Below are positions 1 to 40,024 of a stretch of DNA of 40,024 bases, piece after piece (position 1 is the stretch's first letter; the number at the start of each line of letters is the position of its first letter). The notes under the pieces were generated by a model. The model worked only from the letters and a program-made list of their open reading frames with translations. It made no database searches and was not told the DNA's origin. Both the position numbers and the translations under genes were made by a program. Location of the stretch: positions 1 through 40,024 of the forward strand of contig JAGAWN010000167.1 in the NCBI GenBank assembly GCA_017941355.1, written 5' to 3'. The stretch comes from Ruminiclostridium sp. (GTDB lineage Bacteria > Bacillota > Clostridia > Oscillospirales > Ruminococcaceae).

Positions 1-16
1 AGCGAGGTATTTTCGT

Positions 17-205
17 ATGTCGCTTAACAAGGCAATCAAATACGGGAAGGAGCACCGCCGTCAATATATGGGTGCAAAAAATGTATCTCCCCATTGCCGC
101 AATCACGGCGGCTGCTATCATTGCTTGGAAAATCGTATGTACAAGCTGCGCAAGACTGTTGACGCAGCGGAAAGTAAAGTCAGAGACGAGATGTTCAACA
201 AATAA
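17..205 (+). CDS. Small Cys/His-containing hypothetical protein
   Basis: A 62-residue basic protein with no signal peptide or membrane segment. It contains PHCRNHGGCYHCLENR near the middle, a cluster of three Cys and three His that could bind a metal such as zinc. The C-terminal half is charged and probably helical. A weak purine-rich stretch (GCGAGG) lies just upstream at the window edge, so the true start could lie further upstream and cannot be judged. I recall similar short proteins from mobile or phage-like regions of Clostridia, but I cannot name a family. Function unknown. Confidence 0.5.
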   Translation: MSLNKAIKYGKEHRRQYMGAKNVSPHCRNHGGCYHCLENRMYKLRKTVDAAESKVRDEMFNK

Positions 206-406
206 TCAGGTTTGAAAGGACATGGAAATATGCTTCAGAACGACAGGGAAAGAAATTATGCAAGCGTTCGTGTGGATAGTAACAAACAATGATATACCGG
301 TCTCCCAAATTCTGTCAACCCGTTTCCGTACAGACACATCTGTAATGTTGAACCTGACTATTGACAGCTGTGAGTGGGGAGGCTTGTCCTTATTTTGGGA
401 AATCTA

Positions 407-435
407 TTGGCTCTTGACAAGATACATGGTATAAT
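407..435 (+). promoter_or_regulatory. Sigma-A-type promoter with extended -10
   Basis: TTGGCT (407-412), 17-nt spacer, TATAAT (430-435), with TG one base upstream of the -10 (extended -10). A TTGACA at 414-419 is too close to the -10 to serve as its -35. The transcript would contain the possible 39-aa ORF at 463 and then meet the terminator at 669-709. Confidence 0.6.
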
Positions 436-462
436 ACAGACAGGCAGGAAATATAATTCTGC

Positions 463-582
463 TTGTTCAACTCGGTTAAAGAATATATTGAAAATAGGTA
501 TGAAATTATTATAGCATCCGGAGCTATAATGTCCGTTACAGGACTTGAAAGAGAAGATAAAAAAGAAGCAAAAATTGCATAA
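463..582 (+). CDS. Possible 39-aa peptide
   Basis: A short reading frame opening with TTG and encoding a peptide that begins MFNSVKEYIENRY and ends LEREDKKEAKIA. It lies about 25 nt downstream of the expected start site of the 407-435 promoter and is followed by a good terminator, so it could be the only product of a small monocistronic unit. The residue pattern (amphipathic, charged, no rare residues) looks protein-like. Against it, the ribosome site (AGGA at about 13 nt from the TTG) is poor and the start codon is non-ATG. No function can be given, and the transcript could equally be a non-coding RNA. Confidence 0.3.
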   Translation: MFNSVKEYIENRYEIIIASGAIMSVTGLEREDKKEAKIA

Positions 583-668
583 TGCCGAGTTGCAGACTGA
601 TGGCTTTTTAGAGCGGCATCGGTCTTTGGTCGTATGCAATTTGCAGCTTCTTTTTCTATTTGTATATA

Positions 669-709
669 TAAAGCCGCAAATTGCATTTCAAATCAGTTTG
701 CGGCTTTTT
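669..709 (+). terminator. Intrinsic terminator
   Basis: AAAGCCGCAAA pairs with TTTGCGGCTTT across a 17-nt loop and is followed by a run of T. It ends the transcript begun at the 407-435 promoter and insulates it from the helicase gene. The rest of 206-757 shows no convincing gene. Confidence 0.75.
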
Positions 710-757
710 GCTTTTATTATAAAAAGCAGAGGTGCCATAATGTGGAGGCGTTATAAT

Positions 758-2329
758 ATGGCTGAAATAATATTAAGGGGCTATCAACAAGAATGTGTTG
801 ATACCTTGAATTCGTTAGAACACGGGAGTTATCTGGTAGTTATGGCGACCGGATTGGGTAAAACCGTTGTGTTTTCCGCAATATCAAGCTGCGGGAGAAT
901 TCTGATACTGCCACATCGTGAAGAGCTTGTACGGCAGCCTGAAAAATACTATGACTGCTCTTTCGGTATAGAACAGGCAAAGCATCACAGTCACGGCGAA
1001 AAGGTCGTTTCGGCGAGTGTTCAGTCAATTGTTAATAGGCTTGAAGAATTTTCTCCGGACGAATTCGACATTATAATCACAGATGAAGCTCATCATGCAC
1101 CGGCTGAAACGTATCGTCTGATTTATAGCTATTTCACTCCCCGGCTCCATATAGGATTTACTGCAACACCGAACAGGGCAGACAAAATAAAACTGGGCGA
1201 AACTTACAGTGAGATCATGTTTGAGCGCGATCTTAAATGGGGCATAAGGAATGGTTATCTTTCGGATATTCGCTGCCTTCAGGTGGATATTGGGTTTGAT
1301 ATCAGCGAAGTAAAAAAATCGGCGGACGACCTTAATGTTAAACAGCTTGCGGATGTTATTGATGACCCTGTTTTCAATGCCAAGATTGCTCAGACATATA
1401 GAGAGCAGGCTGTAGGTCAGACATTAATTTTTGCTGCGAGCGTAAGTCACGCAAAAAATATTGCGTCGCTGATCAAAGACGCGGCAGTCATTACTGCCGA
1501 GACTAAAAATAGGGCGGAAATCATAGAGAAGTTCACAGCGCGTGAGATACCATGCTTGGTAAATTGCATGGTTTGTACCGAGGGTTTAGATCTTCCGTTG
1601 ATTGAAACGGTTATGATAGCAAGACCAACGAGCAATCCCCTGCTTTACAGTCAGATGGTGGGCAGAGGGTTACGCCTGCATCCGGGAAAGAAGGAACTTC
1701 TCCTTATAGATTTCGTCGGTATTACCGGGAAGCTGCGTATTTGCAGCCCGCCGGATCTGTTCGGTATTGAAGATATACCCGAATATGTGCATAGAAATGA
1801 CTTTAATAATAAACTTCTTACCGAGATAGATAGGATAGTTGCGGGAGCAGATGATATGCTTTTTAACTATAAGCTGTATATAAAACAGATAGACCTTTTC
1901 AAACAGGATGGCAGATACGATATTCGTGACATAAACTTCGCAATGATGCACGATGGAGCTTTAGCCTGTGAACTTGATGATAACAAGGTCATTTATATTG
2001 AACCTGCCGATACTTCCGGCAACAGTGAAGCACGTCTGATGCGTGGTATGTCAACAGAACTCTGGAGAACCGGTCGTGCGCCTATGCAGGATATACTGGA
2101 TAAAGTATATAGTCTCCTTGTGTGCAAATTCCAGAAACAGAAAAGCCTGTGGGATCTTGAGAAAGTCAAGAAATGGGGCAGCGCTCCTGTTTCAGAGCTT
2201 CAGAGAAAAAAGATCAACGGTTTGATGAAGAAGCTCAGGATAAACACTGAAATAAACGAGGACGAAATGACCAAGTATGCGGCATCGGTTCTGATCAGCA
2301 AGCTGAAATATATGAAGCTGCGTAAATAA
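758..2329 (+). CDS. Superfamily 2 DEAD/DEAH-box helicase
   Basis: A 523-residue cytoplasmic helicase or translocase of the RadD/type III restriction-subunit-like SF2 group. In order: Q-like motif GYQQE near residue 6, Walker A MATGLGKT at about 29-36, Walker B DEAH at about 109, motif III GFTATPNR at about 132-139, and the C-terminal RecA fold with motif VI SQMVGRGLRL at about 300. After it comes about 200 residues of less conserved, probably helical sequence. The reading frame is open from 545, but the ATG at 758 has GGAGG at 744-748, nine bases away. The upstream extension also crosses the 669-709 terminator, so 758 is preferred. A terminator follows directly, so the gene is probably transcribed alone. 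It could act in DNA repair, defence or mobile-element biology; the neighbourhood does not decide. Confidence 0.88.
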   Translation: MAEIILRGYQQECVDTLNSLEHGSYLVVMATGLGKTVVFSAISSCGRILILPHREELVRQPEKYYDCSFGIEQAKHHSHGEKVVSASVQSIVNRLEEFSPDEFDIIITDEAHHAPAETYRLIYSYFTPRLHIGFTATPNRADKIKLGETYSEIMFERDLKWGIRNGYLSDIRCLQVDIGFDISEVKKSADDLNVKQLADVIDDPVFNAKIAQTYREQAVGQTLIFAASVSHAKNIASLIKDAAVITAETKNRAEIIEKFTAREIPCLVNCMVCTEGLDLPLIETVMIARPTSNPLLYSQMVGRGLRLHPGKKELLLIDFVGITGKLRICSPPDLFGIEDIPEYVHRNDFNNKLLTEIDRIVAGADDMLFNYKLYIKQIDLFKQDGRYDIRDINFAMMHDGALACELDDNKVIYIEPADTSGNSEARLMRGMSTELWRTGRAPMQDILDKVYSLLVCKFQKQKSLWDLEKVKKWGSAPVSELQRKKINGLMKKLRINTEINEDEMTKYAASVLISKLKYMKLRK

Positions 2330-2336
2330 TTATGAA

Positions 2337-2360
2337 GGCTGCTTTCGGGCAGCCTTTTTT
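2337..2360 (+). terminator. Intrinsic terminator after helicase gene
   Basis: GGCTGC, loop TTTCGG, GCAGCC and then six T. Textbook rho-independent terminator just after the helicase stop. Confidence 0.9.
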
Positions 2361-2395
2361 GTGGGCTGAATAAGGGTTTATACCATAATATTATT

Positions 2396-2707
2396 CTATT
2401 TATTCAAGTCCTTTATAACTTCCAGAATATGAACAGACTTTTCGTAGCTGAGCTTTTGTATTTCAGCTATGATTTCTGATGAGAGTTTTGGGCTGTCGAT
2501 GCCAAAATCAAAGAATTCTTTGGGTGTGATCCCAAAGTAGTCGCAGATATAAAAGAATCCAGTCATTGACGGCATTGCCTTATGATTTTCAATTTTATTG
2601 ATATAACTTTCACTCTGACCTAAGGATAAGCTCATATCGCGAGCAGATACACCTATGGTTTGCCTCAGTTGAGTTAGTCTGGCGGCAAATTCGCTGTCTT
2701 CCATCAT
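2396..2707 (-). CDS. XRE-family transcriptional regulator
   Basis: A 103-residue DNA-binding protein with an N-terminal HTH_3/Cro-C1 domain at about residues 5-65. The sequence around GVSARDMSLSLGQSESYINKIENHKAMPS carries the SLGQS turn and the YINKIENHKAMPS recognition-helix signature. The last 35 residues are helical and charged. A GTG start at 2716 is possible, but GGGTGATC, which matches the 16S anti-SD, sits five bases before the ATG at 2707, so 2707 is used (2704 is also possible). The gene faces away from the recombinase switch. A strong minus-strand promoter at 3011-3039, inside the invertible segment, points at it across a leader of about 300 nt. It is therefore a candidate reporter of switch orientation. 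Its DNA target is unknown. Confidence 0.85.
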   Translation of the reverse strand: MMEDSEFAARLTQLRQTIGVSARDMSLSLGQSESYINKIENHKAMPSMTGFFYICDYFGITPKEFFDFGIDSPKLSSEIIAEIQKLSYEKSVHILEVIKDLNK

Positions 2708-2953
2708 TATGATCACCCGTGAATATTATATCATATATTTCTCCAATTATAGGGAAAATAATTCTATAAATATCTTGAAATAAATCATACAATGATATAT
2801 AATATAAAATATGTGGAATTAAAAGATATGATTTTGACAGAAAGCCAATTATGCTTGTCATTCTGAGTTACCTAAAAGCAGATTGGGCTATGGCGGCTGC
2901 ATCAGGGGATAACCATTATCCTAATTGCGGAAGTTCATTCATAGTAAATAAAA

Positions 2954-2984
2954 ATTATCGCAAATTTAAATAATTTGCGATAAT
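2954..2984. repeat. Left 31-bp recombination site (lox-like, inverted)
   Basis: Two perfect 13-bp arms, ATTATCGCAAATT and AATTTGCGATAAT, around the 5-bp spacer TAAAT. The same site, inverted and differing at only two arm positions, lies at 4326-4356 on the other side of the recombinase gene. The size and layout match tyrosine-recombinase core sites. The role in inversion is inferred. Confidence 0.75.
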
Positions 2985-3010
2985 CACATTTAATCAAAAT
3001 TAGCCATAAT

Positions 3011-3039
3011 ATTATAACATTTATATTGTTATAAGTCAA
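3011..3039 (-). promoter_or_regulatory. Outward minus-strand promoter inside the switch
   Basis: On the minus strand: TTGACT (3039-3034), 17-nt spacer, TATAAT (3016-3011), with TG one base upstream (extended -10). It reads leftward through the 2954-2984 site toward the XRE gene. If the segment inverted, it would read into the LytTR gene. It overlaps a short inverted repeat, TTATAAC/GTTATAA, that could be an operator. Confidence 0.65.
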
Positions 3040-3155
3040 CGAAAACGCTGAAATTTGTTAGTAATATACAATAGCAAAAGCTGGCACTTGTTAAACATAA
3101 CAATAATTAATGCTATTTTCCGTCAGAAATATGGTCATTGAAGGGGGATTCTGTA

Positions 3156-4256
3156 ATGGCAAGACGAGGAGAAAATATATATAAGCGCAAAGACGGTCGC
3201 TGGGAGGGTCGCTATAAGAGTGGATTTTATTCTAACGGCAAGACCAAATATGCGTCCGTATATGGGAAAAGCTATACCGAGGTTAAAACCTTACTTGCCG
3301 GGAAAAAGGACGAATTAATAAAGGCAATAACACCCTGTTGCTTGACGGTTAATGAGCTTTTTGACTTATGGCTTAATGATAGATGTGCCTGTTCAAAAGA
3401 ATCAACTGTGGCAAATTACCGCATGAAGATTGAGAAACATATCTTGCCTTTGCTGGGCGGTGTCAGATACAAAGATCTGACCACAATAATTCTTAACGGC
3501 TTTGTATCTCAGAAAATGTCCGAAGGGTTATCAGCAAAGTATGTATATGATATTGCCGTGCTTTTAAAATCTATATGCAAGTATGCCGACAGGCATTACA
3601 ACTGTGGAAATAAGGCAGAATATATGGATATGCCTAAAAAGGAAAAGCTGCCGGAGAAGGCTCTTTTAAGTCATACGGAGCGCGAAAAACTTATCCGATT
3701 TTTGATGACCAACTGCTCTTTAAAATATGTTGGAATACTACTTTCCGCATCTACCGGAATGCGAATAGGGGAGGTATGCGGACTTAAATGGTCTGATATT
3801 GATCTTGAAAAGAGAATAATTACCGTCAAACGAACTGTACAGCGTATTTCCGATAAATCTGGGGGTACAGCTACTCGAATTGTTGTTACTTCTCCCAAAA
3901 GTAAAAGTTCTGTACGAGAAATACCGATTCCCGATGCCATATTCGCTATTCTTCTAAAATTGGCAGGAAAGTCTGATGCTTACATTTTATCAGATAGCAC
4001 AGAACCGCTTGAACCGAGAGCATTACAGTATCGCTTCAAGGCGCTTTTGAAAAGTCTTAATACTACTTGTGTAACGTTTCATTCTTTACGGCATTCGTTC
4101 GCTACTACCTGTATTGAAATAGGGGTTGATATTAAAACCCTTTCGGAACTTCTCGGTCATAGCTCCGTAGAGATAACCTTGAACCGTTATGTACATTCAT
4201 CACTAAAAAGAAAAGCTGAATGTATGAGGATGTTCTCCGCAAGCTTTGCTGCATAA
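3156..4256 (+). CDS. Tyrosine recombinase flanked by its candidate inversion sites
   Basis: A 366-residue site-specific recombinase of the phage-integrase family. The N terminus (MARRGENIYKRKDGRWEGRY) is the arm-type DNA-binding domain common in Firmicutes integrases. A SAM-like core-binding domain follows at about 60-160, then the catalytic domain. Visible active-site residues are Arg in STGMRIGE at about 201, the HSLRH box at about 309-313, GHSS at about 333 and the nucleophile Tyr in LNRYVH at about 344. An in-frame TTG at 3138 is possible, but AGGGGG at 3142-3147 serves the ATG at 3156. The gene is entirely enclosed by inverted 31-bp sites at 2954-2984 and 4326-4356. That suggests it flips its own segment rather than mobilising an element. 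No excisionase or structural mobile genes accompany it. Confidence 0.92.
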   Translation: MARRGENIYKRKDGRWEGRYKSGFYSNGKTKYASVYGKSYTEVKTLLAGKKDELIKAITPCCLTVNELFDLWLNDRCACSKESTVANYRMKIEKHILPLLGGVRYKDLTTIILNGFVSQKMSEGLSAKYVYDIAVLLKSICKYADRHYNCGNKAEYMDMPKKEKLPEKALLSHTEREKLIRFLMTNCSLKYVGILLSASTGMRIGEVCGLKWSDIDLEKRIITVKRTVQRISDKSGGTATRIVVTSPKSKSSVREIPIPDAIFAILLKLAGKSDAYILSDSTEPLEPRALQYRFKALLKSLNTTCVTFHSLRHSFATTCIEIGVDIKTLSELLGHSSVEITLNRYVHSSLKRKAECMRMFSASFAA

Positions 4257-4278
4257 AGATCATTTGCCGTCAAAAACA

Positions 4279-4307
4279 TTGTCAATCACGCCGATGGACG
4301 CTGTAAT
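4279..4307 (+). promoter_or_regulatory. Outward plus-strand promoter inside the switch
   Basis: TTGTCA (4279-4284), 17-nt spacer, TGTAAT (4302-4307). It lies just inside the right inversion site and reads through it toward the LytTR gene at 4435. Each hexamer has one mismatch to consensus and there is no TG extension, so it looks weaker than the minus-strand promoter at the other end. Confidence 0.5.
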
Positions 4308-4325
4308 TATGCCATACTATTGGGA

Positions 4326-4356
4326 ATTATCCTAAATTATTTAAATTTGCGATAAT
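4326..4356. repeat. Right 31-bp recombination site (lox-like, inverted)
   Basis: Arms ATTATCCTAAATT and AATTTGCGATAAT around the spacer ATTTA. The spacer is the exact reverse complement of the left spacer TAAAT, which fixes the two sites in inverted orientation. Read in reverse complement, 29 of 31 positions match the left site. Confidence 0.75.
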
Positions 4357-4434
4357 ATATCATTACTTATCATTTTAGCAAATAACACAACCACTATTCA
4401 AGGGAATATATCCCAAGATAAGGATCTGATATAA

Positions 4435-5208
4435 ATGCTGATAATATTTGATAGCGATACTGAAAGTGCTGCACTTATTCGTCGAATACTGGAGGACGAG
4501 TGTAATGTTCCTCACCAATCAATTCAAGAAGTTATAGATGACCCCGTAAAACTTATTACAGTTATAAACAAGGATAAGCTCAGGCTTATAAATACAGTCT
4601 TTGTTGAAATATCTATGAAAACAAGATACAATGGAATAGATCTTGCTCAAAAAATTGTTAGGATAAATCCGGATATACATATAGTATTTACAACAGAGTA
4701 CGGAAAGTTCTACATTCAGCAGGCATTTCTGGATTGTTACGATGTTTACCCCTGCGCATACCTTGTGAAGCCTATTAACAAGTATTTTTTAAAGCGTACC
4801 ATTGAAAAAATCCGTTTCATGGATAAGAATAGGAACGTAATATGGATCAAAACACAAAGAACACTTATAAGTGTGAATGAGAATAATATCATATATATAA
4901 GCATTGATGGGCATTGTACTGCATTTCATTTGTCGAATCAAGTATATAGGTCCTACACAACAATTGAAGATGTTATTCCGAGTTTGCCCAAGTCTTTTGT
5001 TAGGTGTCACAAGAGCTATATAATAAATTCTTCTCATATTGTATCTTATGATCCTACATCAATAACACTTGCTGAAAACATAGTGATACCTATCAGCAGG
5101 GCATACAGACCAATAATAAAAGAACAACTTGAATTGATAACGATGTTTTCTAAAAATAGTAGTTCCGGTTCATCGTCACCACCGGCGCAGAATAAGGCTA
5201 AGATGTGA
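4435..5208 (+). CDS. LytTR-family response regulator with atypical receiver
   Basis: A 257-residue two-domain regulator. Residues 1-125 form a CheY-like receiver with the acidic pocket DSD (residues 6-8) and the conserved Lys in AYLVKPI. Residues 130-240 form a LytTR DNA-binding domain, with VIWIKTQRTLISVNENNIIYI, the SFVRCHKSYIIN signature and a C-terminal strand. At the phosphoacceptor position the sequence is VFVEISM, so Glu58 replaces the expected Asp. That argues for a constitutive or phosphorylation-independent regulator. The tail is Ser/Pro-rich. No histidine kinase lies in the window. It is the first gene of the T7SS/Tad cluster, with the next start only one base beyond its stop, and is probably that cluster's regulator. 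Its leader is reached by a promoter inside the invertible segment. Confidence 0.87.
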   Translation: MLIIFDSDTESAALIRRILEDECNVPHQSIQEVIDDPVKLITVINKDKLRLINTVFVEISMKTRYNGIDLAQKIVRINPDIHIVFTTEYGKFYIQQAFLDCYDVYPCAYLVKPINKYFLKRTIEKIRFMDKNRNVIWIKTQRTLISVNENNIIYISIDGHCTAFHLSNQVYRSYTTIEDVIPSLPKSFVRCHKSYIINSSHIVSYDPTSITLAENIVIPISRAYRPIIKEQLELITMFSKNSSSGSSSPPAQNKAKM

Positions 5209-5209
5209 T

Positions 5210-6226
5210 ATGCTGATATTAAAAGTTGTTTTAGCTGCACTGATAGGCTTGCTTGTAGGATACTTGACAAAATATTATGCAGGTTTGGTCTGTTTATCGG
5301 GCTCGCGGCTTTGTTCTGTTCGATCCTGTTGCTTGAGTTGTAAAAATGGGGTTCCTATAAAGGAGTGCTTTAAGCAGATAGTGCTACATAAGTCTTGTGT
5401 ATTATGTGGAAGAAAACTGTCATTCAAATATCATTTTATTGAGATTTGTGAAGCGGTTATTTTTGTGACAGGGGCAGTCTTTATTATAGATGATATAAAA
5501 CTGGTTATTTTCTGTGTACTTACTTCGCTTCTTACGATTACAAGTGTGGTTGATATAGAACTAATGAAAATCCCATATTTCTGTAGTATAGGTGTTTTTG
5601 CTGTTGGCATGATTGTATTGATAATTTCATTAGTTGTGGGGAGCAACTGGTGGAAAAATCAGTTATTAGGAGCGGCTTTTATAGCGGTGCTGTTTATAAT
5701 ACCGACCTTGTTTGGGAAAGCCGGAGGCGGAGATTTTCAATTACTGGTCGCATGGGGCTTTGTGTTAGGCGTAAAAGGAATTGTTATTGCTGTGCTGGTA
5801 ACAATAGTTGTTGGTTTTTGTAGGAGCCTGATCGCGGTATTAAGCGTTCCTCGACCTATTATCGACAGGTGTTCTTCTATGATAAAAGAAGTGTGTTTGG
5901 AATGGTACGATAAGCAGAAGACAGATGGCGTAGCCTTGCAAGAAGGTAAGACTGATACAATCTATTTCAATATTATAAATGAGAAAGTAAATGCTGATGA
6001 GACCTGTTGTAATATCGCTCAATGGTCAAATCATCCTGATATAATTGCATTTAAAGAGTTAATTGAGAGTAGTCTGGAAAAAAATATAGGTAAAATGGCA
6101 GTTGCTATCAAGTTGTCCACGGATGATAGTATCACCTTGAATCCACAGGTAAATTGTAAGAGAATAATTGCATTAGCACCATGTACTTCAGTCGGTATTT
6201 TAGTATCATATTTGCTGTGCATTTAG
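5210..6226 (+). CDS. Prepilin peptidase (A24 family) with C-terminal hydrophilic insert
   Basis: A 338-residue polytopic membrane aspartyl protease that removes leader peptides from type IV/Tad prepilins. It has the N-terminal cytoplasmic zinc-type region (CLSCKNGVP at about 41-49 and CVLCGRK at about 63-69). Both catalytic Asp motifs are present: SVVDIELMKIP at about 108-118 and GKAGGGDFQLL at about 168-178. About seven hydrophobic segments are visible. It is longer than typical TadV/CpaA enzymes because a soluble stretch of about 95 residues (around 220-315) is inserted before a last hydrophobic segment. It is almost fused to the LytTR gene (one base between stop and start). The substrates are presumably the three pilin-like proteins at 24464-25813. 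Confidence 0.88.
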   Translation: MLILKVVLAALIGLLVGYLTKYYAGLVCLSGSRLCSVRSCCLSCKNGVPIKECFKQIVLHKSCVLCGRKLSFKYHFIEICEAVIFVTGAVFIIDDIKLVIFCVLTSLLTITSVVDIELMKIPYFCSIGVFAVGMIVLIISLVVGSNWWKNQLLGAAFIAVLFIIPTLFGKAGGGDFQLLVAWGFVLGVKGIVIAVLVTIVVGFCRSLIAVLSVPRPIIDRCSSMIKEVCLEWYDKQKTDGVALQEGKTDTIYFNIINEKVNADETCCNIAQWSNHPDIIAFKELIESSLEKNIGKMAVAIKLSTDDSITLNPQVNCKRIIALAPCTSVGILVSYLLCI

Positions 6227-6373
6227 TCAAAAGCAGAAATTGCAGGAGAAGGCGCAAAAAATGCAGATTCTCTGTCGAGGACGATTTGTCCCACTATAAT
6301 GCACACTATGGTCGCTTTAGGCGACTGAAATTTGCAATTTTTAGCAGTAAAAACGCAAGTTTGGAAAGGTCTA

Positions 6374-6402
6374 TTGTAATCCTTATCATTATATGTTATT
6401 CT
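6374..6402 (+). promoter_or_regulatory. Candidate promoter for the WXG100 genes
   Basis: TTGTAA (6374-6379), 17-nt spacer, TATTCT (6397-6402), with TG one base upstream. An overlapping alternative is TTGGAA (6361-6366), 17 nt, TATCAT (6384-6389). Neither matches consensus fully. The 240-base gap 6227-6466 is the largest break in the cluster and also holds a 5-bp GTCGC/GCGAC hairpin at 6311-6325. No gene is evident in the gap. Confidence 0.45.
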
Positions 6403-6425
6403 ATAAACATAGCAAAACCGTAATG

Positions 6426-6452
6426 ATGGTAAAGCTAAACCAAAATTACCAT
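6426..6452 (+). promoter_or_regulatory. Hairpin abutting the WXG100 ribosome site
   Basis: ATGGTAA pairs with TTACCAT around a 13-nt A-rich loop. The right arm ends one base before AAGGAGGA, the ribosome site of the first WXG100 gene. It could stabilise the mRNA or modulate translation. The role is inferred. Confidence 0.4.
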
Positions 6453-6466
6453 AAGGAGGAATAAAT

Positions 6467-6766
6467 ATGGCAGTAATTAAGGTAACTCCGGACGAGTTGA
6501 GGGCGGAAGCAAAAAAGGTGAGAGATAAGGCAGCGGAGTATCAGCAGCTTTACAAGACTGAACTTTTGTCAAAGAACCTTGGTGATTTAGCCAACGTATG
6601 GTGGGGCGAAGATCAGTCGGCTTACTCAACAAGAGTAAAGGAATTTGAACCTAAATTCAATAATATGTATCAGCTTATGATCGATTATGCCGATCTTCTC
6701 GACAAAGCGGCTGGCGAATATGATCGTAACAGAACCGATCTTGCTGCTCAGATCAAACAGCGCTGA
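6467..6766 (+). CDS. WXG100 family protein (EsxA-like)
   Basis: A 99-residue helical-hairpin protein of the ESAT-6/WXG100 superfamily, the standard substrate class of type VII secretion. The turn motif is VWWGEDQS at about residues 44-51, flanked by two long amphipathic helices, and the C-terminal tail is charged. The length is exactly typical. The AAGGAGGA ribosome site is strong, as expected for an abundant product. It is followed 21 bases later by a second WXG100-like gene, a pairing that suggests a heterodimer. Family membership is clear; whether it is itself secreted by the EssC-type ATPase at 14640 is inferred. Confidence 0.92.
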   Translation: MAVIKVTPDELRAEAKKVRDKAAEYQQLYKTELLSKNLGDLANVWWGEDQSAYSTRVKEFEPKFNNMYQLMIDYADLLDKAAGEYDRNRTDLAAQIKQR

Positions 6767-6787
6767 TTATAAAAGGAGGATTTAACA

Positions 6788-7117
6788 ATGGCAGACGCAA
6801 CATATACACAGGGTATTCAAATCGAAGAAGCTAACTCTGTCGCAGGACAGATGCAGACAACAAACAACAACCTCGACAATAAGCTCAAAGAGATACTTCA
6901 GATCATGGAAAATATGCAGCCAAAGTGGAGCTCCCCTGCGGCGGATGATACAATAGCTCAGTTTAAAACTCTTAATGCAAGTTTTGAACAGTATAAGCAG
7001 AAGATTGACGGCTATGTATCGTTCATACAGAATCAGGTTACTGATGCATACAATCAGGGCGAAAAAGTTATTCAGGCTAATTTGGTTCAGGTTAAGCAGG
7101 ATGTTACTGTAGGTTAA
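6788..7117 (+). CDS. WXG100-like protein with degenerate WSS motif
   Basis: A 109-residue helical protein resembling WXG100 proteins in length and layout. The first helix has QIEEANSVAGQMQTTNN, the turn is PKWSSPAADD at about 48-57, and a second long helix follows. The central Trp is kept but the Gly is replaced by Ser (WSS instead of WXG). AAAGGAGGA precedes the ATG. It lies 21 bases after the canonical WXG100 gene and is probably its partner, as with EsxA/EsxB-type pairs. A hairpin at 7136-7164 follows and separates this short, probably highly expressed pair from the large genes downstream. Confidence 0.85.
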   Translation: MADATYTQGIQIEEANSVAGQMQTTNNNLDNKLKEILQIMENMQPKWSSPAADDTIAQFKTLNASFEQYKQKIDGYVSFIQNQVTDAYNQGEKVIQANLVQVKQDVTVG

Positions 7118-7135
7118 AATATTACGGACAACAGG

Positions 7136-7164
7136 TAGCCCGAATGTAAATATCATTCGGGCTA
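7136..7164 (+). terminator. Intra-operon hairpin (attenuator or processing site)
   Basis: An 11-bp perfect stem, TAGCCCGAATG with CATTCGGGCTA, around a 7-nt loop. No U-run follows, so it is more likely a partial terminator or an mRNA-stabilising structure that sets the ratio of WXG100 pair to downstream genes. Confidence 0.6.
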
Positions 7165-7192
7165 TATCGTTAAAAGACGGGGGGACGCAAAA

Positions 7193-9868
7193 ATGAAGAA
7201 GCCAATATCAATATTCCTTGCTGCTTCTATAGCAATACCGACAATTCTTACAGCAGTTTCCGGGTGCGTTAAGGCATCGGCTACAGATATAATGACTAAT
7301 GGTGAGCTGTTAGAGCTTATCAATAATAAATTCGGATTTGAGGGGTATGAATCCTCTGAGTCATATTACACAAGCGTTCCTTCAAGTGATGTTTTCTTTG
7401 ACGCAGTCCAGACTGCGCATGAATATGAAGTGCTTGATGAACTGGTGACAGATTTTAAGACAAGTGACGTCGTTACTCGTGAATTCTTTGCAATGGCTGC
7501 ATCAGGTGCTATTTATAATGACTATACGGACGAAATATCTATAAACGATATTTCGGATATTACATATAAAGATGATGTTCTTACCGTTTTGAATTACGGA
7601 ATAATGGAGCTTGATGGCGGTAAGTTTGAACCTAAGAAAACTATGAGCGGTGCGGAATGTGTTCTCCTTGTGGACGCCGCATTTGATATATGGACTAATT
7701 GTTCAGTAGTAAAGCCCAAATACGATGTACAGCTTAAAGATGGTGTAATTGATCTCGGCGGCGCTGGTATGTATTACTATGATGAGGATGCCGGTGAAAT
7801 GAAATTTGACGAGGATTCCTATAACCAAATAATAAGCAAACTTGAAAAGAACAACTACAGCTATGATCCGGATAGTGGTGTTGTGAAAATAGACTCGGTT
7901 TCTGATTTTGGAATCGAGGTTGGGTCGGTAATGACTGTCCCGACCGGTGATAAGCTAAATCCTTTCAGTATGGTTAAAGTCACAAATATTGAAAAGGACA
8001 GCGATGGACAGTACAAGCTTATTACAATAACACCAGAAATGCAAGAACTATATGAAACGTATAGTGTTGAACAGACTATAAAACCTGATTTGTCAAATGC
8101 GGGATATGTTTATGATTTGAATGGCAATTTACTTACTCCTGTTGCTGATGACAGCGAAAATATTGTAGGTGGAATGGGTCTTTGCAATGATAACATCTCG
8201 GATAATTATCTCTCAAATGGATTGATTACTTATGATGATTATACAAATAATATATATTCAAAAACTGCAGGTAAAACCAAAACCAAATATGAATTTGCAC
8301 ATGAAGATAAATCAAGCGGGTTAGGTATAAAAATCGGACTTACGGTTTCAGATGATTCCTTCTCAATAAGTGCCGGCGGCAGTATAAGTACACTTGATAA
8401 AAAACATGGCGGTAGCGATATAATAAAAGGCAGTATATCATATTCTGCTGAAGAAACTATAAAGAACATAAATGTTGACTATAAATATGATTTTTGGGGA
8501 GGTTATGCTAAAGTCGTACTGAGACATGATCATGTCTCAAAGGCATCTGCCAAAGGAAGTATAAAAGCAAGTATTCCTCTTTGCAAAATAGGGTGTCCTA
8601 CCGGAATCGGCGATCTTACGGTATGGATTACGCCAAAACTAAACATTGGTTTAGACGGAGAATTAAGTATTACCGTAACCAATTCCGGTGTTGCGAATGG
8701 ACTTGAATATCGACGTTGGCATGGCTTTAACAGTGTAAGTGATGAAGGAACAAAATCATTAGATGCAAAAGCAGAGGTAAAGATCGAAGCAACAGTAAGT
8801 GTTGATGTTAAAATAACTTGCTTAGCAGTGCTTGGCGTCGGTGTAGAACCAGAAGCAGGATTTGGCGCTCTTGCAAGCAGCGAGACAAATTTAATTGATA
8901 CTGGTGAAGAGAAACCGATATCGCTACAGTGTGTTGATGTCAAATGTTACCCTATTTTAAAAGCAAAGGTATACGGGGAGATTGACTTTTTCTTCGGTAA
9001 AGTAAAGAAAGAGTTTAGCTGGACGATTCTCGGAGAAAAGAATGTTATGCTTGAGATTCACCTTGAATCCCGTAGCGATATTCTAGATGAAGGATTAAAA
9101 ATAGTCCCTGAATGTACCAAAGATCAACTTATGAATATAAAGAAAGATAAAGAGACAGAACAAGCCGGGGTAAAAGTCGGAACAGAGCTGAAACTTACAG
9201 ATAAGAACAAAAGAGCTGATATTGGTTCACAGTTTTCTATAGGAATCACAGAAGTACCGTCTGGATATAACTATGAGGATATATATGTAAAAGTTGCAAA
9301 TTCAGAAGTGCTTGATATTAATAGTACAGTTGTAGCTGCAAACTATAAATCGAATCCTCTGCGCGAAGCCGCACTTAGTATGGCAGGTCCGGCAGGACGA
9401 ATAGTTAATGGAATCCTTGGCACAACAGCTGGTGTTGCACTTGATGGGTACAGCTGTTCCTTTACCGGAAAGACGCGGGGACAGACCATAATCACATTTG
9501 TTACTAAGGACGGAAAATACAAAGCTACCTGTGATGTAATTGTGTTGGATCCAAACGAACCGCTTGATTTAGATGTTAAGCTTGACACCTATGGAGTTAC
9601 AATACCCGAAAATACGTGTTATAAGTTTAATGTTGTCAAATTGCCGTGGTATCTAACTGAAGATAAGATAATTTGGTCAACGTCAGACGTTTCAGTTGTT
9701 ACCGTTGGTCAAAATGGCGTAGTTACAGCTGTAGGTGAAGGCTACGCTATGGTGACAGCATCTACGCCAGACGAAACATCAAAAGCGTATTGCAACATTA
9801 CCGTAAGCAGTACGGGTCAGGTATCATTGATGTTTATACCCGAAGCAATTGTCGAATATCAGATATAA
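7193..9868 (+). CDS. Large exported (probable lipo-) protein with C-terminal Big2-like domain
   Basis: An 891-residue protein. A basic, hydrophobic signal peptide at 1-25 ends in VSGC, a plausible lipobox with Cys25; signal peptidase I cleavage at KASA is the alternative. Residues 30-180 form an acidic region resembling S-layer-homology repeats. The middle is beta-rich and Gly/Ser-containing. The last about 85 residues form a bacterial Ig-like Big2 domain, with the hallmark KIIWSTSDVSVVTVGQNGVV and VGEGYAMVTAST. Ribosome site: GGGGGGA. It sits between the WXG100 pair and the secretion ATPases, so it could be a surface component of the machine or a substrate. The signal peptide suggests Sec export rather than type VII export. 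I do not recognise a named family for the whole protein. Confidence 0.85.
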   Translation: MKKPISIFLAASIAIPTILTAVSGCVKASATDIMTNGELLELINNKFGFEGYESSESYYTSVPSSDVFFDAVQTAHEYEVLDELVTDFKTSDVVTREFFAMAASGAIYNDYTDEISINDISDITYKDDVLTVLNYGIMELDGGKFEPKKTMSGAECVLLVDAAFDIWTNCSVVKPKYDVQLKDGVIDLGGAGMYYYDEDAGEMKFDEDSYNQIISKLEKNNYSYDPDSGVVKIDSVSDFGIEVGSVMTVPTGDKLNPFSMVKVTNIEKDSDGQYKLITITPEMQELYETYSVEQTIKPDLSNAGYVYDLNGNLLTPVADDSENIVGGMGLCNDNISDNYLSNGLITYDDYTNNIYSKTAGKTKTKYEFAHEDKSSGLGIKIGLTVSDDSFSISAGGSISTLDKKHGGSDIIKGSISYSAEETIKNINVDYKYDFWGGYAKVVLRHDHVSKASAKGSIKASIPLCKIGCPTGIGDLTVWITPKLNIGLDGELSITVTNSGVANGLEYRRWHGFNSVSDEGTKSLDAKAEVKIEATVSVDVKITCLAVLGVGVEPEAGFGALASSETNLIDTGEEKPISLQCVDVKCYPILKAKVYGEIDFFFGKVKKEFSWTILGEKNVMLEIHLESRSDILDEGLKIVPECTKDQLMNIKKDKETEQAGVKVGTELKLTDKNKRADIGSQFSIGITEVPSGYNYEDIYVKVANSEVLDINSTVVAANYKSNPLREAALSMAGPAGRIVNGILGTTAGVALDGYSCSFTGKTRGQTIITFVTKDGKYKATCDVIVLDPNEPLDLDVKLDTYGVTIPENTCYKFNVVKLPWYLTEDKIIWSTSDVSVVTVGQNGVVTAVGEGYAMVTASTPDETSKAYCNITVSSTGQVSLMFIPEAIVEYQI

Positions 9869-9876
9869 CCGATTTA

Positions 9877-9910
9877 TATCCCCGTAAATTCATAAAAATC
9901 TACGGGGATA
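9877..9910 (+). terminator. Intra-operon hairpin
   Basis: TATCCCCGTA pairs with TACGGGGATA around a 14-nt loop in the gap between two cluster genes. No U-run follows. It resembles the hairpin at 7136 in position and strength and may act in attenuation or mRNA processing. Confidence 0.55.
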
Positions 9911-9942
9911 AAGGTGTTTCTGCAAATAAAGGAGATAAGTTA

Positions 9943-10671
9943 ATGTTTGGCAAGGATAAAAAGTTAAAAGAGCTGAATGAGTGGAATTATGTAGAGGAAA
10001 AGAAAAAAGAGAAAGAAGAAGAGGAAGAGTACGTTGTAAGCAGCGAAAAAAAATTCCGGCTGCGGGCGCTTATTATAACGGCTGTACTGTGTATCGGTAT
10101 TGTTGCACTCGGCATAGTTTATATGAATAAGATCATTGAGACAACCAATGCTGAAGCAGTGGATAATACTGCTGTTTCAGATACTGCCGCGGCTGAAGAG
10201 AATACGGCGGCTACTTCTGAAAGCAAAACCACTACAGCTGCAACTTCAGATGCCGCCGTTAATAGCGATACTACTCCCTCTGTTTCAGAAACAACGACGG
10301 CTGAATTAACAGCTCAGGCAGCGGAAACAACTCAACCGGTGGAAGATTTTACTGCAACGGCGTATGCAGATAAAGACGGGTTGGTAGTAGAATGGACCTA
10401 TACGAATAGTGAGTATGCAGGAAAATTAATGTCCATATTTATGACTGACGGCGTTACAGCGTATTTGCCGGTAGGAGAAAACATACCGACCGATGCGAAA
10501 AAGTTTACTTCTACAGCGGAGAACGCAGAAAATGCGGTGGGTTTAGTTATTACGGTAACAAATACAAACGGCGATGTTCTATTAGAAAAAAATATCGTAG
10601 TAGATAATAGGACATATCAGCCGGAAGTTACTTACTCTGATGATATTGATATTGGGGAGCTGTTTAGATGA
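9943..10671 (+). CDS. Bitopic membrane protein with Thr-rich linker
   Basis: A 242-residue protein. A charged cytoplasmic region rich in Lys and Glu (EKKKEKEEEEEYV) at about 15-32 is followed by one membrane helix at about 44-62 (LIITAVLCIGIVALGIVYM). Then comes an extracellular Thr/Ala/Ser-rich linker at about 65-135 and a small beta-rich domain at about 140-242 (DKDGLVVEWTYTNSEYAG). The frame is open further upstream, but ATG 9943 has AAAGGAGA seven bases away and upstream sequence would overlap the previous gene. Its stop overlaps the next start by four bases (ATGA), indicating coupling. The layout (cytoplasmic tail, helix, wall-spanning linker, outer domain) suits a component that links the machine to the cell surface. 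It is not recognisably EsaA, EssA or EssB. Confidence 0.8.
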   Translation: MFGKDKKLKELNEWNYVEEKKKEKEEEEEYVVSSEKKFRLRALIITAVLCIGIVALGIVYMNKIIETTNAEAVDNTAVSDTAAAEENTAATSESKTTTAATSDAAVNSDTTPSVSETTTAELTAQAAETTQPVEDFTATAYADKDGLVVEWTYTNSEYAGKLMSIFMTDGVTAYLPVGENIPTDAKKFTSTAENAENAVGLVITVTNTNGDVLLEKNIVVDNRTYQPEVTYSDDIDIGELFR

Positions 10672-13502
10672 AAAAACAGAGAACATTGCTGAAGAAAATA
10701 GTATCTTTGTTACTATTGTTTACAATTACGATAAATATTCTATCAGTCAACGTTTATGCACAAACTGATTATATAGTAAGATATTATAGGGATTACACGT
10801 GGAAATTGCCAATGTATGATCCCTTTACAGAGGAACCCGCACATAATGGTGGTGGGTATTGGGCGAGTCCATGGATAGGTTTAAGATTTGCATTAGTTGA
10901 TAAAAACGGCGATTCACTGAAAACTGTTGACATTTTTAATATGAGCGGTTATTCAGGTATTGTACAGGGTGTAGGAAGTGCGGCGGTTATTGGAACAAAT
11001 TTGGAAATACTATCTGGAACGGCAACTGGGGTATCGGGTAAGGCTAAATATAGGATATTTAATCATAGTAAAGTCGACGTTGTTAATATGTCTGATAGTG
11101 TCTTACAGAGCTATTCGACTAATATGATTATAGCAAATTCCAGTGATTACGAAGATAAAAGAAGGAAGGATAGTTCTTACAATTGGTATTGCGCGGATTA
11201 TGGAACCGTTTTTAAGAATATCACTATTAATTGGAAATTTGACATTAATGAAGACACATATGATGAAGAAGGGAGATATTTTCACGGTTGGGCAATACCA
11301 GATGCAATAGATAAGTTTATATATAGAAATTTAACAGGTAAAGAAAGAACTGCCCTCACGCCGCAAACATTAGAAGAGATAAATGATAATAGGAATGTTT
11401 GGGTAGGAATGTGCGATTTGCTTTATGCGTTGGGACTTGAAGTTTATAGTGGAGTACAGGTAGGAAACTGGAATGGCTTTAATTTATTAAAACTGTATAA
11501 CAATTTAATTAGTGAGTTTGTAATACCTGAATACTGCATTATAGTAGAACCCGTGATGTTCTTTTGCGTTCCTTTATTCGAGCCAGTTTTTTATAAAGGA
11601 AAAGTTATTGATTATAATCATGTAAGAACATCAATTTACTATGGTAGCGTTACAGAGTTAGGACTTTTGGAATCAATAGGATGGATAGCAGATGAGGACG
11701 ATCCCCTGTATTCTAAGTTAGAATATTCAGAGTCAGAAGATACGACCTTTGATATATTAAATGAGGGAGTTTACACTCGCTGTTTTGGACAGCAATGTGC
11801 TCATGTTACAGAAGAATACGCATATGATCTTGAAAAATGTTCAATGTATGGGGTTTTACAAGTAGCAACTTTAGATGATTTTATTAATTGGAAAAATGAC
11901 AGACATCAGTATAGGGACGAAAGCTATGATTTTACTGCATACACACCATACACAATTAAGAATTATGCTATAGGCATGTCAATAATAACATCTTCCGATT
12001 TCATCAAGCCTCAAGTCGAGACATATGACAGTGAATATCGCTCCGACACAAATGTGGTAACGTCAATAAAAGTATCAAATAGAAGCGATACCAATTATTC
12101 TACAATGTTTGATTCTTCAAATATTACTTCAAACACTTCATTGAATACAAATGGTGTTCCCAAAGCGATGCTTTGCAAGTTCACGGTATCTAAAATTACA
12201 GATGAGAGCGGCGAGGTTGGTCGCTGGACTGCTGATAGGTCGGATGTTACTAATCAATTTAAGCAGAAGGTTGAAGAACTCGGATTTGCCAAAGACGAGG
12301 AAGGAGAATATATCACAGAGTTTTATGGCAGTCTTGATGGGCTATTGCCTCGCGAGATCACAAACGCAAATGCGCCTTGCTATGTAAGCTTCAACTGGAA
12401 AACACCAAAGAAACCGTGTAAAGTGACATTTGAGGTGGAGTTCCTTAATGCTAACAGCAATCCAGAGCCGGTTCTTGGAACAGATGAACATGACGGATTG
12501 AGAGCAACCGAAATGGATGAAGATATGCGAAATATTTATGGAAAATATATCACATACTTTAATAGTGATATTGTTGAAGGCGCAAATTCAACCCTCTTCA
12601 CAGAAGATACCGTGCCACCGGACAGTGTTTCGATAATAAGTGTTTCTCCGAATGCAGCTCCGGGATCCGATGAGCAGAAACTGTATGATATTAACAAAGG
12701 CATATATGATGCGTATCAAGTGGCTCATGGGACGATGCCTGCTGTATATACGGGTACAGAGTTTTCAGATAAGACTATAATAGACAGTCAGAGTTGGTCG
12801 GAATATGTTGCAAGCTATGACGGCGGCGGTAATATAGTATTGACTCACAATCCGCACACTGTAAGTATAGGGTTGTCAAAGACCACAGATGATACATATA
12901 CCGACAGTACCGAAAAGATACTCCGTACAGACCAGAGCGGATTGTATTCGGATTATGCTGATACTATAGGCTCAGGATATGGGATCGGTGTAGATTTTAT
13001 TTCAAGTTTCAGTAATGACGAAGCCGGAGATGACTATATCAGAAATGTGACAGTAAATGGTGTCACCTATGAAAACAGTCTTGTTACGAATTACGATCAC
13101 GGTGTAGTTATGTTCCCCGAATACAGTTTTCAGACGTATTACGGTGAGATACTGCAGTTTGATACGGATGTTGATCTTGTGGGGCGCTCGGCAGAACGAC
13201 GGTTTATGCTACCGGCTAACAAGGACTCGAAGTTCTATGATGATTCTATTGAAAAACCGGCGGGAATGAATGACGAAGAATACGCGGAATATGTTGAACA
13301 GAACAACAGTGAAAAATCCCGTGTCCATTTTACGCCTGTATGGTATCCCGATGGAACATATCAGATAGTGCTGTGTATGTTTGATGCGTGGACACCGGCG
13401 GGTCAACTGTGGTTCTACAAGACATACAATATTGAGATAAAAGGCTCTATCTACGATACTTGGTATGTAACGCGAACTTACAAGAATCAAGTGACATCAT
13501 AA
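10668..13502 (+). CDS. Very large exported protein of unknown function
   Basis: A 944-residue protein with a clear Sec signal peptide at about 1-32 (basic KKQRTLLKK, hydrophobic core VSLLLLFTITINIL, cleavage near VYAQ). The remainder is hydrophilic, acidic and aromatic-rich, with many Tyr and Asp, and predicted mostly beta. There is no C-terminal membrane anchor or LPXTG motif. It begins inside the stop of the preceding gene (ATGA overlap), so the two are translationally coupled and may form a complex. I recognise no catalytic motif or named domain. Its position before the pseudokinase and EssC-type genes suggests a structural or secreted part of the machine. That role is inferred from context only. 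Confidence 0.85.
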   Translation: MKKQRTLLKKIVSLLLLFTITINILSVNVYAQTDYIVRYYRDYTWKLPMYDPFTEEPAHNGGGYWASPWIGLRFALVDKNGDSLKTVDIFNMSGYSGIVQGVGSAAVIGTNLEILSGTATGVSGKAKYRIFNHSKVDVVNMSDSVLQSYSTNMIIANSSDYEDKRRKDSSYNWYCADYGTVFKNITINWKFDINEDTYDEEGRYFHGWAIPDAIDKFIYRNLTGKERTALTPQTLEEINDNRNVWVGMCDLLYALGLEVYSGVQVGNWNGFNLLKLYNNLISEFVIPEYCIIVEPVMFFCVPLFEPVFYKGKVIDYNHVRTSIYYGSVTELGLLESIGWIADEDDPLYSKLEYSESEDTTFDILNEGVYTRCFGQQCAHVTEEYAYDLEKCSMYGVLQVATLDDFINWKNDRHQYRDESYDFTAYTPYTIKNYAIGMSIITSSDFIKPQVETYDSEYRSDTNVVTSIKVSNRSDTNYSTMFDSSNITSNTSLNTNGVPKAMLCKFTVSKITDESGEVGRWTADRSDVTNQFKQKVEELGFAKDEEGEYITEFYGSLDGLLPREITNANAPCYVSFNWKTPKKPCKVTFEVEFLNANSNPEPVLGTDEHDGLRATEMDEDMRNIYGKYITYFNSDIVEGANSTLFTEDTVPPDSVSIISVSPNAAPGSDEQKLYDINKGIYDAYQVAHGTMPAVYTGTEFSDKTIIDSQSWSEYVASYDGGGNIVLTHNPHTVSIGLSKTTDDTYTDSTEKILRTDQSGLYSDYADTIGSGYGIGVDFISSFSNDEAGDDYIRNVTVNGVTYENSLVTNYDHGVVMFPEYSFQTYYGEILQFDTDVDLVGRSAERRFMLPANKDSKFYDDSIEKPAGMNDEEYAEYVEQNNSEKSRVHFTPVWYPDGTYQIVLCMFDAWTPAGQLWFYKTYNIEIKGSIYDTWYVTRTYKNQVTS

Positions 13503-13521
13503 TCGCTGAGGTGGTGAAGAA

Positions 13522-14640
13522 ATGCTTTATTGCGCCAATTGCGGAAATCCGGTAAATGTCGGGGACAAATTCTGTGAGAAATGTGAAACCAGACTAAATG
13601 CAGATAATGTAAAAACGGCTGAGTTTATTGCTCAAGAACGTCATAGCTTTGATAACTTTGAACCGGACAGTTTTATTGTCAAACGTGATCTTTGTGGGCA
13701 AAAAATCTTTGACTACAGAATAACGCATTATTTAGGAAATGTTTCGGAAAGTGACTTTTACACAGCAGGTTCAGCCAAAGATGGTAATACCAATAAAAAG
13801 ACAATACAGCATATAATTCTTCCGTCGCAGGAAAGCTATGAAGTCCTTTTGCGGCTTAACGAGTATTCCAAAGAAAAAGCCGACAAAGTGGTGCAGGATT
13901 GCATTTATTCAATAAATGAAGAAATACCTTCATTCAGATTATTATGTTCAGAAGCTGGCATTCCATGTATATACGAAGATGTGAAGGTATTGTTCTCGGA
14001 ATTTTCAAAAGTATATCATGTTTTCATTATAATGAAGCCCGTAACTCCTTTTGTACATTATATCTCGGAAAAGTCTGTAACGGTGCGTAATGTTATAGAA
14101 TGGGGAATATCAATTTCAGATCAGCTTTCAGCAATTGCCCGCTCCCGAAATACATACAGCGCTGTTGATGAGACTAATATGTTTGTTGACGATGAGGGGA
14201 GTGTGTATTTGGGCAGTAGAATGCGAAGTACTTTTAAGAATAATATGTATTTATCTGCATATACAAATTTGAATAACCTGTATCTCCCGCCTGAAGATTG
14301 GGAAGCAGAGCAGGACGTTTACGGAATCGGTATGCTGTTGTATCTGCTTCTGAACAGAATGAGACATCCTTACATTACACAGTATGAGGATAAGATCACT
14401 GGCGAAAAGTACAGCAACGCTGAGAAACAACGCCTTTCTCACTGTAAAGCAAGGCTTCCGCATTTCGCACAAAATTCTATGGGACGTGAGTTGCTGAGAA
14501 CTTTTTCAGATGTTGATGAACATATTCCAAATATATCTGAGCTCGGCAATGTGCTGAGGAATTCACTGAATTATATTACCACAGAAGAATTGAATGCGGT
14601 CGTAATAAACGTAAATAATCAGAATACGGAGACAAAATAA
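13522..14640 (+). CDS. Zinc-ribbon pseudokinase
   Basis: A 372-residue soluble protein. Residues 1-27 are a zinc ribbon with two CxxC knuckles (YCANCGNPV and FCEKCETRL). From about 50 to 350 the sequence follows a protein-kinase fold: N-lobe strand and helix patterns, then VDETNMFVDDEGSVYLGS at the position of the catalytic and DFG segments, then DVYGIGMLLYLLLNRMRHPY for helix F. The glycine loop is not recognisable, the HRD Asp aligns with Ala and DFG is replaced, so it should not phosphorylate. EssB of Firmicutes T7SS is also a pseudokinase, but EssB has a membrane helix and an outer domain. This protein has neither, ending soon after the kinase-like fold. It overlaps the EssC-type gene by one base (TAATG). 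It could be a divergent EssB cytoplasmic module or a FHA partner. Confidence 0.8.
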   Translation: MLYCANCGNPVNVGDKFCEKCETRLNADNVKTAEFIAQERHSFDNFEPDSFIVKRDLCGQKIFDYRITHYLGNVSESDFYTAGSAKDGNTNKKTIQHIILPSQESYEVLLRLNEYSKEKADKVVQDCIYSINEEIPSFRLLCSEAGIPCIYEDVKVLFSEFSKVYHVFIIMKPVTPFVHYISEKSVTVRNVIEWGISISDQLSAIARSRNTYSAVDETNMFVDDEGSVYLGSRMRSTFKNNMYLSAYTNLNNLYLPPEDWEAEQDVYGIGMLLYLLLNRMRHPYITQYEDKITGEKYSNAEKQRLSHCKARLPHFAQNSMGRELLRTFSDVDEHIPNISELGNVLRNSLNYITTEELNAVVINVNNQNTETK

Positions 14641-17600
14641 TGCTTTTAACGTTATTGAAAAATGATAGTTCCAATTCAATTGTGCTTCCTGAAAAGATCT
14701 CAGGTAGGTATCCGATCACTCATAATGGCAGAAACGGGGCAGAGACATTACTTGTTGTTGAAGCGGAGGGTGATATGTGGAAGCTTCGCAGCGGTATCCG
14801 CTCTAAAATAATAGATGGAGAAAATGAACTTCATGATATTACACTTGCTGCGGGAAGCATTACCACAATAAGAATTAATGAGACTGAAGAAACAGCTTTT
14901 TTAGTAGCCGAAAGCATTAATAATACCGATATGATGTTCAAAAAGGTTATAATGAATAAGCCGTGCAGCTTTGTTATTGGAACATCAAATTCATGCGATA
15001 TTTACATAAACACAGGATATAGTAAGAAAGCGCAGATAGAACTCGTATATGATACTAATACCGGGTTTAAGATAACCAATTTCTTTCAGGGAGTTGGTGT
15101 ATATCAGAATCAGGTAAAACCTCAGATCGGCTGTCTCGGCATAGGTGACGTTATCTCAATCATAAATACAAGATTTGTGTTTGGAAAAGGATTTATTGCG
15201 TTTGACCATAGTAAGGATATCGTGATAAATAACAATACCTTGTTTGGGACATTTATCAATGAGAAACCGATTAAAGAAAGGGTATATTTCTTTGATGAAG
15301 AATATTCGCAGGGATTGTTCTTTTGCTCACCTCGTTTTAAAAAAGAACTTGAAACCAGTGAAATATCAATAGAATATCCGCCCACATCGCAGATGAATAA
15401 TCGCGTTCCTGCCGCATTAACATTGGGACCGTCCATAACTATGGGTATGTCATCGGCTGCGACAGCTGCTTTTACTGTAACGAATCAATTGTCTAACGGC
15501 GGCAGCATTATGACTGTAATGCCGTCTGTTATAATGGCTTCAAGTATGCTGTTGAGCTCACTTTTATGGCCCGTTGTAACAAAAACATACGAGAAAAGGC
15601 TAAGAAAAAAAGCCGAAAGAAATCGTATGATAAAGTATAGAGATTATCTTAATGAACAAAACAGATATCTGGACAGCCTTATAGTTAAACAAAAAGAGAT
15701 AATTAATGAAAACAATCCTAAACTTCCTGTCCTTGCAGAGAGAATCGAAAAACGTGACAGATCTCTTTGGGAGAGAATGTACGGACAGAGCGACTTTCTC
15801 AACATATCTGTAGGTAGCGGAAGTGTTCCGCTGAAACTGCAAATAAAGCAGAGTGCGGACAAGTTTGAGCTTGAAGAAGATGTACTCAGAGATGAAGCAA
15901 ATAAGTTTCTGGCACGGAGCACATCTATTGATGATGCCCCTGTTGAAGTATCGCTTATAAAAGACAGAATTGCAGGTATTATCGGAAAACGCGCTAATGT
16001 CACAGAATATATTAAAAGCTGGATACTACAGCTTGTTTCGCTGTACAGCTATGACGATCTGGGACTTGTTATCATATACGACGAAGCAGAAAAGGAAATA
16101 TGGGATCATTATCGCTGGCTGCCGCATATATGGAACGATGATTCCACAGTCAGAATGATCGCATCGGACGCAGATGAACTTCGAGTTATATCAAGCGAGA
16201 TAGAAAAAATACGCAGCGCTGGAACTAAAGGATCTGAGCGTAGATATATCCTTATATGCGCTAGCCGCTCTCTTGCATTAAAAACAGAATTTGTTGGTAA
16301 ACTGATAAAAGACGGGGATGGGTCAAGATTCAGTATTGTCGCACTTTATGACAGTATGAACTATCTTCCGAAAGAGTGTTCCCTTGTTTTGGAGATCAGT
16401 GACTCAACAGCTAATGTGTACAGAATGGGTGCCGATACTACTCAGCAGATAAAGCTGGATAGTACCGTAGGCATTGATATGCCAAAATTGTCAGTGGCAC
16501 TTGCCAATATAAATCTTGCAAGAAACAATGAAGTGTTTGAACTGCCGCCGTCATACAAATTCCTTGAAATGTTCAATGTTACAAAGGCAGAGCATCTAAA
16601 CTGCTTGCAGCGCTGGAAGGACAGCAATCCGGTTGAAACCTTGAAAGTTCCGATAGGCATAAATTCACATGGGGATATGTCTATGCTCGATGTACATGAA
16701 AAGTATCACGGACCCCATGGTCTTATAGCCGGTATGACAGGTTCCGGTAAGAGTGAGTTCATTATGACAATGATACTCTCTATGGCAGTAAACTATCACC
16801 CTTATGAAGTGTCATTTGTACTTATAGATTATAAGGGCGGCGGTATGGCAAATGCCTTTATAGGTATGCCGCATCTTGCGGGAACTATAACTAACCTTGA
16901 TGGAGCTTCCATGACACGTTCAATGGAAGCGATTCAGGCAGAGTTATCGCGCAGACAGAAAGTTTTCGGAGAAGTTGAGAGCACGCTTAATATCTCACCG
17001 ATGAACATATATAAATATCAGATGCTTTATCGTGAAGGTCGTGTTTCCGAACCTATGCCGCATCTAATGATAATTTCAGATGAGTTCGCGGAGTTGAAAG
17101 CACAGCAGCCGGATTTTATGGCAAATCTGGTTAGTGCAGCGCGTATTGGTAGAAGTCTTGGCGTTCATCTTATTCTTGCAACTCAGAAGCCGAGCGGAGT
17201 AGTTGATCCGCAGATTTGGAGCAATAGTAAATTCAAGATATGTCTCAAGGTTCAGGATGCTCCAGATAGTAATGAAATGCTCAAGAAACCGGATGCAGCC
17301 GATCTTGTTGAAGTCGGAAGATATTATTTGCAGGTCGGAAATGATGAGTATTTTGAGCTGGCGCAGTCAGCATGGTGCGGAGCGGATTATGACGCTGATG
17401 GTACTGCTTCGGATAACAAAGCTTCATATATAACCTTTGTAGATAAAATTGGACGTACTATTGCGCAGGCAAATGATACTTTTGTTAGTAAGAGCGATAA
17501 ATCGCATAATAATCTTAATCAACTAAAAGCGATAATAAATTATATAAAAGCACTTGCTGAAACCGAGAATATTCACACTCAGCCGCTATGGCTCGAACCT

Positions 17601-19145
17601 GTTCCGGCTATTATTATCCTTGAGGATTTGATAAAAAAATATCAGTACAATCAGCCAACAACACGATTTGTTGCTGTTGTCGGAGAATATGATATTCCTG
17701 ATAAGCAGGAACAGAAGTTGTTGACATACGATCTTGAAGAAGCTGGAAATATTCAAATATATGGTTCGTCAGGAGTAGGTAAAACAGATTTTCTTACTAC
17801 TATGACATATAGCTTGGCATCGCGATATTCCCCAAACGATGTATGGATATATATACTTGATTTTGATTCTCAAACAACCAGATACTTAACACGGTTAAAC
17901 CATGTCGGCGAAGTCATGATCCCCGATGATGATGAGAAAATATCGCACTTCTTCGCTTGGATAAAGGGAGAAATTCGTAGAAGAAGAAAGATATTATCTG
18001 AAAGTAGTGGCGATTATTATAACTATGTTGACAATGGTGGAATAATGCCTTGGATAGTAATTATGATCCATAATCTGGGCTCGTTTAGCGAAGCGTACCC
18101 GGATTACGAGGAGATGTTGGTTTCTCTAACAAGAGGAAGCACCAAATACGGCATAAGTTTTGTTATAACAGCTACTGCTGTAAATATGGTGCGGTTCAGA
18201 ATAGCTCAGAATTTTAAGACAACAATTGCAATGCAATTGAACGACAATTCCTATTCATCTATAATAGACGGTGTGCGTCGGAAGACTCCATCTGCAATAA
18301 AGGGAAGAGGACTTACGGTAATAGAGGGAATAAATGAATTTCAGACTGCTTACGTTGCAGATCCTGAAAATGCCGATAGCATTAAACAGGCAATTGAGAA
18401 GTTTGCAAATGAGTTGAATGTTAAATATCCGAATAATAAGGCATACCGTATTCCAATACTTCCGGACGTTTATACATCGGTTATTGCGGAAGATTATTAT
18501 AATGCGTCTAATAGAGAATTAGTGCCGGTAGGTATGGATATACATAAGGTCGAGCCGATTTATATCAATACGGATGTTCCATTTATTCTAATTCCCGCGA
18601 TAAGGGGAAGAAAGCCGTTCTTCTTACAAGGACTGTCGGAATTCATTGCTGCCAATGTTGCTGACAGAGTGATTGTGTATAATAAAGATGCAGATTTTTC
18701 AGACAACGCTGCGGCTGAATATGAATACTACACACAGGATGATGATTTTATTACAATTATAGATGAACTGTCTCTTGAAAGCAAAGCTCGTACTTTCGTT
18801 ATAATAAAGCGTCTTGGAGATGCTATTACTAAAAGTGCATTTGATTTACAGATGAAGCTGAAAAAACTGCTTAGTTTGGTCGAGACTGGTCAAACCAGAA
18901 TAACAGTGGTAGCCTATGATAACGATGACGGATTTGGAAGTTACTTTTCATCTTCTTGGTGTTCAAGTCTTGTTGCATCTGAAAACTATATATGGGAGGG
19001 CGATGGATATTATGATCAAAATCGCTTCAAACACCCATATGTGTCTAAACCAGATTATGTGAAGCTTGGAGGTTATGTAGTAAGTAATGGAGAAATAACC
19101 TGTGTAAGATTGTTGGCAAGCGAGGTGTCTGAAATTGAGGAATAA
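14640..19145 (+). CDS. essC: EssC-type FtsK/SpoIIIE ATPase of type VII secretion
   Basis: A 1501-residue motor protein, close to the usual EssC length. The N terminus contains FHA-like beta-sandwich sequence (FVIGTSNSCDIYI at about 111-123, then FVFGKGFI). Two hydrophobic segments follow at about 255-312 before the charged KTYEKRLRKKAERNR stretch. The first active ATPase domain has Walker A GMTGSGKSE at about 698-706, the FtsK motif FVLIDYKGGGMANAF and Walker B MIISDEFAEL at about 810. A second domain has Walker A GSSGVGKTD at about 1042-1050 and a weaker Walker B region. The third C-terminal domain lacks a P-loop (it has PAIRGRKPFFL), so it is degenerate. The gene starts inside the stop of the pseudokinase gene. 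This is the coupling ATPase that should recognise the WXG100 proteins encoded at 6467-7117. Confidence 0.93.
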   Translation: MLLTLLKNDSSNSIVLPEKISGRYPITHNGRNGAETLLVVEAEGDMWKLRSGIRSKIIDGENELHDITLAAGSITTIRINETEETAFLVAESINNTDMMFKKVIMNKPCSFVIGTSNSCDIYINTGYSKKAQIELVYDTNTGFKITNFFQGVGVYQNQVKPQIGCLGIGDVISIINTRFVFGKGFIAFDHSKDIVINNNTLFGTFINEKPIKERVYFFDEEYSQGLFFCSPRFKKELETSEISIEYPPTSQMNNRVPAALTLGPSITMGMSSAATAAFTVTNQLSNGGSIMTVMPSVIMASSMLLSSLLWPVVTKTYEKRLRKKAERNRMIKYRDYLNEQNRYLDSLIVKQKEIINENNPKLPVLAERIEKRDRSLWERMYGQSDFLNISVGSGSVPLKLQIKQSADKFELEEDVLRDEANKFLARSTSIDDAPVEVSLIKDRIAGIIGKRANVTEYIKSWILQLVSLYSYDDLGLVIIYDEAEKEIWDHYRWLPHIWNDDSTVRMIASDADELRVISSEIEKIRSAGTKGSERRYILICASRSLALKTEFVGKLIKDGDGSRFSIVALYDSMNYLPKECSLVLEISDSTANVYRMGADTTQQIKLDSTVGIDMPKLSVALANINLARNNEVFELPPSYKFLEMFNVTKAEHLNCLQRWKDSNPVETLKVPIGINSHGDMSMLDVHEKYHGPHGLIAGMTGSGKSEFIMTMILSMAVNYHPYEVSFVLIDYKGGGMANAFIGMPHLAGTITNLDGASMTRSMEAIQAELSRRQKVFGEVESTLNISPMNIYKYQMLYREGRVSEPMPHLMIISDEFAELKAQQPDFMANLVSAARIGRSLGVHLILATQKPSGVVDPQIWSNSKFKICLKVQDAPDSNEMLKKPDAADLVEVGRYYLQVGNDEYFELAQSAWCGADYDADGTASDNKASYITFVDKIGRTIAQANDTFVSKSDKSHNNLNQLKAIINYIKALAETENIHTQPLWLEPVPAIIILEDLIKKYQYNQPTTRFVAVVGEYDIPDKQEQKLLTYDLEEAGNIQIYGSSGVGKTDFLTTMTYSLASRYSPNDVWIYILDFDSQTTRYLTRLNHVGEVMIPDDDEKISHFFAWIKGEIRRRRKILSESSGDYYNYVDNGGIMPWIVIMIHNLGSFSEAYPDYEEMLVSLTRGSTKYGISFVITATAVNMVRFRIAQNFKTTIAMQLNDNSYSSIIDGVRRKTPSAIKGRGLTVIEGINEFQTAYVADPENADSIKQAIEKFANELNVKYPNNKAYRIPILPDVYTSVIAEDYYNASNRELVPVGMDIHKVEPIYINTDVPFILIPAIRGRKPFFLQGLSEFIAANVADRVIVYNKDADFSDNAAAEYEYYTQDDDFITIIDELSLESKARTFVIIKRLGDAITKSAFDLQMKLKKLLSLVETGQTRITVVAYDNDDGFGSYFSSSWCSSLVASENYIWEGDGYYDQNRFKHPYVSKPDYVKLGGYVVSNGEITCVRLLASEVSEIEE

Positions 19146-19389
19146 GATATTGATCGAGGTTTACTTTCCGGCGATATATATAAGTTTTGATGTATATATT
19201 CCAGATGATGTTTCTTTTTACCGTATAACTTCAATGATAAAAAAGGTATCTGATAAGATAACAAATGGATTGTTTGTTCCGTCAGATGAAAACGTCTTAT
19301 GTGATATGGATACCGGACTTATACTTGATATAAATCAGACTGCGAGAGAACTGTGTCTGCACAACGGCTCAAAGCTGATGTTTATATAA
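19135..19389 (+). CDS. esaB: EsaB/YukD-like ubiquitin-fold protein
   Basis: An 84-residue protein with the beta-grasp layout of YukD/EsaB: two N-terminal strands (KILIEVYFPAIYISFDVYIP), a central helix (ITSMIKKVSDKIT) and C-terminal strands ending LHNGSKLMFI. The length is typical. The start is TTG at 19135, supported by GAGGTG at 19122-19127 with 7-nt spacing; no internal ATG would keep the fold. It overlaps the end of the EssC-type gene by 11 bases. EsaB proteins are small cytoplasmic regulators or accessories of type VII secretion, so its position directly after the ATPase supports the T7SS assignment. Confidence 0.8.
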   Translation: MRNKILIEVYFPAIYISFDVYIPDDVSFYRITSMIKKVSDKITNGLFVPSDENVLCDMDTGLILDINQTARELCLHNGSKLMFI

Positions 19390-19408
19390 AAGAAAGGATA
19401 CAAATAAA

Positions 19409-20206
19409 ATGAGACTGATAAAAAACAGATTAGTGATTGGCTGTATTTGCATTATATTGGCTTTTGCACTTGGCTTTTTGGGTGTTCCGTTCTTGGTGGA
19501 TAAGATGAGCGATAAGGTCAATGTAGTAGTTGCAAATCAGGATATACCTAAAGGTACAAAACTCGAAGAAGGTATGTTCAGGATCATAGAGGTTAGTCAG
19601 GGCGATCTGCCGTATGTTGCTGCCGATCTTTATGAATCAATTACCGGAAAGGCTGCAAGTGGAAATAAAGGAGCAGCCGGTTCAAGCAGCATTTTTGTTA
19701 AGGAAAGTTCAGAAGCAAAGTATGCAGCAGTGCAGATAAGTAAAAACGACTATGTTTCACGACAGAAAATAACATCAACCATACCCTACAAGGATAAAGA
19801 ATTAAGGGAACTGGGGGAAAATGAATATGCTGTAACTATCTCAGTCAGCGCACTGGATGCATCAGTAGCCGGTAAGGTTAGAGCCGGTGATGTTATTACC
19901 CCGATGATAATATCCGGTAACGGAAATGATACGAAAGCGAATGTTTATGATGAGATCCGTTATATGGAAATAATATCTGTTTCTAATAAGGACGGTGCTG
20001 ACATAAGTTCAAGCAACAGTGAGAGTCTGCCGGCTGTAGTTACATTAAAATGCAACTTTGATCAGGCTGCTATGTTAGCGCAGTTAAACTCAAGCCACAA
20101 AATACATTTAGCATTTGCTGCTCACGCGGAAAGTGAAAGAGCCGCTGAATTGCTTAAAACTCAGGCTGATTTCTTCAACTCCACGAATGGAGGGAACGGT
20201 CAATGA
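19409..20206 (+). CDS. cpaB: CpaB/RcpC-like Tad pilus protein with SAF domain
   Basis: A 265-residue protein with an N-terminal membrane helix at about 7-31 (LVIGCICIILAFALGFLGVPFLV), followed by an SAF-type domain (VNVVVANQDIPKGTKLEEGMF at about 38-58). A CpaB/RcpC domain with VRAGDVITPMI and VTLKCNFDQAAMLAQL follows. The order matches CpaB of Gram-positive Tad loci, which assists pilus assembly outside the membrane. The AAAGAAAGGA ribosome site is acceptable. The gene overlaps the next by four bases. Its immediate position after EssC and EsaB is the junction where the type VII half of the cluster becomes the Tad half. Confidence 0.85.
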   Translation: MRLIKNRLVIGCICIILAFALGFLGVPFLVDKMSDKVNVVVANQDIPKGTKLEEGMFRIIEVSQGDLPYVAADLYESITGKAASGNKGAAGSSSIFVKESSEAKYAAVQISKNDYVSRQKITSTIPYKDKELRELGENEYAVTISVSALDASVAGKVRAGDVITPMIISGNGNDTKANVYDEIRYMEIISVSNKDGADISSSNSESLPAVVTLKCNFDQAAMLAQLNSSHKIHLAFAAHAESERAAELLKTQADFFNSTNGGNGQ

Positions 20207-20946
20207 GCGGTAAAATAGTATGCTTTTGGGGAAGTCCCGGCAGCGGTAAGACTATAATGGCGCTTGCTGTTGCATCAGCTTTATCCAAAAAGAAAAAGAA
20301 TGTTATTGTTTTTTCCGGGGACAAACTCACGCCTTCATTAAAAGTATATCTTCCTACAGTTGATATTACTGCTCAAAAGTCAATTGGTCCCTTGTTAATG
20401 TCAAATAGGTATGACGATTCTGATCTTGCGACGAGAATGATAGTGCATCCGGATACCGAATATATTTGTTTTGCGGGCATGGCACCCAGCGATAATTATA
20501 TTACATATCAGGAGTTTTCGCGGGAAAGCGTTGTAAGACTCGCAAACAAATTTGCAAGTTATTCTGATTATGTTTTAATAGACGGTGTTTCAAATCCTTT
20601 GGAAGATACTATGACACTTGCTATGCTTGAGTTGTCAGATGTTACGGTTCGTTCTATGACAGCTGACGGCAAAGGTATTATGTATTCAGAAGCCAACAAG
20701 ACTATATATCGTGACGCGAAATTCAGATATGATGAACAAATAACAGTTCTCGGTAATGTGAAAGAAGTTTCTCCCTATGCTGAGATCATAGCGATAATGG
20801 GCAATTTTGACTATGTTCTTGAATATTCATACGAGGCTGAAGATAAGATGAATGCCGGAAAGCTGTTAAGAGATTTTAACCGCTCAAAAGGTGTTAAATT
20901 TGAAAAAACAATAAATAAGCTCACTGAAAGGATTGAAGGAGTTTGA
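20203..20946 (+). CDS. TadZ/CpaE-like P-loop ATPase
   Basis: A 247-residue cytoplasmic ATPase with Walker A WGSPGSGKT at about 8-16 and a Walker B-like strand (YVLIDGVSN) at about 125-133. Its length and neighbours fit the MinD/ParA-like TadZ/CpaE proteins that position the Tad apparatus. Unlike classical members it lacks the signature Lys of the deviant Walker A (KGGxGKT), and it has no N-terminal receiver-like domain, so it is a reduced or divergent version. It overlaps the upstream gene by ATGA and the downstream gene by TTGA, so the three are translationally coupled. Confidence 0.72.
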   Translation: MSGKIVCFWGSPGSGKTIMALAVASALSKKKKNVIVFSGDKLTPSLKVYLPTVDITAQKSIGPLLMSNRYDDSDLATRMIVHPDTEYICFAGMAPSDNYITYQEFSRESVVRLANKFASYSDYVLIDGVSNPLEDTMTLAMLELSDVTVRSMTADGKGIMYSEANKTIYRDAKFRYDEQITVLGNVKEVSPYAEIIAIMGNFDYVLEYSYEAEDKMNAGKLLRDFNRSKGVKFEKTINKLTERIEGV

Positions 20947-22520
20947 GTCCGGATTTAGATAGTTTTCTTGCATCCCGCAAGACAGATTATTCCTACGCCG
21001 ATATTCTTACAGGTACACAGGAATTCATATCAAGTACATATCAGGATCTGCTGTCAGGCGAAATTGGCGCTGATGATAAAAGACTGATCAAGGATTACAT
21101 ACGTCAATATCTTATTACCAAAAATTTACGACTCGCAGGTGGAATGACAACTGATGACCTGACCGATATGTTATATAAGGATATGGCTGAGTTTTCATTC
21201 ATAACCGACTGGCTTGAAAATGCTGCCGACATGAGGCTGGAAGAAATAAATATCAATGCTTGGAATGATATTGAGATCATAACAGCGGGATCCCGAAGAA
21301 AAGCAAAGGCAAGTTTTCTTTCGCCGCAGCACGCAATAGATGTTGTAAGAAGAATGCTCCAGTCAAGTGATACCGTTATTGATGACGCAAGACCTACTGC
21401 GCTTGGTTCACTTGCAAAGAACATTCGTATAACAGTATTAAAAACGCCTGTGCTTGATGATGATATTGGTGTAGCTGCCTCTATCAGAATTATTTCGGAG
21501 GTAAGCTTTACTCGCGAAAACCTTGCAGGTAATACTGCCTCAAATGAAATGCTGGATTTCTTGTCAACTGTTATAAAGTATGGAATAAGTGTATGTATTG
21601 CAGGAAACACCGGTTCAGGAAAGACATCGACCGCAAGCTGGATCTTGTCCACAATCCCATATAATAAAAGAATATACACAATAGAGGAAGGAAGCCGTGA
21701 ATTTGATCTTATCAAATATGATGAAAACGGAAAGCCGATAAATAGTGTTATTCACACATTGACGAAGACAACTATTGATCACAGCGAGGATATAACGCAG
21801 GAAGATCTGCTGGACTTTTCTTTGAGATTTGACCCTGATGTTATATGTGTCGGTGAGATGCGAAGCCGTGAAGCATTTGCTGCGCAGGAAGCAGCGCGTA
21901 CCGGTCATACAGTTATAACAACTATTCATGCCAAATCTGCTATGGGTGCGTATATGCGTATGACCACGCTTGCAAAAAGAGCATACGAATTTACTGATGA
22001 AACTTTGATGAAGCTGATGATCGAAGCATTTCCGATAATTGTGTATCAGCGACAGTTAGAGGACGGAAGCAGAAAAATCACTGAGATCATCGAAGGACAG
22101 GGGTTTGCACACGGTAAAGTTGAATACAGGACATTATTCAAGTATGTAGTCGATGACAATATAATAAATGGTGACAAAACAACAGTTATCGGTCATTTTG
22201 AGCGAGAAAGACCGATAAGTGCAGCTTTGATGGAAGAACTGCTTCAGAATGGAGCGCCAAAATCTGTTTTAGATAATCTGACAGGTTTTGAAGATAATTA
22301 TACTGGAACAAGAACGGATTATCAAACAAGGCAAAGGGAAGCTATTATAAAAAGTATGGCAGAAAATGCCCAGTTACGCACAGAAGCAGTTCGTGATGAC
22401 TCCGTTTCATTGCAGGATAGTACGATATCGAACTATAATGATTATAGTTCTACTTATGGAACTAAAGAATCGGAAGACCCTCTTCCACCGCCGGAGGAAA
22501 AATTAGATTTCATGTTCTGA
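20943..22520 (+). CDS. cpaF: CpaF/TadA secretion ATPase
   Basis: A 525-residue type II/IV secretion hexameric ATPase that powers Tad pilus assembly. Walker A is AGNTGSGKT at about 219-227. The Asp/Glu box and Walker B lie around FDPDVICVGEMRS at about 297-309. The His box reads TGHTVITTIHA at about 319-329. The N-terminal helical domain (residues 1-170) is typical of CpaF. The C-terminal about 100 residues are poorly conserved, Ser/Asp-rich and end PLPPPEEKLDFMF. The start is TTG overlapping the preceding stop (TTGA); GAAGGAG ends only one base upstream, so initiation probably relies on translational coupling. Confidence 0.93.
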   Translation: MSPDLDSFLASRKTDYSYADILTGTQEFISSTYQDLLSGEIGADDKRLIKDYIRQYLITKNLRLAGGMTTDDLTDMLYKDMAEFSFITDWLENAADMRLEEININAWNDIEIITAGSRRKAKASFLSPQHAIDVVRRMLQSSDTVIDDARPTALGSLAKNIRITVLKTPVLDDDIGVAASIRIISEVSFTRENLAGNTASNEMLDFLSTVIKYGISVCIAGNTGSGKTSTASWILSTIPYNKRIYTIEEGSREFDLIKYDENGKPINSVIHTLTKTTIDHSEDITQEDLLDFSLRFDPDVICVGEMRSREAFAAQEAARTGHTVITTIHAKSAMGAYMRMTTLAKRAYEFTDETLMKLMIEAFPIIVYQRQLEDGSRKITEIIEGQGFAHGKVEYRTLFKYVVDDNIINGDKTTVIGHFERERPISAALMEELLQNGAPKSVLDNLTGFEDNYTGTRTDYQTRQREAIIKSMAENAQLRTEAVRDDSVSLQDSTISNYNDYSSTYGTKESEDPLPPPEEKLDFMF

Positions 22521-22570
22521 TTATATCATTTGGATATGGTTTGCAAATATGTGACAAGGTGAATATAACT

Positions 22571-23539
22571 ATGGTAATAATTATAGCTCAAATAGCAATA
22601 ATTTTGTTGCTTGTAATAGGAATTTGGCTTATATCGGAAATAAAAATTCGTGAAATTCGCCCCGAAGCGAAGAAACTTGCAAAGTCCGTTATAGCTGATT
22701 ATAACAAGAAAAAACTAAATAAGCATATAAGTATTAAGAAACAGGTTGAAGCACTTACAAATATTAAGAAGAAGAATTTTCTTGTTGAAAGTTTTAACGA
22801 AGCTCGTGTGATACTGACTTCACAGCGGCGCGGTGACAGAATCGGTAGAATTTATGTTATAAGCGGGATTTGCGGAGCAGTTGGATTGGTATTAGCTTTG
22901 CTGTCTTCTAACATTCTTCTTATTCCTGTTTTCACAATTGGGTTTACATTAGTCCCGGTATGGGTTATAAAGCTGTCGCGAGCAAGCATAAGAAAATCAC
23001 TGAATGATGAGCTTGAAGTTGCATTGTCCGGAATCACTACATCTTATATGAGAAACGACAGTATTATAGCTGCTGTAGAAGAAAATTTGCAGATATTAAA
23101 CAATCCGATAAAGCCGGTGTTTGTGAAGTTCGTAAATGAATACAAGCTTGTAGATTCAAACGTTGTTACCGGAGTCCGCAAGATGAAGCAAGCTATAAAT
23201 CACGAAATATTCTCCGAGTGGTGCGATGCTATAATTCAGTGCCAAAATGACAGATCGCTCAAAACTACGCTATTCCCTATCATTAATAAGTTTTCTGACA
23301 TTAAGTCAGTTCAGGCAGAACTGGATACGATGATGATGGCACCTTTCAGAGAATATATGACTATGGTTGCGGTTCTGTTGCTGATTTTCCCTATATTATA
23401 TATAGTGAATCGCGAAATGTTCGATATTCTTACAACTACAGACGCGGGAAAAGTAATTCTTGCCGTAATAAGTATTATAGTATTTTTAGGTTTGAATAAG
23501 GCTGTAAATCTGTCTGAACCGATAGAATACAGAAGATAA
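22571..23539 (+). CDS. tadB: TadB-like inner-membrane platform protein
   Basis: A 322-residue membrane protein of the T2SSF/TadB class. There is one N-terminal hydrophobic helix (VIIIAQIAIILLLVIGIWLIS), then a basic cytoplasmic stretch. A pair of membrane helices lies at about 95-140, followed by a helical-bundle cytoplasmic domain (LNDELEVALSGITTSYMRNDSIIAAVEE), then two C-terminal helices at about 260-310. The frame opens at 22541, but AAGGTGA at 22556-22562 serves the ATG at 22571, and a 10-residue extension would add nothing. It follows the CpaF ATPase and precedes TadC, the canonical Tad order. Confidence 0.85.
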   Translation: MVIIIAQIAIILLLVIGIWLISEIKIREIRPEAKKLAKSVIADYNKKKLNKHISIKKQVEALTNIKKKNFLVESFNEARVILTSQRRGDRIGRIYVISGICGAVGLVLALLSSNILLIPVFTIGFTLVPVWVIKLSRASIRKSLNDELEVALSGITTSYMRNDSIIAAVEENLQILNNPIKPVFVKFVNEYKLVDSNVVTGVRKMKQAINHEIFSEWCDAIIQCQNDRSLKTTLFPIINKFSDIKSVQAELDTMMMAPFREYMTMVAVLLLIFPILYIVNREMFDILTTTDAGKVILAVISIIVFLGLNKAVNLSEPIEYRR

Positions 23540-23557
23540 CAGAAATGGAAAAGTAAT

Positions 23558-24445
23558 ATGACAGAAGTTATACAAAACGGCACTAAGATATTAGGGGCTC
23601 TAATAGCTGTCTTCCTGACATTAGGAATATACTTTATTATTACAGAGTTCGTTGTTACACCGAGTAAAAGCGCGAGTAAGGCTATCCTATCCATAAACAA
23701 GAAAAAACAAACGATCGGAGACCAGATAGTATATCCTATCGCAAATAAAATAGTAAAGTTAATACATTTATCGCCTGAGCGGTATTCGTTATACCAAAAA
23801 AAGATATACGCTGCTGAACTTGAGTACACTCCGGAATTTTATGTGGCTAAAGCCCTTGCTCTCTCAATTATAATATTTGCTTTTGGTATTGTTCTCAGCA
23901 TTATTACTCCGATATTCTTTTTCGGGTGTATAGTTCTTGCGGTTGTTTCATATTTTATGGTTCTACAGGAAGCTGACAAGATCATAAGAGAGAAAAGTGA
24001 AAAGATACAGGGTGAGCTTGTGCTGTTTGCAAGTACAATACAAACACAGCTCGCTACTTCAAGAGATATTATAAAGATATTTGAAAGTTATCGGAAAATA
24101 TGCGGGACAACAATGCAGCATGAGCTTGATGTTACACTTGCAGATATGAAAACCGGTAGTTATGAATCCGCTTTGAGAAGATTCGAGTCACGATTGCAGT
24201 CACAAAGTTTATCTGAAATAATAAGAGGGCTTCTTGGTGTTTTGCGTGGTGATGATCAGCGTGCATATTTCGATATGTTGGTTCATGATCTTGTTATCAA
24301 GGAACGAGAAAGACTGAAAAGAAACGCAGCTGAGAGACCGAACAAGATCAAACTCTTTACAATACTAACACTTGGCGCTATAGCTGTAATAATCGTTTAT
24401 GTATTAGGGTATAGGATTATTACATCTTTATATACAATGTTTTAA
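23558..24445 (+). CDS. tadC: TadC-like inner-membrane platform protein
   Basis: A 295-residue T2SSF/TadC-type protein with membrane segments at about 13-32, two at about 105-145 and one at the C terminus (FTILTLGAIAVIIVYVLGYRI). The cytoplasmic region between them carries the F-domain helical pattern (ELVLFASTIQTQLATSRDIIKIFESY and SLSEIIRGLLGVLRGDDQRAYFDML). It pairs with TadB to form the platform on which CpaF acts. Spacing to the TadB gene is 18 bases and to the pilin gene 18 bases, so all are co-transcribed. Confidence 0.85.
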   Translation: MTEVIQNGTKILGALIAVFLTLGIYFIITEFVVTPSKSASKAILSINKKKQTIGDQIVYPIANKIVKLIHLSPERYSLYQKKIYAAELEYTPEFYVAKALALSIIIFAFGIVLSIITPIFFFGCIVLAVVSYFMVLQEADKIIREKSEKIQGELVLFASTIQTQLATSRDIIKIFESYRKICGTTMQHELDVTLADMKTGSYESALRRFESRLQSQSLSEIIRGLLGVLRGDDQRAYFDMLVHDLVIKERERLKRNAAERPNKIKLFTILTLGAIAVIIVYVLGYRIITSLYTMF

Positions 24446-24463
24446 GGAAAGGGGGTACGAGAG

Positions 24464-24742
24464 ATGTCAGATATGGTCATTAAAGCCAAATCCGCAGTAA
24501 TTGCAGGTTGGTACTCTTTCAAAAACCGTGTTAAGCGTAATTTCGTTATTAACAACGGTGACGGTTGGACAGATCTGCTTATTAAAATTGGCATAGCTGT
24601 ACTGATAGGCGGACTTGTTATCGCGTTTATCAATATCTTGATACCTGATTTGTTCGAGAAGGTTAGAGAATGGATATTCAGTCTGTTTGATTTCAGCGAT
24701 GCAGCAGGCGGAGCAGGTGGAGCTGGCGGCGAAGGCGGCTAA
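24464..24742 (+). CDS. Flp-like major pilin candidate
   Basis: A 92-residue protein with a long basic N-terminal leader (residues 1-30), the motif NNGDGWTD, and then a hydrophobic helix (LLIKIGIAVLIGGLVIAFINIL) at about 38-60. A short amphipathic segment and a Gly/Ala-rich tail (AAGGAGGAGGEGG) follow. This is the layout of Flp/Tad pilins cleaved just before the helix. It is followed by a strong hairpin at 24763-24790, often seen after an abundantly expressed pilin gene. AAAGGGGG is the ribosome site. The cleavage site is likely after a Gly in NNGDG, but the exact position is inferred. Confidence 0.72.
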   Translation: MSDMVIKAKSAVIAGWYSFKNRVKRNFVINNGDGWTDLLIKIGIAVLIGGLVIAFINILIPDLFEKVREWIFSLFDFSDAAGGAGGAGGEGG

Positions 24743-24762
24743 TAGGAGAACAATAATGTATT

Positions 24763-24790
24763 GAACGCGCCGCTCATTTGCGGCACGTTC
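24763..24790 (+). terminator. Hairpin after the pilin gene
   Basis: GAACGCGCCGC pairs with GCGGCACGTTC (one mismatch) around a 6-nt loop, without a U-run. Probably a partial terminator or RNA-stabilising hairpin that raises pilin mRNA over the distal genes. Confidence 0.6.
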
Positions 24791-24825
24791 ATATGTTATT
24801 ATATCACGCCGAAATGAGGATTTGT

Positions 24826-25278
24826 ATGTTTAATCTTAAAAACTTAAAAAACAATAAAGGCGATATGTACATAGATACGCTTATAAGTATTTTTATCATA
24901 TCCGCATTTATAGCAATAATTATAATCGTAACACCTATATTCATCAGAATATATCACATAAATCAATTTGCAGACAGAATATCGGATTTCATTGCAGTAT
25001 CCGGCGGTACGGCAGGAATAAACGTTGAAGAGTTGGCTGATGAAATGAATGTGTCAATGGATAGATACGAGATAATAGTCGCAGACGATGCGATATGCTT
25101 GCCAGATCAGGCACATCCGGAAAAAATACAGCTGACGTGTCAATATACTGTAAATGTCTATTCTACAGTATATATTGGATTGGGGGGGATAGTTGACTCT
25201 ATCCCGATCGGCATTTCTTCATCAGCTAAAGGGCGAAGTGAAGTATATTGGAAGGAACTGGAATCTGTTACTCCGTAA
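24826..25278 (+). CDS. TadE/TadF-like pseudopilin
   Basis: A 150-residue protein: short leader MFNLKNLKNNKGDMYID, a hydrophobic helix (LISIFIISAFIAIIIIVTPIFI) at about 18-40, then a soluble mixed alpha/beta domain. The start is ATG 24826, preceded by GAGGA; the upstream open frame would include the 24763 hairpin. The NNKGD motif immediately before the helix resembles that of the pilin at 24464 and the next gene, consistent with cleavage by the prepilin peptidase. TadE/TadF proteins are minor pseudopilins; the assignment rests on layout and position, not on a strong domain match. Confidence 0.65.
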   Translation: MFNLKNLKNNKGDMYIDTLISIFIISAFIAIIIIVTPIFIRIYHINQFADRISDFIAVSGGTAGINVEELADEMNVSMDRYEIIVADDAICLPDQAHPEKIQLTCQYTVNVYSTVYIGLGGIVDSIPIGISSSAKGRSEVYWKELESVTP

Positions 25279-25282
25279 AAAT

Positions 25283-25813
25283 ATGAAGATAAAAGTTGAG
25301 AAATTATTAAACAATAAAGGTTCTTCACCGGTATCGTCAATAATAATTATTTTAATCCTTGTTATGGTTTTTATTTTGATATTTGAAGTTTTTATCCTTT
25401 ATTCTATTTCAGATAAAATCCATGAATGTGTTGAACACTCAATAAAGACGATAACAACGATGAACGAAACCAATATTTATGCTAATCTGCGTGAAAACGT
25501 GCTTGAACTTGACACTGAAGATATAAATAACCTGATAACAACTGATGAACTGATTGATCAGGTATGCAGTGAGCTCGGACTGACTAATAACAGTGGCAGA
25601 TTATACAAGAATGTCAGCAACGGCGGTTACGGATATGTGATCTACGACGTTAATGTTGAAAACGTATATATCGATTCTGCCAACACACTTTGCTTTGAAG
25701 CAACCGGTAAGATCGACATACCTTTAAACATATTTAAGGATATAGCACCGGATCTTACTATTGATTTGAATGTGAAGTCGCTGTATGCGTCAAAGTTAAG
25801 AGCAGTTCAGTAG
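25283..25813 (+). CDS. Pilin-like minor subunit
   Basis: A 176-residue protein starting MKIKVEKLLNNKGSSPVSS, followed by a hydrophobic helix (IIIILILVMVFILIFEVFILY) at about 20-40 and a soluble domain of about 130 residues with mixed structure. The leader again contains NNKG before the helix, matching its two upstream neighbours. The ATG at 25283 lies four bases after the previous stop; the ribosome site is weak, suggesting coupling. A Glu lies within the helix, as in TadE/F proteins. Likely a minor pilin or assembly tip protein. Confidence 0.65.
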   Translation: MKIKVEKLLNNKGSSPVSSIIIILILVMVFILIFEVFILYSISDKIHECVEHSIKTITTMNETNIYANLRENVLELDTEDINNLITTDELIDQVCSELGLTNNSGRLYKNVSNGGYGYVIYDVNVENVYIDSANTLCFEATGKIDIPLNIFKDIAPDLTIDLNVKSLYASKLRAVQ

Positions 25814-25827
25814 TAAGGGGTGTTATA

Positions 25828-26499
25828 ATGAAGGACTTGTTAAAAGACTTAATCGGAGAGGGCGGTTATCCATTAAATAAAAAGATAAGATCATACCCAA
25901 AGAGGCTGAAGCGCGCAGTTATCGGAGTTGTTATATATGATATAGTTGTACTAATATTTTTAGGGTTAGCTGTTATTCGCAGTCTAGGAAATGACACTCC
26001 TGTGATTGTTTTAATTGTCATTTGTGGGCTTAATCTTGCAATTGCATTTTTTATCAGCTTTTATGTTATTAAGAGTAATGTAGAAAGAAATAAAACAGTT
26101 TATGCAGCCATGATCAAAATTATAGAAGAAGGAAAGTATTTGGATTATCCAATTCCCGAAAAACCAAACTTAGGGAAATTATATTTTGCTAATATTTTTT
26201 TTACTGACTGTAGAACTTACTTTATTCCTTATTCAAGCGTTATCTGGATTTATAAAAACATTGAATATGTAAATGTTAGACCTTATGGAATAAGATTTAA
26301 AAACGGTACATTCTATACGGTTATAGCAAAAGGAATAAAGGGGAGCTGGACTATTTGGCTTCCGTGGAGTGAGCGAAAGGTAAAAAAGGCAATTGAAAAT
26401 TATTTTTTACCGAGAAACCCAAAACTCATTGTTGGATATAGCAAAGAGATAGAAGAGTATATAAATAGATATATGAGCGAATCCAATCAACAGGGTTAA
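25828..26499 (+). CDS. Small membrane protein with PH-like C-terminal domain
   Basis: A 223-residue protein with two adjacent membrane helices at about 31-50 and 60-82, followed by a cytoplasmic domain of about 120 residues. That domain has strand-rich text such as TYFIPYSSVIWIYKNIEYVNVRPYGIRFKNGTFYTVI, reminiscent of YcxB/bPH-type domains. AAGGGG precedes the ATG. It is the last gene tightly spaced with the Tad genes (15-base gap), so it may belong to the cluster, but it is not a known Tad or T7SS component and may be an unrelated passenger. Confidence 0.7.
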   Translation: MKDLLKDLIGEGGYPLNKKIRSYPKRLKRAVIGVVIYDIVVLIFLGLAVIRSLGNDTPVIVLIVICGLNLAIAFFISFYVIKSNVERNKTVYAAMIKIIEEGKYLDYPIPEKPNLGKLYFANIFFTDCRTYFIPYSSVIWIYKNIEYVNVRPYGIRFKNGTFYTVIAKGIKGSWTIWLPWSERKVKKAIENYFLPRNPKLIVGYSKEIEEYINRYMSESNQQG

Positions 26500-26540
26500 G
26501 ACTTTATTGGTTTCAATATGGCTTGTAATGGAGATTATAT

Positions 26541-27548
26541 ATGCAAGGTTCTAATGATAAATCAACATTGAAAGAACAGTATGCCGGACTTGTCGGAAAT
26601 GAACAAATCATAGAAAAGATAGATGCATTCAAAGCAAATAAATCAAGGGAAAATCTTCTGTTTCTGCTCGAAGTAATACATAACAGAATGAATGATGATG
26701 GGCAGTTTTTGATACCTGTTATACCGTCACAAGCTGCGTTAGACTTGTTCACATCAGAAGAGGTAAAAGCCGGTGATACCGTAAAGAGTGATGCTAATCT
26801 TCATTTCAGATTAAATACATTAGAAACCGCTGATGGAAAAAAGTGGCTTGTGGCATTTACTTCATACAAGGAATATGAAAAGGGTGAGGCTAGTTCTATA
26901 ATCACTCAAGACATTCGTAGTTACATCAATATTTTCAATAAAGATTGTGGTTATGAGGGTATAATTATAAATACGTGGAGCACAAAGTTTTTCTTTATAA
27001 AAGATTTTATTAAGATCATGTTGAATATGGATAAACCTCAAAACCATATCAGTTTCGTAGTCGGGGATATTACTAAACTCGAAGTAGAAGCGATAGTTAA
27101 TGCCGCAAATTCCACTTTACTCGGCGGCGGTGGTGTTGATGGAGCAATACATAAAGCTGCCGGTCCGAAGCTGCTGCTGGAGTGTATGACATTACATGGA
27201 TGCAAGACCGGGGAAGCGAAGATCACCAAGGGCTACAACTTAAAAGCAAAACACATTATCCATACTGTAGGTCCGAGGTATCATGGCAAAACTGAGGATG
27301 CAATGCTTTTGTATGCTTGCTATATAAACTCGCTTGATCTTGCGAAAAAGAATAATATTCATAGTATAGCATTTCCAGCTATTTCGACGGGTGATTACGG
27401 TTATCCCGCAAGGGAAGCTGCGGTAGTTGCTTTGAAAGCGGTTATCGGTTGGCTAAATAGCAACGAGGAGTATGGTATGGAGATCGTGATGTGTTGTTAT
27501 AACGAAGAAATGTATAATATTTTCATGGGCGTTTCAAGGGGTGAATGA
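26541..27548 (+). CDS. SseB-domain plus macrodomain protein
   Basis: A 335-residue cytoplasmic protein. Residues 1-155 resemble the SseB N-terminal domain (ENLLFLLEVIHNRMNDDGQFLIPVI and WLVAFTSYKEYEKGE). Residues 165-330 form a macrodomain of the YmdB/MacroD type, with GDITKLEVEAIVNAANSTLLGGGGVDGAIH (ADP-ribose-binding loop 1, catalytic Asn-Ala-Ala-Asn) and AISTGDYGYP (loop 2). Such domains hydrolyse O-acetyl-ADP-ribose or remove ADP-ribose from proteins. The DUF1810 gene starts four bases after its stop, indicating a joint role. SseB-macro fusions recur in Clostridia; the biological substrate is unknown. Confidence 0.9.
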   Translation: MQGSNDKSTLKEQYAGLVGNEQIIEKIDAFKANKSRENLLFLLEVIHNRMNDDGQFLIPVIPSQAALDLFTSEEVKAGDTVKSDANLHFRLNTLETADGKKWLVAFTSYKEYEKGEASSIITQDIRSYINIFNKDCGYEGIIINTWSTKFFFIKDFIKIMLNMDKPQNHISFVVGDITKLEVEAIVNAANSTLLGGGGVDGAIHKAAGPKLLLECMTLHGCKTGEAKITKGYNLKAKHIIHTVGPRYHGKTEDAMLLYACYINSLDLAKKNNIHSIAFPAISTGDYGYPAREAAVVALKAVIGWLNSNEEYGMEIVMCCYNEEMYNIFMGVSRGE

Positions 27549-27551
27549 TAT

Positions 27552-27992
27552 ATGTTCACCAGCGATTACACTTTGGACAGATTTCTTAAAGCTCAGGAGC
27601 ATAGGTATAGTACAGCCTTGCAGGAGATACGCAATGGGAGAAAAAGAACACATTGGGTATGGTTCATATTCCCACAAATAAAAGGGCTGGGTAAAAGCAT
27701 CGCTTCCAATAAATATGCAATAAGAGATTTGGATGAAGCGAAAGAGTATTTAAATAATGATATTTTGCGCAGTAGGTTAATTGAGATCTCCGGCGCATTA
27801 CTAGAACAGAATGCAGACATAAAATCTATTATGGGTTCGCCGGATCATTTAAAAGTATGTTCTTGTATGACGCTTTTTATGAAAGCGGATCCCAGTATAA
27901 CTGTATTCAGTGATGTTCTCAATAAATTCTACAATGGAATTCCCGACAGAAAGACACTTGAATTATTAGGAAATAATCTGAACCGACTTTAA
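27552..27992 (+). CDS. DUF1810 family protein
   Basis: A 146-residue protein matching the DUF1810 pattern: N-terminal YTLDRFLKAQEHRYSTALQEIRNGRKRTHWVWFIFPQIKGLG, then NKYAIRDLDEAKEYLNN and a helical C terminus with FYNG and PDRKTLELL. It is the usual length and apparently complete. The biochemical role of the family is not firmly established. Its close coupling with a macrodomain gene suggests a function connected to ADP-ribose or NAD-derived molecules, which is inference from context. GGGGTGA lies upstream within the preceding stop region. Confidence 0.85.
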   Translation: MFTSDYTLDRFLKAQEHRYSTALQEIRNGRKRTHWVWFIFPQIKGLGKSIASNKYAIRDLDEAKEYLNNDILRSRLIEISGALLEQNADIKSIMGSPDHLKVCSCMTLFMKADPSITVFSDVLNKFYNGIPDRKTLELLGNNLNRL

Positions 27993-28005
27993 GGAGGAAT
28001 TTTAA

Positions 28006-28434
28006 ATGGATAGACCCTGTATAGCATTTGAGATGACTGACGCAAATGAAGCTTATGACCATTTGTTGTGGTGTGAATTAATAATGGACTATAAAGGATT
28101 TGCTTTTGATAACTGTATGTACGCCGAAGATGATGGCTGGAGAAGGCTATATAGGTGTAAATCAAGCGGCGGTATGTATATGGTTCAGCATTCGGAAGGA
28201 CATTTCATGTCACATGATGATGAAGAGTATGATGATTATTTTCCGATAGGAAGTATTGAAGAAGCAGAGAGTATATGTAAAAAATGGAATGGTGATGATA
28301 TATTACGGTATTTTCCCAAAAGGTTTCTTCATGTTACAGGGTATCCATTGTGGAAATTAGCTTCTAAACTTTTAGACGAAGAGAAATGTAAAATTAAATC
28401 AAAGTATAACGGAAATTATACTTGGGATTCGTAG
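28006..28434 (+). CDS. Hypothetical acidic protein
   Basis: A 142-residue soluble, acidic protein with many aromatic residues and a DDEEYDDYFP patch. It has an AAGGAGGA ribosome site and follows the DUF1810 gene by 13 bases, so it is probably the last gene of a three-gene operon ended by the terminator at 28459-28487. I recognise no domain. It is not visibly an antitoxin, but the small acidic character and partner genes would allow an inhibitor-type role; there is no direct support for that. Confidence 0.75.
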   Translation: MDRPCIAFEMTDANEAYDHLLWCELIMDYKGFAFDNCMYAEDDGWRRLYRCKSSGGMYMVQHSEGHFMSHDDEEYDDYFPIGSIEEAESICKKWNGDDILRYFPKRFLHVTGYPLWKLASKLLDEEKCKIKSKYNGNYTWDS

Positions 28435-28458
28435 GAGCTTAGAATTCAAGAATAGAAT

Positions 28459-28487
28459 AATGCAAAGGCTTAGAGTCTTTGCATTTA
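28459..28487. terminator. Bidirectional terminator between converging genes
   Basis: AATGCAAAG pairs with CTTTGCATT around a 9-nt loop, with U-rich sequence on the plus-strand side. It lies between the end of the plus-strand operon and the stop of the minus-strand XRE gene, which it overlaps by three bases. Confidence 0.7.
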
Positions 28488-28793
28488 TCTTTTCAGCACA
28501 TCAGACATGGTTAATAAAGCCTGTGCCTTCTCGTTTGAAACTGTCCGGAAGTTTTCAAGCAAAGTTCTCTCGTCAGCAGACAGATAGACAGCATCTTGGC
28601 TCTCGTTGAAAAATTCGGCAAGCGTCAGCCCGAGAGCTTCAACGAGCCTTTGGAGAGTGTCGATTGTCGGCTGCCGCGTTCCTTCCTCTATTCCTTTGAT
28701 ATGATGACCGGAAACGCCGGTGATCTGAGTAAGGCGGTATCGCGTCATGCCTTTCGCAGAGCGGAGTTCAGTCAATCGTTTCCCAATATCCAT
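28485..28793 (-). CDS. XRE-family transcriptional regulator
   Basis: A 102-residue repressor-like protein. The HTH at about residues 5-60 contains RLTELRSAKGMTRYRLTQITGVSGHHIKGIEEGTRQPTIDTL, with a typical helix-turn-helix and the RQPTIDTL linker. A helical C terminus follows. The ATG at 28793 is used because GGACGGG lies just upstream; an ATG six codons earlier is also in frame but would include that site. It is divergently transcribed from the SLOG gene. The shared region 28812-28918 carries two TCCG/CCCG repeats and an inverted repeat over the SLOG promoter, so it is likely the regulator of both genes. Confidence 0.87.
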   Translation of the reverse strand: MDIGKRLTELRSAKGMTRYRLTQITGVSGHHIKGIEEGTRQPTIDTLQRLVEALGLTLAEFFNESQDAVYLSADERTLLENFRTVSNEKAQALLTMSDVLKR

Positions 28794-28827
28794 AGTGACC
28801 CGTCCTTTCATGTACCTATATTATATA

Positions 28828-28878
28828 CCCGAACGGGCTATAAAATAATGTCCGTATGGGCTTGAAATTGCGGACATT
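28828..28878. promoter_or_regulatory. Operator-like repeats in the XRE/SLOG divergent region
   Basis: Direct repeats CCCGAACGGGCT (28828-28839) and TCCGTATGGGCT (28851-28862) are spaced 23 bases start to start, about two helical turns. In addition AATGTCCG (28847-28854) is inverted as CGGACATT (28871-28878), bracketing the -35 of the SLOG promoter. Likely binding sites for the adjacent XRE protein. Confidence 0.55.
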
Positions 28879-28890
28879 TAGGTATATAAT
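28862..28890 (+). promoter_or_regulatory. Promoter of the SLOG gene
   Basis: TTGAAA (28862-28867), 17-nt spacer, TATAAT (28885-28890). Near consensus with ideal spacing. The -35 lies between the arms of the inverted repeat AATGTCCG/CGGACATT, so repressor binding would block it. Confidence 0.8.
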
Positions 28891-28918
28891 GTGTGTAGGT
28901 ATTGTTGCAGGAGGATTT

Positions 28919-29416
28919 ATGGAAGTTTATACAGTCAGTTTGTTTGGGCATAAAGAATTTAATAATCCGTTAAAAGTTGGCAAACAGCTTGAAAAGGAAG
29001 TCCGTGATCTTATAGACCATAATGAGTATGTGGAGTTTCTGATTGGTAGAAACGGTATGTTCGATCTGTTTGCCGCTTCGGTTATAAGGGAAGTCTGCAA
29101 GGAGTATGACTACGGCAATGCTGCCCTTGTGTTGGTGCTCCCGCATATTACACCGGATTATAAGAATAATACGGCTATGATAGATAAGATGTATGACGAG
29201 ATCGAGGTGTGCGAAGAAGCAGAGCGTTACAGCAATAGATTGTCTGTCGGGGTATGCAACCGGAACATGGTTGACCGTTCAGACCTTGTTATTGTCTGTG
29301 TGGAGCGGCGAGAGGGTGGAGCGTACAAGATGATGATGTATGCGAAGGATACGGGAAAGCCTGTTAAAAATGTTGCTTGCTTTGATTTTTCTTCCGAACC
29401 TATCAACGTTGATTAG
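28919..29416 (+). CDS. SLOG/DUF1273-like Rossmann-fold protein
   Basis: A 165-residue protein with a Rossmann-type pattern: VYTVSLFGHKEF at the N terminus, EFLIGRNGMFDLFAASVIREV (the G-x-x-G-x-D-x-x-A nucleotide-binding segment of SLOG proteins), ALVLVLPHI, NRNMVDRSDLVIVCV and EGGAYKMMMYAKDTGKPV. This is the motif order of the DUF1273/YspA branch of the SLOG superfamily, which binds nucleotides or related ligands. An upstream in-frame start exists, but AGGAGGA lies four bases before ATG 28919. The gene is followed by a 64-aa gene and is probably controlled by the divergent XRE protein. The function of this branch is not established. Confidence 0.78.
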   Translation: MEVYTVSLFGHKEFNNPLKVGKQLEKEVRDLIDHNEYVEFLIGRNGMFDLFAASVIREVCKEYDYGNAALVLVLPHITPDYKNNTAMIDKMYDEIEVCEEAERYSNRLSVGVCNRNMVDRSDLVIVCVERREGGAYKMMMYAKDTGKPVKNVACFDFSSEPINVD

Positions 29417-29454
29417 GTTTTATACTTCGTCACGACTGTAAGAAAGGGAGTATT

Positions 29455-29649
29455 ATGCCAGTTTATGATTTGGCTAAAATACTTGATGAAATACATTGGG
29501 AAGATTACGCGGAGTTTGACAATCCGCCCGAGTTTGTTACGCCTGAGGAAAAGGAAAAGAAACTACAAAAGCTATTATCGAAATATAGCAACAGAAGTGA
29601 GGAGACGAAGGATAATAATGCCCGCTTAGTAAAACCAAATATATTGTGA
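29455..29649 (+). CDS. Small acidic hypothetical protein
   Basis: A 64-residue hydrophilic protein, rich in Glu, Asp and Lys, probably helical in its second half (PEEKEKKLQKLLSKYSN). The ribosome site AAGAAAGGGAG is good. It lies 38 bases after the SLOG gene with no terminator between, so it is probably co-transcribed. No family recognised. Confidence 0.6.
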   Translation: MPVYDLAKILDEIHWEDYAEFDNPPEFVTPEEKEKKLQKLLSKYSNRSEETKDNNARLVKPNIL

Positions 29650-29825
29650 AATTTCACAGCATAAAAAGGTTACAGATTTGGGCAAATTCGGAATCGTCAA
29701 GGAATTTGCTGCAAATTCGTCCCTAAACTGTAACTTCGTTTTTCCGGCCACTTAAAATGAAAGCTTGTCCAATTGTAGGATCTGAACAAAGATTCGTATA
29801 TTTAACTATTATTTTGAGAAAACGC

Positions 29826-29854
29826 TTGCAAATGGGCTTTTGACATGATATACT
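29826..29854 (+). promoter_or_regulatory. Orphan promoter with extended -10
   Basis: TTGCAA (29826-29831), 17-nt spacer, TATACT (29849-29854), with TG one base upstream. It is followed by no ORF longer than a few codons for several hundred bases, although small stem-forming sequences (GAGC/GCTC at about 29860) are present. It may drive a non-coding RNA or be a relic. Otherwise I see no gene in 29650-30220. Confidence 0.45.
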
Positions 29855-30223
29855 GGATATAGAGCAAAAGCTCATAAAATTAAATATGATAATCGCAATG
29901 AATAGTAATGATTTTTGAGAAGGTCTTGATGTATACAAGATCATGGTAGAGTGAATTGAAAATATAGTTTTTTGTTATTAAATTGAAGTTTTATGAAAAA
30001 ATAGGACTCGGAAGTTATTATAAATCAGCGCGAAAACAATGCTTGGCTGAAAGTTAGGCAGTCATTAGAGTTGTGTCAAAAACAACAAAACCTTAAGAGC
30101 ACGCAACATTAATTGAGTTGCTGGCTGTTGAGTGTTTATAGCTTATGGACTGCTTAAAATCAGCAATGGAAACAGGCTTGTTATTGTGTTGGCTTATTTT
30201 TCCAAGTGCTTAGAAGAGAACAT

Positions 30224-30287
30224 GACCAAACCGGTCTACGAGAAAAATGACAGATCATAGATCTGCCCTGAAGAATGCGGTTTGGTC
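30224..30287. other. Long hairpin with nested palindrome
   Basis: GACCAAACC (30224-30232) pairs with GGTTTGGTC (30279-30287); inside lies CAGATC/GATCTG (30251-30265). The right arm is followed by TTCTTTATTTTAT, so on the plus strand it can act as a terminator. It may end the transcript from the 29826 promoter. A minus-strand reading frame crosses the region but has no convincing start or family. Confidence 0.45.
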
Positions 30288-30402
30288 TTCTTTATTTTAT
30301 ATTCTTTTAAGAAGCGCCAAGCCGCGAGGTTTGGAGCTTTTTCTTTTAGCCAGTTTGCAATAAGCCCTAAGAAATGGGCGTTAAGCAATATCCATACAGG
30401 AT

Positions 30403-30840
30403 ATAAATCCGATATGGAACTGATGAACGGAGAAGCGGCTGCGAGTCTTAAATCAAAACTCGTAAATGGATCACCGAGATGCTGCACGAACGAATAAGGG
30501 TATGAATCCCTAACGAGAAGTACAGTATCGCTGAGGCAGATCAGATCATCCAAAAAGCGATGACGGAATCTGCACGCGGTGGTATCGGTTCGAACGATGG
30601 CTGTCGAGCTTCGGTGAACCACAAGCGGCAATGCACACCGTAAAAAATAGTGCAACCGGTAGGCATCAGTAATTCAAGATATTTGCTTATGAAGTTATAA
30701 AGGCAATACACTATGAATTTACAAAGATACCTGCCAAAACGCTTATGTCTATAAATTATAGACGAGCACAACTCGGGAAAGGGTATCGTCGTCCTGCCCA
30801 TTCACAAGAGAAAATCTTGCTGAATGAATCGGCGAAATAA
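30403..30840 (+). pseudogene. Decayed coding sequence, family unknown
   Basis: Protein-like sequence can be followed with interruptions. SDMELMNGEAAASLKSKL runs into a frameshift near 30460, then KWITEMLHERIRV, an in-frame TGA, then PNEKYSIAEADQIIQKAMTE to about 30570. From 30673 to 30840 a 55-codon open stretch without a normal start reads FKIFAYEVIKAIHYEFTKIP and ends HSQEKILLNESAK. The pieces look like remains of one or two genes. At 30863 a good ribosome site leads to an ATG followed only four codons later by TAG, another sign of decay. I cannot name the ancestor. Confidence 0.35.
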
Positions 30841-30897
30841 AAAAGAAAGGAAGGTATCGAGAATGAATACCGCATAGAAGACAAAACAAGAAAAAAC

Positions 30898-31159
30898 TGC
30901 TGAAAGGGCTTTTCGCCATATTTCAGCACCCGTACCTAATGGTTATGTACGATCCCGTACATAACCGATTAGGTAGGCGAAATTCCTACACATCCTTAAT
31001 ATTAATAGGTGTGTAGGACGGGGTGGGTCACCGCAACGACCTGTACGCGGGCTTCAGAGCGCCGCACTTAACGCGCTTTTTAGAGCGAGGATGTGTGGGA
31101 ATATAGGCATTCCCATACATATCATCAATATTTGTACAGGCATAAAGGTGTGTACAAAT
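30898..31159 (+). other. Array of five strong hairpins upstream of a tyrosine recombinase
   Basis: In order: TGCTGAAA/TTTCAGCA (30898-30928); a 19-bp stem with one bulge, TACCTAAT plus GGTTATGTACG with its complement (30933-30975); CCTACACA/TGTGTAGG (30985-31017); a 12-bp stem, ATGTGTGGGAAT with ATTCCCATACAT (31091-31120); ATTTGTACA/TGTACAAAT (31130-31159). The arms of the third and fourth hairpins are variants of one motif, ATTCCYAYACAT, in alternating orientation. The array ends 41 bases before the ATG of the recombinase. It may be a structured leader, a recombination site cluster or both. Confidence 0.6.
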
Positions 31160-31200
31160 TCGTCACAACAAAATGGCTATGACAAAGGAGGAAGATTATT

Positions 31201-32064
31201 ATGTCAAAGTCAAAAAATCCCAACCTGAAAAGACAGGCTAATCAGCGTCTGAACGCTATGCAAAGATATGGTGAGTCGAAGCATCAAGCTCGCCGAGACG
31301 AACACACACAGTATCCCGAGGGGATATTTTCCTTTAATACTATGAAGACGTATAAGGAAGCCGTCAAAACATTTCTCGCATGGGCGAGAACAAAATACTC
31401 CGAATACAAGTTCCTTGATGATCTGAAGGACAAAGTGCCCGAGTACCTTGAGGAAAAGAAGGCGGCGGGACTCTCAGCATGCACTATCAAGACATACGCT
31501 TCCGCGCTTGCTAAGCTCTATGGCTGCAAGAAGGCGGATTTCGGCATCGAGTTCGCTAAACGTGAGCGCAAGAATGTGAAACGCTCTCGCTTTGAGCCCG
31601 ATAAGAAACTTGAAAAAGCCAATCCGGACATAGTTGATTTCGTCCGCGGGACGGGTCTCAGACGCTGTGAGCTGAGCCGCCTTATTGGAGAAGATGTGTA
31701 CAGGGACAGCGAAGGAAAACTTGTGGTTCATGTGCGCAGGGGCAAAGGCGGGAAAGAACGCACGGTCACAGTTCTTGCGGAATATGTTGATAGAGTTGAA
31801 GAGATCGCTGGCAAAGTAGGAGCCAAAGAGAAGATATTCAAGAATCTCCACAGGGGTCTTCAGCTTCATCATTATCGTGGGGATTTCGCAGCGGCGCTGT
31901 ATAAGAAGGTGGCGAGGAGCGAGATCCCTGAAACTGATAAGTATAAGATGAGGAAAGACCGCAAAGGTACGATCCTCGACAAAAAAGCAATGTTGACTGT
32001 AAGCAGGGCGCTGGGTCATAATAGAATAAATGTTATCGCTCAGAGCTATCTTTACAGCGTATAA
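31201..32064 (+). CDS. Tyrosine recombinase (second, unrelated to the switch)
   Basis: A 287-residue phage-integrase-family protein. A basic N-terminal tail (SKSKNPNLKRQANQRLNAMQRYGESKHQARRDEH) precedes a SAM-like DNA-binding domain (MKTYKEAVKTFLAWARTKY to LAKLYG). The catalytic domain has Arg in GTGLRRCELSRL at about 150, the beta-hairpin Lys in RRGKGGKERTV, the His-x-x-Arg box in LHHYRGD at about 222, ALGHNR at about 270 and the nucleophile Tyr in QSYLYS at about 283. It is shorter than standard integrases because the arm-binding domain is missing. AAAGGAGGA precedes the ATG. It follows a remarkable hairpin array and is followed by a coupled 53-aa gene; it may resolve or integrate a mobile or plasmid-like element. 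Confidence 0.82.
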   Translation: MSKSKNPNLKRQANQRLNAMQRYGESKHQARRDEHTQYPEGIFSFNTMKTYKEAVKTFLAWARTKYSEYKFLDDLKDKVPEYLEEKKAAGLSACTIKTYASALAKLYGCKKADFGIEFAKRERKNVKRSRFEPDKKLEKANPDIVDFVRGTGLRRCELSRLIGEDVYRDSEGKLVVHVRRGKGGKERTVTVLAEYVDRVEEIAGKVGAKEKIFKNLHRGLQLHHYRGDFAAALYKKVARSEIPETDKYKMRKDRKGTILDKKAMLTVSRALGHNRINVIAQSYLYSV

Positions 32065-32082
32065 AGAAGGAGGTGATGACCT

Positions 32083-32244
32083 ATGAGAGTGGATAGTATC
32101 ACAGTAACAATCAGCATAGTTTTCACGGAAGACAATGATGATAAAGCTGTGTGCAGCATTACCGGAATTCTCGCAGACTCGCTTGTAGAGCGCATCGGTG
32201 AGACTTCAAAAGAAAAGACCGGAGGAAAAGTACAGTCAGAATGA
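32083..32244 (+). CDS. 53-aa hypothetical protein
   Basis: A short reading frame with an exceptionally strong ribosome site (AAGGAGGTGATGA) six bases before ATG 32083, 18 bases after the recombinase stop. The product starts MRVDSITVTISIVFTEDND and ends GGKVQSE; the N-terminal half looks beta-stranded. It is clearly coupled to the recombinase gene and may be an accessory of recombination, but it resembles no excisionase I know. Confidence 0.65.
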   Translation: MRVDSITVTISIVFTEDNDDKAVCSITGILADSLVERIGETSKEKTGGKVQSE

Positions 32245-32312
32245 TATGTATGTTTTTTACGAGTCAACATTGGATGTGCATTAGGCATATTCAAAAAAAG
32301 AAGAGCCATTTT

Positions 32313-32379
32313 GAAGGTTTCTTTTTTGCGCGCGTCGTGCGCGCCTTTGGAAACCTTCTTAACGACATCCTGTCGTTAA
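32313..32379. repeat. Structured palindromic repeat, copy A
   Basis: Outer stem GAAGGTTTC (32313-32321) with GAAACCTTC (32350-32358); nested inner stem GCGCGC with GCGCGC (32328-32344); then directly a second hairpin TTAACGACA, loop TCC, TGTCGTTAA (32359-32379). The same architecture with different bases in every stem occurs at 36201-36266. Confidence 0.7.
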
Positions 32380-32381
32380 TT

Positions 32382-32496
32382 CCGATGCTTAATGTCCGGT
32401 GATATTTGCCGGTCAGATTTGACTGCCGATGATTGGTAGGAGACCGTTGTGCAGGCAATAAGCGGTAGAAAAATATCAGCGGACAGTAAGCATCGG
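32382..32496. repeat. 26-bp imperfect inverted repeat (long stem-loop)
   Basis: The arm at 32382-32407 (beginning CCGATGCTTA) is the reverse complement of 32471-32496 (ending TAAGCATCGG) at 24 of 26 positions, around a 63-base centre. It follows copy A of the palindromic repeat without a gap and ends 45 bases before the 280-aa gene, so the leader of that gene can fold almost completely. It could be an RNA element or the end of a small mobile unit. Confidence 0.65.
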
Positions 32497-32541
32497 ATAA
32501 TTGGTACGGCAATTTATACACAAGAAAGGAAGAGTGCAATT

Positions 32542-33384
32542 ATGAGACAGTCGATAAAAATTACAATTCCGAAGTATTCGGTTACAGAGTTCCTTATGAA
32601 ATGCACAGATATGGACGTTAAGGAAAAGATCGAGGAGACTTTTGAAGCATACGCCAAAGGTAACATAACATTTAAGAACGTGGATCTGTCGTTCAATGTG
32701 CTGAATAGCGATGAACAGAACGAGAAGGCTCCTTCATTCGTAAGACCTTCAATAGATCTTAAGGATCCTACTGTTGTGAAATGTGTTACTGAATATGACG
32801 AATACAGTGTTTCCTTTGCTATGCGTTCCATTTTTGAGACTGCTGTGATCATCAAACAGCATGATAAGCTTCTCAGCAACGGCTGTTTGGGCGCAATTCC
32901 GAAACAGATCGTGAATGATCCGACATTTGATGAGATCATAGACACCGTGAAGAAGGGAACTCCCTTCGAAACGACAATAGCCAAGCTATTATCAAGCATG
33001 AACCAGAAGAAACGTACCACGGCATTCGTTAATGACGTATTTGACACTTTGAACGGGTTATCTATAATCATCACTCGCATTAATGGTGAAGAGGTATCCT
33101 GTGAATATTTCAAAACCATTAAGAATGTTGACACGGAGATTGTCCTGAAGCTCAAAGATGCTCAGAAAGAAGAGATAACTGACAAGGCTCAGGAAATGGC
33201 GAAAACGGCTACAGATGATGAAAAGACAGAAGCTGCCGATGCTGCTGAGGCAGAGGGCGACGGTGAGGAACAGATGAATGAGGGTTCGGAAACTTCTGAG
33301 CCTGAGGCAGATAAGAAAGAATATGAGATAAAAGAGCCCGGAGATCCTTTAGAAGATTTTTCTTCAATGAGATTAATCTCCTAA
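32542..33384 (+). CDS. Hypothetical protein with acidic disordered tail
   Basis: A 280-residue soluble protein. Residues 1-215 are mixed alpha/beta with no recognised motif (starting MRQSIKITIPKYSVTEFLMK). Residues 215-270 are strongly acidic and low-complexity (TDDEKTEAADAAEAEGDGEE), probably disordered. The frame is open from 32449, but that part lies in the 26-bp inverted repeat; ATG 32542 follows AAAGGAAGAG. The transcript ends at a strong bidirectional terminator. The acidic tail could mimic nucleic acid or serve as a chaperone-like linker; that is speculation. Function unknown. Confidence 0.7.
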   Translation: MRQSIKITIPKYSVTEFLMKCTDMDVKEKIEETFEAYAKGNITFKNVDLSFNVLNSDEQNEKAPSFVRPSIDLKDPTVVKCVTEYDEYSVSFAMRSIFETAVIIKQHDKLLSNGCLGAIPKQIVNDPTFDEIIDTVKKGTPFETTIAKLLSSMNQKKRTTAFVNDVFDTLNGLSIIITRINGEEVSCEYFKTIKNVDTEIVLKLKDAQKEEITDKAQEMAKTATDDEKTEAADAAEAEGDGEEQMNEGSETSEPEADKKEYEIKEPGDPLEDFSSMRLIS

Positions 33385-33404
33385 AGTGACAGGCGCAATA
33401 TAAC

Positions 33405-33434
33405 AATACAAGCCCGCGAAAGCGGGCTTGTATT
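33405..33434. terminator. Strong bidirectional terminator
   Basis: A 13-bp perfect stem, AATACAAGCCCGC with GCGGGCTTGTATT, around a GAAA tetraloop, between the converging genes ending at 33384 and 33438. Confidence 0.85.
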
Positions 33435-33437
33435 AGT

Positions 33438-34247
33438 TTACGCAGTTTTAGGTTTGAGCTCCTCGGCGAGTTCTTTGACTTTCTCAATGGAGAGTCCGGT
33501 GACATCGGCAATCTCCTCAATTGACATTGTATTCATCTTCAGTAATTTACAAGCTATAGTTATTTTTTCTTCATTTCTTTCATCTCTTGCTAAATCTTCC
33601 ATAATCTTACACATAAACTGGTTCCCCCTTTCGGTATTTTTCAGCTGGTCAACCCGTTCGGCTAAGTCTTTATTGAACATATCCCCGGCGTTCTTACAAT
33701 GGAAGTCGTGCATAAGGCGCCCGAGCGGTGTTTCGTTCTGTATCTCGCTGTTTACATATATTATATGTGATTTGTCTTCAAAGACATCATCGGAGCCCTC
33801 AATAGTACGGCGGATATGATATATGGGCTGCCCTTTTTTCAGAACATCATTGAGCGTAACGAAGATGACATAAGTCTCGGGCAGCTTGTCGAAATCCTCG
33901 CCCGGGTCAAGGATATTGGCATCTATGATACTGCTGATAAATCTTGCTCTTTCGGGAGCGGCACCTTTGTTTGCCTGCTGAAGCTCAATGTCATATTCTA
34001 CATTATTCTCGTCAACGGCATCGATATCCAATGTAACCGAGCGTCCGTGGAGATTCTTGAACACCTTCTGTATCTGAGAGCTTTTAACTATAAGCCCCGG
34101 CTTATCCATAATGATACGGAGAACGGTCTGGACGAGCTGCGGCTGCTCATTGAAGCAGGCATTCATAAAGGTGTCGTCCATCAGGATGAACTCGGGTATC
34201 TTTTTAAGGTATTCTTCATGGCGCTGTTCTTTTGTCTTGGCTTCCAT
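33438..34247 (-). CDS. Rpn/PD-(D/E)XK-family nuclease-transposase-like protein
   Basis: A 269-residue protein of the PD-(D/E)XK transposase-like (Rpn/YhgA-related) group. The N-terminal domain contains ILMDDTFMNACFNEQPQLVQTVLRIIM and then the nuclease core: VTLDIDAVDENNVEYDIELQQANKGAAPERARFISSIID, where the Asp and the D-I-E-L-Q-Q (E-x-Q type) catalytic residues are visible. The C terminus is helical, ending in an HTH-like segment (MSIEEIADVTGLSIEKVKELAEEL). The ATG at 34247 has GGAAGGTCACT before it; an earlier in-frame start would place its codons over the promoter region. Such proteins promote DNA cleavage and recombination and are spread widely in Clostridia. The gene has its own promoter at 34285-34313. 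Confidence 0.85.
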   Translation of the reverse strand: MEAKTKEQRHEEYLKKIPEFILMDDTFMNACFNEQPQLVQTVLRIIMDKPGLIVKSSQIQKVFKNLHGRSVTLDIDAVDENNVEYDIELQQANKGAAPERARFISSIIDANILDPGEDFDKLPETYVIFVTLNDVLKKGQPIYHIRRTIEGSDDVFEDKSHIIYVNSEIQNETPLGRLMHDFHCKNAGDMFNKDLAERVDQLKNTERGNQFMCKIMEDLARDERNEEKITIACKLLKMNTMSIEEIADVTGLSIEKVKELAEELKPKTA

Positions 34248-34284
34248 AGTGACCTTCCAGTGATGTCTTTCGTTTCTTACATAT

Positions 34285-34313
34285 ATTATATCAGATTTTG
34301 AAGCCAAAATCAA
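34285..34313 (-). promoter_or_regulatory. Promoter of the Rpn-like gene
   Basis: On the minus strand: TTGATT (34313-34308), 17-nt spacer, TATAAT (34290-34285), with TG one base upstream of the -10. Ideal spacing; the start site would fall about 30 bases before the ATG at 34247. Confidence 0.8.
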
Positions 34314-34530
34314 TAGTTTTCAAAAAACTAAAATAATTCATAGGTTTCGGAGCTTCGGATCGGGTAAAAACTGGCTGTGTACGAATGATTTGATATTTTT
34401 GACAAAATTACGTTTGGATTTTTGTGAAGTGTGTTATGGAACAATATAAATATATATATTTAAGTTTGCTTTAAGTTACAGCGCTATAATAATTATAGTG
34501 ATACCGGAGATATAACAGGAGGATCCTAAA

Positions 34531-36138
34531 ATGAAAAAGACATATACACTGCTGCTTATCGCAGCGCTTATAATTTCAGCCAGCAGCTGTTCATCGGAGA
34601 CGAAAACTGTTCAGGAACTTACCTCGCTTTCTTCCGAGCCGAGTACAACTACAAAAGAATTGATATCAGTTTCTTCGGATTCGAGCACGACTGCGCAGGA
34701 AGTGTCTTCCGGAACCGAACCCACTATGACAGCTTCTTCCGAAACCTCTGCCGCAACTGTTATCAGTTCTGATGACAAGGAAACTGACTCAACCACAGCA
34801 ATAGCCGCTGCCACCACAACAGAAACAGCAAACACGACAACTACCGCTGCAACAACCGTTGCCTCAACTACAAAAGCTCCCGAAACGACAGTTACTACTA
34901 CAGCGCGATCAAAAGAGTCCGAAACTACGGCAGAAACTACATCTGCAACCACGTCCACGATCTTGGAAACTACTACGGCAGTAACAGAGAAACCCAGATA
35001 CGACAATTCGGCTGAATACACGGCATCTGTATTAAAAGACGGTGACAGCCTTACCGGTGGAACTTATTCCGCGACCGGAAAAGATGAAAGCGTTCTTGAA
35101 GCATCGGGAAATGTAAAGGCATCGGTTACGGGAGCAATACTGAAAAAGATCTCCGGAGATGCATCAAGTGCCGATGATTCGAGCTTCAAGGGACTAAACG
35201 CCGGAGTAAGGGCCTATGGGAGCGCAGATGTCACACTTACCGACTGCGTTATCGAAGCTGACGCGAAAAATGCTACCGGAGTATTTGCGTATGATAATGG
35301 GGTCATCCACATTTCTGACAGCACGGTCAATGTGACCGGCGGAGGTGCGGGAGGAGTTCAGGTAGCCGGCGGCGGTACACTCTACGGGAATAACCTTACC
35401 GTTACAAGCGCAAGCAAAGCGGCTATACGTTCAGACCGCGGCGGCGGTATTATGGTGATCGACGGAGGAACATACACCTCAGAGGGTTCAAGCGGCTGTC
35501 CGGTGATATACAGTACGGCAGACATAACGGTAAAGAACGCGGTGGGAGTTTCCAAACAGTCCCGTGCCGTCATAATCGAGGGTAAGAACAGCGTTTCGCT
35601 TGAAAACTGCACCCTGACCGGAAATGACCAGTCAACAAAATCCGGCAGTATCAGAGCAAATGTGCTGTTGTATCAGAGCGCTTCGGGCGATGCAAAAGAG
35701 GGTACGAGCGTATTCTCAATGACTGGCGGCAAAATGATCTCACAAAGCGGTGCAATGTTCTACTGCACCAACACAAGCAGCGTCGTAAATCTTAATAATG
35801 CGGAGCTTGTGCTATCTGACACTGGAGATCTGCTGATAGTTTCGGCAGGACGCTGGGGCAAGGAAGGCAAGAACGGCGGCAAATGCGTATTCAACGCCGA
35901 AGATCAGGCTCTCGAAGGCAACATCACTGTTGACAGTATTTCGTCATTGGAACTGAACCTGAAAAACAGCACATACAAAGGCGCGATATCAAACGAGGGC
36001 AAAGTTACCGTAACTCTGGACAGCGGCAGCAAGTGGGAACTTACCGGAGACAGCTATATTACCGAATTTAACGGAGATGTCTCGAATATCATTTCCAACG
36101 GCTATAAGCTTTATGTGAACGGCAAGCAGATATTATAA
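34531..36138 (+). CDS. Thr/Ser-rich lipoprotein with beta-helix domain
   Basis: A 535-residue surface protein. The signal peptide at 1-19 ends in ASSC (Cys20), a lipobox-like site. A long Thr/Ser/Ala/Glu-rich linker follows at about 21-160 (for example TTTETANTTTTAATTVAS), probably wall-spanning and possibly glycosylated. Residues 165-525 are built of short degenerate repeats with GV, YGNN, GG and S/T-rich turns (VRAYGSADVTLTDCVIEA, GVFAYDNGVIHISDSTVNVT), the pattern of a right-handed parallel beta-helix as in pectate-lyase-like adhesins. No catalytic residues are obvious. AACAGGAGGA serves the ATG. TATAAT at 34485-34490 could be its -10, with a poor -35. A terminator follows, so it is a single-gene unit. 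Confidence 0.85.
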   Translation: MKKTYTLLLIAALIISASSCSSETKTVQELTSLSSEPSTTTKELISVSSDSSTTAQEVSSGTEPTMTASSETSAATVISSDDKETDSTTAIAAATTTETANTTTTAATTVASTTKAPETTVTTTARSKESETTAETTSATTSTILETTTAVTEKPRYDNSAEYTASVLKDGDSLTGGTYSATGKDESVLEASGNVKASVTGAILKKISGDASSADDSSFKGLNAGVRAYGSADVTLTDCVIEADAKNATGVFAYDNGVIHISDSTVNVTGGGAGGVQVAGGGTLYGNNLTVTSASKAAIRSDRGGGIMVIDGGTYTSEGSSGCPVIYSTADITVKNAVGVSKQSRAVIIEGKNSVSLENCTLTGNDQSTKSGSIRANVLLYQSASGDAKEGTSVFSMTGGKMISQSGAMFYCTNTSSVVNLNNAELVLSDTGDLLIVSAGRWGKEGKNGGKCVFNAEDQALEGNITVDSISSLELNLKNSTYKGAISNEGKVTVTLDSGSKWELTGDSYITEFNGDVSNIISNGYKLYVNGKQIL

Positions 36139-36142
36139 TGCG

Positions 36143-36167
36143 AAAGAGACGGGTTCCCGTCTCTTTT
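36143..36167 (+). terminator. Intrinsic terminator after lipoprotein gene
   Basis: AAAGAGACGGG, loop TT, CCCGTCTCTTT plus one more T. An 11-bp perfect stem a few bases after the stop codon. Confidence 0.85.
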
Positions 36168-36200
36168 GGCTCTTGGGGTGTATAAAACAAGCTGTGTCTC

Positions 36201-36266
36201 GAAGTTTTCTCCTTTATGCGCACATCGTGCGCTTTTGAAAAACTTCTTTACCACATCCTTGTGGTA
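36201..36266. repeat. Structured palindromic repeat, copy B
   Basis: Outer stem GAAGTTTTC (36201-36209) with GAAAAACTTC (36237-36246, one bulged A); inner stem GCGCAC, loop ATC, GTGCGC (36218-36232); second hairpin TACCAC with GTGGTA (36249-36266). It matches copy A at 32313-32379 in order, spacing and loop bases (ATC, CATCC) while the stem bases differ in a compensatory way. Confidence 0.7.
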
Positions 36267-36320
36267 CGAAAATTGCACATTTTTAACAAAATTTAAGGTG
36301 TATATTTGTAATTAATTACC

Positions 36321-36349
36321 TTGCAAGAATTGGCGGTATATATTATAAT
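36321..36349 (+). promoter_or_regulatory. Promoter of the serine recombinase gene
   Basis: TTGCAA (36321-36326), 17-nt spacer, TATAAT (36344-36349). The start site near 36356 leaves a leader of about 250 nt before the ATG at 36608. The only other elements seen in 36139-36607 are the terminator, repeat copy B and the leader hairpins. Confidence 0.75.
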
Positions 36350-36355
36350 AGTATT

Positions 36356-36607
36356 GTAAGGATATGCCGCTTGCGGCATCAACAACAGATCCCTGAATAA
36401 AGGAGAAGAAATAATAAAACAGGGTTTGAAAGTAATGATGATCAGACCGCGATGACTTTCGCGGGGTACTGAAGAAAAGGTTATGAAAGCATATATTCGG
36501 TGAAGATGTCCCACTGAGCATAGGATATCGGCACCGTCTATATATGAAAAGCGGCTCCCGCCGCAAAGACTTGGAATTTTGTAGGGATCCTTTTGAAAGG
36601 ATAGACT
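36356..36607 (+). ncRNA. Structured 5' leader of the serine recombinase mRNA
   Basis: Several stems in series: ATGCCGC/GCGGCAT (about 36362-36379), CCCTG/CAGGG, CCGCG/CGCGG, GCGG/CCGC (about 36550-36565) and ATCCTTT/AAAGGAT (about 36589-36604) just before the ATG. The last stem contains the AAAGGAT ribosome site, so it could hide it. Several tiny reading frames of 4-7 codons lie between the stems. I do not recognise a known riboswitch class; a cis-regulatory leader is the inference. Confidence 0.45.
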
Positions 36608-38209
36608 ATGGAAAATTCAAAGTCAACAAAGACGGCTCTCCGGGCAGTATTGCTGCTCAGAGTGTCAACAGCAAAGCAGGTGAACGGGAATGATGACTGT
36701 CCGCTCCCCGTTCAGCAGAACAGATGCACCGAAGTGTGCAAAGAGAATGGCTGGACAATAACCGATGTAGTCAACGAGAGCAAGTCGGGTTTTAAGAATG
36801 ATATGTATAAGCGTAAAGCGATCCTTAAAATACTGGCGCTTGCCGAAGCAAAAGAGTTTGATGTGCTTGTCATCTTCAAGCAGGACAGACTCGGCAGACG
36901 AGGAAATCAGACTACCGAGTTTATTGCCAAGCTTATCAGCCTCGGCATCAGGATCTTCAGTGCGACGGAAGGCGAGATAAAGCTTGATTCGATCAACAGT
37001 GAGGTGTATGTTACCCTCAATGGGCTTTGGGCTAAGAACGAGAGTGAGAATATCTCGATCAGAGTCAAGGAAGCGATGAAGTTTACTGTTGAGAATGGAA
37101 GCTATCGCGGCGGTGCTCCGATGTTCGGCTACAAGACTGAAGAAACCGGAGTTATCACCAAAAAGGGCAGAGTGCAGCATCGGCTGGTCGTAAACGAGGA
37201 CGAAGCCTATTATGTAAGAAGGCTGTTCACAATGACGGTAAACGAGGGGAAAGGCACCACGCAGCTTGCCAATTACCTGAACAACAAAGGGCTTCGTACT
37301 CATAAAGGCGCTTTGTTTCAGGCAAACAACATCATGCGGATACTGAGAAATCCTCTTTATACCGGACACAATGATACTTCAACGGCAAAAGCCCTGTATC
37401 AGGAGGAGCTCAGGATCATCGATGACGAGACCTTCCTTCGTACACAGGATATTTTGGACCAGCGCAGTAAAAAGCACGCCGAAGAAAGGGCAGTCAGCCT
37501 CACCAATCTCGGCTCGGCTCTTCTTTCCGGGAATGTATTCTGTGCCGAATGCGGCGCTCGCATCGTTGAAAGCTGCTCTACAAGTAAGCATCAGACCAAA
37601 AGCGGAGAAGTTCACAAGTACACGACCCATAGGTATATCTGCTGCAACAGAGCTCACGGTGTCAAAACTGAGAATTGTCAGTCCGCTTATCTGTCAGCCG
37701 AAATCGACGGGAAGATCAACGAAATGGTGAAGAGTATTCTCGCCAACATAGCCGGTTCTCCCGAGGAAGAAGCGATAAACAAAAGCTATGGTGCGCGTAT
37801 CAAGGAACTGACTTGCTTGGTAAAGTCCGCACAGACAGAGCTGAAAAAGCTGGGCGAAAAGAAGGAAAAGCTTACCGCTGAGATCGCAAATGTTCTTATC
37901 GGGGAAAGTAGCTTCACCTCCGAACAACTCCACACAGCTTTAGAGGCAGTTGAAAAGAGCATCTCGGCGGCTGAGGAGAAGCTGAAGGACAGCAAGGCCC
38001 GTCTCGATAACCTTGATTCCGAACGGAAAGCGGTCGAGAGCGGCTACACAAAGCTCACAACTTGGGCGGAGGAGTTCGACAGAGCCTCCGTCGAGCGCAA
38101 AAAGATGATCATTGCGGAGATGTTTCCGCGGGTGGAACTGTCGAGAGGATACAATGTAAAGGTAACGGTTAACAGAGCGTTTAAACCTTATATGGAAATT
38201 ACAGACTGA
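36608..38209 (+). CDS. Large serine recombinase
   Basis: A 533-residue site-specific recombinase. The N-terminal resolvase domain has the catalytic Ser20 in LLRVSTAKQ, and the FKQDRLGRRGNQT segment carries the conserved Arg residues. It is followed by the Recombinase domain (RGGAPMFGYKTEE to LRTHKGALFQANNIMRILRNPLYTG). A zinc ribbon lies at about 310-360, with FCAECGARI and the second Cys pair in RYICCNRAHGVKTENCQ. A coiled coil at about 390-490 (VKSAQTELKKLGEKKEKLTAEI) and a short tail follow. Length and order are typical of transposon or phage large serine integrases. The gene starts after GAAAGGATA, within a structured leader. It ends 175 bases before tRNA-Asn. No partner genes of a complete phage or conjugative element are seen, so it may be an orphan or serve the surrounding accessory region. 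Confidence 0.92.
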   Translation: MENSKSTKTALRAVLLLRVSTAKQVNGNDDCPLPVQQNRCTEVCKENGWTITDVVNESKSGFKNDMYKRKAILKILALAEAKEFDVLVIFKQDRLGRRGNQTTEFIAKLISLGIRIFSATEGEIKLDSINSEVYVTLNGLWAKNESENISIRVKEAMKFTVENGSYRGGAPMFGYKTEETGVITKKGRVQHRLVVNEDEAYYVRRLFTMTVNEGKGTTQLANYLNNKGLRTHKGALFQANNIMRILRNPLYTGHNDTSTAKALYQEELRIIDDETFLRTQDILDQRSKKHAEERAVSLTNLGSALLSGNVFCAECGARIVESCSTSKHQTKSGEVHKYTTHRYICCNRAHGVKTENCQSAYLSAEIDGKINEMVKSILANIAGSPEEEAINKSYGARIKELTCLVKSAQTELKKLGEKKEKLTAEIANVLIGESSFTSEQLHTALEAVEKSISAAEEKLKDSKARLDNLDSERKAVESGYTKLTTWAEEFDRASVERKKMIIAEMFPRVELSRGYNVKVTVNRAFKPYMEITD

Positions 38210-38220
38210 ATATTTTGCTC

Positions 38221-38258
38221 GGTCAAAAGCCTGTCGGGTATTCCGGCGGGCTGACCAT
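38221..38258 (+). terminator. Hairpin after the recombinase gene
   Basis: GGTC plus AGCCTGTCGG pairs with CCGGCGGGCT plus GACC (G-U pairs allowed, AAA bulge). No U-run follows, so termination is uncertain. Confidence 0.4.
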
Positions 38259-38384
38259 AGCGGTTGTTTAGCAAGCTTCTGCTGATTGATTAACTTTCTG
38301 CGCACACCATGCTGAGTGGTAGTGCAGTCAGCGTGAAATGCTGAAAAATTTTACTACAGACTGACTATACGGATTAAATAATAT

Positions 38385-38461
38385 TCCCGCATAGCTCAGT
38401 TGGTATGAGCGCCTGACTGTTAATCAGGATGTCGTAGGTTCAAGTCCTACTGCGGGAGCCA
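38385..38461 (+). tRNA. tRNA-Asn (anticodon GTT)
   Basis: Acceptor stem TCCCGCA pairs with TGCGGGA. D arm TAGCTCAGTTGGTATGAGC, anticodon stem-loop CTGACTGTTAATCAG with anticodon GTT, and T arm GTAGGTTCAAGTCCTAC are all present. CCA is encoded at 38459-38461. A strong terminator follows. tRNA genes are frequent integration targets, and accessory DNA lies on both sides, but I see no repeat of the tRNA 3' end in the window that would mark an att site. Confidence 0.95.
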
Positions 38462-38463
38462 AA

Positions 38464-38494
38464 AAATCCCTCAGCCGAACGGTTTGAGGGATTT
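38464..38494 (+). terminator. Terminator of tRNA-Asn
   Basis: AAATCCCTCA pairs with TGAGGGATTT around an 11-nt loop, immediately after CCA. Confidence 0.8.
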
Positions 38495-38640
38495 CCTTAT
38501 TAGTCTGGGAGGCTATTTGCTCTCGCCGCCCACCGAACCTATGCACAATTAAAAAACAATAGTAAACAAATAACAACGGCGCAAATGGAATAACAGGGAT
38601 GCCACAAAATTTTGGAATTTGCCTTACAAAATACTTGCAG

Positions 38641-38672
38641 AAAAACGCTCGGTCAATGTTCGGGCGTTTTTT
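38641..38672 (+). terminator. Additional intrinsic terminator
   Basis: AAAAACGCTCGG pairs with CGGGCGTTTTTT around an 8-nt loop (one mismatch), ending in a T-run. The stretch 38500-38640 before it holds no gene that I can see, so it may terminate a lost or non-coding unit. Confidence 0.6.
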
Positions 38673-38673
38673 A

Positions 38674-38702
38674 TTGTCTTTTTTCGGGTATTATGGTATA
38701 AT
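38674..38702 (+). promoter_or_regulatory. Orphan promoter facing the IS66 end
   Basis: TTGTCT (38674-38679), 17-nt spacer, TATAAT (38697-38702), with TG one base upstream (extended -10). No ORF follows; transcription would run against the minus-strand genes beginning at 38855. It could drive an antisense or small RNA, or be a promoter cut off from its gene by the insertion sequence. Confidence 0.55.
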
Positions 38703-38854
38703 GTTTTATGACATCGTGAGCGTAGTTACGATTGCCGCATAGACAGCTTATATATAATATAGTATATGGTATTTGGTGAAATAAAGGTACCCGTCAAACC
38801 CTGACACCTGTTGCAAAAACCGCCCAGCAAAAACAAGCAAGCGATAGCAAGCAA

Positions 38855-39259
38855 TTAAAAGAAAGGATCATCATTATCTGCTATTTTGACGAGTTTGGCG
38901 GTAAAATCAGTAAATAAATCAAAATGAGAACGAACCATTGTGTACGGAAACCACCTGAATTTAAACATAGCAAATCCGTTGACCTCTTCTAAAAGCACCT
39001 TATCAGCACCGATCTCATCTGCAAGCTTGTTAAGCTTCTTGAGGATACGGAGATCGTTATCATTGTCACCTGTCGCATAAGCATAGGCGGATGTCCAGTT
39101 TCTGAATTCAAGCGGGTCTCTTGGATATAGATGTTCTTTTATGCGGTATTCAAGTTCCCTATGAGTTTCTTCATTCGCCTGAGCGTCGAGCTTTCTGAAT
39201 TTGCTTATGGTTCGTTTTTTATCGGGATAATACATATCCATAAGATCGAATACATTCAT
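38855..39259 (-). CDS. Hypothetical protein coupled to the IS66 transposase
   Basis: A 134-residue soluble protein beginning MNVFDLMDMYYPDKKRT, mixed charged and helical, with conserved-looking LYPRDPLEFRNWTSAYAYATGDNDNDL and a C terminus KLVKIADNDDPFF. The ATG at 39259 overlaps the transposase stop in an ATGA arrangement and GGAGGGA lies eight bases upstream, so it is translated with the transposase. It is not TnpA or TnpB of IS66. It may be a passenger or accessory gene of this IS66 lineage. No domain recognised. Confidence 0.7.
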   Translation of the reverse strand: MNVFDLMDMYYPDKKRTISKFRKLDAQANEETHRELEYRIKEHLYPRDPLEFRNWTSAYAYATGDNDNDLRILKKLNKLADEIGADKVLLEEVNGFAMFKFRWFPYTMVRSHFDLFTDFTAKLVKIADNDDPFF

Positions 39260-40024
39260 AATGTTCCCTCCATTCTGACATACCCGGGAATATTCCCGCT
39301 CCACGGCAGCAGTTCCGAGTATTTTGCAGTTCCGATTTGTATCTGCTCAAATATCCACTTGAGATACTCGTAGGGCTTGAGCATCGAAGCCTTTGCGGTC
39401 TCAATTATCGAGTAGAATATCGCGGAAGCCTTAGCGCCCTTTTCCGACTGGGCGAAAAGCCAGTTCTTCCTGCCCACGGCCACAGGTCTTATTGCTCTTT
39501 CGGCGGCGTTGTTGGTAAGCTCCAGCCTCGGGTCTTCAAGCACCCTCACAAGCGACGATCTCTGATTCAGGGCATAATTAACAGCCTTGCTCGTCAACCT
39601 GGACGGCAGGAAAAGCTCACTTGTGCGGCTGCACTGATCGAAGAAACTATTGATGAGTTCAGCCGATTTGTTTCTGCGGATATCCGCGATCTCGTCGAGC
39701 GTCAGTCCCGGGTCATCATGCGGCTTTGTGGGGTCTTTTTTCTCGGTGCGGAAGATCTTGTTTATCATCACAAGACCCTGTCCGGCAACTGTAGAAAGGT
39801 CGCTTCTGTCAGCCTGAACATTTACCGCTTCGAAGAAGTACCTTCTCAGATGAGCCCAGCAGCCGACCCGGATAAGCCCGATAACATCGTCGTACTGCCG
39901 CAGTCCGTCACAATGACCGTAACCCTCAAAGTCTTTCAGGAAGCTGCACGGATAGTCCGAAGCTCTGCCGCCGCAGTACTCGAACAGGACAATCTTTTTC
40001 AGCTCATATTTCCCGTTGCAATAA
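39256..40024 (-). mobile_element. IS66-family transposase (TnpC), C-terminal part, runs off window
   Basis: The reading frame enters from beyond 40024 and ends at 39256, giving about 255 residues of the C-terminal part. Visible in order: HCDGLRQYD (catalytic Asp region), VGCWAHLRRYFFEA (the conserved CWAHxRR box), and the hallmark LELTNNAAERAIRPVAVGRKNWLFAQSEKGAKASAIFYSIIETAKASMLKPYEYL with the catalytic Glu. The end is the standard IS66 C-terminal domain. No frameshift is seen in this part, so it may be active. The right terminal inverted repeat could not be identified between 38710 and 38855. Confidence 0.92.

What the first reader, a model, noticed from the sequence alone, without database searches (positions are those of the whole stretch)
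4435..26499. Hybrid type VII secretion and Tad pilus locus
WXG100 proteins, an EssC-type ATPase and an EsaB-like protein are interleaved with prepilin peptidase, CpaB, TadZ-like, CpaF, TadB, TadC and three pilin-like proteins, all on one strand. Many starts overlap the preceding stop, including across the EssC/EsaB boundary. The peptidase lies upstream of the WXG100 genes and the remaining Tad genes downstream of EssC, so this is not two neighbouring loci by chance. The two machines may be mechanically or regulatorily joined, for example a Tad platform standing in for missing T7SS membrane parts, or a pilus that delivers T7 substrates.
Basis: partly seen in the sequence, partly recalled or inferred. 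Interest (0 to 1): 0.88.

Follow-up and report, generated by a model that had tools for sequence, protein, structure and literature searches.

The report
Type VII secretion genes inside Tad operon
A bacterium of the Ruminococcus family carries the genes of a protein-export machine (type VII secretion) threaded through the genes of an adhesive pilus (Tad), and a relative pairs the same pilus lineage with a different export machine, which suggests, without proving, that the two work together.

Summary
In detail: one strand of 4435-26499 carries EssC, an EsaB-like protein and a WXG100 pair interleaved with a monoderm Tad/Flp set. T7SS loci beside Tad genes are already in print for T7SSg and T7SSh (PMC11217815); its authors could not say whether this is coincidence. 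Our locus is neither: its EssC keeps the FHA-bearing N-terminal region, degenerate, and no DUF5050 propeller is found. The order was seen in none of 62 other EssC stretches (15 are cut short on a side). One relative, G055 (Ruminococcus sp. MAG), has the sister Tad block (CpaF 67% identical; CpaF, TadB, TadC and TadZ trees agree) beside an EssC of another lineage (AU p 4e-58; rejected in three EssC segments). So one Tad lineage has had two T7SS partners. With T7SSg-like loci, at least three EssC and two CpaF lineages became neighbours; a DUF5050 propeller marks 8 of 9 Tad-linked stretches against 1 of 54 others. Both machines also live apart. Best reading: a co-expressed pilus and secretion apparatus, functionally coupled but not one fused channel. 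A physical hybrid is possible, not shown.

The parts
4435..5208 (+). LytTR response regulator
   Evidence: PF04397 2e-17, Response_reg 5e-6 below cut-off; LytTR genes occur in 14 of 62 EssC stretches and 0 of 31 ordinary Tad stretches
5210..6226 (+). prepilin peptidase (A24), 1 base after the LytTR gene
   Evidence: PF01478 1e-9
6467..6766 (+). WXG100 protein 1
   Evidence: PF06013 40.6 bits, TIGR03930 45.8 bits, both over cut-off
6788..7117 (+). WXG100-like protein 2 (WSS in place of WXG; YNQGE near the C-terminus)
   Evidence: PF06013 1e-5, below cut-off; NF035934 65 bits, below its 100-bit cut-off
7193..9868 (+). lipoprotein with Big_2 domain, T7SS-associated
   Evidence: PF02368 1e-5; homologue by the WXG pair in L033 (1e-23), weaker in L037 and L051 (5e-5, 4e-5); lipobox read by eye
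9943..10671 (+). single-TM protein, 242 aa; start set by the AAAGGAGA site (ORF listing gives 9790)
   Evidence: sequence and hydropathy; no family
10668..13502 (+). large Sec-exported protein; C-terminal domain shared with proteins of other Tad loci
   Evidence: residues about 880-935 match ~590-aa Tad-locus proteins at domain E down to 1e-14; Sec944-like gene in 17 of 31 ordinary Tad stretches
13522..14640 (+). Zn-ribbon plus kinase-like protein without HxD/DFG residues
   Evidence: Zn-ribbon matches below cut-off; profile with its G055 homologue matches Ser/Thr kinases at 3e-22 to 2e-9, hhalign 93%; PDB match weak, 0.03; motif absence by eye
14640..19145 (+). EssC ATPase with degenerate N-terminal FHA region
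   Evidence: TIGR03928 1004 bits; aligns end to end with L033 EssC, 39%; FHA 0.013 below cut-off at 112-174, where L033 and L041 score 1e-17 and 3e-13
19135..19389 (+). EsaB/YukD-like protein
   Evidence: 33% identical to L033 EsaB, which passes YukD PF08817
19409..20206 (+). CpaB
   Evidence: RcpC 8e-9 and SAF 2e-7
20203..20946 (+). TadZ-like P-loop ATPase without receiver domain
   Evidence: 53% identical to the G055 protein; weak AAA/ParA matches
20943..22520 (+). CpaF
   Evidence: T2SSE 2e-28; 67% identical to G055 CpaF
22541..23539 (+). TadB-like membrane protein
   Evidence: 4 hydrophobic segments; 43% identical to G055; no T2SSF match in the 8 members scanned
23558..24445 (+). TadC-like membrane protein
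   Evidence: 43% identical to G055; T2SSF in 2 of 10 members scanned, not in the window protein
24464..24742 (+). Flp-like pilin (NNG|DGWTD)
   Evidence: DUF6133 3e-4 below cut-off; prepilin-like start read by eye
24820..25278 (+). pilin-like protein (NNKG|DMYID)
   Evidence: DUF4320 5e-11; start set by hand, the ORF listing gives 24778
25283..25813 (+). pilin-like protein (NNKG|SSPVS)
   Evidence: DUF4320 0.0016, below cut-off; start set by hand, the ORF listing gives 25193
25828..26499 (+). membrane protein, DUF6709-like
   Evidence: PF20456 7e-6, just below cut-off
28459..28485 (+). longest terminator-like hairpin on this strand (12 pairs)

Best explanation
The locus is one co-directional, probably co-transcribed cluster encoding a full monoderm Tad/Flp pilus and a small T7SS core (EssC, EsaB, WXG100 pair, lipoprotein). 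Shown: gene content, interleaving, and that the same Tad lineage is paired with two different EssC lineages in two genomes. Inferred: a LytTR regulator drives both; the pilus makes surface or cell contact while EssC exports the WXG pair and unknown effectors; coupling is by shared expression and perhaps by a cytoplasmic kinase-like adaptor (the Zn-ribbon pseudokinase here; a kinase and/or DUF5050 propeller in the other Tad-linked loci), not by one shared channel. It works like a contact-dependent pilus plus secretion pair, as reported for the Kil (Tad-like) pilus and T3SS* of Myxococcus.
For: Overlapping starts and no long internal terminator. Window and G055 group together in trees of CpaF (SH-aLRT 99), TadB (96), TadC (89) and TadZ (98), whereas one clade for their EssC is rejected (AU p 4e-58; three separate segments 5e-31, 9e-7, 7e-6). 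Three EssC and two CpaF lineages are linked. DUF5050 propeller near EssC in 8 of 8 Tad-linked stretches other than the window, 1 of 54 other EssC stretches and 0 of 31 ordinary Tad stretches. Full-length Zn-ribbon kinase-like homologue found only in G055 among the loci searched. LytTR genes go with EssC loci, not with ordinary Tad loci. Precedent: PMC12075869 (abstract, outline and one passage seen).
Against: No expression or phenotype data. A weak 5-pair terminator-like hairpin (19365-19377) and a promoter-like match (19381-19410) sit at the EsaB/CpaB border. No excess of genomes holding both machines: 2 of 247 in the family against 2.3 expected. Order seen only in the window. T7SSg-type CpaF has no T7SS genes nearby in 2 of 8 genomes. 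The window lacks the propeller that marks the other linked loci. The window's Tad lineage has only two members known to me, both draft assemblies. The trees are short searches and some branches are long. No LXG protein found in G000, so effectors are unknown.
Confidence: 0.5

Rival explanations
1. Two independent surface machines share a locus and perhaps a promoter or regulator, as cargo of a genomic island or through a shared niche, with no functional joint.
For: Both machines occur alone. A tyrosine integrase and repeats lie just upstream and G+C shifts at about 29.5 kb. No genome-level co-occurrence beyond chance in the family. Weak terminator-like and promoter-like matches at the EsaB/CpaB border.
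Against: Interleaving rather than adjacency; a different T7SS partner beside the same Tad lineage; repeated linkage in other families; propeller marker.
Confidence: 0.33
2. A physical hybrid: EssC/EsaB engage the Tad platform (CpaF/TadB/TadC), which replaces missing T7SS membrane parts, or the pilus carries T7 substrates.
For: No EssB/YukC match in G000 and no EssA/EsaA-type match among the locus proteins scanned; EssC-EsaB sit directly before CpaB; the kinase-like gene is next to EssC here and next to CpaB in G055.
Against: Tad-free relatives of this EssC also lack YukC (G209, G112), and the Tad set looks complete without T7 genes. No complex could be modelled (structure prediction unavailable).
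Confidence: 0.12
3. Assembly chimera joining a T7SS contig to a Tad contig.
For: Draft genome of 300 contigs, larger (4.5 Mb) than the genus members listed (2.0-2.8 Mb), 3.97% contamination.
Against: Genes of the two machines alternate, with overlapping or nearly touching ends; base composition is smooth through the locus; G055 independently links the same Tad lineage to an EssC on one contig.
Confidence: 0.03

Closest known systems
T7SSg (Garrett, Higginson and Palmer 2024, PMC11217815)
   Same: Two WXG100 proteins, EsaB-like protein, EssC-type ATPase, full Tad set adjacent.
   Different: T7SSg ATPase lacks FHA and has TsgL (DUF5050); here EssC keeps a degenerate FHA region, no propeller is found, and T7 genes are interleaved with Tad genes. 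The T7SSg-like loci found here (L100, L101, L106, L107, L108, L155/L156) belong to another EssC clade; five of them are in another CpaF clade of the tree, the sixth (G634) matches that clade's CpaF profile.
T7SSh / T7SSi (same paper)
   Same: T7SSh: Tad adjacent, kinase-like protein. T7SSi: FHA on the ATPase with poor phosphothreonine motif, LytR-like regulator.
   Different: T7SSh ATPase lacks FHA. Both have an EspG-like chaperone, not detected here. Their sequences could not be fetched by name.
Cluster of G055 (Ruminococcus sp. MAG U.3_5, L041, identical to L065)
   Same: Sister Tad block, Sec protein, Zn-ribbon kinase-like protein, LytTR regulator, EssC on the same strand.
   Different: EssC of another lineage, placed after the pilins behind a kinase-propeller gene.
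EssC-EsaB-WXG pair loci of the same family (L033, L035, L036, L049, L051, L063)
   Same: Closest EssC clade, EsaB, WXG pair, in L033 also the Big_2 lipoprotein.
   Different: No Tad genes in the stretches; L033, L035 and L036 have Ser/Thr kinase, PPM phosphatase or FHA proteins.
Myxococcus Kil Tad-like pilus with T3SS* (PMC12075869)
   Same: A Tad pilus functionally linked to a separate secretion machine.
   Different: Diderm predator, T3SS-like rather than T7SS; analogy only.

Membership tests
T7SS (general) | EssC/EccC ATPase plus WXG100 protein | tested here: met
   TIGR03928 and TIGR03930 over cut-off
T7SSb | EssB/YukC | tested here: not met
   PF10140: none in G000 at E 0.01
T7SSb | EsaA and EssA | tested here: inconclusive
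   no such match among locus proteins in Pfam; rest of genome not searched
T7SSg | ATPase without FHA | tested here: not met
   window EssC aligns end to end with FHA-bearing L033 EssC; its own FHA match is weak (0.013). In contrast 4 of 4 T7SSg-like EssC N-termini scanned have no FHA match
T7SSg | TsgL DUF5050 propeller | tested here: not met
   no match in window ORFs
T7SSg | adjacent full Tad set | tested here: met
T7SSh | ATPase without FHA | tested here: not met
   as for T7SSg
T7SSi | FHA on ATPase with poor motif and LytR-like regulator | tested here: met
   LytTR firm; FHA region by alignment, motif not found by a recalled pattern
T7SSi | EspG-like chaperone; kinase-like protein with C-terminal TM | tested here: inconclusive
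   no EspG match in Pfam; kinase-like protein has no TM by hydropathy
T7SSi | ATPase in the T7SSi clade | not testable with these tools
   genome collections not searchable by name
T7SSe/f | PPM phosphatase and DUF6382-FHA protein | tested here: not met
   no such protein among locus genes
Tad/Flp pilus | CpaF ATPase, CpaB, prepilin peptidase | tested here: met
Tad/Flp pilus | TadB/TadC platform | tested here: inconclusive
   by position, TM pattern and relatives; T2SSF only in 2 of 10 TadC members and none of 8 TadB members scanned
Tad/Flp pilus | Flp pilin with prepilin cleavage site | tested here: inconclusive
   motif read by eye; DUF6133 below cut-off

The most novel reading that the evidence does not exclude
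Tad pilus and T7SS form one compound contact-dependent delivery machine in several Clostridia, assembled at one site through kinase-like or propeller adaptors that read EssC on one side and the Tad motor on the other; the pilus lineage is the constant part and the T7SS an exchangeable module.
Probability: 0.13. Interest if true: 0.88.

Novelty: new variant of a known kind. Interest (0 to 1): 0.6.

Why it matters
The authors who described T7SSg and T7SSh left open whether Tad adjacency is functional or coincidental. A Tad lineage that carries two different T7SS lineages, and an interleaved operon, make coincidence less likely. They also give concrete test objects: the kinase-like protein, the DUF5050 propeller and the LytTR regulator.

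Tried and rejected
Considered and rejected: chance adjacency; strict order conservation (0 of 62 EssC stretches; 15 of the 62 reach under 3 kb on one side of EssC); a simple rule that an active kinase goes with an intact EssC FHA motif (no clean pattern); plasmid carriage (CpaF matches 6 plasmid records, EssC 27, each under 60% identity; the genus tallies share no genus); viral contigs (nothing). The genome-contig scan used only two short patterns and returned 2 loci: G055's own contig (L065, identical to L041, not counted) and an Acidaminobacter Tad locus. PDB searches gave weak or chance matches for EsaB, the kinase-like protein and TadC. The CpaF class search scored at most 3 candidates per genome and missed divergent T7SSg-type CpaF, so its co-occurrence count (5 of 393 against 3.4 expected) understates linkage. 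L103 (G634) counts as unlinked in the 20-kb tables; its Tad block is about 13 kb away. Lone TadZ-like matches (L043, L044, L113) were not counted as Tad linkage. Of the 31 ordinary Tad stretches 7 are under 8 kb, so absence of EssC there is weaker. Fisher values ignore shared ancestry; the propeller contrast rests on about two independent lineages and its profile was built from the linked loci. Motif patterns used in scripts or by eye (kinase, FHA, PPM, YxxxE, prepilin) are recalled.
Full report
What is there. The window is a whole 40,024-base contig, C47 of the genome G000 (4.52 Mb, 300 contigs). From 4435 to 26499 the main genes lie on the + strand: LytTR regulator, prepilin peptidase, two WXG100-type proteins, a Big_2 lipoprotein, a single-TM protein, a large Sec protein, a Zn-ribbon kinase-like protein, EssC, EsaB, CpaB, TadZ-like, CpaF, TadB-like, TadC-like, three pilin-like proteins and a DUF6709-like membrane protein. 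Gene ends overlap or lie close, with the largest gap (240 bases) before WXG1. The one long + strand terminator-like hairpin is at 28459-28485, beyond a Macro/SseB gene, a DUF1810 gene and a small gene that may belong to the same transcript. Shorter terminator-like hairpins (5-6 pairs) occur inside, one of them (19365-19377) at the EsaB/CpaB border beside a promoter-like match. Such matches are not much more frequent than in shuffles, but that border is where a separate Tad transcript could begin.

Which genes belong to which machine. In the family sample EssC was found in 30 of 247 genomes, and 32 stretches were fetched around it. The closest EssC loci carry EssC-EsaB plus a WXG pair (L033, L035, L036, L049, L051, L063) and, in L033, the Big_2 lipoprotein, without Tad genes. 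The 31 ordinary Tad stretches (L066, L068-L087, L118-L127) carry CpaF with other Tad genes as far as their contigs reach and, in 17 of 31, a Sec protein sharing the C-terminal domain of the 10668-13502 product. None of the 31 shows EssC or the Zn-ribbon kinase-like gene; 7 of them are under 8 kb. So the WXG pair, lipoprotein, EssC and EsaB come from a T7SS, and the Sec protein and CpaB-to-pilins from a Tad locus.

The key relative. G055 (L041; identical to the contig named Ruminococcus sp. isolate U.3_5, checked) has LytTR, histidine kinase, peptidase, Sec protein, Zn-ribbon kinase-like protein, CpaB, TadZ, CpaF, TadB, TadC, Flp, two DUF4320-like proteins, a Ser/Thr kinase fused to a DUF5050 propeller, then EssC; the contig ends 48 bases later. 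Here the kinase-like gene is followed by CpaB; in the window EssC-EsaB stand between them. CpaF is 67% identical. Trees of CpaF, TadB, TadC and TadZ put the pair together (SH-aLRT 99, 96, 89, 98). EssC does not: holding window and G055 EssC together costs 387 log-likelihood units (AU p 4e-58), and the same holds for three separate EssC segments. The nearest other Tad block in the TadB, TadC and TadZ trees (L080, G114) comes from a genome without an EssC match. So the T7SS beside this Tad lineage was exchanged, or acquired twice.

How general is it. In 393 class genomes at least 90% complete, EssC occurs in 33. Stretches around EssC in all 33 were examined (window). Tad genes lie inside the stretch in 8: G000, G744, G786, G840, G883 and G951 on the same strand, G707 and G897 convergent. 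G634 has them about 13 kb away on the same strand. I did not extend the other 24. Apart from G000, these 8 genomes lie in one EssC clade; seven of them are one CpaF clade and the eighth, G634, matches its CpaF profile. Six (not G707 and G897) have a short EssC of 1283-1313 aa; four of these N-termini were scanned and have no FHA match, while L095 (G707) has a strong one. DUF5050 is confirmed by Pfam in L041, L095, L100, L106, L107 and L155. These six thus fit the published T7SSg. The CpaF profile found that type in 8 of 293 class genomes; six are linked to a T7SS and two (G686, G796) are not. In the EssC tree the Tad-linked label needs 4 changes, one of them due to G634, so at least three lineages. 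In the CpaF tree it needs 2. A rough chance expectation for linkage is 0.04 of 33 (it assumes 0.2 Tad loci per genome and 3.3 Mb).

A marker. A propeller profile made from the Tad-linked loci finds DUF5050-type proteins near EssC in 8 of 8 Tad-linked stretches other than the window, in 1 of 54 other EssC stretches (L116; confirmed by Pfam), in 0 of 31 ordinary Tad stretches and in no window ORF. Only about two independent lineages stand behind the 8, and the profile was built from them. The window instead has the Zn-ribbon kinase-like protein: with its G055 homologue it forms a profile that matches Ser/Thr kinases (3e-22 to 2e-9; hhalign 93%), but PDB matches are weak and no model could be made. 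It lacks the HxD and DFG residues by eye. In T7SSb the pseudokinase EssB binds the FHA domains of EssC, as told in PMC11217815. A comparable joint here is inference, and this protein shows no TM helix.

Regulation. LytTR genes occur in 14 of 62 EssC stretches, within 3 kb of EssC in 11, and in 0 of 31 ordinary Tad stretches. In the window the LytTR gene is 1 base from the prepilin peptidase gene. This suggests, but does not show, one regulator over both machines.

Against the coupled reading. No genome-level co-occurrence beyond chance in the family (2 against 2.3 expected). The order is seen only in the window. Each machine lives alone elsewhere. Only two members of this Tad lineage are known to me. 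G000 has only the two WXG100 matches of this locus and no LXG match, so cargo is unknown.

Known or new. T7SS-Tad adjacency is published: PMC11217815 (abstract, passages, Results parts 1-2 of 3 and Discussion read) reports full Tad sets beside T7SSg in all organisms and Tad genes beside T7SSh, and says it is unclear whether they are linked. My searches listed no other paper on T7SS-Tad linkage; one search listed 20 of 138 hits and one search listed 10 of 80, titles and abstract starts only. This locus fits none of the types T7SSb, e, f, g and h tested here; T7SSi could not be settled; c, d and j were not tested. PMC12075869 (abstract, outline and one passage seen) reports that Kil pilus tips depend on a T3SS-like complex, a precedent for a Tad pilus working with another secretion machine. 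I file the locus as a new variant of a known kind.

Noticed in passing
window 2943-4367: Tyrosine integrase gene (3138-4256) flanked by 42-nt inverted repeats (86% complementary), just upstream of the LytTR gene: a small mobile element or an invertible segment.
   Followed up: no
window 26541-29416: Macro-SseB, DUF1810, a small gene and a YpsA/SLOG-like gene (below cut-off) follow the pilus genes on the same strand; the first three lie before the long terminator-like hairpin.
   Followed up: partly
window 29500-40024: G+C rises from about 38% to 46%, with a PD-(D/E)XK transposase-type ORF, a second integrase, a serine recombinase and tRNA-Asn.
   Followed up: no
window 9878-9909: Perfect 9-bp stem without T-run between the lipoprotein and TM-protein genes (position); possible processing hairpin.
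   Followed up: no
G000:C129 (L068, 3557 bases): A second Tad CpaF of ordinary type in the same genome.
   Followed up: partly
L157 (G055:C23, 6426 bases): FHA-ABC, PPM phosphatase, kinase-like and WXG100 genes (named by eye; WXG100); it may continue the G055 T7SS, but the contig ends do not overlap.
   Followed up: partly
L044 6878-7945: A TadZ-like receiver-ATPase gene next to an EssC without other Tad genes, as reported for T7SSf TsfV.
   Followed up: no
window 545-2329: ResIII-type helicase ORF upstream of the integrase.
   Followed up: no
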